Assembly: GCA_019135865.1 (NCBI GenBank)
Contig: JAGVVD010000058.1
Location: forward strand, 62,001-126,000
Direction of reading: 5' to 3'
Length of the DNA: 64,000 nucleotides
DNA from: Elusimicrobiota bacterium
GTDB lineage: Bacteria > Elusimicrobiota > Elusimicrobia > Elusimicrobiales > UBA9959
Shown: positions 1 to 64,000 of the stretch, one piece after another
Position numbering within the stretch: position 1 is the stretch's first letter
How the letters are laid out: the number at the start of each line of letters is the position of its first letter
Notes under the pieces: model-generated
The model's input: only the letters and a program-made list of their open reading frames with translations
Database searches by the model: none
Told to the model about the DNA's origin: nothing
Translations under genes and position numbers: made by a program

Positions 1-3000
1 TGAAGCCGTCGAGGCCGTTCCAGTAATTGGCGCCCTCTTTTATCGTTATCTCCACCCTGTTGACGCTGGAGGAGGAGGAGCCGACCAGCGCGTCGGCGGC
101 CGTGCCGGAAACGGCGTTCATCAGGCGCGCCGCCACGCCCGCCCCGCCGGCGCCCCCGTAGAAATCGCCGTTCAGGGGCAGCGTGGAGACCACGACGCCG
201 GGCGACTTGTCCACGGTCACGGAGATGGTGGAAACGGTGACCAGGCCGGTGACGTCCTGCGCCTCCACGGCGATGTAGTAGGGATTGTTCGCCGGGTCCA
301 GGTCGGCGGGGACGGGCAGGTCCGAGGAGACGCTCCAGCTCACGGTGCCGGCCGTGGCGCCGTAATCTGCCGTCCTGTTCCTGTCCGGCGAGTCCAGGAC
401 GAAAGCCGAGTCCCAGTCCCAGAAATACCTGTCGGCGCCGTCCTCGTAATAGATACGCACCTTGAGGCCGGCGGAGGCCGCGCCCTTCAGCCCGGCGAGA
501 TCGGCGTTGGCCGTGCCGGCCACCTGCGAGAGGGAGCTCATGAAGCCGCCCGCCGCCGGCGTGCCCACGAACACCGAAGGCGGGGTGTCGTCCACGATGA
601 AGCGGCGGTAACTGACGCCGCCGTAGGGGAAGCTGTCCTGCGTATTGCCGGCCAGTGTCCCGTCGCCGAGGCGGGCGCGGTCGCGCGCGCGGGCCTGGAT
701 GAAGTATTCCCTGTCGCTGACCCAGACCCCGGCGCCCAGGGTCTTCTTCCAGGGGGAGGTGCCATCGGTCACGTCCAGCCAGGCCTCTGGATTGGCCTCG
801 TGGAATTCCGCGCCGTTGAAATACACGCTGGCGCCGGCCTGCAGGTACCAGAGCTTGTACTGCCCGGTCTGCAGCGACTCTCCCCCGTAATAGTTCTCCT
901 GCGGGTCCAGGGCCGTGCCATTGAGCGCGTCCAGGCCGGCCAGCTGCGTGGAAAGATAACGCTGGTCGTGCGCCGGCTTGACGATGTAGGCCGTGGGCGA
1001 ACTCTTGTCCACGTAGAAGACGAAACTGGACCTGCCGACCTCGAAGACGCTCTGCTGGTTGCCGGCCTGGTCCAGCGCGCGCGACTTCATCAGGTAGCGG
1101 CCGGTGGAAAGTCTGGAATTAAGGACGGAACCGGGATAATTCCAGGAAGCCGAAACGGGCAGCGCCACCCAGGAGGAGGCGAAATAGTCGAAGGTCGAAC
1201 CGCCCCATTGCTTATTGTCCTGGTCGTAGGCGACCAGCTGGAACTCGTTGAGGCTCAGCCCCGCGACATTGTTGCGGGGGGCGGCCCCCGGCGCGGGATC
1301 GGCGGCCGTGCCGGAAAGCACCGCGAGGTCCTTGTAGACGTAGCCGGCGACCGGCCGGGTGGTCACCGCCAGCGGCGGAGTGGTGTCGAACACTATGGCG
1401 AGCGCCGGGATATCCGGGTAGACCGAGAGATTGCCGGCCAGGTCAGCCGGACGCAGCAGGAACTCGTACTGGTAGCCGGTCTGCAGGCCCCAGCCCGCGG
1501 CGGCCGCGGTGGACCAGTCCACAGTGCCGCAGGAAGAGCCGTCGCAGCTGCCGTCCGCGTTGCCGCCCGACGGCACGGCGAGGGAGATATCCGAAGCTGC
1601 GCCGCAGCTCCCCCAGGTCCCGGAGTTGTAACATTCGGCGGTGCCGGCATTGCGTATCCTCAGCCGCAGCGCGTTCACCGAAAGACCGCCCAGCGTATTC
1701 ATGTCCCGCGCGGTGCCCCGGACCTCGGCCAGGGAGTTGTAATTCCCGGCCGCCGGCAGGCTTACGAGACCGTAAGGGGGCTGGGTATCGCTGTAGACGT
1801 TGAAAGCCGCGTTGCCTCGCGTCAGCGGCGAAATGCAGTACTCGTCGCCCTCGCACTGGCCGCCTGGCGACTCGCCGTACGAGCGGATGGAATAGGAGGA
1901 ATTGGCCACGGCCCAGGCCGTGGTGGAGACGGAGAACATCCAGTTGCCCGCGCCGCCGGAGGTGGAGACCGGCACGTTCCAGTACGGGGCGGCCACGTAC
2001 TCGCCGGACGAGACGTACTGCTTCCAGTCCTGGCCGTCGGAATTGCGCGTGATGCGCACCGCCACGGACTGGGAGTACTGGCTGGTGCCCTCGATATTGG
2101 CGAGCGTCTCCGGTTTGAAACGCTGGTTGACGCCCGGCGCGGTTATATAAGTGACGGGCACGTTCTCGGCGAAGCGGAACCTGCGGTCGTAGTCCACCCT
2201 GGCGGGCAGGTCCGTGCCGGCTATGTTGCCGGCCTTGTCCCTGGCCCGGGCCGAGAGCCTGTAAACGCTCTTGGGCGAGAGGAAGCCCGGCGGAAGGGCG
2301 TAGGTCCAGTCGCCGCCGGCCAGCGTCCCGGAGTCTATCCAGATATCGCAGGAACCGGCGGGGCCCACCCAGGCGCTGCCGTCCCAGCATCTGTCGTCGG
2401 CGGTGCCGCCGGAGCAGTCGTCGTTGGGCACGTCGGTCTTCTCGCGGATGATGCGCAGTCTCACCACGCTGAGTTCGCCCAGGCCATAGTCCTCGGCCGT
2501 GCCTGCCAGGCTGGTCATGCTGGTGAACTTGTAGGAATCGGCGCAGCCCTGGACTTCGGCCGGCGCGGTTACGGCCGACGCCGGGGTCGTCACGTCCACC
2601 GTGAAATAGTTGGTGGCGTGCGCGGTCTGCAGGTTGCCGGCCAGGTCCTTCACGCGCGCCACGACGTAATAGGTGGTATCGTTGGTCAGTTTCGCGGGGT
2701 CTATGTAGTATTCCCAGGTGCCGGAGGAGACGCCCATCAGGGAGGTGCCGTCATTATAGGTGCCCGCGAAAGGCATCGCGCCGTAGCCGAACTCCGGTTC
2801 GTCCTGGGTCAGCGTGAAGTCGGCGCCGTCCCACCACTTGCCGTCGGAAAGCCGCCGGAAAGCCACCTGCACGCTCTGGGAGGCGGTCGTGGTGCCCAGG
2901 CCGGCCTCGTAGTTGCGCGGGGCGGCGAAAGGCGAATAGTCGCCCGCCGCGCCGGTAAACATAGAGAGCGTCTGGTAGAAACCGCCGTGCTCCGGCACGC

Positions 3001-6000
3001 CGGCGTAGCGCCCGCCCGCTCCAACGACGGCGGGAGGGGTCTTGTCCACGCCGAAGGCCGAGGTCGTGAAAACGGTCTGGTAATTGCCGGCCAGGTCCCT
3101 GGCGCGCGGGATCATTTCATAACGGTAGCCCTCTGTGAAGAGCGTGCCATAGACGGAGTCTCCCTGCGAAGTCCAGGCCGCGTCCTCGGTTATCCCGGAG
3201 CCCGATACGTCGATGGGCAGGTTGAAGCCCATCGTGCCGCCCCAGCCGCCCACACCGTTGTAGTAATCGTAACCGTCGCCGGCCGAGCCTGTGCGCCTGA
3301 GCATAAGCCTTACACCCGCCGGGTCTATGCCCGAGGCCTTGCTCTCCGGCGAACCCAGCGAGGTGTCCAGCGCCGTGCCGGCCAGCGGCGTACTTACGGC
3401 GAAAGCGAAGGAATCATGGACCGGGAAAGTGGAGACCGAGACCGGCAGGTCGTGGTCCACGGTGAAATACCTGGGCGAAACGCCGGTGGGATTGGACAGG
3501 GACCTGTTGGAATTGCCCGCGTAGTCCACGGCCCGCACGTAGAGCTTGAACTCCTGCGGATTGGCCAGGGCCGCGAAATAGGCGGTGAGCGCCGCGTCCG
3601 TGAACGTCCAGCTGTCCTGGTGCACCTCGCATTCCAGCCAGGAGCCGCCCGCCGAATAACTGTCGAAGGCCGCGCCGCCCCAGAAATTGTTCAGCGCGTT
3701 GGACACGGCGACGTAGACCTTCTCCACCCCCGACGCCTCGATCTTATCGGAAGCCGGGTCCGGGTCCGGGTCCGACTTGGGACCGTAGAACTCCGCCACG
3801 TTCTGATAATTGCCCGAAGCGGCAGGATAGTCCACGGACGCGGTCGGCGAGGAGAGGTCATAGCGGAACGTGGCCGCGCTTCCCGAACCGCTGTTCTGGT
3901 TCCCCGCCTTGTCCCCGGCCAGCAGCCGGACCTCGTACTCCCAGCCGTCCTTGAAAATGGTGCCGGCCGCGAACTGACCGTCGCTGTACTGGAAGAAACT
4001 GCCGGCCAGCGTGGCCGGCAGGACGGCGGCGCTGGAATAGAAGACCGAGCCGTTCCAATTGTCGCCGGCGCCGGTGGTGGAGGCCAGCCGTATCTGGAAG
4101 TTCTGGGAGACGCGCGCTCCGGGAGCGGTGTCCCAGGCGGTACCGCGGAGCTCCGGCAGCTCGCCCGCGCGGTGCGCGGTCTTGGCGGGCAGCGTGACGG
4201 CGGTCACGGGCGCGAGCCCGTCCATCACGAATTCCCTGCCGGGGCCGGGATATTCCTCGCCGTTCACGGTATGCGTGGCCTTCGACACCACCCTGAAGTT
4301 CCCGCTCACGCCGGCGCCCCAGCTATCGGACGGGATGCTCCACTGCCAATTCTCGCCGTCGAAGGTCACCACCCCCACATAACCGGAAAAAGCCGAAGTG
4401 GAGACCCAGGCGGAGCCGTTCCAGACCAGGTCGTCGTTCCCGGTCCCCTCCGTAAGGTCCGCACCGTAGTCCGTGATCCTGAGCTGCACGGTGGTGGCGT
4501 TGAGCGCCGTACCGGAGAGTACCGGCGGCGGGCTGGGATTCAGGTGCGGCAGCGAAGCGTCGGGCCAGTCTATGGTGGAAACGGGGCCCGGAACCAGCAG
4601 CTTGAACCTGATGTAGGGCCCCGGCGCGGGGGAACCCGGCTTGACCACCTCGTTGCCGGCCTTGTCCACGGCCTTGGCGAAAATGCGGTAATAGATGCCC
4701 TCCTGCACCGCGATCCAGGTAGGGGAGGAGGCGCCGGTGGCGGTCCAGGCGTCGCCCGGCCCGAGCGAGGCCTCGTAGAAGAGCTCCTCCGCCGAATCCC
4801 AGGCGCCGGTAGCCCTGTTCCACCAGCCGGCCGGCGCCGCTTCCTTGTAATAGGAGACCAGGACTTTATCCAGAACGCCCGGCGAGGTGTCGGAAGCCGT
4901 GCCGGAGATCACCGGCACGTCCACCGCCAGCTCGGAGAGATGGGCCGGATAGGATACGGTGGAGGCGGGGAGAGTGAAATCCGCCGTTACGCCGGTGGCG
5001 CTGCTGTAGGAAAGGCCCCAGTTCCCGGCCCTGTCCACGACCCTCGCGTCCATGTCGTAGAGGATATCGGTGTCCCAGGGGGAACCGTTGAGCTGCCACC
5101 AGGTGCCGCCGGGGCTCAGCGTGCCGTAGAGGGTTACGTCGTTCCAGACCTGCGGCGCATCCTCCAGGGTCCAGGAGGAATCGCTGACCCGCCAGTAATG
5201 GTCGTCGCTGCGGCGCTTGATGCGCACCTCCACCTTTTCCACCTCTCCGGGCGGGATGTCGGCGGCGGTGCCCGTGACCCGGCCCTGCTGGGTGATATAG
5301 AAACCGGAAACCGGATAGGTCACGGCCGCGGTCGGGGCCCCCACCTCATAGACGAAGGCGGTGGTGGAGAACAGAACCTCGTTGTTCCCGGCCTTGTCGA
5401 AGGAACGGGGGGCCACGAGGAAAGAGCGGCCGGCCTTCCAGAAATTGAGGCCGGCGAGGCCCGACTGCGGCGGGTCCCAGTGCCAGTCCTCGTAATTGGA
5501 GTCGAAAACAGCGTCGTCGGCCGCGGCCAAAGGCCAGTTGGACAGCGGCGGCTCGGAGGAGGACCAGTCGGTCAGCACATTGTCCCAATAGTAGGTGGTA
5601 CTTTCGCCCAGAGCGCCGCTGGGCAGGCGCAGAACCTTTAGCCTGACCCCCGTCAGGACGCCGCGCGTATTATCCACCGAGGTGCCCGTGATGGAAGCGA
5701 ACTTGTAGTTGAAATGCTGGCCGTCCGGCGGGAAGGTCACGCCCGAATCGGGACTCTCGGGGTCCGCCCTGTATTCGTCGTAGACGAAGTAGGCGGTGGA
5801 AAGCGGGACCTGATAATTGCCGGCTCCGTCGACCGCCCTGGAGACCACGCGGTAGCGTATGGAATGCTGCCAGGCGGGGCTGGTGAAGGTCCAGGTGCCG
5901 GAGCTCCGTCCCACATAGACGGCGTCGAACCAGTGGGCGCCGTCCGTGAGGTCTCCGATGTCCCAGTCGGCGGGATCGGGGTCCCCGTTATAGGTCTTGC

Positions 6001-7200
6001 CGCTCGAATCGTCGTAAATATGAACCTTCACCGCCGCCACTTTGCGGGCGGCGTAGGCGCTGACATCGTCGTTGGCGGTGCCGGTTATCGCGGCGAGGGA
6101 GCTCTTGTGGTCGCCGTCGGCTAGGCCGGTGAAATTGGATGCCGGGACCGAATTGTCATAATAGAACGTGTGCACGCTCTCCGCGCCCAGGTTGCCGGTG
6201 CCGGCGGTCTCGGTTATATCAACGGCGTTGTCGCGGGCGCGGGTATGCACCCGGTATTCGGCGTTGTCGGTCAATTGTCCGGCCGGTACCATGGGGGTGT
6301 CCCACACCATCGGATCGCCGCCGAGCATGGAGGCCACGGGCCAGGTGGAAGGCTGCACCGTCTTCCACTCGACCCCGGTCCACCAGCCGGCCGGGATGTC
6401 GCGCTCCACGATGGTCTCCACCTCGTAAAGCCCGGCGGCCAGGCCGCCGGCTCCCGGATAGTCCTTGGCGGTACCGGTTATTTCCGCCAGGGAGGAGGCC
6501 GAGAGGTAAGAATCGTCCCCGGGGAACGTCAGGAGGGAGACCGGCCCCGTGTTATCGAAAGTGACGGTCTTGTCGGCCGTCTGATAGGTGTTTCCGGCAT
6601 TGTCGTAGACGCGCGCCCGCATGGTGTACGTGGTCCCGCTGGTAAGCGAACCGGAGAAGCCCGTGTAGCTCCAGGGATCGACGTCCGCTGCGGCCACCCA
6701 GGTCGAAGGATTGTTGACGAAGGCCGAACCGTCCCAGTAATGATCGTCGGAGCGGCGCCTGAGCTGTATATCCACCCTGGCGGGCCCGGAGATGCCGTCG
6801 GAGGAGGAACCGGCCAGCTCGAGCAGCTCCTTGAGCGTAACGCCGCCGCTCTGCGGCGTGGTCATGGAGCCGGCCGGCGGGTTATTGTCATAGGTGAAGA
6901 CGGCGCCGGCGCCGGGGGTCTCCCGGCCGCCGTTAAAGCCGTAGGCGCGGCTCCTGATCTTGTACTGGCGTCCGGAGAGCAGCTTGGCCACGGGGGTGGT
7001 ATAGGTCCAGGTCTGGAAGACCACGTTGTAATCACTGTCCAGCCACTGCTCGGTCTGCGCCGCGAAGTTGGCCCCGTCGTACCAGGTGGAACCCTGCGTC
7101 AGGTCCTGGATGCTCGTCCAGATATCCGCGGCGTCGGCGGATGCTCCGCCCGCTAACTGCGCTATGCCGGCCGCGTTGTAATAGGGCAGCGCCGGCCGCG
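1..7200 (-). repeat. Array of about 18 Ig-like VDxTPP/ITGTAxD protein repeats
   Basis: The pattern ITGTAxD or a close variant recurs about every 390 bases, for example near 6460, 6070, 5680, 5260, 4890, 4510, 3370, 2490, 1690, 1300, 500 and 95. Each module also has a Y-x-D/V-D-x-x-P-P opening. Many contain an aromatic W/Y-D/N-G motif such as HYWDG, KWWDG or NYWNG, which looks like a conserved surface loop. The array continues beyond the left edge. Confidence 0.8.
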
Positions 7201-10200
7201 TAATGGACGAAACAGGATAGGCCCCTATCGTCAGCGTGCTGGCCAGCGTGGAATAGCCGCCGCCGGTATTGGTCACTTTTATGTCCCAGGGGCCCGCGGC
7301 CGCCCCCGCGGCCACGCTGACGGTGGCTTCGGCGTGCTGCGCATCGATGACGTTCACCCCGCCCACGGTCACCAGACCGTAGAGCACGTCCACGTCCAGG
7401 CCGGCCTGGAAATAGTTGCCGGTTATATAGAGGGTCTCGTTCTCGGCGCCCCTGCCCAGTTCGCCGGGATGGATACCGGTTATCAGCGGTTTCGGACCCA
7501 CGGAAAAGCCGTTGAGCTCCCGGTGTTTGCCGCCGTCAGGGTTGGTTATGAAAACGTCCCCGGCGCCGGTGGCGGCGCTTATGTCCACGTTCAACTGCAC
7601 GTCCACGCGGCCGGAATTCTGGTAAACGGTCTGCAGCACCGTGATGCCCGGATTGGCGAAGGTCACCGCGGGACTCCCGCCGATATTGCTGAAGCCCGAG
7701 CCCAGCACCTGCACCCAGATCCCGCTCACGCCCTGGTCGCCGACGGCCGGGACCAGCGAGGTGATGTCCGGCTTTGGATTGACCGTGAAGGAGGCGTAAT
7801 TGCGGCCGGCGTCGGGATTTATCACCGAGATAACGCGGGCCCCCAGCGTGGCGGTCTCCGAAATGGTGCCCACATGCACCGTGAAGGACGAGGGATGGTA
7901 GGTATAACTGGAGATCTCCACGTCCGCGCCCAGGTCCGCCGTGCAGCCGCTCTGGTAGCCGGACACGAGATCTATCTTTATATCCTGGTAGTTCGCGCCC
8001 TGGCCCCTGTTGCCCGGGGAGACCGCCGAGATGACGGGCGCGGGGTTCACCGTGAAGGTGCTATAGACTATATCGTAGCCCTCGTCGGTGTTCTGCAGCC
8101 TGATGAACTTGTCGCCGGCGGCCGCGTCGGTGGAGATGGAGATGGTGACCTGCGCGGTGGCGGAGTTCTGCAACGAGGCCGCGGCGGGATAGGGCTGCAC
8201 CTTGCCGGTGGCGCCGCCCTCGAAATAGGCGCCCATGCCGGCGACGAAGCCGCTGCCGTAAAGGGTTATGACCTGGTTGAGCGCGCCGGCGCCCCTGACG
8301 GCCGGAGCGGCGTAACGGAACCGGGGGCGCTGTTTCACGGTGAAGGCCCCGGGCAGCGTGTCGGAGCCGCCGTCCGGGTTGAACACCGTGACGTCGCGCG
8401 GTGTATCCACGGGAGAGGCCTCGGGATCTATCGAAATATTGACCACCAGGGTGTCCGGCGGCGACGGCGTAACGTTGTTTATCGTAATGCCGGTGCCCGG
8501 CGAAAAGACGACGTCGTTGAGGCCTATGCCGGCCTGCAGGTAACCGCCGCTGATGGAGAGGTTGTAATTGGAGGCCCATTGCCCCAGGCTGCCCGGGGTA
8601 AGCGACACTATCGACGGCGCCGCGTTTATGTAGAGCAGCGGCGAATCGCTTATGCTCCTGCCGTAGTCGGGGTTGGTCAGTTTTATATAGCGCCCGCCGG
8701 TCTTCGCCCCGGGCGCCACCGTCAACTCCATGGAGATGAGGCCCGCGGAATCCCGGTTGAAGGAATTTATGGTGATGTCCGGGTCCGGCGTGTCGCAGGA
8801 GGTGTAGGTGGAGATCACTATGCCGGCCTGCGTCAGGCCCGCCTGGAAATAGTTCCCCTGCAGGCGGACGTTCTGCGCGGCCGCGCCGGCGCCCAGTTTA
8901 TTGTCGGTCCAGCCGGAGACCTCGGTGGTCAGCTGGCCGAACGCCGGCCTGGTACTGACGGTGAAAGGGCTCCAGTTGCTGGTGAAAGAACCGCCGTCGG
9001 GATTGGTTATGCGAAGGTCCTTGGTACCGGTCTGGGCCGCGCCGTCCACGTTGACCGTGACGGTGAAGGAGGCCGGCACATGCGTATAGTCGTAGCCGGT
9101 GACGTTCACGATGGTGTCCAGGAACTCCACCAGCGCGCCGTTCTGCAGGTTGGCGCCGTTTATCACCACCTCCCGTCCCTGCGCGGCCTGGCCCAGTTGC
9201 ACGGGTTGCAGCGTGGTGAAGGAAGGCCCGTAGGTCACGGCGACCTGGTCCGCCAGCGTATCCGAGCCCCAGTCCAGGTTGGTGACCCTTACATCGTAGA
9301 TGGTGTCGGGGTCGGCGGTGGGAGCGATGTCCACCTGGCATTGCAGGGTATTGGCGCTGAGCACGCTGGTCCAGTCCACCGAAATGCCGCCCTCCGGAAA
9401 GGAGACCTGCGCTCCCGAGACGAAGTTGGAGCCGCTGATCGTGAGCACCCTGTCGGTGGCGCCCTGACCGAAACTGAGCACGGCGGGGTCGGTGACGGCG
9501 GTGACCGAGGGCGACGGCGTTATCTGGAAGAAAGAATCGCCGGGGACCTTGGAGTCGTAGCCGCCGTCCGGGTTGATGACGGTAAAATTCTGCCAGCCCA
9601 GCGGGCACGAGGTGCCGATGGAGACGTTGACGGACATGGAGGAGGCGTAATACCCGTAACCGAACTTGGTTATGCCGTTGGGACCGCTGGGCAGGCCGAA
9701 ATCCACGACGGCGCCGCTCTGGATGTAGGAGCCCTTTACCCATATCAGCCTGTTGGCCGCCCCGCGGGCCAGCCTGTTGCGGGGCGTGGCGTCGGTGCCC
9801 TCCGCCTTGGCCTCGTCCATTACCGGTTTCGGATTTATCGTGAAGTCGCCGCTCTTGGTGGTCCTGCCGCCGTCCGGGTTGGTGACGGTGATATCGCCGG
9901 CTCCGTAGTCGGGAGCGCCGGAGACCCCTATCTCCACCCTTATCTGATTGCCGCCGTCGAAAGTGACCTGCTTGACCGTCACCCCGGCCGCCGAGAAGGC
10001 CACCGAGCAGCCGTTCATGAAGCGGCTGGTGGCGTCGGTTATGGTTATGGTGCTGCTGGCTATATCGGCGCCCCGGACCTTGGGACTCAGTGTCAGATTA
10101 TCGCCGCCGAGAGCTTCGCCCGGGCGGTAATTGACGGTGAACCAGCCCGGGCGCGTGGAGGCCGCCCCGTCGGGATTGGTCACGGTGACGTCGCGCGCGC

Positions 10201-11506
10201 CCTGGGCGGCGGAGGCGGACACGCTTATCTGCACGTCCAGTTGCGTGGAAGAGACCCAGCTGGTGGAGGAGACCGTGATGCCGGCGCCGAAACTGGCGAC
10301 GGCGTTGTACACGAAACTCTTGCCGGTTATGGTTATCCACTGGCCGCCGGCGTTCTGGCCGCGGCTGGACGGGGTCCTGGTGGAAAGAGTGGGCTGCACC
10401 CGGAAGGCTATGCTGTTGGTCTGACTTGCGCCGCCGTTGTATTTTATATAGGCGCTGCCGCTCGTCAGGTCGTCGGGCGGGTCCGAGATGCTGATCTGAT
10501 CGTCGGTCCAGACTACGGTCGGGTCGTTATAGGGTATCCACTTGTTCCCCAGCTGTATACCGTCGCCGGCCGCGGGCGTGCCGAAAAGAGCTCCGTCCAG
10601 GGTCACCGGCAGGTCCACCGCGATATCCGAAGGGCTGAGGTTATAGAGGTACGGGATAAAACTGATGGTGCAGTTATCGCAGGTCAGGCGTGATGGCCGG
10701 GTGGCGTGGTCGGTCAGCAATTGCAGGCTCCGGCCGCTGGTGGACCATCTTACGATATGCCACTCGGCCTCCACCACCAGCCGGTCGCCGTCCTGGACCG
10801 TGACGGAATTGCTGCTGGCCTCATTATTACGGATCCGGGCCGAGAAAGGCCCTCCCGTGCTGGCCGTAGTGCCGGTGGTCGCGCCGGGGCCGTAGGAAGT
10901 GGGGCTGAGCAGCATAACGCCGCCGCGTATGCCGCTATTGTCGTTCTTCCAGACATAGGCGCAGCCGCGCAGATACCAGGCCACACCCGGCGCGCCGCCC
11001 ACGCCGTAAATAAGCATGGTCCAACGGGTGCTGGTATCGAAAGTCCCGGCCGCCAGCGGCGGAGAAACGAACCTGGCCGCCTCGCCGTAGCCGCTCGGGT
11101 CATCGCCTGCGTTCCCATTGTTAGACCCGGTGAACAACTGCTCGATATCCGTGCTCTCAGTGCCCGCGGTCGTATCCATCCTGTAATTGTCCGCTTCGGT
11201 GGGCATATTGGGACCGAAGGTGTCCGGGGTCTGGGCGCTGTCGGGAGCGGCGCCGGTGGCCCCCTCCGAGTGCAGGTATATCGTGGTCTGCGGGTAAACG
11301 GCCGCGGAGAGGAAAAGCAGCGTGAGCAGGGCCGCGCCTGCGGCGGATAAGGCCCTGCCGGCCGGGCGCGGAGCGCCCGGCACCGACCGCGGCGAATCCC
11401 CGCAAGGCGAGGACAAGTGCCGCCCTGTTCCGGCCGGGCGCGGGAGGGCCGCGGGGCGCATGGCGTCCCGGGTCTCCCCATTGGTCCTTTTATCTTCGCC
11501 GCTCAT
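1..11506 (-). CDS. Giant exported TIG/Ig-like repeat surface protein (3' end outside window)
   Basis: One open frame runs from an ATG at 11506 to the left edge, giving at least 3,835 codons with no stop; I checked the frame near 11.4, 8.3, 3.0 and 0.1 kb. A long charged N-region precedes a hydrophobic signal segment around residues 52-72 ending in AVYPQ. A unique domain (about residues 75-370) follows, then 11 TIG/IPT-like repeats of about 100 residues, then about 18 repeats of about 130 residues. The latter open with VDxTPP, carry ITGTAxD, and often hold a W-(W/Y)-D-G-x-x-F insertion. Such arrays form rod-like surface proteins or adhesins in other bacteria; that role is inferred here. It is the last visible gene of the 22.5-kb operon. 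A second in-frame ATG at 11461 has a GGGGAG upstream and could be the true start. Confidence 0.9.
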   Translation of the reverse strand, partial: MSGEDKRTNGETRDAMRPAALPRPAGTGRHLSSPCGDSPRSVPGAPRPAGRALSAAGAALLTLLFLSAAVYPQTTIYLHSEGATGAAPDSAQTPDTFGPNMPTEADNYRMDTTAGTESTDIEQLFTGSNNGNAGDDPSGYGEAARFVSPPLAAGTFDTSTRWTMLIYGVGGAPGVAWYLRGCAYVWKNDNSGIRGGVMLLSPTSYGPGATTGTTASTGGPFSARIRNNEASSNSVTVQDGDRLVVEAEWHIVRWSTSGRSLQLLTDHATRPSRLTCDNCTISFIPYLYNLSPSDIAVDLPVTLDGALFGTPAAGDGIQLGNKWIPYNDPTVVWTDDQISISDPPDDLTSGSAYIKYNGGASQTNSIAFRVQPTLSTRTPSSRGQNAGGQWITITGKSFVYNAVASFGAGITVSSTSWVSSTQLDVQISVSASAAQGARDVTVTNPDGAASTRPGWFTVNYRPGEALGGDNLTLSPKVRGADIASSTITITDATSRFMNGCSVAFSAAGVTVKQVTFDGGNQIRVEIGVSGAPDYGAGDITVTNPDGGRTTKSGDFTINPKPVMDEAKAEGTDATPRNRLARGAANRLIWVKGSYIQSGAVVDFGLPSGPNGITKFGYGYYASSMSVNVSIGTSCPLGWQNFTVINPDGGYDSKVPGDSFFQITPSPSVTAVTDPAVLSFGQGATDRVLTISGSNFVSGAQVSFPEGGISVDWTSVLSANTLQCQVDIAPTADPDTIYDVRVTNLDWGSDTLADQVAVTYGPSFTTLQPVQLGQAAQGREVVINGANLQNGALVEFLDTIVNVTGYDYTHVPASFTVTVNVDGAAQTGTKDLRITNPDGGSFTSNWSPFTVSTRPAFGQLTTEVSGWTDNKLGAGAAAQNVRLQGNYFQAGLTQAGIVISTYTSCDTPDPDITINSFNRDSAGLISMELTVAPGAKTGGRYIKLTNPDYGRSISDSPLLYINAAPSIVSLTPGSLGQWASNYNLSISGGYLQAGIGLNDVVFSPGTGITINNVTPSPPDTLVVNISIDPEASPVDTPRDVTVFNPDGGSDTLPGAFTVKQRPRFRYAAPAVRGAGALNQVITLYGSGFVAGMGAYFEGGATGKVQPYPAAASLQNSATAQVTISISTDAAAGDKFIRLQNTDEGYDIVYSTFTVNPAPVISAVSPGNRGQGANYQDIKIDLVSGYQSGCTADLGADVEISSYTYHPSSFTVHVGTISETATLGARVISVINPDAGRNYASFTVNPKPDITSLVPAVGDQGVSGIWVQVLGSGFSNIGGSPAVTFANPGITVLQTVYQNSGRVDVQLNVDISAATGAGDVFITNPDGGKHRELNGFSVGPKPLITGIHPGELGRGAENETLYITGNYFQAGLDVDVLYGLVTVGGVNVIDAQHAEATVSVAAGAAAGPWDIKVTNTGGGYSTLASTLTIGAYPVSSITRPALPYYNAAGIAQLAGGASADAADIWTSIQDLTQGSTWYDGANFAAQTEQWLDSDYNVVFQTWTYTTPVAKLLSGRQYKIRSRAYGFNGGRETPGAGAVFTYDNNPPAGSMTTPQSGGVTLKELLELAGSSSDGISGPARVDIQLRRRSDDHYWDGSAFVNNPSTWVAAADVDPWSYTGFSGSLTSGTTYTMRARVYDNAGNTYQTADKTVTFDNTGPVSLLTFPGDDSYLSASSLAEITGTAKDYPGAGGLAAGLYEVETIVERDIPAGWWTGVEWKTVQPSTWPVASMLGGDPMVWDTPMVPAGQLTDNAEYRVHTRARDNAVDITETAGTGNLGAESVHTFYYDNSVPASNFTGLADGDHKSSLAAITGTANDDVSAYAARKVAAVKVHIYDDSSGKTYNGDPDPADWDIGDLTDGAHWFDAVYVGRSSGTWTFTSPAWQHSIRYRVVSRAVDGAGNYQVPLSTAYFVYDEYRADPESPDSGVTFPPDGQHFNYKFASITGTSVDNTRGVLTGVRLKVLRLPSGALGESTTYYWDNVLTDWSSSEPPLSNWPLAAADDAVFDSNYEDWHWDPPQSGLAGLNFWKAGRSFLVAPRSFDKAGNNEVLFSTTAFVYEVGAPTAAVTYPVSGFYITQQGRVTGTAADIPPGEVEKVEVRIKRRSDDHYWRVSDSSWTLEDAPQVWNDVTLYGTLSPGGTWWQLNGSPWDTDILYDMDARVVDRAGNWGLSYSSATGVTADFTLPASTVSYPAHLSELAVDVPVISGTASDTSPGVLDKVLVSYYKEAAPAGWWNRATGAWDSAEELFYEASLGPGDAWTATGASSPTWIAVQEGIYYRIFAKAVDKAGNEVVKPGSPAPGPYIRFKLLVPGPVSTIDWPDASLPHLNPSPPPVLSGTALNATTVQLRITDYGADLTEGTGNDDLVWNGSAWVSTSAFSGYVGVVTFDGENWQWSIPSDSWGAGVSGNFRVVSKATHTVNGEEYPGPGREFVMDGLAPVTAVTLPAKTAHRAGELPELRGTAWDTAPGARVSQNFQIRLASTTGAGDNWNGSVFYSSAAVLPATLAGSFFQYSDGQFAAGTIFKDGWEYEVRLLAGDKAGNQNSGSGSAATFRYDLSSPTASVDYPAASGNYQNVAEFYGPKSDPDPDPASDKIEASGVEKVYVAVSNALNNFWGGAAFDSYSAGGSWLECEVHQDSWTFTDAALTAYFAALANPQEFKLYVRAVDYAGNSNRSLSNPTGVSPRYFTVDHDLPVSVSTFPVHDSFAFAVSTPLAGTALDTSLGSPESKASGIDPAGVRLMLRRTGSAGDGYDYYNGVGGWGGTMGFNLPIDVSGSGITEDAAWTSQGDSVYGTLFTEGYRYEMIPRARDLAGNYQTVFTTSAFGVDKTPPAVVGAGGRYAGVPEHGGFYQTLSMFTGAAGDYSPFAAPRNYEAGLGTTTASQSVQVAFRRLSDGKWWDGADFTLTQDEPEFGYGAMPFAGTYNDGTSLMGVSSGTWEYYIDPAKLTNDTTYYVVARVKDLAGNLQTAHATNYFTVDVTTPASAVTAPAEVQGCADSYKFTSMTSLAGTAEDYGLGELSVVRLRIIREKTDVPNDDCSGGTADDRCWDGSAWVGPAGSCDIWIDSGTLAGGDWTYALPPGFLSPKSVYRLSARARDKAGNIAGTDLPARVDYDRRFRFAENVPVTYITAPGVNQRFKPETLANIEGTSQYSQSVAVRITRNSDGQDWKQYVSSGEYVAAPYWNVPVSTSGGAGNWMFSVSTTAWAVANSSYSIRSYGESPGGQCEGDEYCISPLTRGNAAFNVYSDTQPPYGLVSLPAAGNYNSLAEVRGTARDMNTLGGLSVNALRLRIRNAGTAECYNSGTWGSCGAASDISLAVPSGGNADGSCDGSSCGTVDWSTAAAAGWGLQTGYQYEFLLRPADLAGNLSVYPDIPALAIVFDTTPPLAVTTRPVAGYVYKDLAVLSGTAADPAPGAAPRNNVAGLSLNEFQLVAYDQDNKQWGGSTFDYFASSWVALPVSASWNYPGSVLNSRLSTGRYLMKSRALDQAGNQQSVFEVGRSSFVFYVDKSSPTAYIVKPAHDQRYLSTQLAGLDALNGTALDPQENYYGGESLQTGQYKLWYLQAGASVYFNGAEFHEANPEAWLDVTDGTSPWKKTLGAGVWVSDREYFIQARARDRARLGDGTLAGNTQDSFPYGGVSYRRFIVDDTPPSVFVGTPAAGGFMSSLSQVAGTANADLAGLKGAASAGLKVRIYYEDGADRYFWDWDSAFVLDSPDRNRTADYGATAGTVSWSVSSDLPVPADLDPANNPYYIAVEAQDVTGLVTVSTISVTVDKSPGVVVSTLPLNGDFYGGAGGAGVAARLMNAVSGTAADALVGSSSSSVNRVEITIKEGANYWNGLDGF
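7225..10400 (-). repeat. Array of 11 TIG/IPT-like protein repeats
   Basis: Translation shows 11 tandem modules of about 95-105 residues. Each begins with a P-x-x-x-G-Q/R-G-A type turn, then a hydrophobic strand such as WITITGKSF or TLYITGNYF, and ends with a T-N-P-D-G-G segment before the next F-T-V linker. This is the recognisable IPT/TIG immunoglobulin-like pattern. Module sequences have diverged, so the array is old rather than a recent DNA amplification. Confidence 0.85.
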
Positions 11507-11532
11507 AAAATCAAGGCGCTCTCAATCCGGCG

Positions 11533-13383
11533 TCAGAGGGCAAGAGGCAATAGTTCGATCCGCCGCGCCCTGTTGAAACAGCGCTCGGCTTCCTCGAACT
11601 CGCCCCGTTCCTTATGCAGCACGCCCAGGTTATACCAGGCGTCGGCATAGTTCTCCTCAAGCGTCGTGGCGATCCTGTAGCTTGAGGCCGCTTTCTCTTT
11701 CGCCCCTATATTGTAATATAAATTACCAAGATTGTAATGATAAGCCGGATTGGAAGGGTCCTTCTCTATGGCGGACCTGAAATACTTCTCCGCCTCGGCG
11801 TATCTTTTCTCGGCGTGATAGACGGAGGCCAGGTTGCTCAGCACAAAAGCGCTCCAGGGGCGGGCTTCTGAAACTTTCCTGAAAGAGGTCTCCGCCGCCC
11901 GCATCAGCCCGAGCCGGAAGGCCTGGAGCCCCACAGGCAGGTAGTCGTCCACCGCCCCCTCGTCCACCTCGACGAGACTGACCGCTTTAAGTATGGTCTC
12001 CACGGCTTCCTTACCGCGCCGCTGGCGCGCGTAGATATCCGACAGGTCGGTATGGACCCCCAGGTCCGAGGGATATCTTTCGGCGGCCCCGGTCAGCATT
12101 TTTTCCGCCTCCGCCAGGCGCCCTTTTTCCGCCAGCAGGCCGGCCAGCCCCCGTATCGCTGCGGTGTATCCGGCGTCCAGCTCTACCGCCTTACCGAAGT
12201 ATTCCTCCGCCCTGGCCGTATTCCCGAGGCTCTTTTCCGCCAGGGCCAGGTTGGTATAAGCCCTGGGGGAATAGGGAGCGGCATGCGCCGTGGAAGTCCA
12301 GAAAGCATGCCCGTCGCGCCAGTCCGCGTTGCGCCTGAAGGAAGTCATGAAGAGAACGGGCAGCAGCAGGTAGAGCAGGCCCTTCCTCTTTCCCAGCGCC
12401 ATGACCAGCAGGACGGAAAAGCCCGCCCCCACGATATAGAGCCGGTGCTCGGCCAGCGGGCGGCCCGCCACCACTCCGGGATTGGCCGTGGGGAAGAGAT
12501 TGAAGACCAGCCAGAGCAGCAGGAAGGACAGCGCCTTGTTGCGGAACCTGTCCTTGTACAGCCAGACGGCGGCCAGGACTGTCAGCACGAAGGAGATTAT
12601 GACCTCGGCGTCGAAGATGGTCTCCGGGAAGCCCACCTCGCGCTCGGCGTTCAGCCGGAAGGGGAACAGCAGTATCAGCAGGAACCGCAGCATTATCTTG
12701 AGACTGAAGAAGAAAGCGGCGCCGGGAGCGTAAGCGCCGGCCTGTCCGCCGTAGAAGTAGAACAGGAACCCGGTCCAGGCGAGGCCTATGGCCCAGAACG
12801 GCGCCAGGTCGGATTTATCGCGGTCTTTGTCGAAAAGATACGCGTAAGCGGTGACGACGGCCGGGAAAGCCACCACTATCTCTTTGCTCAGCAGGCCCAG
12901 CATGAAAGCCAGCAGGGCCGGGAAAGCTCTCCTCCTGGCGTAGAAATAAAGCCCGGACAGCATAAAGGTCCCCGCCATCAGCATCGAGCGGTTCTTTACC
13001 CATACCACGGCCTCGTTCCAGGCGGGATGAACGGCGAAGACAAGCGCGGACCAGAAGGCCAGGTCATCGTCCCTGAAGATCAGGCGCAGCAGGGCGAACA
13101 GCAGCAGGACGTTCAGCAGATGGATAAGGACATTGTCCACGTGATACATTGCCGGGTTGAGGCCGTACAGCGCCCGTTCCACGGCGAAGGTCACCAGACG
13201 CAGCGGCCGGTAGGGTTCCCCCTTAACGGGGACGAACAGCGCGGGAACGTTCTTAAGGCTGGTTATGCGCTCGTTGGCGGTTATATAGGCGTCGTCGTCC
13301 CACATGAACGAATTGCGGGCCGTGTTCGCGTAGCAGAGCGAAACGGCCAGCGCAAGCAGGATTAGCCTCAGTTTCAGCGTCAT
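11533..13383 (-). CDS. TMTC-like polytopic membrane protein with C-terminal TPR array
   Basis: 616 residues. The first half (about 1-370) is a polytopic membrane region with a first-loop SFMWDDDAY motif, the aspartate-rich loop typical of GT-C glycosyltransferases of the TMTC/ArnT type. The second half holds about seven TPR units (for example AYHYNLGNLYYNIG and DAWYNLGVLHKERG). In characterised relatives such proteins transfer a lipid-linked sugar to proteins; here the donor and acceptor are unknown. It starts inside the end of the preceding paralogue (4-base overlap) and is followed 26 bases later by the giant surface protein, an attractive but unproven substrate. Confidence 0.8.
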   Translation of the reverse strand: MTLKLRLILLALAVSLCYANTARNSFMWDDDAYITANERITSLKNVPALFVPVKGEPYRPLRLVTFAVERALYGLNPAMYHVDNVLIHLLNVLLLFALLRLIFRDDDLAFWSALVFAVHPAWNEAVVWVKNRSMLMAGTFMLSGLYFYARRRAFPALLAFMLGLLSKEIVVAFPAVVTAYAYLFDKDRDKSDLAPFWAIGLAWTGFLFYFYGGQAGAYAPGAAFFFSLKIMLRFLLILLFPFRLNAEREVGFPETIFDAEVIISFVLTVLAAVWLYKDRFRNKALSFLLLWLVFNLFPTANPGVVAGRPLAEHRLYIVGAGFSVLLVMALGKRKGLLYLLLPVLFMTSFRRNADWRDGHAFWTSTAHAAPYSPRAYTNLALAEKSLGNTARAEEYFGKAVELDAGYTAAIRGLAGLLAEKGRLAEAEKMLTGAAERYPSDLGVHTDLSDIYARQRRGKEAVETILKAVSLVEVDEGAVDDYLPVGLQAFRLGLMRAAETSFRKVSEARPWSAFVLSNLASVYHAEKRYAEAEKYFRSAIEKDPSNPAYHYNLGNLYYNIGAKEKAASSYRIATTLEENYADAWYNLGVLHKERGEFEEAERCFNRARRIELLPLAL

Positions 13384-15047
13384 ACCTTCAGCTCCTGGTA
13401 GAGCTTGATGAATGCCGGGTCGCCCGGGAACAGTTTGAGCGCCTTTTCAGTCTCGGCCAGAGCCTCCTTCCCGCGGCCCGACCGTTTGTATACGAGTATG
13501 AGATTATAGACGCCCCTGGAATAGCCGGGCTCCGCCGCTATGGCCTTCTTGAGGGCTTCGACGGCGGCCTCCGGACGCCCGCCTTCCATGTAGGCGACCG
13601 CGAGGTTATTATAGACCTGGAGGTTCTCCGGCAGCAGGACGCTGGCCTTCTCAAGGTAAGCCGCGGCCTCCGCGTACTTGCCGGCCCGGATACAGACCAC
13701 CCCGAGATTATAAAGGGCCGCGGGGTCCCCGGGCCTGGCTTCGAGAACTCCTTTCAGTATCCTCTCCGCCTCTGGCAGGTCGTTCTCGCGCAGCGCGACC
13801 AGGGCCAGGTTCTGTGAAAGCAGGCGGAAACCTTCGGGATCGGTGCTCCTGCCGATGCCCCGCAGATAGTACTTCCGCGCCTTCGCGTAATCCCCGCGTT
13901 CGTAGTGGATCCCCCCGAGATTATGCTTTATCCTGGGCGAGTCCGGGTTGATCTTTTCGGCCTGTTCCCAGAGCAGTACCGGGTCCCGCCACTCCGCGGC
14001 CCGCAGGAAGGTCCTGGCTCCGCCGGCGGCCACCACCCCGGAGAGCAGGGAGTAGCGCAGGGCCTTCGCCTTCACCGCGCCGAAGACCAGCAGCGTCAGC
14101 AGGGTCGTGAAAGCCAGGCTGGGCAGGAACATACGCTGCTCGCCCAGCGGGCGGCCGGCGATGAAGACGATATTGGAATAGGGCAGTATGGAGATAAAGA
14201 GCAGGAACAGCAGGAACCGCGCCGGCCTGCCCAGGCGGGTCAGGAACATAGACCCGGCCGGCGCCAGGAAAGCGAGCAGCGCGGCCGGCGAGAAGGCTGC
14301 GGAGGCCGGCCAGTCCACCAGCAGGCGCGCGGGATAGAACAGCTTCTCCAGGTAAAAGCCGTAGGTGTTGAGGAAGAGGGAGGCGTGCGCGGTGAGGCCG
14401 CCGACGCTGCCCGGACCCACTATCGCCTCTGAGTGCATAAGGCTGTAGACGCCCCTGACGGCCGCTATCAGGTAAAAAGGTACGGTGGAGCGGTAATCCT
14501 TGTTCTTTTCAAAGAAGTAGATGTAGAACGTCAGCACCACAGGGAAGATAACGCTGGTCTCTTTGGAAAGAGCGCAAAGCGAGAACAGGACCACGGAGAG
14601 GAGAAGGCTCTTTTTACGCGCCAGAAAAGCCAGGATGAAGAAGGCGAAGAACAGCAGTTCCGTTCTGTTCTTTATCCAGACCACGGCCTCCGTGTGCACC
14701 GGGTGCAGCGTGAACAGCAGGGAGGCGAAGAAGGCCTGCGCCCGGTCCTTGAGCAGTTCCTCGAGGAACAGGAAGGCCAGCGCGCCGCACAGGGCGGCGA
14801 GCAGGATATTGGTGAAGTGATAGCCGGCGGCGTTGCCCTTCCACAGGAAGGAATCGAGATAGAAGGAAAGGGCGCGCAGCGGCCTGGACTCGGTATGCTC
14901 GATGCCCCGGTACTGCTGTATCTCCGGGATGGAGACATAGTCGTCCCAGAAGAAAGGGGCCTTCAGCGCGGGGGTATATGCCAGGAAACCCGCGAGAAAG
15001 ACGGCCGCAAGCAGCCAGCCCCTGTCTATCTTCAGCGCTCCTTCCAT
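13380..15047 (-). CDS. TMTC-like polytopic membrane protein with TPR array (paralogue)
   Basis: 555 residues with the same layout as its downstream neighbour: membrane segments over residues 1-345 with an early APFFWDDYVSI loop, then TPR units to the C terminus (for example AALYNLGVVCIRAG and LQVYNNLAVAYMEG). Both proteins share V-H-P-x-x-x-E-A-V-V-W-x-K-N-R in the loop after the second membrane block, so they are tandem duplicates. The GT-C assignment rests on topology and the acidic loop. It could instead be a non-catalytic assembly protein. Confidence 0.8.
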   Translation of the reverse strand: MEGALKIDRGWLLAAVFLAGFLAYTPALKAPFFWDDYVSIPEIQQYRGIEHTESRPLRALSFYLDSFLWKGNAAGYHFTNILLAALCGALAFLFLEELLKDRAQAFFASLLFTLHPVHTEAVVWIKNRTELLFFAFFILAFLARKKSLLLSVVLFSLCALSKETSVIFPVVLTFYIYFFEKNKDYRSTVPFYLIAAVRGVYSLMHSEAIVGPGSVGGLTAHASLFLNTYGFYLEKLFYPARLLVDWPASAAFSPAALLAFLAPAGSMFLTRLGRPARFLLFLLFISILPYSNIVFIAGRPLGEQRMFLPSLAFTTLLTLLVFGAVKAKALRYSLLSGVVAAGGARTFLRAAEWRDPVLLWEQAEKINPDSPRIKHNLGGIHYERGDYAKARKYYLRGIGRSTDPEGFRLLSQNLALVALRENDLPEAERILKGVLEARPGDPAALYNLGVVCIRAGKYAEAAAYLEKASVLLPENLQVYNNLAVAYMEGGRPEAAVEALKKAIAAEPGYSRGVYNLILVYKRSGRGKEALAETEKALKLFPGDPAFIKLYQELKV

Positions 15048-15048
15048 C

Positions 15049-15708
15049 CTATTTCCCTCTCTTCATCCTTTTCAGCGCCGCGGCGGCGGCTTTCCTGTTC
15101 TTCTCGCGCGGGTCCCGCGCGGCGCCCTCCAGGGCGCGCTCCGCGGCGGCCCGCCTGGGGCCCAGGTCGCGTATCTCGGCCATGCCGGCCAGCGCCTCCG
15201 CCGCGACCCTGCGCACCTCCGGGTCGGAGTCGGAGGACGTCTTCTCTATCAGTTTGTCGGCCGACTCTTCCGGCCCGTACTTGCCTAGCGAGCGGCTGGC
15301 GGCGCTCCTTACCGCGGGGGACCTGTCGTCGGCCAGCTTCGCCAGCGCGCCGAGCGCCTTCTCTCCGGGGAAATTCCCCAGCGACTGAGCGATCATCGCC
15401 CTCACGGCGGTATGAGTGCTTTTCTCCGCCGCCAGTATCAGCGGCTCGACGGCCCGCTCGTCGCGTATCTGCCCCAGCGAGACGGCGGCGGCCACGGCCA
15501 CGCCCTGCGACCGGTCCTTCAGCAGGGGGACCAGGCCGGCCACCGTCGCCGTGGACCTGAGTTCCCCGGCCTCCCGCGCCGCGGCCATGCGCGCCGCGGG
15601 GTCGGCGCTTCTCAGCCGCGACAGCAGGCCGGCCTCCTGGGCCGCGGCCGGCGCCGCCAGCGCCAGGCATAGGGTCAATATCGAAAGCGTTCCGCGTTCT
15701 TTAAGCAT
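15049..15708 (-). CDS. Secreted HEAT-repeat protein
   Basis: 219 residues. A signal peptide (residues 1-23, ending AAPAAAQ) is followed by about five HEAT-like helical repeats of about 30 residues with the pattern D-P-x-x-R-x-x-A-x-x-A-L-G. No catalytic motif is visible. The fold usually serves as a binding scaffold, so a periplasmic docking role for the glycosylation or surface-protein machinery is inferred. Its start overlaps the end of the preceding gene by 8 bases, and its stop lies just before the next start. Confidence 0.8.
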   Translation of the reverse strand: MLKERGTLSILTLCLALAAPAAAQEAGLLSRLRSADPAARMAAAREAGELRSTATVAGLVPLLKDRSQGVAVAAAVSLGQIRDERAVEPLILAAEKSTHTAVRAMIAQSLGNFPGEKALGALAKLADDRSPAVRSAASRSLGKYGPEESADKLIEKTSSDSDPEVRRVAAEALAGMAEIRDLGPRRAAAERALEGAARDPREKNRKAAAAALKRMKRGK

Positions 15709-17164
15709 AGTTCTCTCCGTTACCGGGTATCTTCGCCGCCACCAGCAGATTGTAGAAGACCGGGCCGAAACTGCGCGCCTCCAGCACCCTGAGACCGTGC
15801 GCCTCCAGGCGCCCGCTCAGTTCGGCCACCGTGTAAGTGCGCAGGTGATCGTCGGGCTTTATGCCGAGCAGGGAGGCGGCCTTGTCGAGAAAACCGTTCA
15901 CCGCCGTTATGACCAGGCGGCCGTCGTCCTTGAGCACCCGGCCGGCCTCGGCGAGCGTCTTCTCGGCGTCGTCCACGTGCTCTATCACGGAACATATCAG
16001 GACCGCGTCGAACTCGCCCGCTCCGAAAGGCAGTTCCTCCCCCTTGCCCTGCAGTATCTCTATGCTGTCGGATTTCCTGCGCTCGATGAGTTCCTTGAAG
16101 AGCTCCACTCCCACGGCTCTCCTCACGCTCAGGCCGGAGCGCACCGCGTCCAGCATCACGCCGTCGGCCGCGCCTATGTCCAGGACGCTCAGCTCTCTTC
16201 CGGGGCAATGCCGGCCCAGCGCGTCCACCACTTCCCTGATGCGCCGCTTCAGACGGTAGCCGGTCAGCGGGTTATTGTTCCTGCGGTCGAAATAGCGCTC
16301 CGGGTCGAAGGCCTCCGGTTCGCGGGCGGGCAGGGACATCCTGGAGACGAATTTCTTCAGGAGCAGGGTGGAAAGCAGCAGGGGAAGGACGCTTTCCATG
16401 AAGGAGATGGCCAGCGCGCAGGACAGCAGTACGGGATAGGCGGCCGCGCCCGCGAAGGCCGCCGCCACCGAGGCCTCCCGCACCCCTATGCCCATCACGC
16501 TCAGGGGCAGGCCCGTGAGGATAAGTATCGGCGGCACGTAGAGGAAGAATTCCCCCGCCGGGATGTCGATACCGAAAGCCATGAAAGCGAAGATGAAATT
16601 CGCCATAAGGAACAGCTCGCTTAGCAGGGAATAGAGGACCAGCGGCCGGTATTTTTTCCCGAGGAGCAGGGCAACGGCCAGGGCCAGGCCGCAGAGCCCC
16701 GCCAGAGCGGCCGCACCGAGACCGAAATGCAGGGCGGCCGCGCCCGCCAGCGAGAGGGCCAGCAGCACCGGCAGCCGGGTGGCGTAGCCGAAGACTATCA
16801 GGAACACCCCTTTACCGTAAGGCACGTCGTGCACGCGGTTGAGATAGACGGCGCGGGCGAACTCCCCCGCCTTGGCGGGCACCACTGCTTTGAGCGACAT
16901 GCTGCCGACGCGGATGAGCCTGGCCTCGGCTTCGGAGACGGTCACCCCCATGAAGCCGAGCAGGTGCCGGTATTTCCTCACGGTCACCACGAAGGAATAG
17001 AGGAGGGCCGCGGCCAGGGAGAGCAGGAGGAGCAGGGGATCCGCCGCCACAAGCGCCCGCGGCAGTTCGCTCAGATCGAGACGGGCGAGCAGCGCCGCCA
17101 GGACGGCGGCGGAGACCGCCCAGGGGAACGCTTTCCTGGCCAAGCGGATCATTTCAGCAGCCAT
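15701..17164 (-). CDS. LPG-synthase-type membrane domain fused to a SAM methyltransferase
   Basis: 487 residues. Residues 1-290 form about eight membrane helices with the signature of the lysylphosphatidylglycerol-synthase transmembrane family, which includes lipid flippases (SLKAVVPAKAGEFARA and the GIGVREAS segment). Residues about 320-487 are a class I methyltransferase with VLDIGAADG (motif I) and a later LICSVIEHVDD. I chose the ATG at 17164 because an AAGAGG lies just upstream; an ATG at 17152 that overlaps the previous stop is the alternative. The fusion suggests methylation of a lipid-linked substrate at the membrane, by inference. Confidence 0.8.
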   Translation of the reverse strand: MAAEMIRLARKAFPWAVSAAVLAALLARLDLSELPRALVAADPLLLLLSLAAALLYSFVVTVRKYRHLLGFMGVTVSEAEARLIRVGSMSLKAVVPAKAGEFARAVYLNRVHDVPYGKGVFLIVFGYATRLPVLLALSLAGAAALHFGLGAAALAGLCGLALAVALLLGKKYRPLVLYSLLSELFLMANFIFAFMAFGIDIPAGEFFLYVPPILILTGLPLSVMGIGVREASVAAAFAGAAAYPVLLSCALAISFMESVLPLLLSTLLLKKFVSRMSLPAREPEAFDPERYFDRRNNNPLTGYRLKRRIREVVDALGRHCPGRELSVLDIGAADGVMLDAVRSGLSVRRAVGVELFKELIERRKSDSIEILQGKGEELPFGAGEFDAVLICSVIEHVDDAEKTLAEAGRVLKDDGRLVITAVNGFLDKAASLLGIKPDDHLRTYTVAELSGRLEAHGLRVLEARSFGPVFYNLLVAAKIPGNGENYA

Positions 17165-18144
17165 AAGACCTCTTTGAGAGTCCCGAACCTGAAATTGTAA
17201 AGGAAGTTCAGTTCCAGCGAGCCGCAGAAGCCGCAACCCCCGCACTTCACCGGGGGGGCGGACTCCAGCGCGGCCCCGACGCCCGTCTCGAAACAGTTCG
17301 GCGGCTCCGTCGCGTAATCTATCCGGTCGCAGGGATAGAAGGTCCCGTCGGTGTCGATGACGCAGAACAGCCTGCCCGCGGAGCAGGGCAGCGCCGGATA
17401 ACCCGGCCAGTCCATTATATGCCGCAGCCCTATCAGCGAGTTGCGCATATATCCCGCCCAGCCGTCGGCCTTGAGCTCCGCCAGCCTGGCTATCTGCCGC
17501 CGGTATTCTTCTCGCGGCGGGTAGAGGTCCCGCATCTCTTCCGCGCCCACTCCGCGGTATAGCGGCTTGAGCGGCTGGAAGGCCGCCCTGATGCCGTACT
17601 TTTTGGCCAGCCCCAGTATGAAATCCAGGTGCCCGATATTATGCCTGGTTATCGTGGTAGCCAGGCTCACCCTTATCCCCGCGGCCTGCGCCGTTTCTAT
17701 GGCCTTTACACAGTCCCTGAAAGCGCCCTTGCGGGCGGACAGGGCGTCGTGAACCTCTTCGGGGCCGTCCACGCTTACTTTCAGCAGGTCGAGCCCCTTC
17801 AGGCCGGCTATGCGCCGCTCGATGAGAGTCCCGCGCGAATTCATCTCGGGAGAAATACCGAGCTCTTTACAGCGGCCTATTATCTCCCCTATATCGTCCC
17901 TCAGCAGCGGCTCGCCGCCGCTGAAGGATACCTTGCGGGTGCCCAGCTCCCCGAGCTGCTCCATGACGGAGAATATTTTCTCCCTGGAGGGGTCAGGGGC
18001 CTCGTCGCTCCAGACGCTGCAATAGGCGCAGCGGTTGGGACACCTGTTGGTTATCTGCATGCGCACCGCGACGGGGATGCGCCGGCCGAGGAACTTCACG
18101 GCGGCGAGGTCGCGCAGAGCGCCCAGCTTTGCCAGCGGCTTCAT
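17149..18144 (-). CDS. Radical SAM protein
   Basis: 331 residues. The radical SAM CxxxCxxC motif appears as NRCPNRCAYCSVW near residue 37, followed by FSGGEPLLRDD. A shortened Cys cluster near the C terminus (CGGCGFCGS), after CDRIDY, resembles the auxiliary cluster region of SPASM/Twitch enzymes. The substrate is not predictable. It overlaps the upstream gene by 4 bases (ATGA), which fits translational coupling. Its partners are two other radical SAM proteins fused to glycosyltransferases, so peptide or lipid-glycan modification is the likely setting. Confidence 0.85.
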   Translation of the reverse strand: MKPLAKLGALRDLAAVKFLGRRIPVAVRMQITNRCPNRCAYCSVWSDEAPDPSREKIFSVMEQLGELGTRKVSFSGGEPLLRDDIGEIIGRCKELGISPEMNSRGTLIERRIAGLKGLDLLKVSVDGPEEVHDALSARKGAFRDCVKAIETAQAAGIRVSLATTITRHNIGHLDFILGLAKKYGIRAAFQPLKPLYRGVGAEEMRDLYPPREEYRRQIARLAELKADGWAGYMRNSLIGLRHIMDWPGYPALPCSAGRLFCVIDTDGTFYPCDRIDYATEPPNCFETGVGAALESAPPVKCGGCGFCGSLELNFLYNFRFGTLKEVLWLLK

Positions 18145-20309
18145 ACGCCCCCCCAGCGCAGGACCCAGACGCGCCTGAGGCTCCTGGAGACGGTCGCGAA
18201 GCTGAACTTGGAGGCGCCGCGGCGCCTCTCCAGGTAGGTTATCGGAACTTCCTTTATCCTCAGCCCGCCTTTGAAGCCGCGGTAAAGCATCTCTATGAGC
18301 GCCTCGGTCCCCTCTATCGATCGCAGGTATTCAACGCCTATCTTCTCCAGCGCGTCACGCCTGAAACAGCGGTAGCCGGAGGTGCAGTCATGCACGGCCT
18401 TGAGGCCGAGGCTGTACCTGACATAAAGATTGGCCAGGTTGCCTATCAGGTTCCTGAAAAGGGAACGCCCGACCAAAGCCCCGGAGTTTATGTACCGGGA
18501 GCCTATCACAAGGTCGAATTCGTCCGAATTGCGTATGAGCTCGCCTATGGCGGCCGGATCGTGGGAAAGGTCGGCGTCCATCTCCACCACCACTTCCGCG
18601 CCGCGCTCCAGGGCCAGCCGGAATCCCTCTTTGACGGCGCTTCCGCGCTCATTGGCGGGACCGGTCTTGCCGATATAATGCGCCTCGACGTTGGGAAGTT
18701 CCCCCGCCAGGCGCGCCAGTTCCTCGCGAGTACCGTCCCGGGAGCTGTCCATCACCAGTATGTTCACGCCGGGATACATCCCCGATATCTCCCGCACCAG
18801 GCTTACAACGTTCTCTTTCTCATTGTAGGCCGGGATGATAACGCAGGCTTTCCTGACGCGGTCCGCGGGAGGCGGCGGGACCGCCGCTTCGGGCACGTCG
18901 GTATGGAGATAGTTGAAGAGCATCTTTATGGCCGTGGCGGCGTAGCGGCCGAGCTCTTCGAAAGACCTCGTCTTACGCAGCGTGCTCCAGATAAAACCGG
19001 GCCTGAAGTAAAAGTTGAGGTACGCTTTCTTCAGCAGTTTTTCCACCTTCTCCTGCGGCATGTCCGTCCAGGAGACGGGTATGCGCTCCTCTCCCTTCTT
19101 CAACGCGACGAATTCGCTCCAGTAGTCCCGGCCGGTCTTCGCCGCCACGTCGCGGTGGAATTCGGTGCCGGGCTTGGGTATCGCGCGGCAGATCTGCACA
19201 TAGTCCAGGCCCAGCGTCTTGGCGAAATCGACGGTGGCCTCTATCGACTCCTCCGTGTCCCCCGGATTACCGACCATCAGAAAACCGAGGTTCCTTATGC
19301 CGCGGCCTCTGGCCATCTCTATGGCCCGGGACACCTGCGCCGGGGTGATATCCTTGTTGACCTCGTCCAGCACGTTCTGCGAGGAAGACTCTATACCCCA
19401 GAAGATCATCCTGCAGCCGGCTTTCGCGGCCGCCGCGAGCACCTCCCCGTCGGCGAGGTCCACGCGCGAGCGCGCGGTCCAGACAAGGTCCAGGCCCAGC
19501 CGGGCGAGCCCGGAGCAGAACTCCAGCGACCATTTTTTATCCACGAAGAAGGTCGCGTCGAAGAAATCTATCTCCCTCACGCCGTGCTCGTGGTAACAGC
19601 GTTCTATCTCGGCTATGACGCCGGCCGCGCCGCGCTGGCGCCAGTGTTTGAGACCGGCGATGGCGCAGAAACGACAGCGGTAGGGGCAGCCGGTGGAGGT
19701 CAGCATGACGGTGAAGTTCCTGCGCTGGGAGACGAAGGAATGATAGACGCCGTTTGGCAGCAGGTGCCGCGCGGGCTCCGGGTAATCGTCGAAAGGCACG
19801 AGCCTTTCCGGGGGCGGGTTGCGGCGCAGTTCGCCGTCTTCGCGCCAGAGCAGGCCGGGCACTTCGCGGTAGCGCTCCGGCCGGCCGAAGCGCTCCAGGA
19901 ACATGGGCAGCGTCTCCACGGCCTCGCCTTCCAGGGCGAAATCGATGGCGGCGTGCGACATGGTCTCGCCTGGATAAAGCGAAAGGTTGATGCCGCCGGC
20001 CAGCACCGGCAGCCCGGTGGCCGCCTTCAGGCTCTTTATCCATCCCAGCGTTTCCTGGAAGCCGTAGGTGTCCAGGCGGAAACCCAGCAGGTCCGGGGCG
20101 AAAGAGCGTACCCGATCCAGCGTCGCCTCCTTGGACAGGCGCAGGGCGTGGGCGTCCACCAAAATAACGCGGTGGCCCGCCCTCTCCATGATGGCGGCGA
20201 CATAGGCCAGTACGATAGGCGGGGCCAGCGTGAATTCCTCGTCCACCACCTTGAGGTTCTCGGAGAACTTCCGGTGATGGAAAGGGGCGTGTATCAGGGC
20301 GATCTTCAT
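18141..20309 (-). CDS. B12-binding-type radical SAM protein fused to a DPM1-like family 2 glycosyltransferase
   Basis: 722 residues from the ATG at 20309, which overlaps the previous stop (ATGA). Longer frames reaching 20432 lie inside the upstream gene and are discarded. Residues 1-140 look like a cobalamin-binding Rossmann domain with the usual D-x-H-x-x-G not intact. Residues 200-450 are the radical SAM core with GCPYRCRFC (Cys 208, 212, 215) and FWGIESSS. Residues about 488-722 are a GT2 domain of the dolichol-phosphate-mannose-synthase type with IIPAYNEKEN and MDADLSHDP. The fusion joins radical chemistry to polyprenyl-phosphate glycosylation in one chain. Substrates are unknown. Confidence 0.85.
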   Translation of the reverse strand: MKIALIHAPFHHRKFSENLKVVDEEFTLAPPIVLAYVAAIMERAGHRVILVDAHALRLSKEATLDRVRSFAPDLLGFRLDTYGFQETLGWIKSLKAATGLPVLAGGINLSLYPGETMSHAAIDFALEGEAVETLPMFLERFGRPERYREVPGLLWREDGELRRNPPPERLVPFDDYPEPARHLLPNGVYHSFVSQRRNFTVMLTSTGCPYRCRFCAIAGLKHWRQRGAAGVIAEIERCYHEHGVREIDFFDATFFVDKKWSLEFCSGLARLGLDLVWTARSRVDLADGEVLAAAAKAGCRMIFWGIESSSQNVLDEVNKDITPAQVSRAIEMARGRGIRNLGFLMVGNPGDTEESIEATVDFAKTLGLDYVQICRAIPKPGTEFHRDVAAKTGRDYWSEFVALKKGEERIPVSWTDMPQEKVEKLLKKAYLNFYFRPGFIWSTLRKTRSFEELGRYAATAIKMLFNYLHTDVPEAAVPPPPADRVRKACVIIPAYNEKENVVSLVREISGMYPGVNILVMDSSRDGTREELARLAGELPNVEAHYIGKTGPANERGSAVKEGFRLALERGAEVVVEMDADLSHDPAAIGELIRNSDEFDLVIGSRYINSGALVGRSLFRNLIGNLANLYVRYSLGLKAVHDCTSGYRCFRRDALEKIGVEYLRSIEGTEALIEMLYRGFKGGLRIKEVPITYLERRRGASKFSFATVSRSLRRVWVLRWGGV

Positions 20310-22453
20310 GCCGCCCCCCCGGCTTCGGCCGCCGAGGCTTCCCGGCGCGGGAAGCGAGCGGCGCCGCAGGCTTCGAGCAGCAGCCCCGCCGCCCGGAGAG
20401 GGTCGAAAAAAGAGTTCATCTGCAGATTGCACTCGTGCGTGCAGGAACAGCCGCGGGCGATATTTTCCCTTACGGCCGCGGCCCGGGGAGAGGACCAGAG
20501 GCGGCCGAAATCCAGGCCCGTACCGCGCAGGTTCCCCATGCTTTCGCCGTAGAGCTCGCAGGGATATACGTCCAGAGAACTGTCCACCACCGCGGTCAGT
20601 TCCCCGGCGCGGCAGACCAACGGGTAAGGCCCGCCGCCGGCTATCCCGCTTATCATCGAAGCGATGTTCCTCTTATAGGCCCGGTAAAAAGCCTTGTGGA
20701 AGGCGCCCCCGCGGCCGCCGCGTCCCTCCAGCCAGGCCAGTATGCCGGAGTAGACCCCGCGATAGACACGGACATCGGCGCGGGCGGCGGCCGGGTCCCT
20801 GGTTTCGCCCCTGGCGAAATTCAACCCTATCATGTCGGGTTCCAGTTCCTTCATCACATAGGCGGCGGTTCCGCCCAGAGAATCCCCGTTAAGCCCGGAG
20901 GCGGTCAGCAGTACGCCGGCTTTCAGCCCTTTCCGCGAGCGGGACAGCCCCTTGAGCAGGCGGAAAGTCCGGACCGCCCTGTCGAAACTGCCGCTCACGC
21001 CCCTTATCGCGTCATGCCCGGCGCCGACGCCGTCCAGCGAGACCTTGACCAGCAGGGAGGCGCGGCCGCGGCAGGCGTCCAGGATGGCGGCCGCCAGCTC
21101 CGCCGTCCTCTCCGGGAAAAAACCGCTGGTGGGGACGGAAATGCGGGTCACGCCGTTGAGCTCCGTGAGAAGCCGCGCGATCTCCGGCAGGTCGTCCCGC
21201 AGGAAGGGTTCTCCGCCGGTAAGACTGGCGAAGCTGAACCTGCCCATGGTCGGCAGGACCTTCTCAAGTTCGGCGAGGGTGAAATCGCTGCGGCCGGCGT
21301 CCGCGTTCTTCCAGTTAAAGCAATGGGAGCACTTCAGCGGACATCGGGCGGTGACGAAGAAAGTCGTCTGCTCGGGCATGCCGGGAACGCCGCGGAAGAA
21401 CATCTTGCGCAGCCAGCGCGCTTTTTCCGCGGCCGAGGCCGCGAACCGCGCACCTTTGCGCGCCGCCCGGAGAACCGGCCCGCAGACAGCCCCGGCCAGC
21501 GCGGCGGCCATCTCGCAGAAGTAAACGCCGAGGCAGGCCGCGGCTGTCAGGGCGCCGGCCCGCCTTTCCATGAAGCGGTAAAAGCGGGAATTGACCAGGC
21601 ACATCGCCGCCAGGGCGGCGGGCGTCAGCCAGGCGAAAGCGGGCGTGCCGGCGAGGACGGCGGCGGCCGGCGCGGCGAGGACCAGTCCTGCGAGGGGCAG
21701 GGTGAGAATTTCCGCTTTCATCGCCCCGGGGCCGTTGAGGGAGAAGGTCATGCCTGGCGCGCCGCGGCGGCCTTCGAGCATAAGGCCCGCCTTGGCCAGC
21801 ACTTTGAGAAAGTCGCATTTCAGCAGCCCGGCGAAAGTATAACGCTTGAGGTGGACGACGCGGACGCTTTTGTTGAGCCTTATCGTACGGCCGGCTGCGC
21901 GGAGGCGGCGCCCGAGGTCGACGTCCTCCGCCCGCTCGGCCGAAGGATCGAAACCGCCGACCGAGGCGAACGCCTCTTTCCTCACGGCGAAACAGAAACC
22001 GTTGACGCCCGAGATGAGGGCGCCGTCGGCGAGCTTGGAGGCGTTATAGCACTTGTAGAAGTTCCTCGCCAGGGAGGGGACGTCCGCGGACGGGCAGTTC
22101 TCCGAATACACGCCCTGCACGGCGTCCGTACCGGGGAAACGGCGGAACGGGTCCAGCAGTCCCGCGAGCCAGCCCTCCTCCGGCAGCACGTCCGCGTCGA
22201 GGAAAACCAGTATGTCCCCGGCGGCGGCCCGGGCTCCGTGGTTCCTGGCGGCGGCGGCGCCGGACCGGCGGGACAGACGGACGGTCCGCACCCCCCTCGC
22301 CTCCGCTTCGGCCGCCGTAGCGTCCAAGGACATGTCGTCCACGACCACGATATCCGCGGCCGCGGCTCCCGCGGCAAGGCAGGCGTCGAGGCACTTCCCT
22401 ATATCGCGGCCGGAATTATACGCCGGTATTATGACGCTGACGGTTTCTTTCAT
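20306..22453 (-). CDS. Family 2 glycosyltransferase - membrane segment - radical SAM fusion protein
   Basis: 715 residues from the ATG at 22453. Residues 1-220 are a GT2 domain (SVIIPAYNSG, DxD at 86-88 in VFLDADVLP, and an AEDVDLGRR motif). Residues about 245-330 hold hydrophobic helices. Residues 360-715 are a radical SAM core with RCPLKCSHC (Cys 371, 375, 378), LTGGEPFLRDD and a C-terminal Cys-rich CSCTHEC stretch. The frame stays open up to 22654, but that extension starts in the leader just after a terminator and is composed unlike the protein, so I reject it. As first gene of the operon it sits directly behind the riboswitch leader. Confidence 0.85.
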   Translation of the reverse strand: MKETVSVIIPAYNSGRDIGKCLDACLAAGAAAADIVVVDDMSLDATAAEAEARGVRTVRLSRRSGAAAARNHGARAAAGDILVFLDADVLPEEGWLAGLLDPFRRFPGTDAVQGVYSENCPSADVPSLARNFYKCYNASKLADGALISGVNGFCFAVRKEAFASVGGFDPSAERAEDVDLGRRLRAAGRTIRLNKSVRVVHLKRYTFAGLLKCDFLKVLAKAGLMLEGRRGAPGMTFSLNGPGAMKAEILTLPLAGLVLAAPAAAVLAGTPAFAWLTPAALAAMCLVNSRFYRFMERRAGALTAAACLGVYFCEMAAALAGAVCGPVLRAARKGARFAASAAEKARWLRKMFFRGVPGMPEQTTFFVTARCPLKCSHCFNWKNADAGRSDFTLAELEKVLPTMGRFSFASLTGGEPFLRDDLPEIARLLTELNGVTRISVPTSGFFPERTAELAAAILDACRGRASLLVKVSLDGVGAGHDAIRGVSGSFDRAVRTFRLLKGLSRSRKGLKAGVLLTASGLNGDSLGGTAAYVMKELEPDMIGLNFARGETRDPAAARADVRVYRGVYSGILAWLEGRGGRGGAFHKAFYRAYKRNIASMISGIAGGGPYPLVCRAGELTAVVDSSLDVYPCELYGESMGNLRGTGLDFGRLWSSPRAAAVRENIARGCSCTHECNLQMNSFFDPLRAAGLLLEACGAARFPRREASAAEAGGAA

Positions 22454-22493
22454 CGGTCCCGCCGCGACGGGGCATGAAGCCGCGCGCGGACAA

Positions 22494-22541
22494 AAAGCAT
22501 CCCCTCCCTGCCGTATGGCCGGTATGGCACGGCAAGGGGGC
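22494..22541 (-). terminator. Second leader hairpin with T-tract (candidate terminator)
   Basis: The minus strand folds into a long imperfect hairpin: a CCCC/GGGG base with a bulge, then GCCGT/ACGGC, then GCC/GGC around a 5-base loop. ATGCTTTTTG follows. It lies between the main terminator and the start codon and downstream of a TATAAT, so it could stop read-through or transcripts from an internal promoter. Support is only by eye. Confidence 0.4.
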
Positions 22542-22669
22542 TTACTAATGATAGTATTATAATATTTCGCAATTGTTTCAACACGCCGCGCGGGCGTTTT
22601 CCCCGTGCCCGCGCGCGCGAGGATATCGTTTCTTTTGAATCCGTCCGTTTTCATAAGTCACCGGCCAAT

Positions 22670-22714
22670 AAAAAAACCGTCCGACTGTCATGGGACCCGG
22701 AGACAGACGAACGG
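22670..22714 (-). terminator. Intrinsic terminator acting as riboswitch expression platform
   Basis: On the minus strand a 13-base stem (22702-22714 with 22677-22689, one T-T mismatch and one G-T pair) encloses a 12-base loop. It is followed directly by seven Ts (22670-22676). It lies about 50 bases after the aptamer and over 200 bases before the start codon, the arrangement of a transcription-attenuating riboswitch. Whether ligand turns the operon on or off cannot be decided from the sequence. Confidence 0.8.
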
Positions 22715-22760
22715 CCTCTAGAATCACGCCAGAAAGCGGCATAGCCGCCCTCGCGCTGTT

Positions 22761-22846
22761 CTGTCTTCGGCAGCCAGGCAGTCCGCTGTCGGACCCTCGG
22801 CTTTGCGCCCCCGCCTTAAGGCGGGTTTGCTATTATCGCGACACCG
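22761..22846 (-). promoter_or_regulatory. GEMM-I-like cyclic dinucleotide riboswitch aptamer (A20 variant)
   Basis: The minus strand contains the two near-invariant GEMM-I blocks, AGCAAACC and GCGCAAAGCC, flanking a perfect short stem (CCGCC/GGCGG, UUAA loop). A second stem (GUCCG/CGGAC) and the closing segment GGCUGCCGAA follow. A short TGTC/GACA pairing closes the element. Aligned by eye to the Vc2 c-di-GMP aptamer, the base equivalent to G20 is A, the change known to shift this class toward 3',3'-cGAMP. The UUAA loop departs from the usual GNRA. Class recognition is firm; ligand identity is inferred. Confidence 0.8.
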
Positions 22847-22880
22847 CAAAAAACGTGGCCCCCTGGGGACCAAGCATTAT

Positions 22881-22908
22881 ATTATACAGGATTTTTCGCT
22901 TTTGTCAA
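22881..22908 (-). promoter_or_regulatory. Sigma70-type promoter of the riboswitch-controlled operon
   Basis: The minus strand reads TTGACA (22903-22908), a 16-base spacer, then TATAAT (22881-22886). Both hexamers match the consensus exactly. Transcription should start near 22874, giving a leader of about 420 bases before the first start codon. Confidence 0.85.
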
Positions 22909-22949
22909 GAGCGGCGGGCCTTGACAGGTCAACCGGCTGGAAACCGCGG

Positions 22950-24062
22950 TCAGCGTTTCACGGCGGCAAGCCAGGCCGCGTCGCGGTAGAGCAGGGTCTC
23001 CGCCGGCCTGAGCCAGTCCCCGTGGAAATCCGGGCCGGCCGGCGGGACGGCGATATCCGGCTCCAGCCCGGCGCCCTCCAGCGCGGCCCCGGAAGGCGCC
23101 AGGAACCGGGCCACGGCCAGCCGCAGGCCGCCGCGGCCGTCCAGCCTGAAAGTCTTGACCACGGTGGCCGAACCCTTGGTCTTCGCGCCGTAAAGCCGCG
23201 CGCCCGCCCCTTCCCGAAGGGCCGCGGCCAGCGCCTCGGCGGCCATGGCCGTCTCGCCGTTGACGAGCACCGCCAGCGGGACGCCGGCGTAGGGACCGCC
23301 CCTGCCGGGCGGGAAATCCATGTTATAACCTTCGTGCCGGGACTTTATCGAGAAACAGGGGCGCCCGCGGGAGGCGAACAGGGCGAAAACGGCGGCGGCT
23401 TCCCGCGGCAGGCCGCCGCGGTTATAGCGCAGGTCGAGGACGATCTTCCTGAGGCCGTACGCTTTCATCGAGGCCAGCCCGCTCTCGACCAGACCGGCCG
23501 CGCCGGTCGGGAAGGAGGGCAGGCGGATATAGGCGGCCGAGGCCGAAGGGGCGTAAAGGCCGAAGATGGCCGGCGGCCTGAACCCGGCGGGCTTCAGTGT
23601 GAACGAAAGCTCTCCCGGCCGGCGCATACGCTCGGCTTTGACGACCAGTTCGCGGGGCTCCCGCGCGAAAACCGGGAGTATGGCGTCCGGGGAGGGCCCG
23701 GCGCCGTCCGCCGCGAGGAGGCGGTCGAAATCCTTCATCCCGGCCTTGTCGGCCGGAGAACCGCGCAGCACCCGCAGCGCGCACACCCTGGTCCCGCAGG
23801 GGCCCAGGATAAGACCGGTCGAAGGGGAGGGGCTCAGCGCGGCGGCGGCCGCGACGCGCGGCCTGGCGCCGACCAGCGCCGCGTAAGGGTCGAAAAGTTT
23901 GAGGCCGGCCGGGCCGCGGGCGGCGAGTTCCGCGCGCAGCCGGGCCTCGTCGTGCGCCTCCAGGGAATGTCTCTGGAACACCTCGACTATCTTCCCGTCC
24001 CTCTTGCCGTCGGAGCAGGCGCAGGCGAGGGCGGCCAGCGCGCAAAGAAGCGTCTTTCTCAT
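22950..24062 (-). CDS. S41-family (C-terminal processing protease-like) lipoprotein, probable pseudoprotease
   Basis: 370 residues. The N terminus has a short hydrophobic signal with Cys 14 and 16 as possible lipid-attachment sites. A PDZ-like segment (GLILGPCG, GSPADKAGMKDFDRLL) precedes an S41 fold (KIVLDLRYNRGG, PLAVLVNGE). Aligned with the active-type CTP at 57110-58396, the Ser-rich nucleophile motif YSASASE reads ETAMAAE, and the base-lysine position in TFGKAS reads TKGSAT. Both catalytic residues therefore seem lost. A non-catalytic peptide-binding role in the envelope is inferred. SD AAGGA precedes the ATG. It follows the Cys-tailed membrane protein gene by 17 bases. Confidence 0.75.
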   Translation of the reverse strand: MRKTLLCALAALACACSDGKRDGKIVEVFQRHSLEAHDEARLRAELAARGPAGLKLFDPYAALVGARPRVAAAAALSPSPSTGLILGPCGTRVCALRVLRGSPADKAGMKDFDRLLAADGAGPSPDAILPVFAREPRELVVKAERMRRPGELSFTLKPAGFRPPAIFGLYAPSASAAYIRLPSFPTGAAGLVESGLASMKAYGLRKIVLDLRYNRGGLPREAAAVFALFASRGRPCFSIKSRHEGYNMDFPPGRGGPYAGVPLAVLVNGETAMAAEALAAALREGAGARLYGAKTKGSATVVKTFRLDGRGGLRLAVARFLAPSGAALEGAGLEPDIAVPPAGPDFHGDWLRPAETLLYRDAAWLAAVKR

Positions 24063-24079
24063 TCCCGGTCCTTATTTCC

Positions 24080-25372
24080 TCAGACCCAGATGCCGGCGCT
24101 CTGGTCCACCGGAGCGTAGAAGTCGGCGCCGCAGGGGTCGTCCGGCAGGAACGGCCCGTATACCGGGCAGTTGTCGGTGGCGGGAGGCAGGCAGCAGCAG
24201 GGAGCGGCGCAGCTGCAGCCGCATTCCTCGCCGCAGCCCTGGTTGCCCATGTCGGTCCACTCCTGGTTCTGCAGGTCCTCCAGCCACTGTTCGTCCTCCG
24301 GGGAACTCATCAGTTGCACGTCGCCCCCGCCGTCGTCGTAGGAAGCCGGGGCCAGCGGCGCGTCGTCCTCCCCCCCCGCCGGCGCGCCGGGCCCGTTCTT
24401 ATTGGTCACACCGCTGAACATGGAATTGAGCATGCCATCGCTCATGCTGGCCAGCGCCTTCTTGGCCTGGTACTCCTTGTCCGCCGCCAGCGCCTTCTCG
24501 GTGCCTTCCCTGTCCGCGCTCGCCGTCTTTACGTCCGGCACGTCGAAGGCCGAAGCCCTGTCGGCGCTGATGTCCTGGTCGCGCAGGAACTTGGGTATGG
24601 AATTGGGGTCCACCACGTCCAGTTCCTTCTTCATCTTCTCGTCGTATTCCAGCGAAAGGCGCTCGCTGGAGGAGGAGCCGTCGAAGGAACGGGCCAGCAG
24701 GGTCCGCGCCGCGTCGTTGGAGGCCTCGCGCGCGCCCATGACCGAGCCGCGCCAGGCGCTGCGCAGGGCCTCGATGACGCCGCCCGAGCCTTTTTTGGAA
24801 GCGCCGGCCTTCACGCCGGTCTCGCCCGAGGCGGAGACAGCCAGTTTCGTGGCGCCGGACTGGAAAGCCGAAGACCCGGCCGCGCCGAGAGAGGACTTGG
24901 GGGGACCGCCGGCACCGCCGCGCTTGGTTGAGGAAAGGCCGGACGCCAGCCTGGGAGCGGGGCCGCCGGAACCGCCGGCGGAAGGGCCGGACCGGGACGG
25001 GCCGTCGGCGGCCGCCGCGGCCGCGGCAGCGCCGCCGCCGTCGCCGGCGAAAGCGCTTACCTTGCCGGAAGAGGGGCCTTTCTCGTACAGGCGGTCCTCG
25101 ACCTCCAGTTTGTAGCGCTCGTAGGAGGCCAGCGCGTCATCGTCCACGGCCTCGTCGGAAGAGAAGAACTCGTGCGCGCCGCCCGCGGCGCCGCCGCCGG
25201 CCGCGGCGAGCCCGGAAGAGGACAGGTCGCCCGCCTGCGGGCGGCCGGCCAGGTCCGAAGCCGCGTCCTTCATCACCGCGACGGCTATGATGCTGCCCAC
25301 CAGGAGGAAGCCGCCCACTGGCAGCAGCCAGAGGAAATTACCGGCACCCCGCTCTTTTTTCTTGTCCTGCAT
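24080..25372 (-). CDS. Single-pass membrane protein with Gly/Ala/Ser-rich stalk and Cys-rich tail
   Basis: 430 residues from the ATG at 25372, chosen because GGAGG lies 5 bases upstream; a frame extending to 25507 is rejected. Residues 1-15 are basic. A membrane helix (about 16-34, NFLWLLPVGGFLLVGSIIAV) is followed by a low-complexity Gly/Ala/Ser/Pro region with scattered charged stretches. The last 55 residues carry about ten cysteines (ECGCSCAAPCCC among them). No known family recognised. The tail could bind metal or be oxidatively cross-linked outside the membrane. It sits at the end of the pilus island, upstream of the S41-like gene. Confidence 0.75.
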   Translation of the reverse strand: MQDKKKERGAGNFLWLLPVGGFLLVGSIIAVAVMKDAASDLAGRPQAGDLSSSGLAAAGGGAAGGAHEFFSSDEAVDDDALASYERYKLEVEDRLYEKGPSSGKVSAFAGDGGGAAAAAAAADGPSRSGPSAGGSGGPAPRLASGLSSTKRGGAGGPPKSSLGAAGSSAFQSGATKLAVSASGETGVKAGASKKGSGGVIEALRSAWRGSVMGAREASNDAARTLLARSFDGSSSSERLSLEYDEKMKKELDVVDPNSIPKFLRDQDISADRASAFDVPDVKTASADREGTEKALAADKEYQAKKALASMSDGMLNSMFSGVTNKNGPGAPAGGEDDAPLAPASYDDGGGDVQLMSSPEDEQWLEDLQNQEWTDMGNQGCGEECGCSCAAPCCCLPPATDNCPVYGPFLPDDPCGADFYAPVDQSAGIWV

Positions 25373-25515
25373 AGATCCTCCGCGAACCCCGCTCACGCTT
25401 TCCGCGGCCCGCCGCGGACCGATAAAAAACGCCTGCGGCCGGGGGAATGGTGGGACCATCTCCGGGCCGCGCTCACGCTCGCCAATGTTATAGCAGACGA
25501 ACCGCAAAATTTCAA

Positions 25516-25610
25516 GGGGACGCTGATGATTAAATGACTAATTATTAACAATCCTCGGTTATAACGCGAGGTCCCTGTGGATAATTAGTCATTTAATCAT
25601 CAGCGTCCCC
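25516..25610. repeat. 95-bp palindromic element, copy 1 (30-bp perfect arms)
   Basis: The arms 25516-25545 and 25581-25610 are exact reverse complements, starting GGGGACGCTGAT and ending in an AT-rich stretch, around a 35-base loop. The arms are AT-rich inward, unlike the surrounding genes. A related element lies at 55972-56063. It sits 10 bases past the stop of the TadE-like gene, so it may also serve as a transcript end. It resembles REP/MITE-type hairpins; no transposase is nearby. Confidence 0.9.
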
Positions 25611-25620
25611 TACCCCTACC

Positions 25621-26187
25621 CTACTGCAGGCCGGGAAGGACGAACTGGATGGGACGGTCGCGGTTCGGCACGTACTTGACCACTTCGAGTTTCTTGCCGC
25701 CGCCGCAGATATAATCGTAGCCGTTGATACAGTCGTTGCCGTAGGGGTAGGCGCAGACGGTCTGCTTGGGATATTTGCAGAAGAGCCGCAGACCGGGCGG
25801 ACGGGTCTCCACGGAGATGGTCACCACGTTCCAGACCTGGGTCCTCTCTATATCCAGTTTTACCTGCCGCGCGTCCGTGCCGGAGCTGATATATCCCTGC
25901 ACCACCTTCTCTATGTCCTGTTTGAGCTTCTGGTCGTCCGGCGCGTAACCCACGTTGATGTGGGACTCCAGCTGCCAGCGGCGGCCCGCGTAGTACGAGG
26001 CTATCTCCATCTTCTGCACCAGCACCAGCAGCTGGAAGATCTTGATGGTGAGGAAAGCGATGATCATGAAGATGGGGAACAGCAGCACCACCTCCGTCAT
26101 CGCTTGCCCCCGCCTGAGCCGGGGCGCGCGGGGGCGAAGGCCGGAGAGTTCCAGCCTGGCCAGGAGATAGTGGAAGACGGACGGCAT
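25621..26187 (-). CDS. TadE-like pseudopilin
   Basis: 188 residues. A basic leader ends in LRRGQAMTEVVLLFPIFM, the TadE prepilin pattern with Glu at +5 after the Gly and a long hydrophobic helix. The remainder is a periplasmic domain with paired cysteines (CKYPKQTVCAYPYGNDC). It follows the TadG-like gene by only 4 bases. TadE proteins are minor pilins processed by a prepilin peptidase, which is not encoded in this window. Confidence 0.8.
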   Translation of the reverse strand: MPSVFHYLLARLELSGLRPRAPRLRRGQAMTEVVLLFPIFMIIAFLTIKIFQLLVLVQKMEIASYYAGRRWQLESHINVGYAPDDQKLKQDIEKVVQGYISSGTDARQVKLDIERTQVWNVVTISVETRPPGLRLFCKYPKQTVCAYPYGNDCINGYDYICGGGKKLEVVKYVPNRDRPIQFVLPGLQ

Positions 26188-26191
26188 GGCG

Positions 26192-27376
26192 CTACGGGTA
26201 GAGCCTCGTCTGGTATTTTGGCGTGGGGTTGGGCCAGACGCAGTTGTTCTTGCCCGACCAGCCGCCCCCCCACATGGCGGGGCACTGCGTGGCGATGCGC
26301 GCGTGGACGCAGGGCCTGCCGGTCTCGCTGCAGGCGGCCAGCGTGTCCAGCGGCACCTGGAAGTAATTGCCGCCCGCGTTCCAGCCCTGGAAGATCTCGA
26401 TCCCTTCGCCCAGCGTTTTAAGGGAGGATTTCTCCACCGACGCCACCTGGAAAAGGCCGGGGGAGGGCATGTCTATGTCGGGAGTTTCCACCAGCTGGTA
26501 CGGCGGTATGCCCGAGAGCGGCTTCTTGCAGAAGAACTTGAGCTTCTGTACGAAATGCATCGCGAAATTGCCGTTGCTCTTGCTGACGCGGTTGGAGATG
26601 AAGTTCTTGGGACCGGACCTGAGGCCGTCCTCGCCGCAGGCGGACGGGTTCTCCAGGCATTCCGGCGGGGAGGCATTGAGATAATAGGACTTGCGGAAAA
26701 AGTTGAAGTTCTCGGTCAGCCGCTTGAACACCGTGTACTGCGACTCCTGCACGGAACCCAGCAGCGTATAGACCTGGGCGTAGAACTTGTAGACGAAGCC
26801 GGAGGCCTCGTTCCAGAAGATCATGATGTACTGCCCCTGGTCCTGGGTGATCAGCACCAGGCGCTCGTTCAGTTCGTCGCCCGGCTGCAGGTCGTTGATG
26901 CCGGGCCGCAGGCTGTCGTCGTAGCGTATGTCCCATTTGGTATGGGAGTCCAGCGGTTTGGGCTGCACCTGGCGTTTCTCGTCCATGGGGTCCACGGACT
27001 TGGGGATGACGCCGTTCTCGTAGAGCATGTCGTAGAGGCAGACGTCCCCGGTGCCCTGGCTGCGCTGGTAGACGTGGTCCGTGCCCGGGGAGAGGGAGGG
27101 GCACTCGAAGGCCTCCTTGAAGATGCGGTAGGGGAAGGCGCCGTTGACGTAGGCCGTGCGGTTGAAGAAATTGGTGTAGTCGCCCATCTGGATGAAGGCG
27201 GCCGAGTCCACCGCGAACTGCTGGCGGATCTTCTCGCGCGAGATCTTGGCGGTCTCGAAGATAAGGTAGACGAAGAGCAGCAGCGTGGGGATGACGAAGA
27301 TCGAGGGAACGAGGACCTGGCCGGCCCTCTTCAGGCCGGCGAGTCCGGAGAGCTTCCCCGACCCGGTCCCGTCCAT
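26192..27376 (-). CDS. TadG/TadE-like minor pilin-type protein
   Basis: 394 residues. The N terminus has KRAGQVLVPSIFVIPTLLLFVYLIFETAK, a prepilin-like Gly followed by a single hydrophobic helix. The large extracytoplasmic domain has many aromatic residues and eight or so cysteines. The position between an Flp pilin and a TadE gene supports a pilus assembly role. Its exact family beyond TadE/G-like is uncertain. Confidence 0.7.
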   Translation of the reverse strand: MDGTGSGKLSGLAGLKRAGQVLVPSIFVIPTLLLFVYLIFETAKISREKIRQQFAVDSAAFIQMGDYTNFFNRTAYVNGAFPYRIFKEAFECPSLSPGTDHVYQRSQGTGDVCLYDMLYENGVIPKSVDPMDEKRQVQPKPLDSHTKWDIRYDDSLRPGINDLQPGDELNERLVLITQDQGQYIMIFWNEASGFVYKFYAQVYTLLGSVQESQYTVFKRLTENFNFFRKSYYLNASPPECLENPSACGEDGLRSGPKNFISNRVSKSNGNFAMHFVQKLKFFCKKPLSGIPPYQLVETPDIDMPSPGLFQVASVEKSSLKTLGEGIEIFQGWNAGGNYFQVPLDTLAACSETGRPCVHARIATQCPAMWGGGWSGKNNCVWPNPTPKYQTRLYP

Positions 27377-27388
27377 ATCCTTCCCCTC

Positions 27389-27589
27389 TCAGGAGGGCGT
27401 CCCTCCGCCTATGACCATGCCTATCAGGGTGAAAAAGCCGCCCAGGAACTTCCTGTGGAAGGCTATCCCCAGCATCAGCGCCACGCCTACCACGACGGCG
27501 AGCATCAGCATGTACTCGACCAGGGTCTGCCCCCGCCTCGGGCGCAGGCCCGGCCGCGGCAGGCAGTTCAAAAGGTCGAGTTCCATCAT
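27389..27589 (-). CDS. Flp-type pilin
   Basis: 66 residues. A 19-residue basic leader ends in RRGQTLVEYMLMLAVVVG, the type IVb Flp prepilin cleavage and Glu-Tyr motif. One hydrophobic helix and a short Gly-rich tail follow. It is the first gene behind the promoter at 27625-27653. A near twin is at 45396-45584. Confidence 0.85.
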   Translation of the reverse strand: MMELDLLNCLPRPGLRPRRGQTLVEYMLMLAVVVGVALMLGIAFHRKFLGGFFTLIGMVIGGGTPS

Positions 27590-27624
27590 CCCGGTTTTCC
27601 TTCCGCCGTCCTTCCCGTCACGAT

Positions 27625-27653
27625 GTTATACCACCGGAACGGGCTTTTTTCAA
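27625..27653 (-). promoter_or_regulatory. Sigma70-type promoter upstream of the Flp pilin gene
   Basis: The minus strand reads TTGAAA (27648-27653), a 17-base spacer, then TATAAC (27625-27630). The pilin start follows about 36 bases later. The rest of the 27590-27805 gap holds a hairpin with GGGCGCC/GGCGCCC arms (27696-27717) and a tandem GGATGGCGTCCCC repeat, with no gene seen. Confidence 0.75.
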
Positions 27654-27805
27654 TACCCTGGTATTATAGCGCGCGCGTGTTAAAGAAGTGTTGCGGGGCG
27701 CCAATGGAAAGGCGCCCGCCCGGGGCGGACGCCTCTTCGCGGCGGCCGGGGACCTGCGGACGCCGTGCGGGATGGCGTCCCCGGATGGCGTCCCCCGCCC
27801 GGCTT

Positions 27806-28483
27806 TTACCGGGCGCCGTCTTCCGGCGAGATCAGGCCCTTCTCTATGGCCTTGACCACCGCCTCGGTGCGGTTGTTGACGCCCAGCTTCTGGAAGATGC
27901 TGTTGAGGTGGTTCTTGACCGTCTTCACGGAGCAGCCGAGCTCGGCGGCTATCTCCTTGTTGCTCTTGCCCTTGCCGAGCAGCGCCATCACCTTTATTTC
28001 GGTGGCGGTCAGCGAGTCCGGGGCGCTGTCGTAGCCGCCGGGGCCCATCTGGCGCAGGCCCTGTATCAGCTTGCCCATGATGGGCTGCGGGATCATGACG
28101 CCCTCGCTGTTGAACGTCTTGAGCGCGTGGACCAGTTCGCTGGCGGGGAGCATCTTGGACAGGTAGCCGTTGGCGCCGGCCTGTATGGCCTCGGTGATAT
28201 GCGCCTCGTCCTCGTAGGAGGAGAGGATCAGCACGTTCGTCGACGGGCAGTCCTTGCGGATGATGCGGGTGGCCGAGACGCCGTCCATCTGGGGCAGCTT
28301 TATGTCCATCAGGATCACGTCCGGCTTTATCTTCTTGGCCATGGAGACGGCCTCGGGGCCGTTGGAGGCCTCGCCTACCACCTCTATGCCTTTCTCGTCC
28401 TCCAGGAGGTCCTTTATACCCTCCCGGAAAAGGGTCTGGTCGTCCGCTATCAGCACCGTCACCGTCTTTTTGGGGCTTGCCAT
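27806..28483 (-). CDS. NarL/FixJ-type response regulator
   Basis: 225 residues. The receiver (1-125) has DD at 14-15 (LIADDQTLF), the phosphoacceptor Asp in VILMDIKLP and the signalling LSSYEDE and YLSK segments. Residues about 155-215 are a LuxR-type HTH (LTATEIKVMALLGKGKSNKEIA). SD AAGGAG lies 8 bases before the ATG. It directly follows two histidine kinase genes, so one of them is the likely partner. Confidence 0.9.
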   Translation of the reverse strand: MASPKKTVTVLIADDQTLFREGIKDLLEDEKGIEVVGEASNGPEAVSMAKKIKPDVILMDIKLPQMDGVSATRIIRKDCPSTNVLILSSYEDEAHITEAIQAGANGYLSKMLPASELVHALKTFNSEGVMIPQPIMGKLIQGLRQMGPGGYDSAPDSLTATEIKVMALLGKGKSNKEIAAELGCSVKTVKNHLNSIFQKLGVNNRTEAVVKAIEKGLISPEDGAR

Positions 28484-28564
28484 ATTTCTAGCTCCTTACT
28501 TTGTTTTCTCCGCCGGGCCCCGCGGGAACGCCATGCCGCATGGTGTCCCCTCCGTCCCCGGCGT

Positions 28565-29752
28565 TCACTGCTGCTGGGCGGGCGGCAGCTGCCTGGGCAG
28601 CTGCTGCGACCGGGGCGCGCCCTCTTTCTGGGACCCTTCCTTGGCGAAAGGGATGGTGAACCTGAAGGAAGAACCTTTCCCCTCTCCCTCCGACTCCACC
28701 CAAATCCGGCCGTCGTGGCTCTGGATGATCTCCCTGGAGATGCTCAGGCCGAGGCCGAGCCGGCCGTGCGGCGACTTGCCGCCCTCCGGCTGGTAAAAGC
28801 TCTGGAAAAGTTTGGTCAGCACGTCGGGCGGTATGCCTTCGCCGTTGTCGGTCACCGAGACGCAGACCGAATCCTCCATCTTCTCCACGAAAACGGTTAT
28901 CTTTCCCCCGCGCGGCGTGTGGCGGATGCCGTTCTCGAGAAGGTTGAGCAGCACCTGGCCGATGCGGCGCCTGTCGGCGCAGACCATCTTGAGGCCCTCG
29001 CCTATATTGTAGTCGATCGAGATGCTCTTCTGCTGCGCGCGGGCCCTGGGCCCGGCGACGAGCTCGGCGACCAGCTTGTCCATCTCGAAATAGTTCTTCT
29101 CCAGCCGGAACTTGCCCTGCTCGATGGAGGCCCAGTCCACCAGGTCGCCTATCAGCCGCGAGATCTGCGTGATGCTCGCGGTGATGAAGTCCATCTTCTT
29201 CTTCTGGTCGTCGCTGGGCTTTATCGTGCCGGCGAGCATCTCGAAGCTGATCTGCAGCGTCATCAGCGAATTGGAGAGGTCGTGCGAGGCCATCGACAGG
29301 AACTTCGACTTCATGTTGTTGAGGCGGTCGAGCTGCTCGTTGTTGCGCCGCAGCATGTCGATGAGGCGCTTGTTCTCCTGCTCGAGGTAGAGCTTCTCCT
29401 CGGCCTTCTTGATGGCGCGGCGCAGGTAGTTGAAATCGACGGGCTTTATCAGGAAGTCGTAGACCGACTCCTGGATGGCCTTGACGGCGGTGTCGAGCGA
29501 GGCGTGCGCCGTCATCATCAGGATCTGGCTGTCGGTATTGAGCTTGCGGATGTCCTTGATGACCTCGATGCCGGTCTTGTCGGTCAGGTTGAAGTCCATC
29601 AGGATGACGTGGAAGAAGTCCGAGACCACCATCTTCATGGCCTCGGCGCCGGAAGCCGCCTCGAACACCTGGTAGCCCTCCATTTCCAGGAGGTCGCGGA
29701 GCGTCTCGCGCAGGTGCGAGTCGTCGTCGGTGATGAGTATCTTGCTTCCCAT
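28565..29752 (-). CDS. Hybrid receiver-histidine kinase
   Basis: 395 residues from the ATG at 29752. An N-terminal receiver (ILITDDDSHLRE, phospho-Asp in VILMDFNLTDK, and K in FLIKPVD) is followed by a coiled linker and a HisKA domain with SMASHDLSNSLMTL. The HATPase domain has N-box ENGIRHTPRGG, DNGEGIPPD and GLGLSISREI. The C-terminal tail is Q/P-rich. No membrane segments, so it is cytoplasmic and probably receives phosphate from the upstream membrane kinase. Both His and Asp sites are intact. Confidence 0.85.
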   Translation of the reverse strand: MGSKILITDDDSHLRETLRDLLEMEGYQVFEAASGAEAMKMVVSDFFHVILMDFNLTDKTGIEVIKDIRKLNTDSQILMMTAHASLDTAVKAIQESVYDFLIKPVDFNYLRRAIKKAEEKLYLEQENKRLIDMLRRNNEQLDRLNNMKSKFLSMASHDLSNSLMTLQISFEMLAGTIKPSDDQKKKMDFITASITQISRLIGDLVDWASIEQGKFRLEKNYFEMDKLVAELVAGPRARAQQKSISIDYNIGEGLKMVCADRRRIGQVLLNLLENGIRHTPRGGKITVFVEKMEDSVCVSVTDNGEGIPPDVLTKLFQSFYQPEGGKSPHGRLGLGLSISREIIQSHDGRIWVESEGEGKGSSFRFTIPFAKEGSQKEGAPRSQQLPRQLPPAQQQ

Positions 29753-29818
29753 GGGAAAAAAGCCCCGTAAAACCCGGCGGGGCATCTCCCCGCCCGTCCC
29801 CCGCGGGCTCCATCTGAA

Positions 29819-31702
29819 TTATTGCTTATTTTGAGTAATGTTTACAATAGGCAGGTAGATCTTGAAGCAGGTGCCCTTGCCGACGGTGCTGACCACCTCG
29901 ACCTTGCCCTTGTGGCCGTCCACCGCCTTCTTGACCACGGCCAGGCCCAGGCCGGTGCCGCGGGCCTTGGTGGTGAAGAACGGGGCGAAGATCTTCTCCA
30001 GGACGTCCTTCGGAATGCCGGGGCCTTCGTCCTCGATATCGACGCGCACCCAGTCCGGCGAGACGACCTCGCTGCGGACATAGACGCGTCCGCGCTCGGG
30101 CATGACCTCGATGCCGTTCTTTATCAGGTTGCGCAGGGCCTGCGTGAGCTGGTCGGCGTCTATATTGACGCCGGGATTGGAGGGGTCGAACTGTTTGACC
30201 AGTTCCACGTGCGGCGGGAACGGGAACGACATCGTCAGGTCCTCCAGGTAGGCGTTCAGGTGGGCGGGCTTGAGGTTGAACTCGCGCGTCCTGGCGAAAC
30301 CCAGGATCTCGTCTATGATGCCGTTGGCCTGGCGTATCTCGGATTCGATTATCGAGATGTGCTTGAGCATCTTGGGGTCCGTCGGCTGCTGCATGCCCCC
30401 CAGCTTGGTCTTGATGAAATAGACGGAGTTGTTGATGACGGCCAGCGGGTTGCGGATCTCGTGGCCTACGACGGAGGACATCTGCCCGATGGCGGCCAGG
30501 CGCTCCTTCTTGATCAGCTCGTCCTGGGCGCTCCTGAGCTCGCGGGTGCGGGCCTCGACGCGGTTCTCGAGGCTGCGGTTGAGGCGCTCGAGCTCGTCCT
30601 TGGCGGACATGATCTCGGCCGTCTTGACCTTGAGCGACTCGCTCATCTGCATGAAAGTGTGCGCCAGTTCGCCGATCTCGTCGTTGGGCATGCTGAGGTC
30701 GGGCAGGTAGTCGAAGTCGCCCTCGCCCAGCTTTATCGCCGCCTCGCGCAGCGCCTGTATGGGCTGGGCTATGACCAGCGAGACGGCGTAGCCGAGGATC
30801 AGCACGAACAGGAAGACGTAGCCGCCCATCTTGTAGGTGCGCTTGAGCATGTCCGCCGAGGCCTGGTAGGCGACCGAGACCGAGCGCTGGATGTAAACGA
30901 CCCAGCCCAGTTCCTCGGCCTCGGCGAAGGCGCCCAGCACGCGCTCGCCGTTGTCGAGCAGGATCTCCCCCCCTCCGGTCCTGGCGTCGTTCTGCAGCAG
31001 GATCTTGAGCACGTCCTCGGGAAGCCTGGCGTCGGACTTGTAGACCTCGTCGAGGTTGGAATGGGCCACCAGGAAGCCGCTCGAATCGATGACGGCGGCC
31101 TGGGTGTGCGTGTTCTCCGGGAAACTGGTCTTCAGGATGCCCGAGAGGCCGTTGAGGCTGAGCTTGGCCAGCACGGCGCCGACGGCCCTGTTGTCGGAGG
31201 GGCTGACGATCTGTATCCCCACGGTCAGCGTCGGGTAGGACCCCATGTAGCGTTCGAGCCCGCCGATGAACTCGCCCCGCGTCACCGCCTTCTGGAAAAT
31301 GCCGTCGTTGGAAAAATCGCGCAGCTTGGTGTCCTTGAGGAAACGGCCGATGCGGATCGTCTCCTGGCCGTCCGCGGCCACGACGGAGATCTCGAGGAAC
31401 GCCGCGTGCAGCTGCATAATGTTGTTCACCATGTTCTTCTGCTTCTCGACGTCCATGCCGACGAAGTCGCTCAGGTGGGCCGCGTCGTAGAGCACGTTGC
31501 GGAAGGAGGTGATATAGGTCGAGACCGTGTCGACGAAGCCGACGGCGAGGGATTCCTGGTCGCGCGTGATGGCCTTGTTCAGCGTGACCTGCATCAGGTT
31601 GACGAGGTAGTAGCCTACGACGCCCAGCGGCACCAGCGAGACCAGCAGGAACACGAACAGGAACTTGTAGAACAGCCGGCCTCTTTTCCTTCTCTGCGTC
31701 AT
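29819..31702 (-). CDS. Membrane histidine kinase with Cache-type sensor domain
   Basis: 627 residues. TM1 (about 11-33) and TM2 (about 292-312) flank a periplasmic dCache-like domain of about 260 residues. HAMP ([20 protein letters not shown]), a coiled coil, HisKA ([17 protein letters not shown]) and HATPase ([30 protein letters not shown]) follow. All catalytic boxes are present. The ligand is unknown. It lies in the signalling block inside the Tad island. Confidence 0.88.
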
Positions 31703-31800
31703 AATGAAAGGATTCTCCGTGGATCGGGCGTCCCGCGCGCCGCCACGGATATTATCACAAAACCGTGTTTCCGAAATATTTCTTTATTGAGGAAACGGCG

Positions 31801-33237
31801 TTATTGGGAACAGCCCTGGCCCGGCGGCGGAGCGCTGCCCGTCACCTTCTCGAAGCCCTTGACCTGCGCCAGGCCGCCCAGGCCGGTGACCAGCAGGCGC
31901 CCCTCCACCAGGAAGGTCGGGGAGGTGCCTATCCCCAGCTCGTTCGAGCGTTTGACGTTCTCGGCCAGCAGACGCTTGCCCTCTTCGAAACCGGCGGAGA
32001 CCTTCGCCGGGTCCACGCCGGCGGCCTCGGCCGCGCTCTCCCACCTGCTGGACATCACGTCCTTGTTGCGCTCGGCCAGGTAGGCGTAGAACTTGTCCGG
32101 GAAAGTCTTCATGATGAAGAGCTGGCGGGCGTTCTCCTCCCACTCGGGGGTGCCGTGCAGGCTCTTGAAGGAGAGGCCGCCCTTCCCGTCGTCGGCGGCG
32201 TCGGCGATGTAGCGGATGACGATGTCGGTGCCTTTCGGCAGCAGGCCTTTGCTCCGCGCGTCGATCAGCGCGTTGGCGGCCTGCACCCCGAAGGGGCACT
32301 GGCTCATCGTGAAAAGCTCCAGCGTGCCCGGGGTCCGCTTCGCGCCCGGCAGCAGCGACTTGCGCCCCTTGTCGTAATAGACGAAGTTCTTCCCCGCCTC
32401 CTCGAAGGCGCCGGCCTGTATGGCCTGGCCGAAGGCCTTGCGCACTTCCGGCGTATCCTCCAGGAGATAGGCGGGCAGCGATCTCGGGGACTTGAGCAGC
32501 TTGCGCGCCGCGGCGGAGGCGTAATCCAGTTCTTCGGGCCTGAGGTCCGCGAAATAGCGCTTGAAGGCGCCGGTCACGGCGGGGTCGCCGGCTATGCCGT
32601 CCTTTTCCGAGCCCAGCACCCGCAGCTTGGGGGTGCGGGCCGCGGCCGCCGGTCCGCCCTGGGGGGCCGCGGCGGCGGGTCTATAGAGGCGCTCGGCCTC
32701 GGGCAGGGCGGCGTTGACCGCGGCATAGAGGTCCAGCAGGCGCTGCCCTCCCCCGTAAGGCTTGCCGTCTATGTAGAGGGCGGTGGACTCCGCCTTGCGC
32801 GCCGAGGCGCGTTCGTAAAGGCCGCCCAGCAGCTTCTCGCGGGCTTCGGAGGACTTCTTTCCCAGCTCGTCGGGGTCCAGGCCGGCGAACAGGGCCGCGT
32901 CGCGCCAGCCGTCGGCCCAGGGGCTCAGGGAGCGGGCGTTGAGATAGTTGAACAGCGCCTCCGGTTTCCCGGCCGAGATCCAGGCTATCCTGGCCGACTC
33001 CTCCAGTTCCGGCTCGCCGCGCTTGGAGACCCAGCCCGCCTCCCCTTTGGAGACCAGCGGCAGCACCTCCAGCTTCGCGGCCGGCAGGCGCCGGCGGGCG
33101 GCGTCGGCCATGAAGAACCACTGCCAGCTCTGGCCGTCCATCGCCTCGAAATAGAGTTCCAGGGACGGGCCCGCGGCGCGGGCGGGAGCGGCCTGGAAAG
33201 AGCAGGCGAGGAACAGAGCGGGCAGCAGGCGCTTCAT
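31801..33237 (-). CDS. Secreted thioredoxin-fold protein with a single-Cys CPFG active site
   Basis: 478 residues. A signal peptide (1-21) is followed by an N-terminal thioredoxin-like region without CxxC, then a helical linker. A C-terminal DsbA/GILT-like domain has FTMSQCPFGVQ in place of CxxC and a cis-Pro loop GTSPTFLVEG. Only the first active-site Cys is kept, so it is more likely an isomerase, a mixed-disulfide carrier or a binding protein than a classic oxidase. It overlaps the receiver gene upstream by 4 bases. The Cys-rich pilus proteins nearby are possible clients. Confidence 0.7.
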   Translation of the reverse strand: MKRLLPALFLACSFQAAPARAAGPSLELYFEAMDGQSWQWFFMADAARRRLPAAKLEVLPLVSKGEAGWVSKRGEPELEESARIAWISAGKPEALFNYLNARSLSPWADGWRDAALFAGLDPDELGKKSSEAREKLLGGLYERASARKAESTALYIDGKPYGGGQRLLDLYAAVNAALPEAERLYRPAAAAPQGGPAAAARTPKLRVLGSEKDGIAGDPAVTGAFKRYFADLRPEELDYASAAARKLLKSPRSLPAYLLEDTPEVRKAFGQAIQAGAFEEAGKNFVYYDKGRKSLLPGAKRTPGTLELFTMSQCPFGVQAANALIDARSKGLLPKGTDIVIRYIADAADDGKGGLSFKSLHGTPEWEENARQLFIMKTFPDKFYAYLAERNKDVMSSRWESAAEAAGVDPAKVSAGFEEGKRLLAENVKRSNELGIGTSPTFLVEGRLLVTGLGGLAQVKGFEKVTGSAPPPGQGCSQ

Positions 33238-33608
33238 TTGCCCTTCCTGGACAGCAGCTGCCTGATGCGGATGGAGAGTTCCTGGATGTCGAAGGGCTTG
33301 GTGATGTACTCGTCCGCGCCCAGCTCGAAACCCTGGGTCTTCTCCTCGGCGGAGAGGAAGCGCCCGGTCATCATGATGAGCACGAAGTCCCTGGAGTGCT
33401 TGCGCAGTTCCTGGCAGATCTGGAACCCGCTGAAGTCGGGCAGCTGTATGTCCATGATGACCACGTCGGGATCGTGCTTCTTGGCCAGGTCGATGCCGGC
33501 CCTGGCGTTGGCCGCCTCGGAGCAGGAGAACCCCTCGGCGTCCAGGACCTCCGCGAGGCCTTCCCTGAGATGGGCGTCGTCGTCTATTATCAGGACTTTG
33601 TGGGACAT
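33234..33608 (-). CDS. Stand-alone response regulator receiver
   Basis: 124 residues, a receiver domain only: IIDDDAHLRE, phospho-Asp in VVIMDIQLPD, MMTGRF and YITKPFD are all present. With no output domain it could act as a phosphate shuttle like Spo0F/CheY or as a sink. It lies between a regulator whose own receiver lacks the phospho-Asp and the thioredoxin-like gene. Confidence 0.88.
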   Translation of the reverse strand: MSHKVLIIDDDAHLREGLAEVLDAEGFSCSEAANARAGIDLAKKHDPDVVIMDIQLPDFSGFQICQELRKHSRDFVLIMMTGRFLSAEEKTQGFELGADEYITKPFDIQELSIRIRQLLSRKGK

Positions 33609-33621
33609 TCTGGGACCTCCG

Positions 33622-34377
33622 TTATTTCGGACCGGGCACGAGTTTGTACCCTACGCAGGGCACGGTATGGACGTAGCGGGCGGCCTTGCCCATCTTGGCG
33701 CGCAGGCGCCTGACGTGCACGTCCACGGTCCTGGGGGAACCGAAATAGTTGTAACCCCAGACGCGCTCGATCAGGTAGGGGCGGGAGAGCACGCGGTTCG
33801 GGGAGCTCAGGAAGACGTAGAGCAGGTCGAACTCCTTGGCGGTGACCGTGATCTCCCTGTTGGCGATCTTGACGGTGTAGCTCGACATGTTGAGCTCTAT
33901 CTCGCCCATCTTGATGAGCTCCTCGGGCTGCACGGCCGCCGTGCGGCGCACCACGGCGCGGATGCGCGCCATGCTCTCGTGCAGGTCCTGGTTGCAGCTG
34001 AGGCACTCGTCGGCGCCGAGCTGGAAGAAGGCCAGTTTGTAGGTGATCCTGGGCGCGCCGGAGGAGCCCTGGAGGTGGAAGGCCTCGGCCGTCAGCCCGG
34101 AGGGCATATGGTCGAGGTAGGTGTCCGGCGATTCCAGCAGCGCTATGACGGGCAGCGTCTTGTTCTTGGCCCGGAGGTTCTTGAGGAAGCTCAGGCCCTC
34201 CTCGTCGGCCAGGTTCTGGCCCATGATCAGCAGGTCGAAGCTCTTCTCGGACAGCAGGCCCATGACCTCGCGGGCCTTGTGCGCGGTGAGAACGGAGTAA
34301 CCCTGGCGGGAGAGCATCTCCAGGATCAGCGAGGCCCTGGAGAAGTCCCTGGAAGCGAATATTACGTTGATCTTCAC
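33622..34377 (-). CDS. OmpR-type winged-helix regulator with degenerate receiver
   Basis: 251 residues, GTG start overlapping the previous stop (GTGA). The C-terminal half is a clear OmpR/PhoB winged helix (VTAKEFDLLYVFLSSPNRVLSR, RTVDVHVRRLRAKMG). The N-terminal domain keeps the receiver fold, but the acidic pair is absent and the phosphoacceptor position reads Gly 53 (LLIMGQNLAD). There is also a roughly 25-residue insertion with two cysteines (ADECLSCNQ). Control by phosphorylation is therefore unlikely; redox or protein binding is possible. It is a candidate for the 11-bp direct repeats at the cpaB promoter. Confidence 0.85.
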   Translation of the reverse strand: MKINVIFASRDFSRASLILEMLSRQGYSVLTAHKAREVMGLLSEKSFDLLIMGQNLADEEGLSFLKNLRAKNKTLPVIALLESPDTYLDHMPSGLTAEAFHLQGSSGAPRITYKLAFFQLGADECLSCNQDLHESMARIRAVVRRTAAVQPEELIKMGEIELNMSSYTVKIANREITVTAKEFDLLYVFLSSPNRVLSRPYLIERVWGYNYFGSPRTVDVHVRRLRAKMGKAARYVHTVPCVGYKLVPGPK

Positions 34378-34685
34378 GGGTGGTCCTGGTCCCCCTCGGT
34401 CACCTCTTCGATCTCGAAGCGGACCCCGCTCATCCCGAGCACGGAGGTCAGCACGTTGTAGACGAAGGAAGCCGTTACGACCAGCGCGACCATCAGCAGC
34501 ATATAGAAGACGGAGAAGACGGACGACGCCAGCACCTTCTGGCCGAAAGCCATGTAGGAGACCTGCGGATTGTCGATCAGGAAGAACGTGATGACGCCTC
34601 CCAGCAGGCCCAGACAGGCCAGGACCGCCGGCACGGACGACATGACCAGCGACCTCAGCTGCACTCCGCGTATTTCCAGTTTCAT
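34374..34685 (-). CDS. Small two-helix membrane protein, DUF3566-like
   Basis: 103 residues from the ATG at 34685. Two hydrophobic helices (about 20-42 and 57-82) are followed by FVYNVLTSVLGMSGVRFEIEE. This resembles the end of DUF3566 proteins, whose second helix is followed by a Y-N-x-x-x-x-x-G-G-I-x-V-x-L segment. Function unknown. It is translationally coupled to the OmpR-type regulator and may sense or anchor it. Confidence 0.65.
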   Translation of the reverse strand: MKLEIRGVQLRSLVMSSVPAVLACLGLLGGVITFFLIDNPQVSYMAFGQKVLASSVFSVFYMLLMVALVVTASFVYNVLTSVLGMSGVRFEIEEVTEGDQDHP

Positions 34686-34755
34686 CTTCTCTTGACCTCC
34701 GCTCGGCGACATGATAACAACGGGAGCCGGCCCGTTCCGCGCGGCGCCCCGTCCT

Positions 34756-34783
34756 ATCTTAGCAATTTTTAAAGGTCTTGCAA
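34756..34783 (-). promoter_or_regulatory. Promoter of the DUF3566-like/OmpR gene group
   Basis: The minus strand reads TTGCAA (34778-34783), a 16-base spacer and TAAGAT (34756-34761), about 70 bases before the ATG at 34685. Both boxes match the sigma70 consensus in at least four positions. Confidence 0.6.
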
Positions 34784-34788
34784 GACGC

Positions 34789-35898
34789 TCAGGCGGCCGT
34801 GGAGTCCGCCGAGGAGAAGAGGATAAGGGTGCGCCCCAGGTCGGCCCCTTCCCCCACGTGCAGGACCTTGACGCGGACGGGGCGGCCCCGGAAGGCCGCG
34901 CGGCCCTCCACCGCCCGGCCGGGGCTTTCGAAGGCCTCGCCGATCAGGCGCAGCAGGTCCTGCTGGTTGCTGTCCACTACGTCGAGCAGGTGGACCTTCT
35001 CCCCGCCGCGGCCCTCCCCCGGGCCGGAATTGGAGTAGATGACGTTGTTGTTCTCGTCGACGACTATCACTCGGGCCCCGGCCGGCGCCGCCGCGCCCAG
35101 CAGCGCGCGCCACCAGGCCTGCTCGGTCCCGACCACCGAGGCGAGGCGTTTCTCGACCGCGGCCAGTTCGTCCCGGGCCCGGGCGGCCAGCCTGGCGGCC
35201 GCCGCCGAGACCTCCCCGGCCGCCGGCGGAGGGGGGGCGGCGCGGGCCTGGTCGCCGCCCCGCAGGGACGCCCCGTCCATCCAGAAGGCGAGCGAGGAGA
35301 GCGGGTTCTCGACGTAGCGGCGCAGGAGGAAGTAGAGGACGGCGCAGAGCAGCAGGACGGCGGACAAGGCGAGGAAAACGTAACGGACGAGACCGGCGGC
35401 CGCGGCCCGCCTGTGCTCCGCGGCGGAGAGCGTGAAGGCCAGCAGGGTCACGGGGCGGCGCTTCACCGAGAAAGGGACCGCGACCTCGAGGTCGCCCGAC
35501 GGCGCCCTGCCCGCCGCGAAGGAGAGCGAGCCGAAGGCCCTGGCGATCACGCCGGTGGCGAAGGAAGTCTCGTGGACGATCTCCCGCGAGGGGCGGCCTA
35601 TGGCCCCCGGCTGGCGGTGCCAGCGGACGGTCTCGTCGGCCGCGAGGTAGACCAGTTCGCCCAGACCCGGCTCCCTGGAGAAATTCTCCAGGAAATCGTA
35701 TTCCTCCAGCGTGACGGCGGCGGGGCTTTTCAGCGCCGCGTTGATCAGCATCGGCGCGCGCTCGCGCAGCGAGGCCAGTATCTCGTCCCGGCGCCGGTCG
35801 GCCCCCGAGTTCTTCAGGAACTGGTAGAGGGAGATGCCTCCCATCAGGGCCGCGTAGAGCGCCGCGGAGGCGAAGATGGCTATTATTCTCGTTCTCAT
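34789..35898 (-). CDS. Membrane sensor protein without transmitter domain (Cache-HAMP-PAS)
   Basis: 369 residues. TM1 (5-24) and TM2 (about 165-190) enclose a periplasmic sensor region. A HAMP-like segment, a coiled coil and a PAS-like domain (VIVVDENNNVIYSN) end in LHVGEGADLGRTLILFSS, with no kinase, cyclase or HTH domain. It is a paralogue of the next protein, sharing FEEYD/LEEYD, LVYxSR/LVYLAA and ADLxRTLILFS. It may signal by protein contact with a nearby kinase or pilus motor. Confidence 0.75.
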   Translation of the reverse strand: MRTRIIAIFASAALYAALMGGISLYQFLKNSGADRRRDEILASLRERAPMLINAALKSPAAVTLEEYDFLENFSREPGLGELVYLAADETVRWHRQPGAIGRPSREIVHETSFATGVIARAFGSLSFAAGRAPSGDLEVAVPFSVKRRPVTLLAFTLSAAEHRRAAAAGLVRYVFLALSAVLLLCAVLYFLLRRYVENPLSSLAFWMDGASLRGGDQARAAPPPPAAGEVSAAAARLAARARDELAAVEKRLASVVGTEQAWWRALLGAAAPAGARVIVVDENNNVIYSNSGPGEGRGGEKVHLLDVVDSNQQDLLRLIGEAFESPGRAVEGRAAFRGRPVRVKVLHVGEGADLGRTLILFSSADSTAA

Positions 35899-35914
35899 CG
35901 GCGGGCCGGACGCC

Positions 35915-37036
35915 TCAGACGCTGATGGAGACCTGTTTCTTGGGGGAGAAAAGGATGAGCGTGCGGCTCAGGTCGGCCCCCTCGCCCACGTGCAGGACCT
36001 TGACCCTGGAGGACTGGCCCTTGAAGACCGTCTCGCCCTCTATCATCCGGTTCGGGCTCTCGAATCCCTGGCCGACCAGGCGCAGCAGGTTCTGCTGCTG
36101 GCTGTCCACGACGTCGAGCAGATGCAGGTTCTTCGCGTCCGGGCCCCCGCCCAGCTCGAAGTTGGCGTAGAGGACGCTGTTGTTCTCGTCGACGACTATC
36201 ACGTACTCGTCCGACGGTATTATGACGCCCAGCAGCGCGCGCCACCATTTCTGCTCCGCGTCCTTGTACTTCTTATCCTTGCTGACCTGGGCCTCCATCT
36301 CGCCCTTTATCTTCTGCAGGAACGCGGAGATGGCCTGCCCGAGCTCGCCGACCTCGTCGGGGCGGTTGACGAAACGCAGTTCCATGCTCTTCAGCGAGAT
36401 GGTGTCCACGCTGTCGCGCAGCACTTCGAGCGGGGCGATGACGTAATGGTGGAAGAAGAAATAGAGGGGCAGGCCCAGCAGGAACAGCACGCCGACGGCG
36501 AGAAAGACGTACTTGCGCATCGCCGAACCTATCAGCACCTCGGCGCCGGCGCGCGAGACCAGCACGTCGACGATGCCGACGATCTCCCCGCGCACCGAGA
36601 AGGGGAAGGCTATCTCGTAGAACGGCTCCTTGGGGACCTGGCGCGTCTTGGGCATCTTGGAGAGGTAGGCCTGCGTTATCGCGTCGGTCGGGGGCGGCAC
36701 CTGCTTCTGGAACTCGTCCCAGGGCATGCCCAGGAAGCGGGGCTCTTTGTACCAGCGGATGGCCCCCTGGCGGCTGATGTAGACCAGCGAGCTGATGCGC
36801 TCGTCCTTGGCCAGGGACTGCATGATGTCGTATTCCTCGAAGGTTATCGCGCGCGGGTTCCGGAGCAGGCCGTTGCGCAGCGTGGGGGCGTAGACCTTGA
36901 CGGTCTCGACGATGTCCTGCTTGAGCTTCTCGTCGAAGGTCCACTTGAAGAGGTTGTAATAGAAGACCCCGCCCAGCACCATCACGTAGGCGCCGATCAT
37001 CACGAACCACAGCAGCCATTTGCCGGTGAGTCTCAT
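35915..37036 (-). CDS. Membrane sensor protein without transmitter domain (paralogue)
   Basis: 373 residues with the same order as its downstream duplicate: TM1 (8-28), periplasmic domain with EIAFPFSVRGEIVGIVDVLV, TM2 (about 175-197), HAMP (VIAPLEVLRDSVDTISLKSM), coil, and PAS (VIVVDENNSVLYANFELGG). It ends at SVSISV with no output domain. An AT-rich TATATTATAAC lies directly before the ATG, so transcription may begin close to the start codon. It stands between the Tad core genes and the two-component genes. Confidence 0.75.
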   Translation of the reverse strand: MRLTGKWLLWFVMIGAYVMVLGGVFYYNLFKWTFDEKLKQDIVETVKVYAPTLRNGLLRNPRAITFEEYDIMQSLAKDERISSLVYISRQGAIRWYKEPRFLGMPWDEFQKQVPPPTDAITQAYLSKMPKTRQVPKEPFYEIAFPFSVRGEIVGIVDVLVSRAGAEVLIGSAMRKYVFLAVGVLFLLGLPLYFFFHHYVIAPLEVLRDSVDTISLKSMELRFVNRPDEVGELGQAISAFLQKIKGEMEAQVSKDKKYKDAEQKWWRALLGVIIPSDEYVIVVDENNSVLYANFELGGGPDAKNLHLLDVVDSQQQNLLRLVGQGFESPNRMIEGETVFKGQSSRVKVLHVGEGADLSRTLILFSPKKQVSISV

Positions 37037-37132
37037 AGTTATAATATACTACGCCGGGATTGCGGAAATATTACGCCCCGCGCGGCGCGCGGGGCCCGCC
37101 CGGGGCGTCTCCGGAGCGCCCGCGCGGCGTTC

Positions 37133-38452
37133 CTAGCGCCCCCCGGAAAGCAGCTGTTCTATGCGCTTGAGGCCGGCTTCCGCGTCGGCGTTGCCGGGAT
37201 CGAGCTGCCGCGCTATCGTCCATTCGTCGCGGGCCTTCTCGTAGTTCGCGCTCTGGAAGTGCTTGATGCCCTCCATGTAATGGCGCTGCGCCGACACCCG
37301 GTTCTCCTCGGTCACGACCTGGGGCTTCTTCTCCACCGGGCCGGAGGCCAGGCCCTTGCGCCTCGCTTCCTCCTCGGCCTTACGCCGCTCCTCCTCCTCC
37401 TTCGCGCGGCGCTCCTCCTCCTCCCGCGCCCGGCGGGCGGCCTCCTCGGCGCGGCGCTTGCGGGCGTCCTCCTCCAGTTTCATCTGCTGCTTCGCCCGGG
37501 AGACGAGCTGGGCGAGGTACTTGGGATTCTCCGAGTAAGGCTTCGCCTTGTCCCATTCGCCGATGGCTTCGGTGTACTTGCGCCTGCCGTAAAGCTGTTT
37601 TCCCCTCTCGAGGAACCCCTGCTCTATCTCGCCGCGCACGTCGCTGAAGAGCTTCCCGGCCTTGGCGTCGCCCGGCTGTATCTCCAGGACCCGGCGGAGC
37701 CCGTCGTGGGCGCCTTTCAGGTCGCCGCGGGCGTAGGCCTCGAGGGCGGTCTTAAGGCCGTCCGTGGCGCGCTCGCGCCGCAGCTCCTCCTCGGAGCGGG
37801 CTATGCGCTCGATTATCGCGTTGTCGCGGGGCCTTATCAGCAGGGCGTTGTAGTAATTGTCCAGCGCCCCCTTCAGGTCGCGCCGGGCGTAGGCCTCCTC
37901 GCCCTTGGCCACGTAGTAATCCTTGAGATTGTCCTTCATGCGGCCCAGCCAGTACCGGGCCTTTATGTTGTTGGGGGCGAGCTTGGAGACCTCCTCCATC
38001 GCCCGGTGGGCCTCCACGATGCGGCCCTCCTGGTAAAGGGAAAGAGCGGCCTTGAAGCGGTCCTCTATCATCACGCGCTCCGAGAGCGCGGGGCGGGCGC
38101 TGCCGCGCAGCTGGTCGGAGGCCTCGAGGATCATCGCCGCGTCCTGGAAGTTGGGGTCGATGGCGAGGATGCGGGCCGCCATGTCCCTGGCGCTCTCGTA
38201 GTCGCCGGAGCGGTAGAGTTCGTAGGCGTTGTCGTAGACGCCCTGCAGCATCTTGTACTGGATCTTCTGCTTCTCCAGCTTCACTGTGTCCAGGAACTTC
38301 TTCTTCTCCTCGGCGTCGTCCAGGGCGCCCAGGCCTATCTTCTGCATGTTCAGGAAGAGGGACTCCTCGGTATGGACCGTCCTGGCCGGCGCCTGGCCGA
38401 AGACCGGGGCGGCGGCGGCCAGGAGCAGCAGGGACAGGAAGTTGTTTTTCAT
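37133..38452 (-). CDS. Secreted TPR protein of the Tad locus
   Basis: 439 residues. A signal peptide (1-19, ending PVFGQ) is followed by TPR units (for example AYELYRSGDYESARDMAARIL, ALDNYYNALLIRPRDN and HFQSANYEKARDEWTIARQL). A very charged Arg/Glu helix (about 340-385) separates the last unit. There is no lipobox, unlike classical TadD lipoproteins, but position downstream of tadC and the TPR fold suggest a pilotin- or scaffold-like role. Confidence 0.8.
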   Translation of the reverse strand: MKNNFLSLLLLAAAAPVFGQAPARTVHTEESLFLNMQKIGLGALDDAEEKKKFLDTVKLEKQKIQYKMLQGVYDNAYELYRSGDYESARDMAARILAIDPNFQDAAMILEASDQLRGSARPALSERVMIEDRFKAALSLYQEGRIVEAHRAMEEVSKLAPNNIKARYWLGRMKDNLKDYYVAKGEEAYARRDLKGALDNYYNALLIRPRDNAIIERIARSEEELRRERATDGLKTALEAYARGDLKGAHDGLRRVLEIQPGDAKAGKLFSDVRGEIEQGFLERGKQLYGRRKYTEAIGEWDKAKPYSENPKYLAQLVSRAKQQMKLEEDARKRRAEEAARRAREEEERRAKEEEERRKAEEEARRKGLASGPVEKKPQVVTEENRVSAQRHYMEGIKHFQSANYEKARDEWTIARQLDPGNADAEAGLKRIEQLLSGGR

Positions 38453-38489
38453 AAAAGCGGCCTCGCTTCGCCGGACCGGCCCCGGCGCG

Positions 38490-39386
38490 TCAGAACGGCA
38501 GCGCCCCGCCCATCAGCAGGTCGGTGATCATGGGCGCGAGCATCAGGATGAACACCGTGGGGAAGATGAAGATGAACAGCGGTATGAGCATCTTGGTCGA
38601 GGCCTGCGCCGCCAGTTTCTCGGCCTTGTTCAGGCGGCGGAAGCGCATGTCCGCGGAGAAGTTCCGCAGCAGCTCGACCAGGCTGGTGCCCAGTTCGTCC
38701 GACTGGATGATCAGGCCGACGAAGGAACGGATCTCCTGCAGGCCGGTGCGCAGCGCCAGGTTGCGCAGCGCGTCCCGGCGGGAATAGCCGAGCTGGATCT
38801 CGTTTATCATGCGCTCCACTTCCAGTTCCAGCCCCGTCTTCTGGGTCGAGATCTTGACGATCCTGTCGAAGGCCGTCATGTAGTCCAGGCCCGATTCTAT
38901 CATCAGGGCCGACAGGTCCACGAAGGTCGGGAAGTTGCGGATTATGTCGTCCTGCCTGGCGCGGATGCGGCGCGAGTAGATGAGCCCGTCCGGCAGGAAG
39001 AAGCCGAGCGGCAGGAAAATGATGGAAACGAAGGAGTCGCTGAGCAGGAACATCCCGGCCGCCAGCCCTATCGCCGTGAGTTCCTTGGCGTGGAGCATCC
39101 TGAGCGGGTCGCTGTTCGCCGGCTTGCCGAGGAGCATGTAGGTCTCCTCCAGCTTGCGCTCCAGCCCCAGGCCGCGGGCCAGGAACAGGTCCACCCGCTC
39201 CAGCCAGCTGCGGTTGGGGTCGAGCCTGGAGAAGACCGAGACCTCCCTGCCCTCCATGTCGCTGATATCGCCCACGGGGGAAGGGCCCATGTCGGGCGGA
39301 CGCAGGAAGCGCTGCACCGCCGTGAAGGCGGCCATGGAGCCCGCGAACAGCAGGGCGAGCATCAGCAGGTTCACGAATTGTTCCAT
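38490..39386 (-). CDS. tadC: Tad pilus inner-membrane platform protein TadC
   Basis: 298 residues. A T2SSF domain (FPTFVDLSALMIESGLDYMTAFDRI, then ELGTSLVELLRNFSADMR) is flanked by hydrophobic segments at residues 5-22, about 105-130 and about 275-292, as in the TadC branch of GspF-like proteins. It lies 10 bases after the TadB gene, which is the usual pairing. It should form the inner-membrane platform on which the TadA ATPase acts. Confidence 0.88.
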   Translation of the reverse strand: MEQFVNLLMLALLFAGSMAAFTAVQRFLRPPDMGPSPVGDISDMEGREVSVFSRLDPNRSWLERVDLFLARGLGLERKLEETYMLLGKPANSDPLRMLHAKELTAIGLAAGMFLLSDSFVSIIFLPLGFFLPDGLIYSRRIRARQDDIIRNFPTFVDLSALMIESGLDYMTAFDRIVKISTQKTGLELEVERMINEIQLGYSRRDALRNLALRTGLQEIRSFVGLIIQSDELGTSLVELLRNFSADMRFRRLNKAEKLAAQASTKMLIPLFIFIFPTVFILMLAPMITDLLMGGALPF

Positions 39387-39396
39387 AAAGCGCCGG

Positions 39397-40941
39397 CTAG
39401 ACCCTTATCTTCCCGAGGCTGGAGACGACCTTCATGCCTATGCCTATCCAGATCGCGCAGAAAACGAAGGTCATCATGCCCAGCGGGGAACCGTAGAACT
39501 TTATCATCGTTTCCGGCTGGAACATGAACATGACGGAGACCATGATCCAGGGCATGATGCCCACGACGATGGACTGGATCTTCTGCTGCGCCGTCATGGC
39601 CTTGGTCTTCTCCTCCAGCTTGGATTCCTCGCGGATATCGACCACGATGCGCTCGAAGACCTTGGTCAGGTTGCCGCCCATCTGCCGCTGCAGCACGATG
39701 GCGCGGATCATGTAGGAGAGCATCTTGGACTCCACGCGCTCCTCCATGACGCCCAGCGCCTTCTCGAAAGGCATGCCGAGCTGGTAATTCTTGATGACGA
39801 GGGAGAACTCGTCGGCGATCGGGGGCAGCAGGTCCTTGGACACCATCTCGAAGCCCTGCACGACGTCGAGGCCCGAGCGCAGACAGTTGGACATCAGGAT
39901 CAGCGCGTCCATCAGCTGCGTGTCTATCTTCCGGCCGCGGCCGCGCTTCATGCTGTTGAGCACCATCGTGGGCGTGCGCAGGCCGACGTACATGCCCAGC
40001 CCGGACATGAGCAGGAATATCGGCAGGTTGAAGCTGAGCAGGCCCAGCAGCGCGAAAACGGCGGCCGGCGCGAATACCAGGTAATGGACCTTGACCGTCA
40101 TGAACTGCCGGGAGAAGTCGTCGGTCCACCTGTTCACGCGGCCGGCGTAATCCTGGACGAGGCGGTCCGTCTCCTTCTCGTTGAGCATGAAGAAGAGGCG
40201 CACCGCGGTGAAGACCAGTATTATGCCGATGACCGTGGCCCCCACGAAAACGAGTTCCTCGGCGCGCGAGAAGACCTTGGGCGCCTCGTACTTGCGCGGG
40301 GGCTCGAAGACCTGGAAGAAGGCGTCCTGGGAGAGCACGGCCGAGGCCGTGACCGCCTCGGCGTAGGCCTTGGAGTCCGCGCTGGAGATCGCGTCCGCGA
40401 TGCTCTCCATCTGCTTGAGTATGAGGGAGAAGGTGGCCAGCAGGCTCCGGCCGCGGCCGTCCAGGGAATCGTTGAGACGGGCCCGGTAGAGCCGGTCCAG
40501 CGACATCTGGAAGCGGATGCGCATGTCCGAATACTCTTTGACGAGCAGGGCCGGAGCTATGGCCGCCCCGCCCTGGTCCGGCGGGAAGGTCTTGCGGCTT
40601 ATCTCCATGAACTCGTAAAGGATCGAGACGGTGTGCTGCCAGAGCATGGCCTCGGAGAGCTCGCCCTCCTCGGGATCGCGCCAGGCGGGCTTCCCGGACA
40701 TGGCGGCCACCTCGTCGATCATCCACTGCGGCATGACCAGCCGGCTGTCGCGGCCGCGGCACTTGAACGTATGGTCCAGGATCTTCTGCTCCCGGCCGGG
40801 GTCCAGGTAGTAGTAGAAGAGCTGCAGCTTGAGGGCGGCGCAGGAGACCTCGTCCATTTCGGCCCCGGTGAAAACGGAGGCCCCGGCCCGGGGGGCCGCC
40901 AGGCAGGACGCCGCGATCGCTATCAGGAGTATCCTTTTCAT
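39397..40941 (-). CDS. tadB: TadB platform protein with long secreted N-terminal extension
   Basis: 514 residues against the usual 300-330. Residues 260-514 are a normal TadB/T2SSF module (LMDALILMSNCLRSGLDVVQGFEMV, MGGNLTKVFERIVVDIREE). Residues 1-22 are a signal peptide (AAPRAGAS) and residues 23-225 an unfamiliar, largely helical domain with two cysteines that should lie in the periplasm. Start and spacing give no sign of two genes. The extension may contact the secretin or pilins. Confidence 0.85.
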   Translation of the reverse strand: MKRILLIAIAASCLAAPRAGASVFTGAEMDEVSCAALKLQLFYYYLDPGREQKILDHTFKCRGRDSRLVMPQWMIDEVAAMSGKPAWRDPEEGELSEAMLWQHTVSILYEFMEISRKTFPPDQGGAAIAPALLVKEYSDMRIRFQMSLDRLYRARLNDSLDGRGRSLLATFSLILKQMESIADAISSADSKAYAEAVTASAVLSQDAFFQVFEPPRKYEAPKVFSRAEELVFVGATVIGIILVFTAVRLFFMLNEKETDRLVQDYAGRVNRWTDDFSRQFMTVKVHYLVFAPAAVFALLGLLSFNLPIFLLMSGLGMYVGLRTPTMVLNSMKRGRGRKIDTQLMDALILMSNCLRSGLDVVQGFEMVSKDLLPPIADEFSLVIKNYQLGMPFEKALGVMEERVESKMLSYMIRAIVLQRQMGGNLTKVFERIVVDIREESKLEEKTKAMTAQQKIQSIVVGIMPWIMVSVMFMFQPETMIKFYGSPLGMMTFVFCAIWIGIGMKVVSSLGKIRV

Positions 40942-40948
40942 GGCTGCG

Positions 40949-43186
40949 CTATTGCCTCTGCCCCCCGGCCCTGGCCCGCTTCTGCTCCTCGGTCCAGAAG
41001 AGGTCCACCGGCAGGGGGATGCCGTGGGTCTCGAAATCCTTGAAGAACTTGGGAGGCTCGCCGGTGGCCGTGAAATAGCCGGAGACCTTGCCGGTCGCGT
41101 GGTCTATGGCCGTCTGGTGGTACTTGAAGAGGTCGTGCGTCAGGATCGTGTTCTCGTCGCGGCCGGTGATCTCGGTGACGGCCGTGATCTTGCGCGTGCC
41201 GTCGGAGAAGCGGGTCAGCTGCACTATCATGTGGACGGCCGACGAGATCATCTCGCGCAGCGCCCAGATCGGCAGGTCGGCGCCGGCCATGAGGCACATG
41301 GCCTCCATGCGGGTCAGCGCGTCGCGGGGGGTGTTGGCGTGGATCGTGGCCAGCGAGCCCTCGTGGCCGGTGTTCATGGCCTGGAGCATGTCCAGGGCCT
41401 CGGCGGAGCGGACTTCGCCCACCACGATGCGGTCGGGGCGCATGCGGAGGCAGTTCTTGACCAGGTCGCGGATCGTGACCTCGTTCTTGCCTTCGATGTT
41501 CGGGGGGCGGGACTCCAGGCGCACCCAGTGGTCCTGCTGCAGCCGGAGTTCGGCGGTGTCCTCGACGGTCACGATGCGCTCGTCCTCGGGGATGTAGCTC
41601 GACAGCATGTTCAGGAAGGTCGTCTTACCGGTGCCGGTGCCGCCGGAGATGATGATGTCCTTGCGCAGCTTGACGCAGGCCTTGAGGAAATCGACGCAGT
41701 CCTGCGAGATGGAGCCTTTCTTGATCAGGTCGGCGTCCGTGAACGGCTTGGCCGAGAACCGCCTTATGGTGAGCGTCGGGCCCGAGACGGCCAGCGGCGC
41801 GATGATGGCGTTGACGCGCGAGCCGTCCTTGAGGCGGGCGTCCACCAGCGGCACGGATTCGTCGATGCGCCGGCCGAGCGGGGCCACGATGCGCTTCATG
41901 ACCTGGACGATCTGCTCGTCGTTGCGGAACTTGTACTTGGTCAGGATCAGCTTGCCGGCGCGCTCTATGTAGACGCGGTCGGGCGCGTTGACCATGATCT
42001 CGGTCACGGCCGGGTCGCGCATCAGCTCTTCCAGCGGGCCGAGGCCCAGGATCTCGTCGAGCAGCTCGTTGATGAACTTCACGCGCTGCTCGCGGGTAAG
42101 GGGGTAGGCCGTCTCCTTCTGCAGCAGGCCGTTGATGATGCCGTCCACCTTCTTGCGCGTCTCCTGGTTGCCCGCGGCGTCGTCGGTCAGCTTTATGCGC
42201 TCTATCTCCAGCGCCGCCACCACCAGGCCGTGCATCTTCATCTTGAGCTCGTCCCAGAAGGGCGGGACGTCGGTGCGGACCCCGGTCGCGGAGATCGGCG
42301 GCTTGCCGCCGCCCTGGCCGCTGTCGGCCGCGGGAAGCTGTTCGCGCTCCACGGCGCGCCAGAGCATGTCGGAGCCGTGGGAGAACTCCGCCGCCGAGAC
42401 GCTGGAGACCCACTGCTTCTCGGAGGGCGGCACCTCGGCCATGCGGCCCAGCAGCACCCGCAGGATGCGGACCCACTGGCTGTTGGGCTGCTCCACTATG
42501 AGGAGCTTGTTCTGGTTGGCGGCCGCCGGCAGCGCGTCCTCCCAGGGCATGAAGGCCAGGATCTCGCGGCCGAGCTGCTTGAAGAACTTCTCCACCTCCT
42601 TGGGGCCCAGCGCGCCGGGCATATCGTAGAGGTTGGAGACGATCTCGAACTTGTTGAGGTTGAAATGGAGCTCGTTGACCTCGCGGAAGATCCCGGCCGT
42701 GGCGTTGAGGCTGGCGGCGTTGGAGTTGGTGACCCAGAAGACCATGTCCGAGATGTCGAAGGCGAAGACCTGCATCGGGAAATACGGGTCCACGTCGAGG
42801 AAGATATCGAAGGAATTGGAGAGCTTGGAGAGCACCGGCATGATGAGGTCCGGCGAGAGCTTGGACGCCTCGGTGCGGCGCTTGGAAAGGGGCAGCACGC
42901 CCACCCCCCACTGCGAGACCGGGACCTTGCCCTTTATGAGCGAACCCAGCGCGCCTATCGATTCGCGCCCGAGCATGCGGACCAGTTCGGCCAGGGACGG
43001 CGGGTTGAGGCCCAGCAGCTGGGCGTGCTCCTGCCGGCACATGTGGTCCATCGGCACGATGAGCACGTTGCGCTTCTGGTAATTGGCCCACGCCAGCGCC
43101 ATGTTGAGCGCCAGCGACGTGGCCCCGACCCCTTCCCTGGGGCCGGTGAACGTTATCACCCTGGGCAGGGCGACTTCTTCCGCCAT
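40949..43186 (-). CDS. TadZ-TadA fusion: pilus localisation and motor ATPase
   Basis: 745 residues. Residues about 1-290 resemble CpaE/TadZ, a MinD-like fold with a degenerate Walker A ([17 protein letters not shown], lacking the lysine of GKT) and a [22 protein letters not shown] segment. Residues about 320-745 are a complete TadA/CpaF ATPase: [25 protein letters not shown] Walker [11 protein letters not shown] Asp box, [30 protein letters not shown] Walker B and His box. Known systems encode these as two proteins. One chain would fix their ratio and location at the pilus base. Confidence 0.88.
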
Positions 43187-43225
43187 CTTTAACCGCCTTG
43201 CCGGACCGCCGTTGCGGGCGCCGGC

Positions 43226-43951
43226 CTACCTTATGATCTCGAACGTCACGAAAAGGAACAGCGAGCTCTGGTCCTCCACTATGTCGGTGGAGCTGAACAG
43301 CTTGCCGATGAGCGGGATATGGCCCAGGATCGGCACGCGGTTCCGGGAGACGTTGCGGCTGCTCTTCTTGAGGCCGCCTATGACGAGCGTCTCCCCGCTC
43401 TTGAGCTCGACCTCGGTCTGCACCTGCCGGGTGATCATCGAGGGGATGGTGGTCCCGCCCACGACCACCGGCTTGGAATAGTCGGGGTTGGAGACCTCCA
43501 GCGCGATCTGCACGTCCACCGTGTCCTTCTTCTCGGCCAGGATGACCGGCAGCACCTGCAGGATGACGCCGTGCTTCTTGAACTCGGCGCCGACGCCCTG
43601 GTTGTTGGAATAGGGGACCGGGACCTCGCCGCCGACCGTGAAATTGGCCTGCGAGCCGCTCTTGGCGATGACCTTGGGATTGGAGAGGAGCTGGGCCTTG
43701 CCCTCGGTCTCCAGGAGCTTGAGCGAGGTGCTCAGCTGGGTCTTGCGCTCGAACTCGCCGAGGCGGATGATGCCGGGCACCGACTTCTCGCCGAACTCGA
43801 AGAGCTGGCTCCAGGAGAAGCCGCGCGTCTTCTGTATCGAGCCGCTTATCTCCACGATGTCCGCGCTGACGGCCACCATCTCCGCCTTCTGGGCCAGCGC
43901 CGGCGCCGCCAGGAAGGCGGCCGCGGCGAAGGTCAGTATCGTTCGTTTCAT
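43226..43951 (-). CDS. Minimal secretin (RcpA/CpaC-like), secretin domain only
   Basis: 241 residues from the ATG at 43951, with GGAGG six bases upstream. A longer frame reaching 44668 lies inside the CpaB gene and is rejected. A signal peptide (1-20) is followed directly by the secretin homology domain (EGKAQLLSNPKVIAKSGSQANFTVGGEVPVP, SGETLVIGGL, RVPILGHIPLIGKLF). RcpA/CpaC proteins normally have 400-500 residues with BON and N0/N1 domains before this. Those are missing, so the channel must be recruited or stabilised by other proteins, or this is a partner of a full secretin elsewhere. Confidence 0.85.
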   Translation of the reverse strand: MKRTILTFAAAAFLAAPALAQKAEMVAVSADIVEISGSIQKTRGFSWSQLFEFGEKSVPGIIRLGEFERKTQLSTSLKLLETEGKAQLLSNPKVIAKSGSQANFTVGGEVPVPYSNNQGVGAEFKKHGVILQVLPVILAEKKDTVDVQIALEVSNPDYSKPVVVGGTTIPSMITRQVQTEVELKSGETLVIGGLKKSSRNVSRNRVPILGHIPLIGKLFSSTDIVEDQSSLFLFVTFEIIR

Positions 43952-43974
43952 CCAGATCCTCCCGGGTGACGGGG

Positions 43975-44730
43975 CTACTTTATCAGCTTCCTGAAGCTCG
44001 CGATCTCCATCGGGTGCAGTTCGATGTCGCCCAGGCCGCGGACGACCACGGAGACGTCGCCGGTCTTGGCCGAAAGCGAGAGGTACTGGGCTTCGTTGGG
44101 GTTGAGCGCCAGGCTCAGCACGCCCTTGTCGGAGAAGGCCTGGTCGGCGGCCTCCTTGCCGGCCTTGGCCTTGGCCATGTCGCCCGACATGCCCTGGCCG
44201 AGGTTGGTGCCGACGCCGAGCACCAGCACGTTCTGCAGTATCGTGGCCGTGACCTTCTCCTTGCGGCTGTCGCCCATGACGGCGTCGAAGGTGACCAGCA
44301 CGTCGACGCGGTCGCCGGGCTTGACCAGGCGCAGCAGCTCGTTCTCCATGGGCAGGATGCAGCCGCGGTAGCCGGGCGGCACCTTGACGCTGAGGCCCGC
44401 CTCCGGGCTCAGCGAGACCAGCGCGCCCTGGGTGACCTGGTTGCCCTTGGGGATGCGCACCGCGGTGACGAGATTGGCGACGTGCTTTATATCGGAAGGG
44501 CTGCGCACCTCGTAGGAGTCCTGCTGCATGTACTTGCGCGGCACCTGTATGACCTCCACGAGGTCCTCCTTGATGACCGTGCGGGCAGGGAGGTCGAACC
44601 TGGCCACCAGCACCTGGCCGGTCTCGTAGGCGCGCGCCAGGTTCTTCTCCTTCTGGGAGAGTATCCACCAGTAGATCATCGCGGCGCCTAGGGCCAGCAG
44701 CAGCGGGAGGAGGAATCCTTTCTTTTCCAT
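43975..44730 (-). CDS. cpaB: Flp pilus assembly protein CpaB/RcpC
   Basis: 251 residues from the ATG at 44730. One N-terminal helix (5-22) is followed by an SAF domain (VARFDLPARTVIKEDLVEV) and a RcpC/CpaB C-terminal region (LVKPGDRVDVLVTFDA, ATILQNVLVLGVG). CpaB proteins are thought to bind peptidoglycan and help the secretin. It is the first gene behind the 44748-44775 promoter. The GTG four codons upstream lacks an SD. Confidence 0.85.
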   Translation of the reverse strand: MEKKGFLLPLLLALGAAMIYWWILSQKEKNLARAYETGQVLVARFDLPARTVIKEDLVEVIQVPRKYMQQDSYEVRSPSDIKHVANLVTAVRIPKGNQVTQGALVSLSPEAGLSVKVPPGYRGCILPMENELLRLVKPGDRVDVLVTFDAVMGDSRKEKVTATILQNVLVLGVGTNLGQGMSGDMAKAKAGKEAADQAFSDKGVLSLALNPNEAQYLSLSAKTGDVSVVVRGLGDIELHPMEIASFRKLIK

Positions 44731-44747
44731 AATCGGGGGCACCTCTG

Positions 44748-44798
44748 GTTATAGTTTACGGGGCTCGGGTTACAACCTTGTTAAATCGCTGTTAAATC
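44748..44798 (-). promoter_or_regulatory. Promoter and tandem 11-bp-phased direct repeats upstream of cpaB
   Basis: On the minus strand TTGTAA (44770-44775), a 16-base spacer and TATAAC (44748-44753) form a sigma70-type promoter. Immediately upstream are two exact 9-base repeats, GATTTAACA (44790-44798 and 44779-44787), whose starts are 11 bases apart. Direct repeats spaced one helical turn next to the -35 box are typical of OmpR/PhoB-family sites. A similar pair lies at 55955-55970. Confidence 0.65.
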
Positions 44799-44802
44799 CG
44801 TG

Positions 44803-45294
44803 CTACTGGATGAACGGCTTCTCCACCGGCATGCGCATCATGACCTTGAGGGTCTTGGCCCGCTTCTGCCGCGGCGGGTCGGAGAGGATGAAACTCGACC
44901 CCGGGAAAACGAGCCGCGCCGGGTAGAACATCGTGACCTCCAGGTCGTGATTGCTGTGGCTGCGGCCCGTGTCCTGCACCTGCCTGTCGCTCCCGGTCCA
45001 GATGCACTCCGCGGTCACCGACATGTTGTTGCAGTTGGCGAACATCTGGCAGAGGACCTCCCGCATCTTTATCTCGGCGTTGCCCTTGTCGCAGTAGTTC
45101 TTGTCCTCGCCGCCCTTGGGGCCGGCCACCAGCGCCCCTATGCGGGCCAGTTCGTAGGCGCTGTGATGGGCCAGTATGGTCTGGAAGGCCAGGTTGCCGA
45201 GCTCCATGATGAGGAAGAGCATCAGCATGAAGACCGGGAGCACCAGAAGGAGCTCCACGGTCACCTGTCCTTTTTTCCGGGGCGGCTGTCCCAT
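44803..45294 (-). CDS. TadE-like pseudopilin
   Basis: 163 residues. RKKGQVTVELLLVLPVFMLMLFLIMELGNLAFQ is the TadE prepilin motif with Glu at +5. A short periplasmic domain with five cysteines follows (NYC, EVLCQMFANCNN, AECIW). It is encoded between the Flp pilin and the cpaB promoter. Its paralogue is at 25621-26187. Confidence 0.85.
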   Translation of the reverse strand: MGQPPRKKGQVTVELLLVLPVFMLMLFLIMELGNLAFQTILAHHSAYELARIGALVAGPKGGEDKNYCDKGNAEIKMREVLCQMFANCNNMSVTAECIWTGSDRQVQDTGRSHSNHDLEVTMFYPARLVFPGSSFILSDPPRQKRAKTLKVMMRMPVEKPFIQ

Positions 45295-45395
45295 AAGGCG
45301 GCCTTTCCCGTTCCCGGCCGTCCCTCTTGAACGGTCCGCGCCGGCCGGCCCTTCCGGGGAAGGGACGGCCGGCGGCGGGGGCGGGGCGGAACTCC

Positions 45396-45584
45396 TTACC
45401 TGTTGCCGCCGCTGGCCCCGAGGGAACTGGCGGCGCCGCTGATCATGCCCTGTATGCTCTGGAAGAGACCGGGCATATAGTTCTTGAGAGCCATGCCGGC
45501 TATCAGCACCACGCCCACCACGACCGCGAGCATCAGCAGGTATTCCACCGTGTTCTGACCTTTCCTGTTCTTGAGCAGTTTCAT
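45396..45584 (-). CDS. Flp-type major pilin candidate
   Basis: 62 residues. A short basic leader (MKLLKNRKG) is cut before QNTVEYLLML, followed by one hydrophobic helix and a small Gly/Ser/Ala tail, the exact size and shape of a type IVb Flp pilin. A GGAGG-like SD lies upstream. The core AVVVGV segment is shared with the pilin at 27389-27589, so they are duplicates at opposite ends of the island. Confidence 0.88.
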   Translation of the reverse strand: MKLLKNRKGQNTVEYLLMLAVVVGVVLIAGMALKNYMPGLFQSIQGMISGAASSLGASGGNR

Positions 45585-45646
45585 TTTTTGGGACCCTCCG
45601 CTATAGTGTTCAGAGAATTATATATTATTTCAGGCCACGCGACGGC

Positions 45647-45835
45647 TCAGGGCAGCGCCTCGTATTTCCTCATGATTATCAGGCCGCCGGCCCTGAACTG
45701 GCCGGTCAGGTACCATTGCATGACCCTGTAGATCATCACGAAGGCCATCAGCAGGGCCAGCGTGACCAGGATGTACTCCACCGCGGTCTGGCCGCGCCGG
45801 CGCGGGGAACGCTCTTTTCCGGCTGAAGCGGGCAT
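45647..45835 (-). CDS. Pilin-like protein, TadE/Flp type
   Basis: 62 residues. A basic leader SPRRRG precedes QTAVEYILVTLALLMAFVMIYRVM, the same prepilin motif, but the tail (QWYLTGQFRAGGLIIMRKYEALP) has aromatic and basic residues rather than a Gly/Ser tail. Probably a minor pilin. A TATAAT lies just upstream of the ATG and the leader is very short, with no clear SD. Confidence 0.75.
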   Translation of the reverse strand: MPASAGKERSPRRRGQTAVEYILVTLALLMAFVMIYRVMQWYLTGQFRAGGLIIMRKYEALP

Positions 45836-45858
45836 ATCCCGGAGATTATATACTATTT

Positions 45859-46848
45859 TCAGAACTGCATCTTGACCGAGATCTGGTTGGCCTTGCCCAG
45901 CGCGCCGTAAGGCACCAGGGCGTAGTCCAGCGCGATGCCGTAACCCAGCGACTGAGCGCTGTAGATGCCTATGCCGAAGCTCCAGCCGCTGGCCTCCTCC
46001 AGTCCCAGCTTGTCCAGCGTCGAGTCGTAGCTGCGCCCGAAGTCGCTGGTGTCGGTGTAGCCGGCGCGGAAGGAAACCTTGCCGACCTGCAGGACCTCCT
46101 CGGGGATGTTCAGCTCCACCCCTCCGCCGTAGACGGCCTCGTCCTGGTCGCTGGCCTTCTTGTTCTCCACCGTGAGGGTCAGGAAGGGATTGGGACTGAA
46201 CGAGGCGCCGAGGCGGCTGAGCTTGACGACCTCTTTCTCGCCGCCGGAGAAGTTCTGCCCGCTCCAGCCGAAGGACAGCTTGCGGCCGAGGCGCAGCCGC
46301 GCGCCGAGGTCGAAGACGTAGTTCTGGTAGGACTCGGAATAATTGTCCTCGAGCACGCTCTTGACCGAGGCGCCGAGCGCGAAACGCTCCAGGAAGAAGG
46401 ACTTGGCCAGCGTCAGGGAGGCGTAGGCGTTGCGGACCTCTATGTCCTGCGAGTACTGGGGAATGCCCTGTTCGTCGCGGACGTCGAAGCCGTCCACGCT
46501 GTAATAGGCCAGGTTGAAGCCGATCACCGACTGGCCTATGGGATGCACGTAGGCCAGGTACTGGCCGCCGTAGCCGCCGAACCAGCCGAGGTAGGCGAAA
46601 TTGAGCTCCCTGAGCTGCGCCGAGGCGACGCCGGCCGGGTTTATGCTCATGGCCTCCGACCCCTCCATCAGCGAGGCGCCCGTATTGCCCAGCGCCTGCG
46701 CGCGCGGCGAGCCGGTGGGCAGCTTCATGAACACCGCGCCGTAGGTGCCGGCGCTCTCGTCGGCGGCCTTCAGGGGCAGCGCGGGGGCGCAGAGCGCCGC
46801 CGCCAGCAGCGCCGCCCAGACCCTTTCGGAACCTTTCTTTATCTTCAT
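45859..46848 (-). CDS. PorV/UPF0164-like outer-membrane beta-barrel protein
   Basis: 329 residues from the ATG at 46848, which has AGGTGG five bases upstream. A signal peptide (LLAAALCAPALPLKA) is followed by GSPRAQALGNTGASLMEGSEAMSINPAGVA, the conserved start of the PorV/UPF0164 family, and alternating strands ending in aromatic KMQF. PorV shuttles cargo in type IX secretion of Bacteroidota; in other phyla relatives have no assigned role. The FlgD-repeat protein gene just upstream is a possible cargo. Confidence 0.8.
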   Translation of the reverse strand: MKIKKGSERVWAALLAAALCAPALPLKAADESAGTYGAVFMKLPTGSPRAQALGNTGASLMEGSEAMSINPAGVASAQLRELNFAYLGWFGGYGGQYLAYVHPIGQSVIGFNLAYYSVDGFDVRDEQGIPQYSQDIEVRNAYASLTLAKSFFLERFALGASVKSVLEDNYSESYQNYVFDLGARLRLGRKLSFGWSGQNFSGGEKEVVKLSRLGASFSPNPFLTLTVENKKASDQDEAVYGGGVELNIPEEVLQVGKVSFRAGYTDTSDFGRSYDSTLDKLGLEEASGWSFGIGIYSAQSLGYGIALDYALVPYGALGKANQISVKMQF

Positions 46849-46873
46849 AAATTCCACCTTTTAAGCCCCGGCC

Positions 46874-49800
46874 TCAGGGTATCAGGATCTTCTTGACGGT
46901 CTGGCACACCTCGCGGGTGCCCTGGGTGGCCTCGAACCGCAGCACGGCCAGGTAAACGCCCGGCGCCACCGTTTTGCCCTGCTGATTGGTCCTGGGCCAG
47001 AGATGTTCGGCCTGGTTGTCGCCCGGCTGGTCGCCGAAATCGTACTTATAGACCAGGTCGCCGGCCAGGTTGTAGAGCCTCATCGTGATCTTGCCGCCGA
47101 ACGGGGCCTTCACCCGGAACCTGCCCGAGGTCCCCGTGTAGGGATTGGGGAAGAAGAAGGACCCGGCCTCGAACTCGCCGCAGAGATCGACGACCCCGCC
47201 CTTGGTCAGCGGGATATTGGCCGTCACCACGTCGTCGGCGCGCACGTAGTTGTGGGTCAGGCTGCCGGTCAGCGTGTTCAGGTTGTCGGTGTCGGTGGTG
47301 CCGTAGATCTGGAAGACGTAGCTGCCGTCCGGCACGCGCGTGAGCGTCAGGTCGGTGCCGTCCCAGTACTCGGTGATCTGGGTCCTGGCCGGCCGGACGC
47401 CTATGATGCGCTTGACGATGGTGCCGGGGACCTCGACGCCGGGGTCGCTCTGCAGGCTGCGGTTGGTGCCCGGCTTGTAGATCTTGGTGGCCACTTTCAT
47501 GGCCTCCGAGACCTGGTAGGAGATGATGGCCGGGTTCTCCTGGGTCAGCGGCACGATGGAGACGTCGTAGATGCGCAGCGGGCAGGCGTCTATCGTCATC
47601 TGCACGGTCGTGCGCTGCGTCAGCAGGGCGGAGATGTCCTCCGCTATGATCCGGACATTGTAGGTGTCGCAGGGCACGAAATTGCCGTGGTTGTCCTTGC
47701 CGTCCCAGAAGTCCTGGTAGAGGATGTCGCCGTCCCTGAAGCCGCTGGCGATATGCGCCACTTCCCGCGGCGGGATCTCCAGCGTCATGACCTGGACCGT
47801 GACCGTGCTCTGGCGGTTGAGCGAATAGGTTATCTCGTAGGGCGGCAGCTTGACCGAATCGCTGGAGTTGTACATCGTCGGGATGGACGGGATCACGTCG
47901 AAACCGGCGAAGATGATCTGCCCGCGCGTGATGTCGATGTAGCCGCTGACCTTGTCGGTGGCGTACATCATCTGGCCGCCGGCGGTGCCGCTGGTCTTGG
48001 CCACCAGCGTGAAGGGATAACGCCCGTCGGGCATCAGCCTGCCGTCCGAGTCGCGCCCGTCCCAGTACTCGGTGATGCGGAAGCGGCCGGGCCTCACCCC
48101 CGAGATGCTGTAGACCGGGGTCAGCGTCACCGAATCCTCCCAGGGCCACATGCCGGCCGCGGTCTGGGTGGAGCCGGCCGCGTAGATCTTTATGTCCATC
48201 CACATGGTCTGCGACAGCTCGAAGCCTATCGTGGCCATCGAGGAGGTGCCGCCGAGCAGGGAGGTGGTGCGCACGTCCACGATGCGGAACATGTCCACCG
48301 GGATCAGCGCCGTCACGGTGGAGGTCTTGACGGTGGCGCAGAGCAGCGGGTCGGTCACGGCCAGCTCGGCCAGGTAGGTGCCGCTGGCGACGTAGTTGCC
48401 GAACTCGTCCCGGCCGTCCCAGAGGTCGCGGTTGGAGAAGTTGGCGGCGCGCGGCTCGTTGCGCACGAGCCGCCGGACGACCGTGGAGCCGTCCATGCTC
48501 TTTATGGTCAGGTTGACCAGCGCGTCGCGCTGCGGCGTATAACGGAAATAGAAGGGGTCCAGCATGGCCGCCGTCGGGCTGGAGCCGATGACCGTGGAGG
48601 AAGGGTTCAGCAGTGCGACCGGCAGGCCCCTGGCGACGGGCACGGCGCCGACCATCACCTTGTTGGTGCGCACGGTCCAGCCCCCGGAGGGCAGCTCGGC
48701 CCAGATGGCGTAGACGTAGTCGCCGTCGCAGACCGGATTCCCGGAGGAATCGCGGCCGTCCCAGATCGTCGTCACCGTCGTACGCCGGTCCTTCTGCTCG
48801 CTTATCAGCCTCAGCGGCGTTATGGAGGCGCTGACCGAGGAGGCGTTGACCTCGATCGCCGTCCCCGGCGGGTAGATGCCGACATGGACCGTGGCCGCCT
48901 CGGTCAGCATGTAGCTGATGGTCGCCAGGTCCGTGGACGAGGCGCCGAGCGGCTTTATGGCCACGTCGGTCACCTGCAGCGGGTCCAGGCCTATCTGCAC
49001 CGTGACGGGCCTGGCGAGGTCCCTGTATTCCCCCGCCCCGAAGGCCCACATGTCGGCCGACTCGGCCTCGATCCTGGCCAGGTAAAGGCCCGCCGGCCGC
49101 AGGAGGCCGTTATTGTCGCGGCCGTCCCAGAAATCGCCGTTGGTCAGCGTGCCGTCGGGCGTGCCTTCGCCGACCCTGGGCAGCTTGTCGACCAGCGTCC
49201 GCACCAGCGGCAGCGTGCCCGTGCCCGTCGCCGCGAAGATGTTGATGGTGGTGGTGGCGTCCTTGGAGAGGCGGTAGAGGATATTGTAGGGCTGGGCGGC
49301 CACGCCGGTGATCTTGCCCACTACCGTCGGGGTGGATTTGACGGAATGGATATTGGTGACGTTGACCTGTATCGGGACCTGGTTCTCGCCGGGATAGGCC
49401 GAGGTCTGCTGTATGGAGATATTGCCCGCCTGCTGGCTGACCTGGTTGGTCTTGACCGTGGCGCGGAAGCCGTACTGGCCGTTGGTCTTGCCGAACATGC
49501 CGTTGATGTTGTACATCCCGTCCCAGGCCGTGCAGTAGGTGCCGACCGTCTGCGCCTGGGGGGCCCCGGACTGCTGGTTGCACTGGCCGATATTGTAGAG
49601 ATTGATCGTCCTTATCGGCGGGGTGGAGGCGGGGTCCAGCGGATTGCCGCCGGGACCGAACTTAAAGATCTCGAAGGAGAGCTCGTCTATGCCGAAAAGA
49701 GTGGGCGTGCTGGGGACGACGCACTCTATGGTGGCGCACAGCGCCAGGCAGCCGCCGGGGTAGGCGGCCCTGGGGCGCTCGAACTCGATGAGCGCGGAAT

Positions 49801-49984
49801 CGTTCCAGGGATCGCCGGTCAGGGAGGTGTCGAAGGACCTGTCGGTGCCCAGGCCCCCGTCGCAGTAGGTCCCCCCGCCGTCCCCTACCACTATTTCGGA
49901 GATGTAAAGCTGCTGGGCCGAGGCCGGCGCCGGGAGGAGGAAGGCCGCCGCCGCGAAGATCGCCGCCAGTATCCTGTTTTTCAT
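46874..49984 (-). CDS. Secreted FlgD-type Ig repeat protein
   Basis: 1,036 residues from the ATG at 49984. A signal peptide (ending LPAPASAQ) is followed by a unique domain of about 200 residues. About eight FlgD-like Ig modules each carry a strand, then W-D-G-R/K-D-x-x-G and a D-G-x-Y loop. The C terminus (FFFPNPYTGTSG ... GKTVAPGVYLAVL ... KKILIP) matches the FlgD-like tail that serves as a secretion or anchoring module in T9SS-type cargo. Function is structural by inference. It is followed by the PorV-like gene. Confidence 0.82.
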   Translation of the reverse strand: MKNRILAAIFAAAAFLLPAPASAQQLYISEIVVGDGGGTYCDGGLGTDRSFDTSLTGDPWNDSALIEFERPRAAYPGGCLALCATIECVVPSTPTLFGIDELSFEIFKFGPGGNPLDPASTPPIRTINLYNIGQCNQQSGAPQAQTVGTYCTAWDGMYNINGMFGKTNGQYGFRATVKTNQVSQQAGNISIQQTSAYPGENQVPIQVNVTNIHSVKSTPTVVGKITGVAAQPYNILYRLSKDATTTINIFAATGTGTLPLVRTLVDKLPRVGEGTPDGTLTNGDFWDGRDNNGLLRPAGLYLARIEAESADMWAFGAGEYRDLARPVTVQIGLDPLQVTDVAIKPLGASSTDLATISYMLTEAATVHVGIYPPGTAIEVNASSVSASITPLRLISEQKDRRTTVTTIWDGRDSSGNPVCDGDYVYAIWAELPSGGWTVRTNKVMVGAVPVARGLPVALLNPSSTVIGSSPTAAMLDPFYFRYTPQRDALVNLTIKSMDGSTVVRRLVRNEPRAANFSNRDLWDGRDEFGNYVASGTYLAELAVTDPLLCATVKTSTVTALIPVDMFRIVDVRTTSLLGGTSSMATIGFELSQTMWMDIKIYAAGSTQTAAGMWPWEDSVTLTPVYSISGVRPGRFRITEYWDGRDSDGRLMPDGRYPFTLVAKTSGTAGGQMMYATDKVSGYIDITRGQIIFAGFDVIPSIPTMYNSSDSVKLPPYEITYSLNRQSTVTVQVMTLEIPPREVAHIASGFRDGDILYQDFWDGKDNHGNFVPCDTYNVRIIAEDISALLTQRTTVQMTIDACPLRIYDVSIVPLTQENPAIISYQVSEAMKVATKIYKPGTNRSLQSDPGVEVPGTIVKRIIGVRPARTQITEYWDGTDLTLTRVPDGSYVFQIYGTTDTDNLNTLTGSLTHNYVRADDVVTANIPLTKGGVVDLCGEFEAGSFFFPNPYTGTSGRFRVKAPFGGKITMRLYNLAGDLVYKYDFGDQPGDNQAEHLWPRTNQQGKTVAPGVYLAVLRFEATQGTREVCQTVKKILIP

Positions 49985-50023
49985 ATTCGAAAGCTCCGTT
50001 CTTTTATTTCCGCACATCACGGC

Positions 50024-51745
50024 TCAAAGCGACCGCACCGCGCTTTTGCGCAGTTCCAGCCGGGAGGAATCCCGCGCCTTCTCCAGCGTCCAGAACTCCT
50101 TCCCGTCCAGCCAGAAACCCTCCGCGCCCGGACCCAGGTCCGCGCCGGAAACTCTCTTGAAACCGCCGTGGGTGAAATCGTATATGCCGAGCGCGCCGGA
50201 GCCGTCCAGGACCCAGAACTTCCCCCCGGCCCACTGCATGGCCTTGACGGTCTTGATCCCCTTTATCTCGTAGCTGGCCAGCGCGCCGTGGGCCGGGTCG
50301 GGGCCGTGGCGGTAGAAGAGGCCGGACGCCGCGTCGAAGGACCAGAGGCTGTGGCCGTCGTGCGCCAGGCCCTGCGGCGCGGGACCGGGGGTGCGGACAC
50401 CGCCGAGCTCCCGCCCGGAGACGGTCTCCTTGCGCACCAGCCGCAGCTGGGCCAGGTCCAGCGCCCAGACCGAGCCGGACACGGGGGCCGCGGCGGCCGC
50501 GCGCAGCGGCACGCCCGCGCTGCCGTCTATGCGGCGCAGCGTGGCCAGGTCCTTGCGGTCCTTGAGCACCAGGCCCTGCTCCCAGTCGGCCAGCCAGAGG
50601 CCCTCCTCGGAGCCGGCTATATAAGATACTCCTTTAAGGTCCAGCGGCCAGGACTGCAGCAGCTCGAAACGGGGCCTGGAGCGGTAATCGTGGATGTAGA
50701 AGGCGGTCCCCGCCAGCAGGACCAGCGCGGCGCCGGCCAGCAGGAAGGCGCGGCGCAGGCCGCGGGTGCGCTCTACGGGGCCGGAAGGCGTCGAAACGAA
50801 GACCTTGGGGAGTTCCACGCCCTTGAGCGCGTAGAGCTGCAGCACCTGGGTGACCTTCTGCGACCACTCCGAGGAATCCTTGAGCACCTTCGAGAGCCCC
50901 TCGGCGTAGCCCAGGCCTCTCTCCTCCTCGCCGCGCAGCTTCTCGAGCCAGCTCTGGCGCTCGGAGCGCAGGCGCTCCTCCCAGACGGCGAATTCCTGGC
51001 GGTGGGTCTCCCAGACCGAGCGCTCGCGCTCCCAGAGCTCCTTCCACTGGGTCCGCTCGGCGTCCCAGGCCGCCCTGGCGGCGGAGAGCTCTTCTGCCAG
51101 CTCGGAATTCTTCCGCTCGAGTTCCTTGAGCCGGCGGCCGGCCTCGGCGCGCTCCTTGCGCTCGGCCAGCAGTTCGGAGAGGGTGGATTCGACGGCGGCC
51201 TTGGCGTCGGCCAGCCTCTTTTCGAGGGCCGCGGCGGCGTCGCGCAGGTCGGCGGACCCGGCATTGGCCTCGCCGTACTTGCGGCGGTACTCGTCGCGCT
51301 CGCGGGTCAGCGCCTCCACGCGGGCGCCCAGTTCGCGCAGCTCGTTCCTGCCGCGCTCGAGCACCTCCTGCAGCAGGCGGACCTCCTTCTGATGGGAGTC
51401 CTTCTGCCCGCGGAGGGCCTTGCGGGTCTCCTCCAGGTTCAGGGCGGTGTTGAGCTGCTCGGTGACCAGCTTCTCGCGGGCCTCGGTGTAATGCTGCTTG
51501 AGCTCGGCCAGGTGCGCGCGGGTCTCCTCGAGCTGGAAGGAGAGGTCGCGGACATTGAGTTCCTTGGCCGAGAGCAGGCGCTCCCATTCGGCCTGGGCCT
51601 TGCCGTAATTGTCCTTGAGGAACCGGACGGTCTCGACCGAGGATTCGCGCATTTCCGGCATGGGCGGCGGCGCGGGAGGCAGGTCCTCCCCCGAAACGCG
51701 CTTCCACACCTCGGCTATCCTCTTGTCCAGCTCGGAATTTTCCAT
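50024..51745 (-). CDS. Coiled-coil membrane protein with C-terminal propeller-like domain
   Basis: 573 residues. Residues about 20-290 are a long Glu/Arg/Lys-rich coiled coil. One membrane helix (about 331-348, FLLAGAALVLLAGTAFYI) separates it from an extracytoplasmic domain. That domain has repeated short blades (GLWLADWEQGLVLKDRKDLATL, SVWALDLAQLRLV, SLWSFDAASGLFYRH, KFWVLDGSGALGIYD), suggesting a beta-propeller. No enzyme motif. It could link a cytoplasmic structure with an envelope partner. Confidence 0.75.
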   Translation of the reverse strand: MENSELDKRIAEVWKRVSGEDLPPAPPPMPEMRESSVETVRFLKDNYGKAQAEWERLLSAKELNVRDLSFQLEETRAHLAELKQHYTEAREKLVTEQLNTALNLEETRKALRGQKDSHQKEVRLLQEVLERGRNELRELGARVEALTRERDEYRRKYGEANAGSADLRDAAAALEKRLADAKAAVESTLSELLAERKERAEAGRRLKELERKNSELAEELSAARAAWDAERTQWKELWERERSVWETHRQEFAVWEERLRSERQSWLEKLRGEEERGLGYAEGLSKVLKDSSEWSQKVTQVLQLYALKGVELPKVFVSTPSGPVERTRGLRRAFLLAGAALVLLAGTAFYIHDYRSRPRFELLQSWPLDLKGVSYIAGSEEGLWLADWEQGLVLKDRKDLATLRRIDGSAGVPLRAAAAAPVSGSVWALDLAQLRLVRKETVSGRELGGVRTPGPAPQGLAHDGHSLWSFDAASGLFYRHGPDPAHGALASYEIKGIKTVKAMQWAGGKFWVLDGSGALGIYDFTHGGFKRVSGADLGPGAEGFWLDGKEFWTLEKARDSSRLELRKSAVRSL

Positions 51746-51839
51746 AAAGGACCGCGGGCCACGGGCCCGGCGGTCACTTTATTTTACCAGGGAGGGCGTT
51801 AAGGGACGGTGAAATAATTGTTAACAAAAGATTACGGGC

Positions 51840-53204
51840 TCACCTGCCGACCAGGGACTGCAGTTCGGAGGCGGCGCGGCTGATGTCTATGCCCGAATCC
51901 TGGTACTGGCCGATGATGCGGCCGAGCGCGGCCCGGAGGCTTTCCGGCGGCGCCCCGCCCGCCTTCATCTTCAGGTAGGCCTGGAAATCCACGCTGAACT
52001 GGTAGGCCAGCTGGTTGAGCCTGTCCGCGCGCCGCTTCTCGGCCAGGGCTTTCAGCTCGGCCTCGGCGCGGCGCTGGCGCGCGATCGCCTCCTCCAGGCG
52101 GCGTTTCTCCCTCCCCGCCGCCGCGGCGCGGTCGGATTCGGAGGCGAACATCTCGTTGAGCGAGACGTACTCGCGGCGCAGGAAATCCAGCTCGTCCTTG
52201 AGGGCCCGCTCGCGCAGCGAGGCCTCGTCGAGCGCCGTCAGCAGGTCCTTGCGGTACTTCATCTCCCTGCGCAGCAGGTTCTCCCATTCGCCGGCGGCGT
52301 CCCTGTCGCCGAAGCGCAGGTTCAGCGTCAGCGCGTGCCCGACGCCCTGCCCGTCGCTGAGCGGCAGCATGAAGGCGTAGGCGAAGTCGGATTCGGCCAG
52401 CCGCCAGCCGGCGCCCAGGGAGAACAGCGAGGAGGCGTCGCCGAGATGAAGGCCGGCCCTGCCCAGCAGCGTGCCGCGCCTGAGGGGGCTCCAGGAGCGC
52501 TCGACCCCGGAACTGAGGGTGTAGCCGGGCTCCTGCAGCAGGGAACCGGAGCGGCGCGTGAAATCCATGGCCAGCCTGTACTGCCTGGTCTCCTGCGCGA
52601 CGCCGAGCTTGTAGGCGCGGGGAGCCTTGTCCTCGAGCGGGCCGGCCTCGAACGAGGAGGAGACCAGGTTCAGCAGCGAGAGTCCCCAGGCGAAGCCGCC
52701 GTCCGACCTGTAGAGCGCGCCCAGGTCCAGGCCGGGAGCGCCCGCCGCGGACCCGGTAGGGATATGCGTCAGCCGCTGATGCCTGAAATTGAAACCGAAG
52801 TCCAGCGAACCGCCCGCGAGCCGCAGCAGCTGCCAGCTGGACCAGCCCAGGACCAGGTCGCGCTGGCGGGCCAGCGAACCGTCGGTGCGGTAGCGCACGG
52901 CGCCGCTGACGGTCCCCGGCCGGTCCTCGAGCATCAGGGGCGCGCGGAAGTCGAAGGCCTGGTCCCTGAAGTCGTAAGGGCCGCCCGGCAGCCTGAACGA
53001 GGAGAGGTAATGCGCGCCCGCCGCGATCTTGCGGGAAGCGCCGGCCGCGGCGGGGTTGAGCAGGCCGTGGCCGTCGAGCGCGGAACCCGCCCAGGCCATC
53101 GCGGCCCGGTCCGCGCCCGGGCCCGCGTCCTCGAAAGCGGCGCGGGCCGGGGAGACCGCCAGCAGGAGCGCCGGCAGGAGCGGGACGAAGACCTTACTTC
53201 GCAT
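51840..53204 (-). CDS. Outer-membrane barrel-like protein with C-terminal coiled coil
   Basis: 454 residues. A signal peptide (1-22) is followed by HGLLNPAAAGASRKIAAGAHYL and repeated amphipathic strands ending near residue 300, a PorV-type barrel. Residues about 305-420 are a charged coiled coil, unusual for a barrel, and a short helical tail follows. The coil would lie in the periplasm. Its start overlaps the end of the diguanylate cyclase gene by 11 bases. Confidence 0.7.
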   Translation of the reverse strand: MRSKVFVPLLPALLLAVSPARAAFEDAGPGADRAAMAWAGSALDGHGLLNPAAAGASRKIAAGAHYLSSFRLPGGPYDFRDQAFDFRAPLMLEDRPGTVSGAVRYRTDGSLARQRDLVLGWSSWQLLRLAGGSLDFGFNFRHQRLTHIPTGSAAGAPGLDLGALYRSDGGFAWGLSLLNLVSSSFEAGPLEDKAPRAYKLGVAQETRQYRLAMDFTRRSGSLLQEPGYTLSSGVERSWSPLRRGTLLGRAGLHLGDASSLFSLGAGWRLAESDFAYAFMLPLSDGQGVGHALTLNLRFGDRDAAGEWENLLRREMKYRKDLLTALDEASLRERALKDELDFLRREYVSLNEMFASESDRAAAAGREKRRLEEAIARQRRAEAELKALAEKRRADRLNQLAYQFSVDFQAYLKMKAGGAPPESLRAALGRIIGQYQDSGIDISRAASELQSLVGR

Positions 53205-54732
53205 CGGGGGAGCCCTCCTTCTCCGCCGGCGGGCAGGCGCAGTCCCGCGCCGGCGGCTGGGCCTCGGCGGCCTTCTCGTCGTAGAGCATGATGAAGCCGC
53301 GGCCGGCCGACTTGACCCGGTAGAGGGTCTCGTCGGCCTTGCGCAGCAGCTCGTCGGTGGACGAGGCGTCCTGCGGGAACACCGAGATGCCCACGCTGAG
53401 CGAGACCTGCAGTTCGCGGTTGCGCGAGAACGGCACCGGGATCTTGAGGTCCCGTATCTCGGCCGCGAGGCGCTCGCAGAGCTTCTTGGCGTCGAGGGCC
53501 GTGGTCTCGGGCAGCAGTATCAGTATCTCGTCGCCGCCGTAGCGGCACGGGAAGTCTATCTTGCGCAGGTTGGAGAGGATCACGCGGCCGACCTCCTTGA
53601 GGACCTTGTCCCCGATCTGGTGGCCGTAGGTGTCGTTGATCTCCTTGAAATAGTCCAGGTCTATCCAGACCAGCGCCATCGGCTTGCGCGAGCGCTCGGC
53701 GCGGTAGAACTCCTCCTGGAAGCGCTGCATGAAGTAGCGGCGCAGCGGCAGCTTGGTCAGCTCGTCGTGCAGCGAGAGTTCCTCGACCTTGTCGAAGAGC
53801 TTGACGTTGTCCACGGCCAGCGCGATCTGGCCGGCGAAGGACTTGAGCATGGCCAGGTCGTCCGGGTCTATCTTGTGCTGCGAGAGGATATTGTCGACTA
53901 TCAGCAGGCCTATCGTGGCGCCCTGCACGACCAGCGGCAGGTAGAGCACGCAGTCGCGGTAGCGGTCCATGAAGGCGCCGGTGCTCTTACCCAGCACGAT
54001 GTCGGCGAAGCGGTGCGCGCCGGGCTCCAGCGGGATCTCGTCGTAGGAGATGCTCTTGACCTGGCCGCGGATGTCGGCGCTGTACTCGCCCTTGAGCTTG
54101 TTGGCGCCCTTGTCGATGAGGTAGAGGCGCACGCGGTCGAAACCGAAATATTTCTGCACGCCGGTCAGGATATGCTTGAAGCTCTCGCGCACGCGGATCG
54201 AGGTGGCGAAGATCTCGGTCAGCTCGGCGACGGCGGCCATGCCGCGCGCGTGGCGGCGGACGAGGTCGGCGTACTCGGCGCGGTAATAATGCCTGACGAG
54301 GCCGCGCACCATGGCGGCCGCGCCCTGGCGCTCGCGGTCGCGGAAGCCGCGCTTGCCGTGCAGCCGCTCGGCGCGGATCACGCCCGAGCGCTGCGGGCCG
54401 GGGGCGCCGGGCTGGCTCTCCAGCGAGAAAGGGATGTAGAGGTGGTGCATGCCCGGCAGGCGCGCCGCGTGCGAGCGGCCGCGCAGTATGGCCTGGCCCA
54501 GCGGCGAGTCCTGGTCCAGCCGGATGTTCTCCTCGTGCTCGAAGACGAGGCCGTGCTTGTAGCGCAGCTTCAGGCTGAGCAGCGAACGCTTGAGGTCCGG
54601 CTCGAAGAAGGTGACGCCGTCGAGGGAATAGGCCGCGGCCAGCTCCCGGAGCAGGTGGCCGAAGAAGGCGTTGGGGCCGGTCAGCACCGCCTTCTCCAGT
54701 CCCTCGTAGATGTCGTGTTCCTTCTTCTTCAT
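53194..54732 (-). CDS. GAF-GGDEF diguanylate cyclase
   Basis: 512 residues, no membrane segment. An N-terminal GAF-like region (about 20-140) and a second GAF (about 170-315) precede a GGDEF domain (about 320-490). The active site is GGDEI at 399-403, with the metal-binding IDLDYFK and an intact I-site RKID five residues upstream. Base-contact positions are Asn 366 and Asp 375. Asp rather than Ser at the latter is the mark of a c-di-GMP-making enzyme rather than a cGAMP-making Hypr type. It could supply the messenger read by the riboswitch at 22.8 kb. It follows the solute-binding-like gene by 3 bases. Confidence 0.88.
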   Translation of the reverse strand: MKKKEHDIYEGLEKAVLTGPNAFFGHLLRELAAAYSLDGVTFFEPDLKRSLLSLKLRYKHGLVFEHEENIRLDQDSPLGQAILRGRSHAARLPGMHHLYIPFSLESQPGAPGPQRSGVIRAERLHGKRGFRDRERQGAAAMVRGLVRHYYRAEYADLVRRHARGMAAVAELTEIFATSIRVRESFKHILTGVQKYFGFDRVRLYLIDKGANKLKGEYSADIRGQVKSISYDEIPLEPGAHRFADIVLGKSTGAFMDRYRDCVLYLPLVVQGATIGLLIVDNILSQHKIDPDDLAMLKSFAGQIALAVDNVKLFDKVEELSLHDELTKLPLRRYFMQRFQEEFYRAERSRKPMALVWIDLDYFKEINDTYGHQIGDKVLKEVGRVILSNLRKIDFPCRYGGDEILILLPETTALDAKKLCERLAAEIRDLKIPVPFSRNRELQVSLSVGISVFPQDASSTDELLRKADETLYRVKSAGRGFIMLYDEKAAEAQPPARDCACPPAEKEGSPDAK

Positions 54733-54735
54733 GGG

Positions 54736-55926
54736 TCAATAAATGGAGAGCAGATAGTCTATCTCGCCCTGTATCTTTATCAGTTCCCGCCGCAGGTCCT
54801 GGCCGTCGTAGTCCCGCTCGGCCGCGCGCAGCGCGGCGCCGGCCAGCGCGGCGTCGAGCAGCAGCTCGCAGGTGGGATAGGCCGTGACGCCGGGCCGCAG
54901 CCGGGCGTTCTCCAGCAGCTCCCGGTACATGGCCCCGTGGCGCGTGGAGTCCAGCGCGTCCTCGAGCGGCTGCCTGTGGCAGGGGAAGGCGCCGAAGGCG
55001 CCGGTGAAATAGCGGGCCTGGCGCGGCTCCAGCAGCCACTTGAGGAGTTCGGCCGGGCCCTCCTCGCCCGCGGCGCAGCTGCAGAGCGCCAGGGAATTGA
55101 CGAAGCAGGGCGAGACGGGCCGGCCGGAGGACGGGTACGGGACCGGCCGCAGATGGACGGCGCGGGAGCCCGATCTCACCTGTATCGGCTGCCGCCCGGA
55201 AAAGACGAGGTCGCTCAGGCCGGAGACCAGGAAACCGCTCTCGTGGAAGTTCTCCTCGAAAAGGGGCATGTACCCCCTGGCCGCCAGCGACAGGTAATCC
55301 TCCATGCCGCGCACGGTCTCGTCGCGGGTCACGGCGCAGCGGCTGAAGCCCTCGCTGAAAAGGTCCCCCCCGCGGGCCCAGACGCAGGGCAGCACGTCCA
55401 CGGCGCTGACGGCGCCGGAGGGGTTGGAGTTCTCCACCGGGTAATAGTCCTTCTTCCTGCAGGCGGCCTTGAGGGCGGCGCAGCTCTTCAGCAGGCCGTC
55501 CCAGGAGGCCAGGTCGGCCTGCGGGTCCTTCGAGACCTTTTTAAGGGAATCGGCCCTGTAATGCAGGCAGACGATCTCCGCCCACCAGGGCATGGCGTAG
55601 ACGGAGCCGCCCTCGGCGGGCAGACAGGTCCGCCGGACGAAATCGGGATAGCGCGCGCCCGGCCCCTCTATCAGGCCGGACAGGTCCGAGAGCAGGCCCA
55701 GCTTGGAGAAGAGCGGGGTCCAGGACTGGGGCAGTTCGATCAGCCCGGCGGCGGGAGAGCCCTTGGGGTCGCGCAGGTGGGCGAAGAGCGCGTCCCAGAG
55801 GGAGCGCCGGGTCAGGACCTCGAATTCGGCCTTATGGCCGGGGAACTCGGCGTGGAAACGGGCCAGCAGGTTCTTCACCGCCAGGTTCTTGCGGGAATCG
55901 TAATCGGACAGTATCCAGATCTTCAT
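54736..55926 (-). CDS. Cytoplasmic solute-binding-protein-like sensor candidate
   Basis: 396 residues. The fold resembles ABC sugar-binding proteins of family 1 (NLLARFHAEFPGHKAEFEVLT, VYAMPWWAEIVCLHYRADSL, then GDLFSEGF), but there is no signal peptide or lipobox: the protein starts MKIWILSDYDS. No ABC permease is nearby. Coupled to a GAF-GGDEF gene, it may bind a small molecule in the cytoplasm and control the cyclase; this is inference. It has several cysteines (CSCAAG). The promoter lies within 50 bases of the ATG. Confidence 0.7.
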   Translation of the reverse strand: MKIWILSDYDSRKNLAVKNLLARFHAEFPGHKAEFEVLTRRSLWDALFAHLRDPKGSPAAGLIELPQSWTPLFSKLGLLSDLSGLIEGPGARYPDFVRRTCLPAEGGSVYAMPWWAEIVCLHYRADSLKKVSKDPQADLASWDGLLKSCAALKAACRKKDYYPVENSNPSGAVSAVDVLPCVWARGGDLFSEGFSRCAVTRDETVRGMEDYLSLAARGYMPLFEENFHESGFLVSGLSDLVFSGRQPIQVRSGSRAVHLRPVPYPSSGRPVSPCFVNSLALCSCAAGEEGPAELLKWLLEPRQARYFTGAFGAFPCHRQPLEDALDSTRHGAMYRELLENARLRPGVTAYPTCELLLDAALAGAALRAAERDYDGQDLRRELIKIQGEIDYLLSIY

Positions 55927-55932
55927 GTTCGC

Positions 55933-55970
55933 GCTATAGTCTATAACAGAGCGTTGTTAAGTTAATGTTA
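55933..55970 (-). promoter_or_regulatory. Promoter with 11-bp-phased TTAACA repeats before the SBP-like/cyclase genes
   Basis: On the minus strand TTAACA (55955-55960), a 16-base spacer and TATAGC (55933-55938) make a possible promoter. TAACA recurs 11 bases upstream (55966-55970), matching the phasing and sequence of the repeats at the cpaB promoter. One repeat unit doubles as the -35 box. Transcription would begin almost at the ATG, so the mRNA would have little or no leader. Confidence 0.5.
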
Positions 55971-55971
55971 C

Positions 55972-56063
55972 GGGACGCTGATTCCTAAATGCCTAATTAT
56001 CGGTGGCGGGGCTCACATCTTGACCGGCAAGACTCTAATTAGGCATTTAGGAATCAGCGTCCC
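55972..56063. repeat. 92-bp palindromic element, copy 2 (28-bp perfect arms)
   Basis: The arms 55972-55999 and 56036-56063 are exact reverse complements around a 36-base loop. They start GGGACGCTGATT, share that end and the CTAATTA end with copy 1 at 25516-25610, and differ in between by compensating changes. The element overlaps the end of tsaD and provides its stop codon. REP/MITE-like by form. Confidence 0.9.
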
Positions 56064-57105
56064 CGACTTTCCAACTTTCGATCTCCAGGTCCGGGTCCAC
56101 CTCGGCGCTGTGCCGCAGCCCGCGGCCGCTCTCCAGCCTGCGCTGGGCGGCCAGCGCTATCATCGCGGCGTTGTCGGTGCAGTACTTCTTCTCCGAGAAA
56201 ACGGCCCGCGCGCCGGCTTCCGCGCAGGCCCGCTCCATCCTCGCGCGCAGCAGGGAATTGGCCGAGACCCCCCCTCCGGCCGCGGCCGTCCTCAGGCCGT
56301 ATTTCCGGCAGGCCAGCGCGGCCTTGGCGGCCAGCGTGTCCGCCACGGCCTCCTGGAAGGCGGCGCAGACGGCCGCCCTGGCGGCGGCGCCGGGCCGCGG
56401 GTTGTCGCGCAGGTAATAGGCCACGGCCGTCTTGAGCCCGCTGAAGGAGAAATCCAGCCCGCCGTCCATGAAGGGCCTGGGGAAAGCCGGCCTCTTCGCG
56501 CCCGCTTTCAGGGCCAGCCTCTCCACTTCCGGTCCGCCCGGGTAACCCAGCCCGAGCAGGCGGGCGACCTTGTCGAAAGCCTCGCCGGCGGCGTCGTCGC
56601 GGGTCCGGCCGAGGAGTTCGTACGCCCCGTAGCCGGCGGCGCGCCAGAGTTCCGTATGACCGCCGGAGACTATCAGCGCCGCCAGCGGGAACTTCAGCCG
56701 GGCATCGGCCCGCCCCTTGCGGAACTCGCAGGCCAGCAGATGCCCCTCCAGGTGGTTCACCCCTATCAGCGGCGCCCCGAAGACCTTCGCCGCGGTCTGG
56801 GCGGCGACGCGGCCGACCAGTATCGCGCCCGGCAGGCCGGGGCCGCGCGAGAAGGCGACGGCGTCGAAGACCTTTTTAAATTTTTTGCCGCCGGCCGGCA
56901 GTCCTATGCCGGCGCCCTCCAGGGCGGCGCGCAGCACGTGGTTTATCTTCTCCAGGTGGGCGCGGCTGGCCAGTTCGGGCACGACGCCGCTGTAGCGGCG
57001 GTGCAGCGCTATCTGCGAATAGACGGCCTCGGAGACTATCCTGCCGTCGCGCAGCACGCAGGCCGCGGTCTCGTCGCAGGTGGTCTCGATGGCGAGCGTC
57101 AGCAC
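56047..57105 (-). CDS. tsaD: tRNA N6-adenosine threonylcarbamoyltransferase
   Basis: 352 residues, GTG start. The protein opens LAIETTCDETAAC and has the metal-binding HLEGH (His 118 and 122), SRGPGLPGAILVG, SGGHTEL and the DNAAMIALAA motif, all hallmarks of TsaD/Kae1. With TsaB/E (not here) it forms t6A37 on ANN-decoding tRNAs. The last six sense codons (VGDADS, approximately) and the TAA lie in or at the edge of the palindromic element, so the native C terminus was replaced or the element inserted at the gene end. Confidence 0.95.
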   Translation of the reverse strand: MLTLAIETTCDETAACVLRDGRIVSEAVYSQIALHRRYSGVVPELASRAHLEKINHVLRAALEGAGIGLPAGGKKFKKVFDAVAFSRGPGLPGAILVGRVAAQTAAKVFGAPLIGVNHLEGHLLACEFRKGRADARLKFPLAALIVSGGHTELWRAAGYGAYELLGRTRDDAAGEAFDKVARLLGLGYPGGPEVERLALKAGAKRPAFPRPFMDGGLDFSFSGLKTAVAYYLRDNPRPGAAARAAVCAAFQEAVADTLAAKAALACRKYGLRTAAAGGGVSANSLLRARMERACAEAGARAVFSEKKYCTDNAAMIALAAQRRLESGRGLRHSAEVDPDLEIESWKVGDADS

Positions 57106-57109
57106 TTTA

Positions 57110-58396
57110 TTACTTGGCCGCCCTCAGGTTCCCCAGCACCTCGCGGGCCTTGAGCAGTTCCATGCCGCGCTCGAGCATCTCGTCGCGCACCCTGGACTTG
57201 TCCTTCCCGTTCTTCTCCCCTTCCTTGCCGGGGTAGAAAAGCTCCTCGCCCTGCTTTATCAGTTTGGTCTCGGTCTCGCGGTCCACCTTGATCTCTATGT
57301 CCGGGGTGATGCCGCCGTTCTCGCCCTTCGCGTCGCGGTGTATCGACTTGCCGCTGGGGGTGTAATACTTGGCTATCGTGAGCCGCAGGGCCGACTTGTC
57401 GGAGAGCGGGATCATCGACTGGACGCTGGCCTTGCCGAAGGTCCGCTCCCCTATGATCACGGCGCGCTTGTTGTCCTGCAGCGCGCCGGCCAGGATCTCG
57501 CTGGCCGAGGCGGAATAACGGTTGACCAGCACCACCACCGGCAGGTCGGGGTACTGGGCCCTGGACCCGGCGCGGAATTCCTGGTAATTCTCCGGCCTGC
57601 GGCCCTTGGTGTAGACTATCATCCTGCTGCCGTCGAGGAAGAACTTGGCGATGTCCACCGAGGCCGAGAGCAGGCCGCCCGGATCGTAGCGCAGGTCTAT
57701 GACCAGGGCCTCCATGCCCTCCGCCTTCAGCGCGCCCAGGGCCTTGGCGACGTCGTCAACGACGTGGCCGGTGAAGTCTATGAGCTTCACGTAGCCGATC
57801 TTGCCGTCGAGCATCTTGTAGCGCACGGCCTCGGTCTTGATCAGTTCGCGCACCAGCGCCACGTCGCGCTGTACCCAGTCGGCGTCCGCGTCCTTGCCCT
57901 CGGGTTCGCGGGCGGTGGTTATGTTCACCTTGGTGCCGGGCGTGCCGCGCAAGCGCTTGATCGCCTCGTCCACGATCATGTCCCTGGTGCTCTCGCCCTC
58001 GATCTTTATTATCTTGTCGCCGGGGTAAAGCCCGGCCCGGTAGGCGGGAGTATTGGGCAGGGGCGTGACTATGGTCAGCCAGCCCTCGCGCACGTCCACC
58101 CGGATGCCGATGCCGCCGAACTCGCCCTCGGTATCGCTCTTCACCCTCTTGTAGAGGTCCGGCTCCATGAACTGCGAGAAATCGTCGAGCTGCTGCACCA
58201 TGCCGGCCGCGGCGCCGTAGATGAGTTTCTGCGAGTCTATCTCCTCGACGTAATTCTCTTTTATCAGTTCCAGCACGTCCACTATGGTCTTGAGCTGCTG
58301 GTAGGTCTGGTCCACCGCCGAGTTGGCGTAAGGGAAGACCAGCCCCATAAGGGCCGCCGTCCCCGCTATGAAAAGGACTTTCCGTGGGATCTTCAT
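57110..58396 (-). CDS. C-terminal processing peptidase (S41)
   Basis: 428 residues from the ATG at 58396, with AAGGAG upstream. An N-terminal membrane anchor or signal (about 6-24) precedes a PDZ domain (GIGIRVDVREGWLTIVTPLPNTPAYRAGL) and the S41 core with VIDLRYDPGGLL. The Ser motif is VNRYSASASE and the Lys motif GERTFGKASVQ, so the catalytic dyad is intact. A Lys/Glu-rich tail follows. CTPs trim periplasmic proteins and regulate cell-wall hydrolases. It sits with ftsX and the EnvC-like gene, a common arrangement. Confidence 0.92.
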   Translation of the reverse strand: MKIPRKVLFIAGTAALMGLVFPYANSAVDQTYQQLKTIVDVLELIKENYVEEIDSQKLIYGAAAGMVQQLDDFSQFMEPDLYKRVKSDTEGEFGGIGIRVDVREGWLTIVTPLPNTPAYRAGLYPGDKIIKIEGESTRDMIVDEAIKRLRGTPGTKVNITTAREPEGKDADADWVQRDVALVRELIKTEAVRYKMLDGKIGYVKLIDFTGHVVDDVAKALGALKAEGMEALVIDLRYDPGGLLSASVDIAKFFLDGSRMIVYTKGRRPENYQEFRAGSRAQYPDLPVVVLVNRYSASASEILAGALQDNKRAVIIGERTFGKASVQSMIPLSDKSALRLTIAKYYTPSGKSIHRDAKGENGGITPDIEIKVDRETETKLIKQGEELFYPGKEGEKNGKDKSRVRDEMLERGMELLKAREVLGNLRAAK

Positions 58397-58485
58397 GCTT
58401 TTCTCCTTGAAAAACAAAGAAAAATCGGTCGAAACAGCCGGCGCCCGCCGGGGCCGGGACTCCAGATTATACCTTTTCCGCGGCC

Positions 58486-59643
58486 TCAGCGCGGACCGGA
58501 CAGCCAGGGCAGGGGATCTATGGAGTCCGCGCCCGAGCGTATCTCGAAATAAACGGTGCCGCCCTCTTCCTTCCCGGCCCCGGAGATAGCCTGGGTGTCC
58601 ACGCCCGCGAAACCCAGCCTGGAGCCGGCGGAGACGCGGTCGCCCCTGGAGACCGCCACCGAGTCCAGGAGGCCGTAAACGGTGAAAAAGCCCTTCTCAT
58701 GGTCCACTATCACGACATTGCCGTAGGTGCGGAAAGGGCCGGAGTAGATGACCTTGCCCGGCAGCACCGGCGCGACCGGCGCCCGGTCGGCCGTGCGGAT
58801 GCGTATCCCTTCCCTGACTATCCAGGTCTTGAGCTCCGGCACCTGCTCCCGGCCGTACCTGCTTATCACGCGGCCGGCGGCGGGCCAGGGCAGGGAACCC
58901 TTGTCTATAGGCAGGTCGCCGGGCTGGCGGGGCCTGTACGGCGCCTGCTTCTCCAGTTTCTTGACCAGCGTATCGAGGCCGGCCGCCGCGTTCCTGAGGT
59001 CCTCCAGCTCGCGGCGCAGGGCCTTCTCCCTTTCCCTGGCCCTGGAAAGTTCCTGCTGTTTGCTGCGCACGCTGCGCTGGCTGATGGTGCTCTCGCGGGC
59101 GAGGGTCGCCTTGCGTTCGGCCAGCGACAGCTGGCGTCTGGCCATGGTCTGCATGTCGGCCGAGAGGCGCTTCTTCTCCCCCTTCAGCGTGGCCGCCAGC
59201 GCGTACTTGTTCATGATGGCCTGGCGCAGGAAAACGTCGCGCATGAGGTCCCGCCGGCCGTAGTACGGCGAATAGAAGAGCCGGTCCATCGAATAGGCGG
59301 CGACCTCGGAGGAAGCGGCGCCGGCCAGGTCCTTCTGCGCCTTTTCCAGCGAGGAGAGCCGGTCCTTCGCCTCCGCGCCCTTCCGGCGCGACGCGTCAAG
59401 CTGGCTCTCCAGCTCCCGCTGCCTGCTCTTGGTCAGCCTGTCCCGCTTCCTGAGCCCCTCGATCTCCGACGAGATCCTTTTTTGCTCGGCCTGGTAACGC
59501 TCCAGCTCCGACTGCTTCTCGGAAAGCTGCCTGTTTATCTCCTCCAGTTTCTCCTTGCGGTCCCGCAGCCCGGCGGCCGCCTGCGGGAAAGCGGGAGGCG
59601 CCGTCAGGAGCAGGAGGAGCGCGGCTATCGCGAATTTTTCCAT
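58486..59643 (-). CDS. EnvC-like murein hydrolase activator (degenerate LytM)
   Basis: 385 residues. A signal peptide (1-20) is followed by a long coiled coil (about 25-250) and a C-terminal LytM/M23 fold (GRVISRYGRE, GNVVIVDHEKGFFTVYGLL, GTVYFEIR). The zinc ligands of active M23 enzymes are not conserved: the HxGxD region reads REGIRIR, and HLHF reads TVYF. That matches EnvC-type activators that switch on amidases rather than cutting the wall. It overlaps ftsX by 19 bases, the classic functional partner. Confidence 0.88.
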   Translation of the reverse strand: MEKFAIAALLLLLTAPPAFPQAAAGLRDRKEKLEEINRQLSEKQSELERYQAEQKRISSEIEGLRKRDRLTKSRQRELESQLDASRRKGAEAKDRLSSLEKAQKDLAGAASSEVAAYSMDRLFYSPYYGRRDLMRDVFLRQAIMNKYALAATLKGEKKRLSADMQTMARRQLSLAERKATLARESTISQRSVRSKQQELSRAREREKALRRELEDLRNAAAGLDTLVKKLEKQAPYRPRQPGDLPIDKGSLPWPAAGRVISRYGREQVPELKTWIVREGIRIRTADRAPVAPVLPGKVIYSGPFRTYGNVVIVDHEKGFFTVYGLLDSVAVSRGDRVSAGSRLGFAGVDTQAISGAGKEEGGTVYFEIRSGADSIDPLPWLSGPR

Positions 59644-60419
59644 TGGACCAGCGTCCAGGCCAGGAAACCCGAGACGAGTATGCCGGCCAGGTGCCAGAGC
59701 GGGTTGGGCCAGGCCCAGACCGGGCTGAGGTAGCGCACCGGATAGACTATCAGGTAGCAGGCCAGCACGGCGGTCCCGGCGCCGCCGGCGCCGGAGAGGA
59801 ACCAGCGGCTGTCCCGCCTTATGCCCTCCATGAGCCCGGCGGGCGAGAAGCGGTAGAGCAGCACGGTGAGGGCCAGCAGCGCGGCCCCGAGCAGCGACAG
59901 GCCGAAGACCAGCGTGACGAAACTTTCGTAAAAGAAGAAATGCAGGAGGGCGTAGGCCTCGAGCTGCTTGTAGCGCACTTCCGCCACGCCGTCCATCGCC
60001 CAGAGCAGTTCCGTCCAGGTGTTGAGCGAGCTCATGACGGACTGGTCCACGGCTATCTCGTAGGAATCGGGCAGCGGGTTGGGACCGAGCGAGAGGGCTC
60101 CCTTTATAAGGTCCGGGTCCTCGTCGCGCATGCGCGCCAGCCGCTCGTCCCTGGGGATGAAGACGGCGCTCCTGACCCCCTGCAGCGACCTTATCGACTC
60201 CCAGAGCGCGTCGCGCTCCCGGCGCCCGCCGTCCTTGAGCAGGACCACGACGCGGAAATCGTCCTCGAGCAGGGAGAGGATCTCCCTGACCTGGGTGTGC
60301 AGGAAAAGCAGCGCCTCGAAAAGGACCGCCGCGGAGAAAGCGAGGAGAAAGACCACCCTGTAGCCTTTGCGCCGGGAGGTCTCGGGGGACGGAACGGGTA
60401 CGCCGGGATGTTCCTGCAT
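59625..60419 (-). CDS. ftsX: Cell division protein FtsX
   Basis: 264 residues from the ATG at 60419 (a frame up to 60437 begins inside the promoter-like TATAAT region). TM1 (about 22-42), a periplasmic loop with VVLLKDGGRRERDAL and RMRDEDPDLIKGAL, then three C-terminal helices. This is the FtsX/permease layout with about 265-300 residues usual. It works with the FtsE ATPase, not seen in this window, to activate EnvC-type proteins at the septum. Confidence 0.9.
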   Translation of the reverse strand: MQEHPGVPVPSPETSRRKGYRVVFLLAFSAAVLFEALLFLHTQVREILSLLEDDFRVVVLLKDGGRRERDALWESIRSLQGVRSAVFIPRDERLARMRDEDPDLIKGALSLGPNPLPDSYEIAVDQSVMSSLNTWTELLWAMDGVAEVRYKQLEAYALLHFFFYESFVTLVFGLSLLGAALLALTVLLYRFSPAGLMEGIRRDSRWFLSGAGGAGTAVLACYLIVYPVRYLSPVWAWPNPLWHLAGILVSGFLAWTLVQWKNSR

Positions 60420-60437
60420 ATCATTATTATATAACAC

Positions 60438-60466
60438 AAGGCCCCGCCTTCAAAGGGCGGGGCCTT
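60438..60466. terminator. Terminator hairpin between the secreted-protein gene and ftsX
   Basis: The arms 60438-60448 and 60456-60466 (AAGGCCCCGCC and its complement) form a perfect 11-base stem with a 7-base loop. On the minus strand it follows the stop of the 60483-61349 gene and is trailed by GTGTTATATAATAAT, only weakly T-rich. That stretch also contains TATAAT just before ftsX. Confidence 0.7.
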
Positions 60467-60482
60467 CTCGCGGGACGGGACC

Positions 60483-61349
60483 TCAGCTCTTTACCGAGAC
60501 GCCGGTCACGAAAGGGGAGCCGATAAGGTCGTTGACCCTGTCGGCCTGCACTTCGCCGGAAAGGTCGTACGGCGTGAAACTGGTGCGGCCCGGCCTGGCC
60601 CAGGCCGAGGGGGAGGAGGAAACGAGCGAGAACCCCGCGCTTTCGGCCATGGCCGAAGAGAACGAAGCGATGAACTCGTCCGGTTTCACGCCGGCCGGCA
60701 CTTTCAGCGTGAAAGCGACGGGCGTCCGCACCGGCAGGGAGGGGCGGCCGCGCTCCAGCCCCGTCCTGGCCACGGCGGGATGCGCGTAGACCGAGCGGAG
60801 CGAGGAGGCCGGGAGCAGCCCGTAGACCTTGACCCGCGCGGTGGCGGCCGGGGAATACCCGAGCTCGCGCTCGCCGGTGTAAAGGAAGCCGGCGGAAGAG
60901 GCGAGCTCCTTTATCAGCGGCGCGAAATCCTCCGCTACCGGGACGAAACTTATGTAGACGAGGTCCCTGTGGGCGGACCAGCGGCCGGAACCGGGAGAGG
61001 GGACGAACGAAGCCACGGGACCGCGGCGCAGAGCCGAACGGACCCTGTAGAGCATATGCGGCCAGCCGGCGGGCACGTCGGGAGGCGGCGTCTGCCCGGC
61101 GGCTTCCGCGCCGGCGGGACCTCCCCCGGGGGACGACGGCGCGGGCGGCGTCATGGCGGACAGGCCGGCGGCCGGGGAAGGACCGACCGCGTCGCGCAGG
61201 TCGGACGGAGGGGCCGGGGCGCGGCGCGGCTGTTTATAACCGTAGGCCAGCTCGTTGAAGTTCTGGAAGGAGGGGTCCGTGAAAACGTCGGGCCCGCCGG
61301 CGAAGGCCGGCGCGGCGGAGAGGAGCATCGCGATAAGGACTTTCTTCAT
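60483..61349 (-). CDS. Secreted protein of unknown function behind an attenuator-like leader
   Basis: 288 residues. A signal peptide (1-17, APAFAG) is followed by a Pro/Gly/Ala-rich low-complexity stretch (about 42-95). A folded domain (about 95-288) repeats a VYISFVPV/VKVYGLLPASS/VAFTLKVPAG strand pattern. No known family recognised and no catalytic motif. The gene is alone between a leader terminator and a downstream hairpin, so it is probably a single-gene unit with its own control. Confidence 0.75.
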   Translation of the reverse strand: MKKVLIAMLLSAAPAFAGGPDVFTDPSFQNFNELAYGYKQPRRAPAPPSDLRDAVGPSPAAGLSAMTPPAPSSPGGGPAGAEAAGQTPPPDVPAGWPHMLYRVRSALRRGPVASFVPSPGSGRWSAHRDLVYISFVPVAEDFAPLIKELASSAGFLYTGERELGYSPAATARVKVYGLLPASSLRSVYAHPAVARTGLERGRPSLPVRTPVAFTLKVPAGVKPDEFIASFSSAMAESAGFSLVSSSPSAWARPGRTSFTPYDLSGEVQADRVNDLIGSPFVTGVSVKS

Positions 61350-61369
61350 CTTTCATTCACCCGGGGAAC

Positions 61370-61408
61370 AAAAAATAAGAAAACAGGAATAACCGTTCAT
61401 CCTGTTTT
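61370..61408 (-). terminator. Intrinsic terminator in the leader of the 60483-61349 gene
   Basis: On the minus strand AAAACAGGA (complement of 61400-61408) and TCCTGTTTT (complement of 61380-61388) form a perfect 9-base stem with an 11-base loop. CTTATTTTTTG follows. It lies only 20 bases before the start codon, so it would stop transcription before the gene unless overridden. Confidence 0.75.
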
Positions 61409-61476
61409 CCCCTGGTGAACCGCCATTCGCAGGTGGCGGCGTGGATACTCCCCCGCCTTTCGGGGGATTACAAAGG
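61409..61476 (-). promoter_or_regulatory. Three-way-junction-like leader RNA directly upstream of the terminator
   Basis: On the minus strand two perfect hairpins (CCCCCG/CGGGGG, 61450-61466, and CCGCCA/TGGCGG, 61420-61439) are enclosed by CCTTTG/CAGGGG pairing (61471-61476 with 61409-61414, two G-U pairs). This makes a compact three-way junction abutting the terminator. It matches no riboswitch class I know. It could be an unrecognised aptamer or part of a protein-controlled attenuator. Confidence 0.45.
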
Positions 61477-61586
61477 AAACGACCTGATAAATGTTAACTT
61501 AAACCGGGCGTCCGCCCAAGGGCCCGTGAGCCCAGCCGGTCCCGGAAAAAGGGCCTACGCCTTTCTGGGTCTTTGGACCCCCGCGT

Positions 61587-61616
61587 TTGACGGCACGCCG
61601 CCGGCGCTGATATAAT
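61587..61616 (+). promoter_or_regulatory. Promoter of the first TetR-type gene
   Basis: TTGACG (61587-61592), an 18-base spacer and a perfect TATAAT (61611-61616). The predicted transcript starts about 9 bases before the ATG at 61632, leaving no room for a Shine-Dalgarno site, and none is visible. Confidence 0.7.
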
Positions 61617-61631
61617 CGTTCCTGTCTCCCC

Positions 61632-62240
61632 ATGAAAAAGGACCGCAATAGCAGGCCCACCAAGGGCGAAGCCACTCGCGAGAAGATACTGCGCGCGGCC
61701 ATACGAATGATCTCGGACCAGGGCCCGGACGCGGTGTCCATGGAGAGCATCGCCGCGGAGCTGGGCCTGACCAAGCCGCTCCTGTACTACTATTTCAGGA
61801 ACAAGGAAGCGCTGATAGAGCGGGTCTTCGAGGAGACCTCGCGCGAGTCCGGCGGCGACTGGGCCGCCGCGCTGGACCCCTCCGTCACGCTGGAGGCCCT
61901 GGTGCGGGGCATGCTGGAGAGCCGCATGAACTTCTTCCTCTCCAATCCCGAGGCGGCCAAGTGCCTGCTCAAGCTCTACGCGGCTCCGGAGAACTCCCCC
62001 CTGCGCCGCATGGCCGACGGGCGCATAGCCCGGCACGCCGGCGCGCTTAAAAAGGTCATGGCCGCGATGGAGAAGGACGGCCGCCTCCCGCCCGGCTCCG
62101 CCGAGGACGCCCGCCTGCTGGTGCGCGGCGTCATGACGCTGACCATCTTCGAGTTCCAGCACAGCCGCTTCGCCAACTTCCCCCCGGACTTCGCCGACCG
62201 CATGGCCCGGCGCGTCGCCGCCGCCGTCGCCGCCCGCTGA
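61632..62240 (+). CDS. TetR/AcrR-family transcriptional regulator
   Basis: 202 residues. The N-terminal HTH (TREKILRAAIRMISDQGPDAVSMESIAAELGLTKPLLYYYFRNKEALI) is textbook TetR. The C-terminal helical ligand domain is unassigned. It is a close relative of the N-terminal part of the next protein (shared GPDAVSM, TKP-LLYYYFR-KEALI). Lacks an SD and seems nearly leaderless. Probably regulates the efflux genes that start just downstream. Confidence 0.9.
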   Translation: MKKDRNSRPTKGEATREKILRAAIRMISDQGPDAVSMESIAAELGLTKPLLYYYFRNKEALIERVFEETSRESGGDWAAALDPSVTLEALVRGMLESRMNFFLSNPEAAKCLLKLYAAPENSPLRRMADGRIARHAGALKKVMAAMEKDGRLPPGSAEDARLLVRGVMTLTIFEFQHSRFANFPPDFADRMARRVAAAVAAR

Positions 62241-62263
62241 AAGCCCCGCTCCCCCCGCGGACC

Positions 62264-62308
62264 TTGACGGCGCGGCGGCGCTTCTGCTAAACTTACCTAC
62301 CGGTAAGT
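62264..62308 (+). promoter_or_regulatory. Promoter and palindromic operator before the TetR-TolC gene
   Basis: TTGACG (62264-62269) is followed after 17 bases by a weak -10 CTAAAC (62287-62292). Overlapping it is the interrupted palindrome ACTTACC-TACC-GGTAAGT (62291-62308). The position over the -10/start region and the symmetry fit a TetR-family operator, so repression by one of the two encoded TetR domains is likely. Confidence 0.7.
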
Positions 62309-62330
62309 ATATACAGCGACGGAGCACAGC

Positions 62331-64000
62331 ATGACCCCTCCCCGACAGAAGCGCGCCGTAGAGACCCGGCGCAGGATACTCGAGACGGCCTCGGAGATGA
62401 TGGCCGAGCGCGGCCCGGACGCGGTGTCCATGCGCGAGATCTCGGCCAGGCTGAGGATCACCAAGCCCGTCCTCTACTACTATTTCAGGGACAAGGAGGC
62501 GCTGATAAAGGCGGCCTTCGAGGAAGGGACCAAGCATTTCAAGGACGTGCAGGTGGAGATGGACCAGCCCGGCCTGGACCTGGAGGGCAAGCTGGAGAAG
62601 ATCTTCGCCAACCACCTCAAGTTCATAAACCGCTACCCGGAAATGCCCAAATGCGCGCTGAAGATCATGGCCTCGCCCTCGGAAGGGACGCTCGCCCAGA
62701 TGGCCAGGGACCTCAAGGAGCGGAACAGGGGCGCGCTGCGCGCCATGCTGAAAAAGGAGAACTTCTCCCCGCGGGCGGCGGCGGACATAGTCCACATGAT
62801 AAGTTCGGTGATAACCTATTTCATGGTGGAGGCGCGCGAGAAAGGCGCGGCCGCCATCGACCGGAGCCTGCCGCGGCGCCTGGCGCGCATGATCTGCGCC
62901 GGCGCGCGCTCGCTCAAGTCCGCGGCCGCCGTCCTGCTGCTGCTCCCCTCCCTGGCCGGGGCGGAGCCGGTCCGGCTGGGGGTGGACCAGGCGGTGGAAC
63001 TGGCCCTGGAGAGGAATACGGACGTCGTCAACGCGGAACACGGCCGCCTCATCTATAAGGAGAAGATCCGCGAATACTGGGGCACGCTCTACCCGCAGCT
63101 CAGCGCGGCCGCCTCCTATACCCGCAACATAGAGAAGCCGTCCATGTTCTTCGGCGGGAACAAGATATCCATAGGCTCCGACAACGCCTACGCCGCCTCG
63201 CTCGACCTCAACCAGATACTCTGGGCCGGCGGCAAGGTGCGCACGGGCATAGAGATGGCCGGCATCTACTCCGACTCCAGTTCCGAAGGTCTGCGCGCCG
63301 CGCAGAACGGCGTGCGCAAAGCCGTCACGCAGATGTACTATTCCGTCCTTCTCTCGAAGGCCATGGCCGACATACAGCGCGAGACGCTGGACCTCTCCCG
63401 CCAGCATCTCTCGGTCATAGAGACCCGGTATAAGCAGGGGCTGGCCAGCGACCTGGCCCTGCTGCGCCAGGAAGTGGAGGTGTCCAACAACGAGCCGGCC
63501 GTCACGCAGAACCTGAACTACTACGAGTCCGGCCTGCTGGCGCTCAAGGACCTGCTCGGCATGGACCCCGACGCGGAGATCGAACTTGCCGGCGGCATGA
63601 CCTGCGCGCCCGGAGAGCCCGGGGCGCTCGAGGACCTTTACCGGGCGGCTATGGCGGCCCGGCCGGAGTACAGGATGGCGAAACTCGACAAGCGGCTGGC
63701 CGAGGAAAGCGTCACGCTGGAAAAAGCCGGCCATTACCCCTATCTCAACGCCTTCGCCTCGCGCAGTTTCCAGGGCCAGACCGACAGCGGCTTCCCCGGC
63801 GGCGACGAGCGCAGCTGGGCGCTGACGGCCGGGGTGAAGCTGAGCCTGCCCCTCTTCGCCGGCGGCTCGGTCTCCTCGCGCGTGAAGCAGGCCGACCTCT
63901 CGCGCCAGGTGGCGGAAGAGAACCTGGGTGCCGCGGAGCGGCAGCTAAAGATTACGGTCAAAAAGGCCTGGCTGGAGCTCAGGGAAGCCTCGCAGCGCCT
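62331..64000 (+). CDS. TetR-type regulator fused in frame to a TolC-like outer-membrane efflux protein (3' end outside window)
   Basis: An open frame runs from the ATG at 62331 (GGAG six bases upstream) to the right edge, 556 codons with no stop; I traced the codons line by line through the junction. Residues 1-190 are a full TetR protein (HTH with GPDAVSMREISARLRITKPVLYYYF). Residues about 190-214 read as a signal peptide (GARSLKSAAAVLLLLPSLAGA). Residues 215 onward are an OEP/TolC domain (VDQAVELALERNTDVVNAE, AASYTRN, AGGKVRTG, VETRYKQGLASDLALLRQEVEV). An internal ATG at 62890 could give a normal exported TolC, though no SD is seen before it. A DNA-binding and an outer-membrane domain in one chain is very odd. 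Confidence 0.85.
   Translation, partial: MTPPRQKRAVETRRRILETASEMMAERGPDAVSMREISARLRITKPVLYYYFRDKEALIKAAFEEGTKHFKDVQVEMDQPGLDLEGKLEKIFANHLKFINRYPEMPKCALKIMASPSEGTLAQMARDLKERNRGALRAMLKKENFSPRAAADIVHMISSVITYFMVEAREKGAAAIDRSLPRRLARMICAGARSLKSAAAVLLLLPSLAGAEPVRLGVDQAVELALERNTDVVNAEHGRLIYKEKIREYWGTLYPQLSAAASYTRNIEKPSMFFGGNKISIGSDNAYAASLDLNQILWAGGKVRTGIEMAGIYSDSSSEGLRAAQNGVRKAVTQMYYSVLLSKAMADIQRETLDLSRQHLSVIETRYKQGLASDLALLRQEVEVSNNEPAVTQNLNYYESGLLALKDLLGMDPDAEIELAGGMTCAPGEPGALEDLYRAAMAARPEYRMAKLDKRLAEESVTLEKAGHYPYLNAFASRSFQGQTDSGFPGGDERSWALTAGVKLSLPLFAGGSVSSRVKQADLSRQVAEENLGAAERQLKITVKKAWLELREASQR

Follow-up and report, generated by a model that had tools for sequence, protein, structure and literature searches.

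A cyclic-dinucleotide riboswitch seems to stand ahead of glycosyltransferase, radical SAM and giant surface-protein genes in an Elusimicrobiota bacterium, which raises the question of what it controls, in which direction and in answer to which ligand. We analysed a stretch of 64,000 nt (the window; C54:62001-126000, to which all coordinates without a prefix refer) from a genome of 2.95 Mb in 59 contigs, listed as 100% complete. At the start of the locus, on the (-) strand, a promoter, a GEMM-I aptamer and a terminator are followed by eight closely spaced ORFs, which overlap by 4-16 nt or leave gaps of 1-26 nt; all of these are read directly from the DNA. The promoter, TTGACA-16-TATAAT at 22881..22908 (-), matches at 12/12 positions and is the only strong (-) promoter-like site between 11000 and 23200. 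In the same interval, promoter-like sites of any quality numbered 6, compared with 1.5 expected from shuffles.

The preliminary description of this DNA had read the promoter and the eight tightly packed genes as one operon of 22.5 kb. The promoter and the packing were borne out, and no strong separate promoter precedes the giant gene, since the internal (-) sites reach at most 9/12. The extent had to be corrected. The operon is ~60 kb long because its last gene, the giant gene, passes the window edge and runs to C54:24850. A transcript of ~60 kb would be very long, which counts against the single-operon reading.

Upstream, the first riboswitch has an S41 peptidase gene (22950-24062) as its neighbour, both here and in most of the family genomes whose contigs reach far enough to show it. 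Further along the window, ~25600-61300 resembles, on inspection of the sequence, a locus for a Tad/Flp-type pilus and for two-component signalling, inside which a GGDEF protein is encoded at 53194-54732.

The riboswitch leader and its predicted direction

The aptamer (22765..22840 (-)) belongs to GEMM-I, the c-di-GMP-I class, and carries an A at position 20. The covariance model RF01051 gave 61.6 bits (gathering score 35), which agrees with its earlier assignment, and RF03167 gave 61.5 bits (E 4.5e-12; gathering 59 bits), so that the aptamer scored above both thresholds. Rfam's listed model for it is the c-di-GMP-I-GGC variant (RF03167). We rejected this assignment, since the aptamer has A and A at positions 20 and 47, where the model consensus has the G and G to which the GGC of its name presumably refers. 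All aptamers listed in the comparison of position 20 (see below) have CGCAAAGC in common.

The intrinsic terminator noted earlier was seen in the folds as a hairpin at 22716-22677 followed by seven U (22670..22716 (-) in all). The leader fold was better than 200/200 shuffles (z = -3.5). The aptamer 3' strand CCGAAGACAGA (22760..22770 (-)) is complementary at 10/11 pairs to TCTGTCTCCGG (22697..22707 (-)), inside the terminator 5' arm, and the two would be the proximal and distal halves of an antiterminator. When the own leader was cut before the terminator 3' arm, the MFE fold held the antiterminator with 10/10 pairs, and at full length the fold changed to the terminator. The terminator and a mutually exclusive antiterminator make up an expression platform linked to the GEMM-I aptamer.

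The same complementarity was found in the relatives. In 11/17 family first-riboswitch leaders, TCTTCGG, the exact complement of the aptamer strand CCGAAGA, occurs downstream, where dinucleotide shuffles predict 0.19, and this complement sits in the terminator 5' arm. Since the relatives share ancestry, these are not 11 independent events. The exact complement is missing in 6/17 leaders, among them the window's own, which has a longer match with one mismatch.

Since the pairing consumes a ligand-contacting C and the P1 strand, the ligand should cause termination. The leader resembles an OFF switch acting on transcription, which contradicts the usual 'ON for adhesin' logic that the preliminary description had carried over from GEMM-controlled adhesins. 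The antiterminator was not the MFE of the shortened transcript in 5/11 leaders tested, so OFF switching is a prediction; these five leaders fit the antiterminator model only if binding or pausing matters. In the cell, too, the ligand would turn the operon OFF.

Before the aptamer, at 22856-22872, a perfect hairpin leads into a run of U. Its counterpart in the relative G231 (L084 ~6050-6190), a long CCCCGCCCTTTTGG...CCAAAAGGGCGGGG stem and then TTTTTT, is likewise terminator-like and upstream of the riboswitch.

The giant protein and the cassette ahead of it

The window holds the N-terminal 3,835 residues of the last protein (2..11506 (-)), which continues outside to C54:24850. The whole gene (C54:24850-73506) is a single open frame of 16,218 codons from the first ATG, or of 16,177 codons if counted from the start that a simple caller based on codon usage prefers, with a high coding score. 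The earlier view of a giant surface protein of more than 3,835 residues was right in kind, and the full length, ~16,200 aa, is four times what the window showed. An assembly artefact was considered and rejected, since no stop interrupts the frame and a homologue of comparable size occupies the same place in the gene order of a second genome, G231 (about 13,100 residues, one frame over the three pieces of sequence analysed). An abundance of proteins longer than 5,000 residues is an established feature of Elusimicrobiota (PMC11573180).

The protein starts with a signal peptide, followed by about a dozen IPT/TIG-like repeats and a long array of Ig-like repeats of ~130 residues each with Big_3/Big_13 matches; a second repeat type has ~125 residues. 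At the C-terminus there is a FlgD_ig domain (27.9, cut-off 27), and the T9SS type A sorting domain TIGR04183 scored 17.1 bits, below its cut-off of 23. A PDB sequence search with the C-terminus gave no match. The model of one 130-residue repeat was beta-rich (pTM 0.67); it had no PDB match at E <= 0.001, its weak best matches being adhesin repeat domains (E about 2e-3), and it was used solely as support for an Ig-like beta fold. We infer that the protein is secreted to the outer surface by PorV/T9SS-like export.

Between the switch and the giant gene lies a cassette of seven (-) genes. It begins with a GT2 glycosyltransferase-radical SAM fusion (20306..22452; PF00535 2e-27, PF04055 1.7e-12), whose first ORF start is 22654 and whose likelier start is 22452. 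The GT2 part is MftF-like, with a score below the cut-off of the MftF model. Family matches identify the following protein as a B12-binding radical SAM protein fused to a DPM1-like polyprenyl-phosphate GT2 (18141..20309). Then come a radical SAM protein (17149..18144; PF04055 6.6e-24), a fusion of an LPG_synthase_TM flippase-like membrane domain and a methyltransferase, again by family match (15701..17164), and a HEAT-repeat protein with a signal-peptide-like N-terminus (15049..15708; PF13646 1.3e-32). The last two are TMTC-like GT-C membrane proteins with TPRs, at 13380..15047 (WDD, RPLR, KET and ER motifs; PMT_2 3e-4) and at 11533..13383 (conserved motifs).

In both TMTC-like proteins the WDD, RPLR, KE and ER positions are invariant, and these match the motifs described for the human TMTC proteins (PMC7801869). 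The DD after TM1, the KE(T) and ER motifs and the C-terminal TPRs are all present; the DUF1736 (TMTC) Pfam domain was absent among the family matches of the cassette proteins. The AlphaFold2 model of the second protein was too poor in its GT-C part for comparison (pTM 0.48). As judged by these gene families, the cassette would synthesize a polyprenyl-phosphate sugar, flip it and transfer it to the Ig-like domains of the giant protein. The glycan decoration that the preliminary description had proposed gains from the GT2, flippase-like and TMTC-like genes, their motifs and their location; the modification itself is putative.

The riboswitch and the giant gene are kept together in about a dozen family genomes, some of them without the cassette, and the first GEMM is then followed by the giant gene directly or past a few small genes. 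This strengthens the riboswitch-giant link proposed earlier. The cassette is rarer, since the GT2-radical SAM fusion was found in 4/59 family genomes, and a scan of named genomes found it in one relative, Elusimicrobiales bacterium STC_50, the closest named one that was found. In this genome (G231), which belongs to another genus, the whole order S41-GEMM-seven genes-giant-GEMM-PorV is kept, with 59-80% identity over the seven genes, so that the eight-gene order holds in a second genus. The GEMM is followed by the first three cassette genes in G083 (39% GC) and by the cassette to the second TMTC-like gene in G201, in both cases up to the contig end. G143 has a different cassette and an extra GEMM. 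Going by this pattern of conservation, the riboswitch and the giant gene form the core and the cassette is an optional, exchangeable insertion outside that core, which departs from the preliminary description.

Further riboswitches and a flagellum-free set of motor-like genes

A second GEMM riboswitch (C54:24577-24655) lies ~195 nt past the giant stop, before a PorV-family gene. It and the motor-like genes behind it are outside the window and were therefore beyond the view of the preliminary description. Downstream of it, C54:15783-24571 (L005, L006) encodes PorV-TPR, FliG-like-TPR, a coiled coil, FlbD, MotA and MotB. The PorV-family protein scored above the cut-off of NF033709 (108.9 vs 90 bits). 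The FliG-like protein has a FliG_C domain (E 3.4e-27), and its score of 108 falls well short of the 226.7 that the FliG equivalog model requires. The order second GEMM-PorV-FliG/FlbD/MotA/MotB recurs in synteny across the family.

These genes do not come with a flagellum. FlhA was found neither in the own genome nor in 57/59 family genomes by a search that detected it in four flagellated controls, so most of the family lacks a flagellum, and an FlhA export gate beside FliG and MotAB is not present here. A PorV/PorQ-family protein linked to a putative substrate, as expected of a T9SS, was found. The T9SS translocon protein SprA gave no match in the genome; since no control genome gave a match in the same search either, we do not claim that the T9SS is absent.

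A third GEMM riboswitch (C19:153-288, L007) precedes a Kelch-repeat protein, which has a similar weak T9SS-like C-terminal domain, and another PorV-family gene. The neighbourhoods of the second and third riboswitches thus suggest a regulon in which surface proteins go together with PorV-type partners, joined by a stator/rotor-like set that has no flagellum. Since a riboswitch of the same type stands ahead of the PorV and motor-like genes, the giant protein, PorV and the motor-like proteins would make up one regulon.

The promoters of the first two riboswitches also share a palindrome, TTGACCTGTCAA (consensus TTGACNNGTCAA), a putative operator at 22921..22932 (-), 24 nt upstream of the -35 box. 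TTGACNNGTCAA was found 22-25 nt upstream of the -35 box in 12/17 first-riboswitch and 9/11 second-riboswitch leaders. In 126 kb of C54 it occurs only twice, at the first and second (C54:24738) riboswitch promoters; both copies lie at a fixed distance upstream and are kept in relatives. A common transcription factor likely acts at TTGACNNGTCAA.

Several other features were observed around these genes. In the second-riboswitch leaders (L005 ~2440-2575 and those of ten relatives), the PorV start codon stands a few bases past the aptamer, a CCCC...GGGG-TTTTT stem, possibly a terminator, overlaps the signal-peptide codons, and the stretch from promoter to aptamer contains conserved GTAAC/GTAAT repeats. 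Repeated CTTCGGTAACAT-TTAAGTGATT units occur in the sequence ahead of the third GEMM. A second FliG_C-containing protein, of 516 residues, is encoded elsewhere in the genome (C52:61-366, L096).

Ligand, alternative readings and known systems

The aptamer position equivalent to Vc2 G20 and Gs1371 A14 sets the dinucleotide selectivity (PMC6274999, PMC9262584), and an A there is the cGAMP-type residue (PMC6274999). We found A in all three aptamers of the own genome and in 26 of the 29 family aptamers counted, whereas the 16 counted in other families of the phylum invariably have G. These counts speak for a 3',3'-cGAMP (GEMM-Ib) switch, with which the locus would answer to a different second messenger, but the enzymes that could make cGAMP point away from it and leave this reading unlikely. 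Hypr GGDEF enzymes, which make cGAMP, carry Ser at one particular position (PMC6456294). The readable GGDEF domains of seven family genomes all have Asp there (some divergent domains were unreadable), as do all five GGDEF domains of the own genome. No SMODS-type CD-NTase was matched in the own genome or in 4/6 relatives searched, so that neither kind of cGAMP synthase was found in the own genome. In addition, A20 aptamers are reported to bind c-di-GMP too, via a protonated adenine (cited in PMC9262584), and three family aptamers have G20, one of which precedes the same cassette in G201. We tentatively favour c-di-GMP as the ligand. The family-wide change from G20 to A20 with no matching cGAMP synthase would be a natural test of how riboswitch ligand choice drifts. 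SMODS/CD-NTase-like proteins are encoded in two relatives with A20 riboswitches (G045:C19:114779-115255, L127; G028:C16:232494-232946, L128), where they could be a source of cGAMP.

The direction of the switch and the role of the cassette also have alternative readings. The giant gene might be a biofilm adhesin switched ON at high signal, like many GEMM-controlled adhesins: giant Ig-repeat surface proteins are often adhesins, as are the weak best matches of our repeat model, and ON switches that answer to cyclic dinucleotides are known, pilM among them (PMC9262584). We hold this to be quite improbable, because the conserved complementarity predicts that ligand binding frees the terminator and because the motor-like genes behind the second riboswitch suggest a regulon of the motile state. 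The cassette, for its part, might have nothing to do with the giant protein and serve to make a glycolipid or small molecule, its place behind the riboswitch being accidental. Most relatives indeed keep the giant gene without it, and its B12-radical SAM and GT2 matches resemble hopanoid, lipid and mycofactocin enzymes. However, the full or near-full-length GT2-radical SAM fusion was found only behind this riboswitch, in each of its four genomes, the different cassette that G143 places there again has two TMTC-like and B12-radical SAM proteins, and two of the about three TMTC-like proteins of the own genome sit here. An unrelated cassette therefore seems somewhat unlikely.

We read the locus, with a probability of about 0.6, as a cyclic-dinucleotide-controlled surface-machine locus that combines an OFF-switched giant protein, PorV export, glycosylation by the cassette and a motor-like regulon. 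Transcription would start at a sigma-70-type promoter with a conserved palindrome and produce a leader with an A20-type GEMM-I aptamer. Without ligand, the aptamer 3' strand would pair with the terminator 5' arm as antiterminator and ~60 kb would be transcribed; with ligand, the aptamer would keep its 3' strand, the terminator would form and the operon would be off. The core product would be the secreted giant Ig-like-repeat protein, brought to the outer surface via a PorV-type route. The cassette, placed in this genome between switch and giant gene, most likely makes a polyprenyl-linked sugar (DPM-like GT2, flippase-like protein) that the two TMTC-like GT-C proteins most likely transfer to the Ig-like domains of the giant protein, and the radical SAM enzymes may modify the sugar, lipid or peptide. 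The second riboswitch of the same type would place PorV and the FliG/FlbD/MotA/MotB-like genes in one regulon with the giant protein. The likeliest role would be adhesion or gliding in a low-signal, motile state.

The association of riboswitch, giant protein and motor-like genes hints at an undescribed surface-attachment or gliding machine. A bolder proposal, which we regard as doubtful, is that a flagellum-free FliG/FlbD/MotA/MotB motor, coupled by way of a PorV-type outer-membrane protein, exports or moves an Ig-repeat surface protein of 13,000-16,000 residues, under two A20 riboswitches and a shared operator, with exchangeable glycosyltransferase/radical SAM cassettes decorating it. If the motor link holds, stator and FliG-like rotor parts of flagellar type are at work in a machine that is no flagellum. 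The locus also connects a bacterial gene that is among the larger ones with a defined regulatory signal and conserved partners, and gives a concrete entry point to the role of the giant proteins of Elusimicrobiota.

GEMM-I riboswitches, giant proteins of Elusimicrobiota (PMC11573180), TMTC-like proteins and PorV are all of known kinds. In a limited literature search we found no description of the way in which they are combined and conserved here, nor of the OFF logic, the drift to A20 or the flagellum-free motor-like neighbours; judged by title and abstract, none of the papers found on riboswitches in Elusimicrobiota deals with such a locus. The survey of giant proteins in Elusimicrobiota and Omnitrophota reports, in the part cited, no linkage to a riboswitch, cassette or motor (PMC11573180).

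The closest parallel for the leader is the c-di-GMP-I riboswitch Cd1 of C. difficile, an OFF switch of the flagellar operon. There too, a GEMM-I aptamer precedes an intrinsic terminator, the antiterminator takes the ligand-binding strand of the aptamer, and the ligand is predicted to halt transcription (PMC9262584, PMC6366702). Here, in contrast, position 20 is A and not G, and the operon under control encodes a giant surface protein, in a genome that lacks FlhA. The Geobacter GEMM-Ib riboswitches (pilM, Gs1371) share the A at the selectivity position and the G-A-x-A-A-x-A pattern (PMC6274999), but pilM is an ON switch, and here no Hypr GGDEF was found, and no CD-NTase in the own genome.

The SprB/T9SS gliding system of Flavobacterium resembles the locus in three respects, which are united here in one regulon: a giant surface protein that is repetitive and ends in a T9SS-like domain, a protein of the PorV family, and a motor of the inner membrane driven by ions. 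The putative motor here differs in being MotA/MotB with a FliG-like protein. The human O-mannosyltransferases TMTC1-4, which act on the Ig-like domains of cadherins, share with the cassette proteins the GT-C domain, the DD/RP/KE/ER motifs and the C-terminal TPRs (PMC7801869), and the putative substrate here is likewise a chain of Ig-like domains. Unlike them, the cassette proteins have no DUF1736 Pfam match, and donor and substrate are putative. Should the giant protein prove to be the target of the cassette, bacteria would have a parallel to the TMTC glycosylation of Ig-like adhesion domains.

Follow-up and report, generated by a model that had tools for sequence, protein, structure and literature searches.

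A GEMM-I riboswitch of the U19-A20 subtype in an Elusimicrobiota family: a predicted transcriptional OFF switch with c-di-GMP as its likeliest ligand

The key ligand-site positions of the GEMM-I riboswitch Vc2 are G20, A47, and C92 (PMC11218506). In Geobacter, a single base at the first of these, A20, gives the pgcA riboswitch an approximately 1200-fold selectivity for cGAMP, and the A20G mutation converts the Gmet_0970 aptamer to c-di-GMP (PMC6456294). The cGAMP of Geobacter and Bdellovibrio is made by Hypr GGDEF enzymes, in which the Asp equivalent to D344 of PleD is replaced by Ser or Thr (PMC9140294, PMC6456294, PMC8835794). A20 is the sequence mark of the Geobacter cGAMP riboswitches, and here the base goes back to one change in a family without a recognised cGAMP synthase.

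The window, as the whole 64,000-nucleotide stretch of DNA that was analysed is called here, contains on its minus strand a single Rfam riboswitch, a GEMM-I (c-di-GMP-I) aptamer at 22840-22765, whose P1 helix reaches about 22844 and 22762. In a cmscan of the whole 64 kb window, this aptamer scores 61.5 bits against RF03167 (E 4.5e-12), which lies above the gathering cut-off of 59 bits, and in a search of the host genome it scores 61.6 bits against RF01051 (c-di-GMP-I), for which the cut-off is 35. The host genome, probably that of an uncultured member of the Elusimicrobiota (2.95 Mb in 59 contigs, 100% complete and 1.4% contaminated), encodes three GEMM-I aptamers, each with the sequence GAUAAUA-GCA and so with U19-A20.

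Position 20, which contacts the second base of the ligand, was assigned by covariance alignment. The basal P2 pair is formed by G21 (22830) and C46, so the base ahead of 'GCAAACC', at 22831, is position 20 and is an A, while the U at 22832 is position 19. The initial annotation had placed an A at the equivalent of G20 and proposed such an alignment for fixing the position; the alignment gives A, not G, preceded by U19, and its reading of UUAA instead of GNRA in the P2 loop (22819-22816, minus strand) was equally correct. At the ligand site, A47 (22804) and C92 (22770), the pairing partner of the ligand guanine, are both present, as befits a member of GEMM-I, and the A at 22831 is the base expected of GEMM-Ib. 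The GNRA tetraloop and its P3 receptor, common but not universal in GEMM-I, are both missing, the loop being UUAA and P3, GGGUCCGACAGCGGACUGCC, lacking UAA/UAUG. The UUAA loop was not accepted as a diagnostic mark: it is no family trait, the remaining two aptamers of the genome carrying GAAA loops. Compensatory changes are found in P2 among relatives, where GCAAACC with GGGGGCGC in some corresponds to GCAAAGCC with GGCGGCGC in others.

Compared by sequence, the junction contacts of the cGAMP aptamer 4YAZ, namely A9, A11, A12, U13, A14, A41, A42, G74, C75, and C76 (PMC7288161, PMC6274999), are all matched in the window RNA. Its J1/2 strand, A-U-A-A-U-A, which includes U19 and A20, fits every one of the five J1/2 contacts listed (A9 to A14), and the one 4YAZ residue without a match is C15, at the start of P2, where the window RNA has a G with a C partner. 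The A20 of the window aptamer is not a chance substitution, given that three such aptamers occur in the genome and that U19-A20 is kept in relatives.

Filing the RNA as c-di-GMP-I-GGC, following its Rfam label, was rejected on account of its diagnostic bases, A20 and A47, and because its RF03167 score ties with that against RF01051. The name 'GGC' appears to refer to the G20, G47, and C92 of the RF03167 consensus, of which the window RNA has only C92, the base common to both; at 22804, where that consensus has G, it has A. The two Rfam models diverge in P3, and the label probably arises from the short P3 without a tetraloop receptor, a feature of the RF03167 consensus and the window RNA alike.

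The leader is preceded by a sigma-70 promoter, TTGACA-16-TATAAT (12/12), at 22908-22881 on the minus strand, and an equivalent promoter is present in a relative of the same genus (L072). Transcription would start approximately 35-40 nt upstream of the aptamer, and folding places a short GC-rich hairpin followed by T6 (22872-22856) at the extreme 5' end of the transcript; L072 has a similar hairpin. Downstream of the aptamer, an intrinsic terminator hairpin with a U7 tract (-20.8 kcal/mol) spans 22716-22670. The 3' strand of P1 and its flank, CCGAAGACAG (22770-22761), includes C92 and doubles as the 5' half of an antiterminator, its partner being CUGUCUCCGG (22706-22697), a portion of the 5' arm of the terminator. 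The two segments are complementary save for one mismatch, and the antiterminator duplex, of 20 nt against 24 nt, has a computed energy of -18.1 kcal/mol. Predicted folds contain the antiterminator if the transcript stops before the 3' arm of the terminator, as in the fold of a 189-nt transcript, and the terminator in the full transcript. Of 14 such loci inspected across the host family, 11 share this two-state layout, and relatives from several genera place GUCUUCGG in the terminator 5' arm opposite CCGAAGAY of the aptamer (CCGAAAAU in L068). Since this layout is shared though the downstream genes vary between genera, the aptamer and its expression platform seem to be employed as a cassette.

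In the absence of ligand, CCGAAGACAG would be paired to the terminator's 5' arm, letting RNA polymerase read on into the glycosyltransferase/radical-SAM genes downstream. With ligand bound, P1 would close below C92, the terminator arm would be released, and transcription would stop near 22670. Antitermination and the binding of ligand, for which P1 and C92 are required, are mutually exclusive, so ligand should terminate transcription. The leader of the window thus looks like a working OFF switch, its direction being that suggested by the predicted folds.

Between the terminator and the glycosyltransferase gene, at about 22564-22510 (minus strand), lies a second promoter-like sequence, TATTATAAT, followed by a hairpin and GCTTTTT. 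A similar AT-rich motif with a CTTGCCG hairpin occupies the same place in the relatives L072, L073, L068, and L044, ahead of different downstream genes. Given this element, read-through of the riboswitch may not be the sole supply of transcripts for the genes downstream. Other genera of the family carry, in the 5' leader ahead of the same cassette, a G/U-rich element of approximately 120 nt with a closing GC-rich stem of some 15 pairs (L068:372-497, L070:377-497, L069:337-497, L053:4014-4165 and L056:4005-4165, both on the minus strand, and L044). The stem varies by genus, being of the CCCGCCCTTTTGG or the TCCCGTTAGAGGCGC type, while the architecture is kept; the window has the short hairpin instead. 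This G/U-rich element gave no match in Rfam.

The first gene downstream, at 22453-20306 on the minus strand with another in-frame ATG at 22654, encodes a fusion of a family 2 glycosyltransferase with a radical SAM domain, and the second, at 20432-18141 (minus strand), a B12-binding radical SAM protein fused to a glycosyltransferase 2 domain. A further radical SAM protein follows these two fusions, and an N-terminus very similar to that of the second gene's product is found after a related riboswitch in L074. The downstream genes are perhaps concerned with cell-surface or natural-product sugars.

The other two riboswitches of the host precede different genes. One (L001:1501-1579; G000:C54:24578-24656, minus strand) lies ahead of a gene for a PorV-like outer-membrane protein and is conserved in several families of the class; the PorV-like start codon is found a few bases past P1, which suggests translational control at that site. 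The third, also A20 (L003:153-245), precedes a gene whose product is secreted and carries QFIPATPLPQAL in its N-terminal part; the apparent ortholog in G225 (L063; QFIETSPLPQALL), as judged by the N-terminus, has a G20 aptamer.

Of the 294 genomes of the phylum, 108 contain RF01051. Position 20 was read in 109 aptamer calls, drawn from 80 genomic places and additional loci, with doubtful calls outside the host family at L088:3401, L090:2413, and L011:1775. Within the family, 38 of 41 aptamers have A20, all with U19, and the remaining three have G20 (in G212, G225, and G106); outside it, G20 is the rule in most. The division is complete at the PorV site, where A20 is found in 21 of 21 family members and in none of the 18 riboswitches from other families, all 18 of which are G20 (Fisher p 1.6e-11, uncorrected for kinship). 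On the tree of the regulated PorV-like protein, one change between G20 and A20 suffices, on a branch with support 100/99. At the PorV site, then, A20 sets the whole family apart in an orthologous riboswitch, and the difference is old and fixed. From its spread across the other families we infer that G20 is the older state, and the presence of A20 in every one of the 21 family members suggests selection rather than a neutral swap.

The enzymes that could supply a ligand were searched for in the same genomes. The host genome encodes five GGDEF domains, all five with the c-di-GMP-specific Asp at the PleD D344 site; none is a Hypr GGDEF with Ser or Thr for Asp344, the enzyme that would go with GEMM-Ib. 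Two of the five are GGDDF domains akin to the GSU1937-like enzymes of Desulfuromonads, with Asp replacing Ser. Asp is likewise found at this site in all 49 motif readings from host-family loci, some of which overlap so that some domains are counted twice. A DNA pattern for the canonical FKxxNDxxGxxxGD motif matches 49 of 51 family genomes, with five matches in the host, while its Ser/Thr-codon (Hypr) version has no real match in the 294 genomes of the phylum. This Hypr pattern had been widened to admit Tyr before Asn-Asp and domains without GH, with motifs also read directly, and it detects Hypr enzymes in 11 of 11 sampled Desulfuromonad or 'Deltaproteobacteria' genomes. On inspection, two matches to it in the phylum, L231 (GR, at a contig end) and L279 (not a GGDEF), proved not to be Hypr. 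The host genome lacks a SMODS CD-NTase, which 5 of 51 family genomes possess; PilZ is represented by one gene in the host.

The window itself encodes a GGDEF domain at 53772-53299 (minus strand), in a 513-aa open frame conserved in the family, with the motif GGDEI and the canonical Asp. The REC-GGDDF proteins of Elusimicrobiota (L007, L008) resemble GSU1937-like GGDDF proteins of Desulfuromonads and Nitrospirae (L267, L270-L272, L287, L288, L290, L293), with Asp, not Ser, at the specificity site.

At least 112 stretches in named genomes, a non-random sample with many draft genomes, match a strict DNA pattern for A20 GEMM-I aptamers; among the matches listed, A20 stretches occur in Bacillota, Chloroflexota, Omnitrophota, Planctomycetota, Gemmatimonadota, Actinomycetota, Elusimicrobiota, Nitrospirae, Desulfuromonads, and others. 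Hypr enzymes were found, among these listed matches, in 13 of the 98 named A20 genomes checked, comprising 11 of 11 Desulfuromonad or 'Deltaproteobacteria' genomes and 2 of 2 Nitrospirae, and in none of the remaining 85 when the DNA pattern was applied and its hits translated. One match in a Peptococcaceae genome (L261) is a chance match rather than a Hypr enzyme and was left out of the count. Among the same listed matches, U19 accompanies A20 in 73 of 100 aptamers from genomes without a detected Hypr enzyme against 4 of 14 from genomes with one (Fisher p 0.002, uncorrected for kinship), and U19-A20 is the commonest A20 type in the 85 genomes without. The clean split of the listed A20 genomes, 13 with and 85 without Hypr enzymes, shows that A20 alone does not predict cGAMP synthesis. 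The initial annotation had described natural A20 riboswitches as best known from Geobacter and relatives, and this stands insofar as the base sets cGAMP selectivity there (PMC6456294); it is, however, no Geobacter peculiarity, being common in phyla whose A20 genomes have no detectable Hypr enzyme. The Nitrospirae L149 and L195 combine an A20 GEMM-I aptamer with a Hypr-type GGDEF, and cGAMP signalling of the Geobacter kind may reach there.

With the aptamer, its A20, the promoter, the terminator, the alternative pairing, their conservation, and the absence of Hypr signatures established by computation, the RNA is best explained as a GEMM-I riboswitch of a U19-A20 subtype that turns transcription OFF and whose cellular ligand, in a judgment we make with modest confidence, is most likely c-di-GMP. 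Only for c-di-GMP, out of the two ligands known for GEMM-I, does the genome encode a recognisable synthase, and the orthologous PorV-site riboswitches of sister families, with their G20, lend this ligand support. U19-A20 would then be a second way of forming the same pocket, one fixed in the lineage, and may bind cGAMP too in vitro; the relaxed ligand choice that the initial annotation had offered as one option is, in vitro, possible. Its other option, a cGAMP-type aptamer, and with it the wider range of cGAMP signalling that it foresaw, found no support in the absence of Hypr GGDEF enzymes from the host genome and family and of a SMODS nucleotidyltransferase from the host genome: taken alone, the sequence would permit cGAMP, but the genome does not support it. 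c-di-AMP was rejected as the ligand despite one DAC enzyme in the genome, as C92 is kept, and the aptamer mutant that binds c-di-AMP is G20A with C92U.

The selectivity that A20 alone confers on the pgcA riboswitch counts against c-di-GMP, and it is conceivable that a single step moved the family's GEMM-I regulon over to 3',3'-cGAMP, with a relaxed Asp-GGDEF, a divergent CD-NTase, or a new enzyme as an unrecognised synthase. The A20 of all three host aptamers and of 38 of 41 in the family, the single well-supported change on the tree of the regulated gene, the 4YAZ-like pocket residues, and the reversal of ligand choice by A20G in Geobacter all speak for this reading, and a synthase of unrecognised kind would escape the enzyme searches used. 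It is nonetheless unlikely, as family and phylum lack Hypr GGDEF enzymes, SMODS is absent from the host and confined to 5 of 51 family genomes, and the same synthase gap would need to be filled in all 85 listed A20 genomes without a detected Hypr enzyme. Still more doubtful is its extension, in which one G20-to-A20 step, served by a non-Hypr synthase, shifted the regulon from c-di-GMP to 3',3'-cGAMP as part of a hidden cGAMP world; if true, this world would be a large one, reported by the many A20 riboswitches found in Bacillota, Chloroflexota, and Omnitrophota. A sensor whose U19-A20 pocket takes both dinucleotides with similar affinity, the cell using whichever is present, also seems improbable. 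A cGAMP riboswitch aptamer has been crystallised with both ligands (PMC6274999), position 20 has been described as influencing selectivity without acting as a hard filter (PMC9262584), and the title of a 2018 paper refers to adenine protonation enabling c-di-GMP binding to cGAMP riboswitches; yet the Geobacter A20 aptamers that have been measured discriminate strongly, and a dual capacity would lie idle in the host, where a cGAMP source was not found among the genome's enzymes. Least probable by far is a degenerate aptamer that has lost tight binding with its GNRA loop and receptor, leaving the leader a constitutive attenuator. The UUAA loop and the short P3 without receptor motif would fit this, as would the precedent of Bacillus thuringiensis Bc1, which is unresponsive to c-di-GMP in in vitro transcription (PMC11218506), but the junction residues are all intact, the score exceeds the gathering cut-off, P2 shows compensatory changes in relatives, and the two-state platform is conserved.

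The locus belongs to a known riboswitch class, and the base at its selectivity position is fixed in the lineage. Either U19-A20 is an ordinary c-di-GMP pocket, which limits the A20 rule, or an unrecognised cGAMP synthase is widespread. The orthologous G20 and A20 aptamers at the same PorV-like gene form a clean natural pair for deciding the ligand, through which the rule of thumb that A20 means cGAMP becomes a testable question.

Among described systems, RF01051 c-di-GMP-I shares with the window RNA the three-way junction of P1, P2, and P3, A47, C92, and the GCAAAC and GCGCAAAGC core; the window RNA differs in having A20 in place of G20, a UUAA loop, and no P3 tetraloop receptor. RF03167 has the same short P3 without receptor, but its G20/G47 consensus against the A20 and A47 of the window makes the Rfam label misleading here. 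The Geobacter GEMM-Ib aptamers (pgcA/GSU1761, Gmet_0970, pilM; 4YAZ) agree in A20, U19, A47, C92, and the J1/2 adenines, whereas the basal P2 pair is C15-G40 in 4YAZ and G-C in the window, and the host genome, unlike theirs, has no Hypr GGDEF. Cytochromes or pili lie downstream in Geobacter, in place of the glycosyltransferase/radical SAM genes of the window, and the cGAMP-responsive pilM riboswitch is an ON switch (PMC9262584), whereas the window platform reads as OFF. In this last respect the window RNA is closer to Cd1 of Clostridioides difficile, an OFF switch whose aptamer and terminator can form side by side, in competition with an antiterminator (PMC9262584), although in Cd1 a G (G11) stands at the equivalent of G20 and the P2 tetraloop docks in a receptor.

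Follow-up and report, generated by a model that had tools for sequence, protein, structure and literature searches.

One reading frame joins a TetR-type regulator to a TolC-type channel in Elusimicrobiota, a putative two-protein precursor

Efflux operons of the AcrR-AcrAB-TolC and MtrR-MtrCDE type combine a TetR-family repressor, an operator over the promoter, and an outer-membrane factor with its adaptor and RND pump, the repressor and the channel being separate proteins. In another bacterial setting, signal peptidase cuts the FbcH cytochrome b/c1 precursor of Bradyrhizobium japonicum into two proteins at an internal signal peptide. CadC and ToxR are membrane-bound one-component regulators whose DNA-binding domain is held at the inner membrane. 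Here, we describe a gene from an Elusimicrobiota bacterium (GenBank assembly GCA_019135865.1, contig JAGVVD010000058.1) that resembles the first of these systems in its parts but encodes repressor and channel in one reading frame. The window analysed is a stretch of 64,000 nucleotides (positions 62,001 to 126,000 of the contig, forward strand), with the fusion gene at its right edge (Table 1).

The fusion frame opens with the ATG at 62331, leaves the window and reaches its stop 199 nt beyond the edge (equivalent to 64199), with the last 66 codons and the stop outside; in the contig it encodes 622 aa with 0 internal stops. An initial annotation, made from the letters alone, had described a single frame passing from TetR into a signal peptide and TolC with no stop between, and this is borne out by the frame, the junction sequence and Pfam, which places TetR_N at residues 16-62 (whole-protein E 1e-15) followed by two OEP repeats (E 2e-59). 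The TetR half scores 57.5 bits against PF00440 (cut-off 24), has an all-helical C-terminal ligand/dimerisation domain of normal length with predicted helices to about residue 195, and is matched by TetR structures in the PDB both by sequence and by fold. The TolC half scores 201 bits against PF02321, in two stretches, and its best NCBIfam match, TIGR01844, lies below cut-off (167 vs 225). AlphaFold was run on L071, an orthologue 83% identical to the window's fusion, and gave a model of modest confidence (mean pLDDT 68.6) with TetR helices to residue 171 and at 180-201, a low-confidence stretch at 195-214, and then the TolC topology of paired long helices and beta hairpins, twice. PDB matches of this model include TetR structures and, at modest confidence, TolC/OprM as the top hits for the channel fold. 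Among the PDB matches listed, no chain spans both halves. The contradiction in topology that the annotation had pointed out, a DNA-binding domain joined to an outer-membrane protein, is a real puzzle, just as the fusion and the signal peptide are real.

Table 1. Coordinates of the features at the TetR-TolC locus, given as window positions.
Feature	Position	Strand	Basis or remark
Stand-alone TetR paralogue, 202 aa, directly upstream of the fusion	61632..62240	+	among loci examined only in the window's genus (G000, G018, G019)
Promoter-like element: -35 TTGACG (62264-62269), 18-nt spacer, -10 TAAACT (62288-62293)	62264..62293	+	sequence; most family members have TTGAC...TATAAT here
Operator-like inverted repeat ACTTACCTACCGGTAAGT, arms TTACC/GGTAA, 4-nt spacer	62291..62308	.	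between -10 and start codon
Shine-Dalgarno GGAG of the fusion gene	62321..62324	+	sequence; duplex -5.8 kcal/mol
TetR-TolC fusion gene	62331..64000, continuing past window edge	+	open frame, no internal stop
TetR_N helix-turn-helix, residues 16-62	62376..62516	+	Pfam PF00440; no change in recognition-helix residues among the fusions
TetR ligand-binding/dimerisation helices, to about residue 193	62517..62909	+	helices predicted on L071; sequence matches to solved TetR regulators
Internal signal peptide, residues 183-211	62877..62963	+	n-region 183-196, hydrophobic core 197-208, AGA cleavage motif 209-211
Internal ATG, earlier proposed as a second start	62889..62891	+	not conserved (ATG in 1/47); without Shine-Dalgarno
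TolC / outer-membrane factor half, residues 212-622, running past the window edge	62964..64000	+	PF02321 twice; AlphaFold topology; PDB matches TolC/OprM

The TetR paralogue that the annotation had placed beside the fusion is present and shares about 37% identity with the TetR half. The minus strand carries a 746-aa open frame (window 61494-63734) opposite the two TetR genes and the fusion; it is probably a by-product of high G+C codon use. On the 3' side of the fusion and outside the window lie genes for an RND adaptor (292 aa; RND_mfp, 161 bits, cut-off 95) and then an RND permease (1029 aa; ACR_tran, 888 bits). Adaptor and pump genes follow tolC, fused or split, in 33/33 loci checked, and their order is kept in relatives.

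Searching related genomes for the same fusion, as the annotation had proposed, recovered it uninterrupted in 47 of the 59 genomes of the window's family, from 10 of 13 genera and at 36-84% identity. Fused genes from other families of the same class (G169 and G212) group with the main fusions, at forks that are unresolved in the tree. Purifying selection acts on both halves (dN/dS about 0.05-0.2), and synonymous changes far outnumber non-synonymous ones in the TetR half, the TolC half and the junction. Relatives with two separate genes and a conserved stop, which the annotation had set against a true fusion, do occur outside the fused clade, in the sister family and other lineages, but within the family the fusion is the rule. 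One stop, flagged with the G006 and G007 matches, sits upstream of the start codon and outside the frame.

A systematic search for single-frame TetR_N+OEP proteins, with the phylum as its scope, gave further cases. A second, different fusion in the window's own genome (L010, G000:C27, 6550-8490, minus strand, 646-aa ORF) is preceded by a TetR gene and followed by an adaptor and an RND pump; its TolC half has its nearest counterpart in a split gene of G325, and its TetR half resembles the main group. The 4.8-kb stretch L010:4374-9165 has 96% DNA identity to G047, a genome of another genus, which suggests that the shared stretch was recently transferred. The third fusion (L187, G235:C12, 1713-3638, minus strand) comes from a distant class of the phylum and carries a different operator-like palindrome, TGACTGACTGGTCAGTCA, beside TATAAT. 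Candidates resembling it in G236, G242, G243 and G334 proved to be split genes, and candidates outside the phylum, in Calditrichota, Ignavibacteriota, Nitrospirota and others, were adjacent separate genes. Plasmid matches to the fusion covered the TolC half only, none reaching the TetR half. The window's genome also has separate tetR and tolC genes overlapping by ATGA at another locus (L011, G000:C31, 3888-5836), followed by adaptor-like and ABC-exporter-like genes.

Split, re-split and decayed copies serve as natural controls. The sister family Elusimicrobiaceae and some further lineages have tetR and tolC as separate genes: a stop is followed within a few bases by an ATG, usually with an MKK-type signal peptide, and this stop/ATG falls at the same place as the fusion junction. 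One genome nested among the fused relatives is re-split (G055; L061, G055:C11, 2116-4115): the TGA of its tetR overlaps the ATG of its tolC (ATGA), and tolC has regained its own start codon and signal peptide. The second copy of G053 (L045, G053:C47, 3395-4930) has lost most of TetR by an in-frame deletion (profile positions 46-176) and is still joined to an intact TolC, with an operator-like site upstream. In G163 (L182 / L084, G163:C64), TetR is broken into two frames or frameshifted ahead of TolC; unless the assembly is wrong, TolC must have an internal start here, and either real decay or assembly error may be the cause.

Nearly every fusion is preceded by a TTGAC...TATAAT promoter that leads into TTACCGGTAGGTAA or near variants, ending a few bases 5' of the ATG; in the window's genus the operator-like site is written in the opposite orientation (ACTTACCTACCGGTAAGT). 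The 2.95-Mb genome contains 1 perfect CTTACCNNNNGGTAAG site, at the fusion promoter. An operator-like site of the TTACCGGTAGGTAA type also precedes many split tetR-tolC pairs, in the sister family and even in Ignavibacteriota. The overlap of the site with the fusion promoter family-wide and its single occurrence in the genome make it very probable that the TetR half is the repressor of its own operon. With the invariant recognition helix, this is the pattern to be expected of an autorepressor.

At the junction, residues 183-211 (RLARMICAGARSLKSAAAVLLLLPSLAGA, followed by EP) resemble a signal peptide, with a positive n-region, a hydrophobic core and an AxA motif, and run on directly from the last TetR helix. 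The Sec-type signal peptide is internal in the precursor, behind about 196 TetR residues, and not N-terminal, a statement that concerns the precursor and not the mature TolC part. It is present in all fusions. Permissive counting of AxA motifs is uninformative alone and column conservation was used in its place: columns 209 and 211 are Ala in 32/47 and 38/47 homologues.

The initial annotation had left two options at this junction, a single fused protein that must be cut or an internal start at 62890 with nested output of a second product. The internal Met codon is there, slightly displaced, at 62889-62891. A nested gene, in which TetR is made only in the fusion or rarely and most TolC comes from an in-frame internal start (at 62889, at residue 165 or at species-specific sites), has this well-placed ATG in the window's genome in its favour. 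Residue 165 (window 62823) is the commonest ATG of the region (33/47), and in principle a TolC precursor with an n-region of 32 residues could begin there; in nine homologues an ATG (MK) immediately precedes the signal core and could be used as a start. These sites, together with the broken TetR of G163 if its assembly is right, weigh against a cleaved precursor. The ATG at 62889, however, is an ATG in 1/47 homologues, is Ile or Leu in both sister species and has no Shine-Dalgarno, and was rejected as a general mechanism; residue 165 is Ile, Leu, Asn or His in the other 14 and likewise stands without a Shine-Dalgarno. Of the 47 homologues, 14, both sister species included, have no ATG, GTG or TTG within the 30 codons preceding the hydrophobic core. 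Shine-Dalgarno pairing, which averages -1.8 kcal/mol at the internal sites, falls short of that at arbitrary in-frame sites (-3.0) and far short of that at the next gene's start (-4.9). A signal peptide kept while its start codon is lost is expected only if the signal works inside a longer chain, and the sole re-split member, G055, gained both a stop and a proper ATG. We consider a nested gene unlikely, and the comparative evidence favours the first option. The coupling of regulator and channel amounts that the annotation foresaw still follows, from 1:1 synthesis in one chain and not from nested output. A TetR-only product made by frameshifting was also considered and rejected: a +1-frame stop lies near the junction in most genomes, but such stops are nothing unusual along the rest of the gene, and there is no conserved slippery site.

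A second alternative would reduce the TetR half to a relic that supplies only a start codon and the n-region of the signal, with regulation left to others such as the upstream paralogue. The extra TetR gene of the window's genus fits this, as does the second copy of G053, with only TetR fragments in frame with TolC, but purifying selection acts on the TetR half, its recognition-helix residues are invariant, and the operator-like site is conserved throughout the family, whose examined loci lack the extra TetR outside the window's genus; a relic is quite improbable. It is also very improbable that the fusion stays uncut and acts as a single chain, its TetR domain staying on a TolC in the outer or inner membrane. 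The lack of a stop and the conservation of both halves would suit such a protein, but a DNA-binding domain on an outer-membrane channel has no DNA within reach, and the conserved AxA columns directly follow a short core of the kind that cleaved signals have. Finally, an assembly or sequencing error that removed a stop or frame change near 62880-62930, conceivable in a draft of 59 contigs, is refuted by the relatives, since the same open junction, with substitutions typical of coding sequence, recurs in 47 separate assemblies, and on this comparison the fusion is genuine and conserved, neither chance nor artefact.

The gene is probably a two-protein precursor, an autorepressor and a channel split by signal peptidase. 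This reading draws on the uninterrupted fusion in 47 genomes, with those of G169 and G212 alongside; on purifying selection in both halves together with the invariant recognition helix and the operator-like site; on a signal peptide retained after loss of its start codon, with weak internal Shine-Dalgarno pairing; on the stop/ATG-MKK of split relatives at the junction and the TGA/ATGA and signal peptide regained by G055; and on the G053 copy that stays in frame with TolC despite its TetR loss, with adaptor and pump in every locus checked. In the mechanism that we infer, from DNA binding and Sec targeting through cleavage and tethering to the topology and abundance of the products, one chain would be translated from 62331, the TetR half first and the TolC half by the same ribosome. 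The TetR half would bind the inverted repeat over the operon promoter and presumably be released by a pump substrate. TetR's own last helix would provide the positively charged n-region of the internal signal, whose hydrophobic core would engage Sec and lead the TolC chain across the inner membrane, where signal peptidase I may cut after AxA (A211 here). TolC would proceed to the outer membrane and join the adaptor and RND pump encoded next, and the repressor would stay on the cytoplasmic side, probably tethered by its membrane-embedded C-terminal signal-peptide stub until trimmed.

A bolder extension, which we hold to be doubtful, is that each exported channel leaves one membrane-tethered repressor, fixing the repressor:TolC ratio, and that the state of the repressor (uncut, tethered or released) reports export capacity, its activity being set by Sec translocation, signal peptidase and ligand together. 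If this were true, the recurrent fusions in the phylum (the main clade, the C27 type and G235) would reflect selection for coupling.

The locus offers a conserved natural example in which a cytoplasmic transcription factor shares its chain with an outer-membrane protein. Ordinary annotation would call such a gene an error or give it one function only. Should the proposed processing take place, gene regulation would include signal peptidase as one of its steps, and the gene itself would fix the regulator:channel ratio. The split sister genes, the reversion and the TetR-deleted copy make the idea directly testable. No earlier description of a TetR-TolC fusion was found in the open-access papers searched, and mention in subscription journals or annotation databases is possible. 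The parts, a TetR repressor and an RND efflux set, are ordinary; the single-chain arrangement appears to be new. Its closest relatives in content are the adjacent tetR and tolC genes of Elusimicrobiaceae and other bacteria (L086-L104, L115, L117), with homologous products, an operator of the TTACCGGTAGGTAA type in many and, in Elusimicrobiaceae, the same adaptor-RND order; unlike the fusion, they have a stop and their own ATG-MKK signal peptide between the genes. The nearest mechanistic precedent known to us is FbcH, likewise a two-protein chain cleaved at an internal signal, although both of its products are respiratory membrane proteins, whereas here a cytoplasmic DNA-binding repressor would part from an outer-membrane channel. 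Like CadC and ToxR, the TetR product would have its DNA-binding domain fixed at the inner membrane; in contrast to them, its anchor would be the signal-peptide stub of another protein, its DNA-binding domain is of the TetR type, and its periplasmic part would have been removed.
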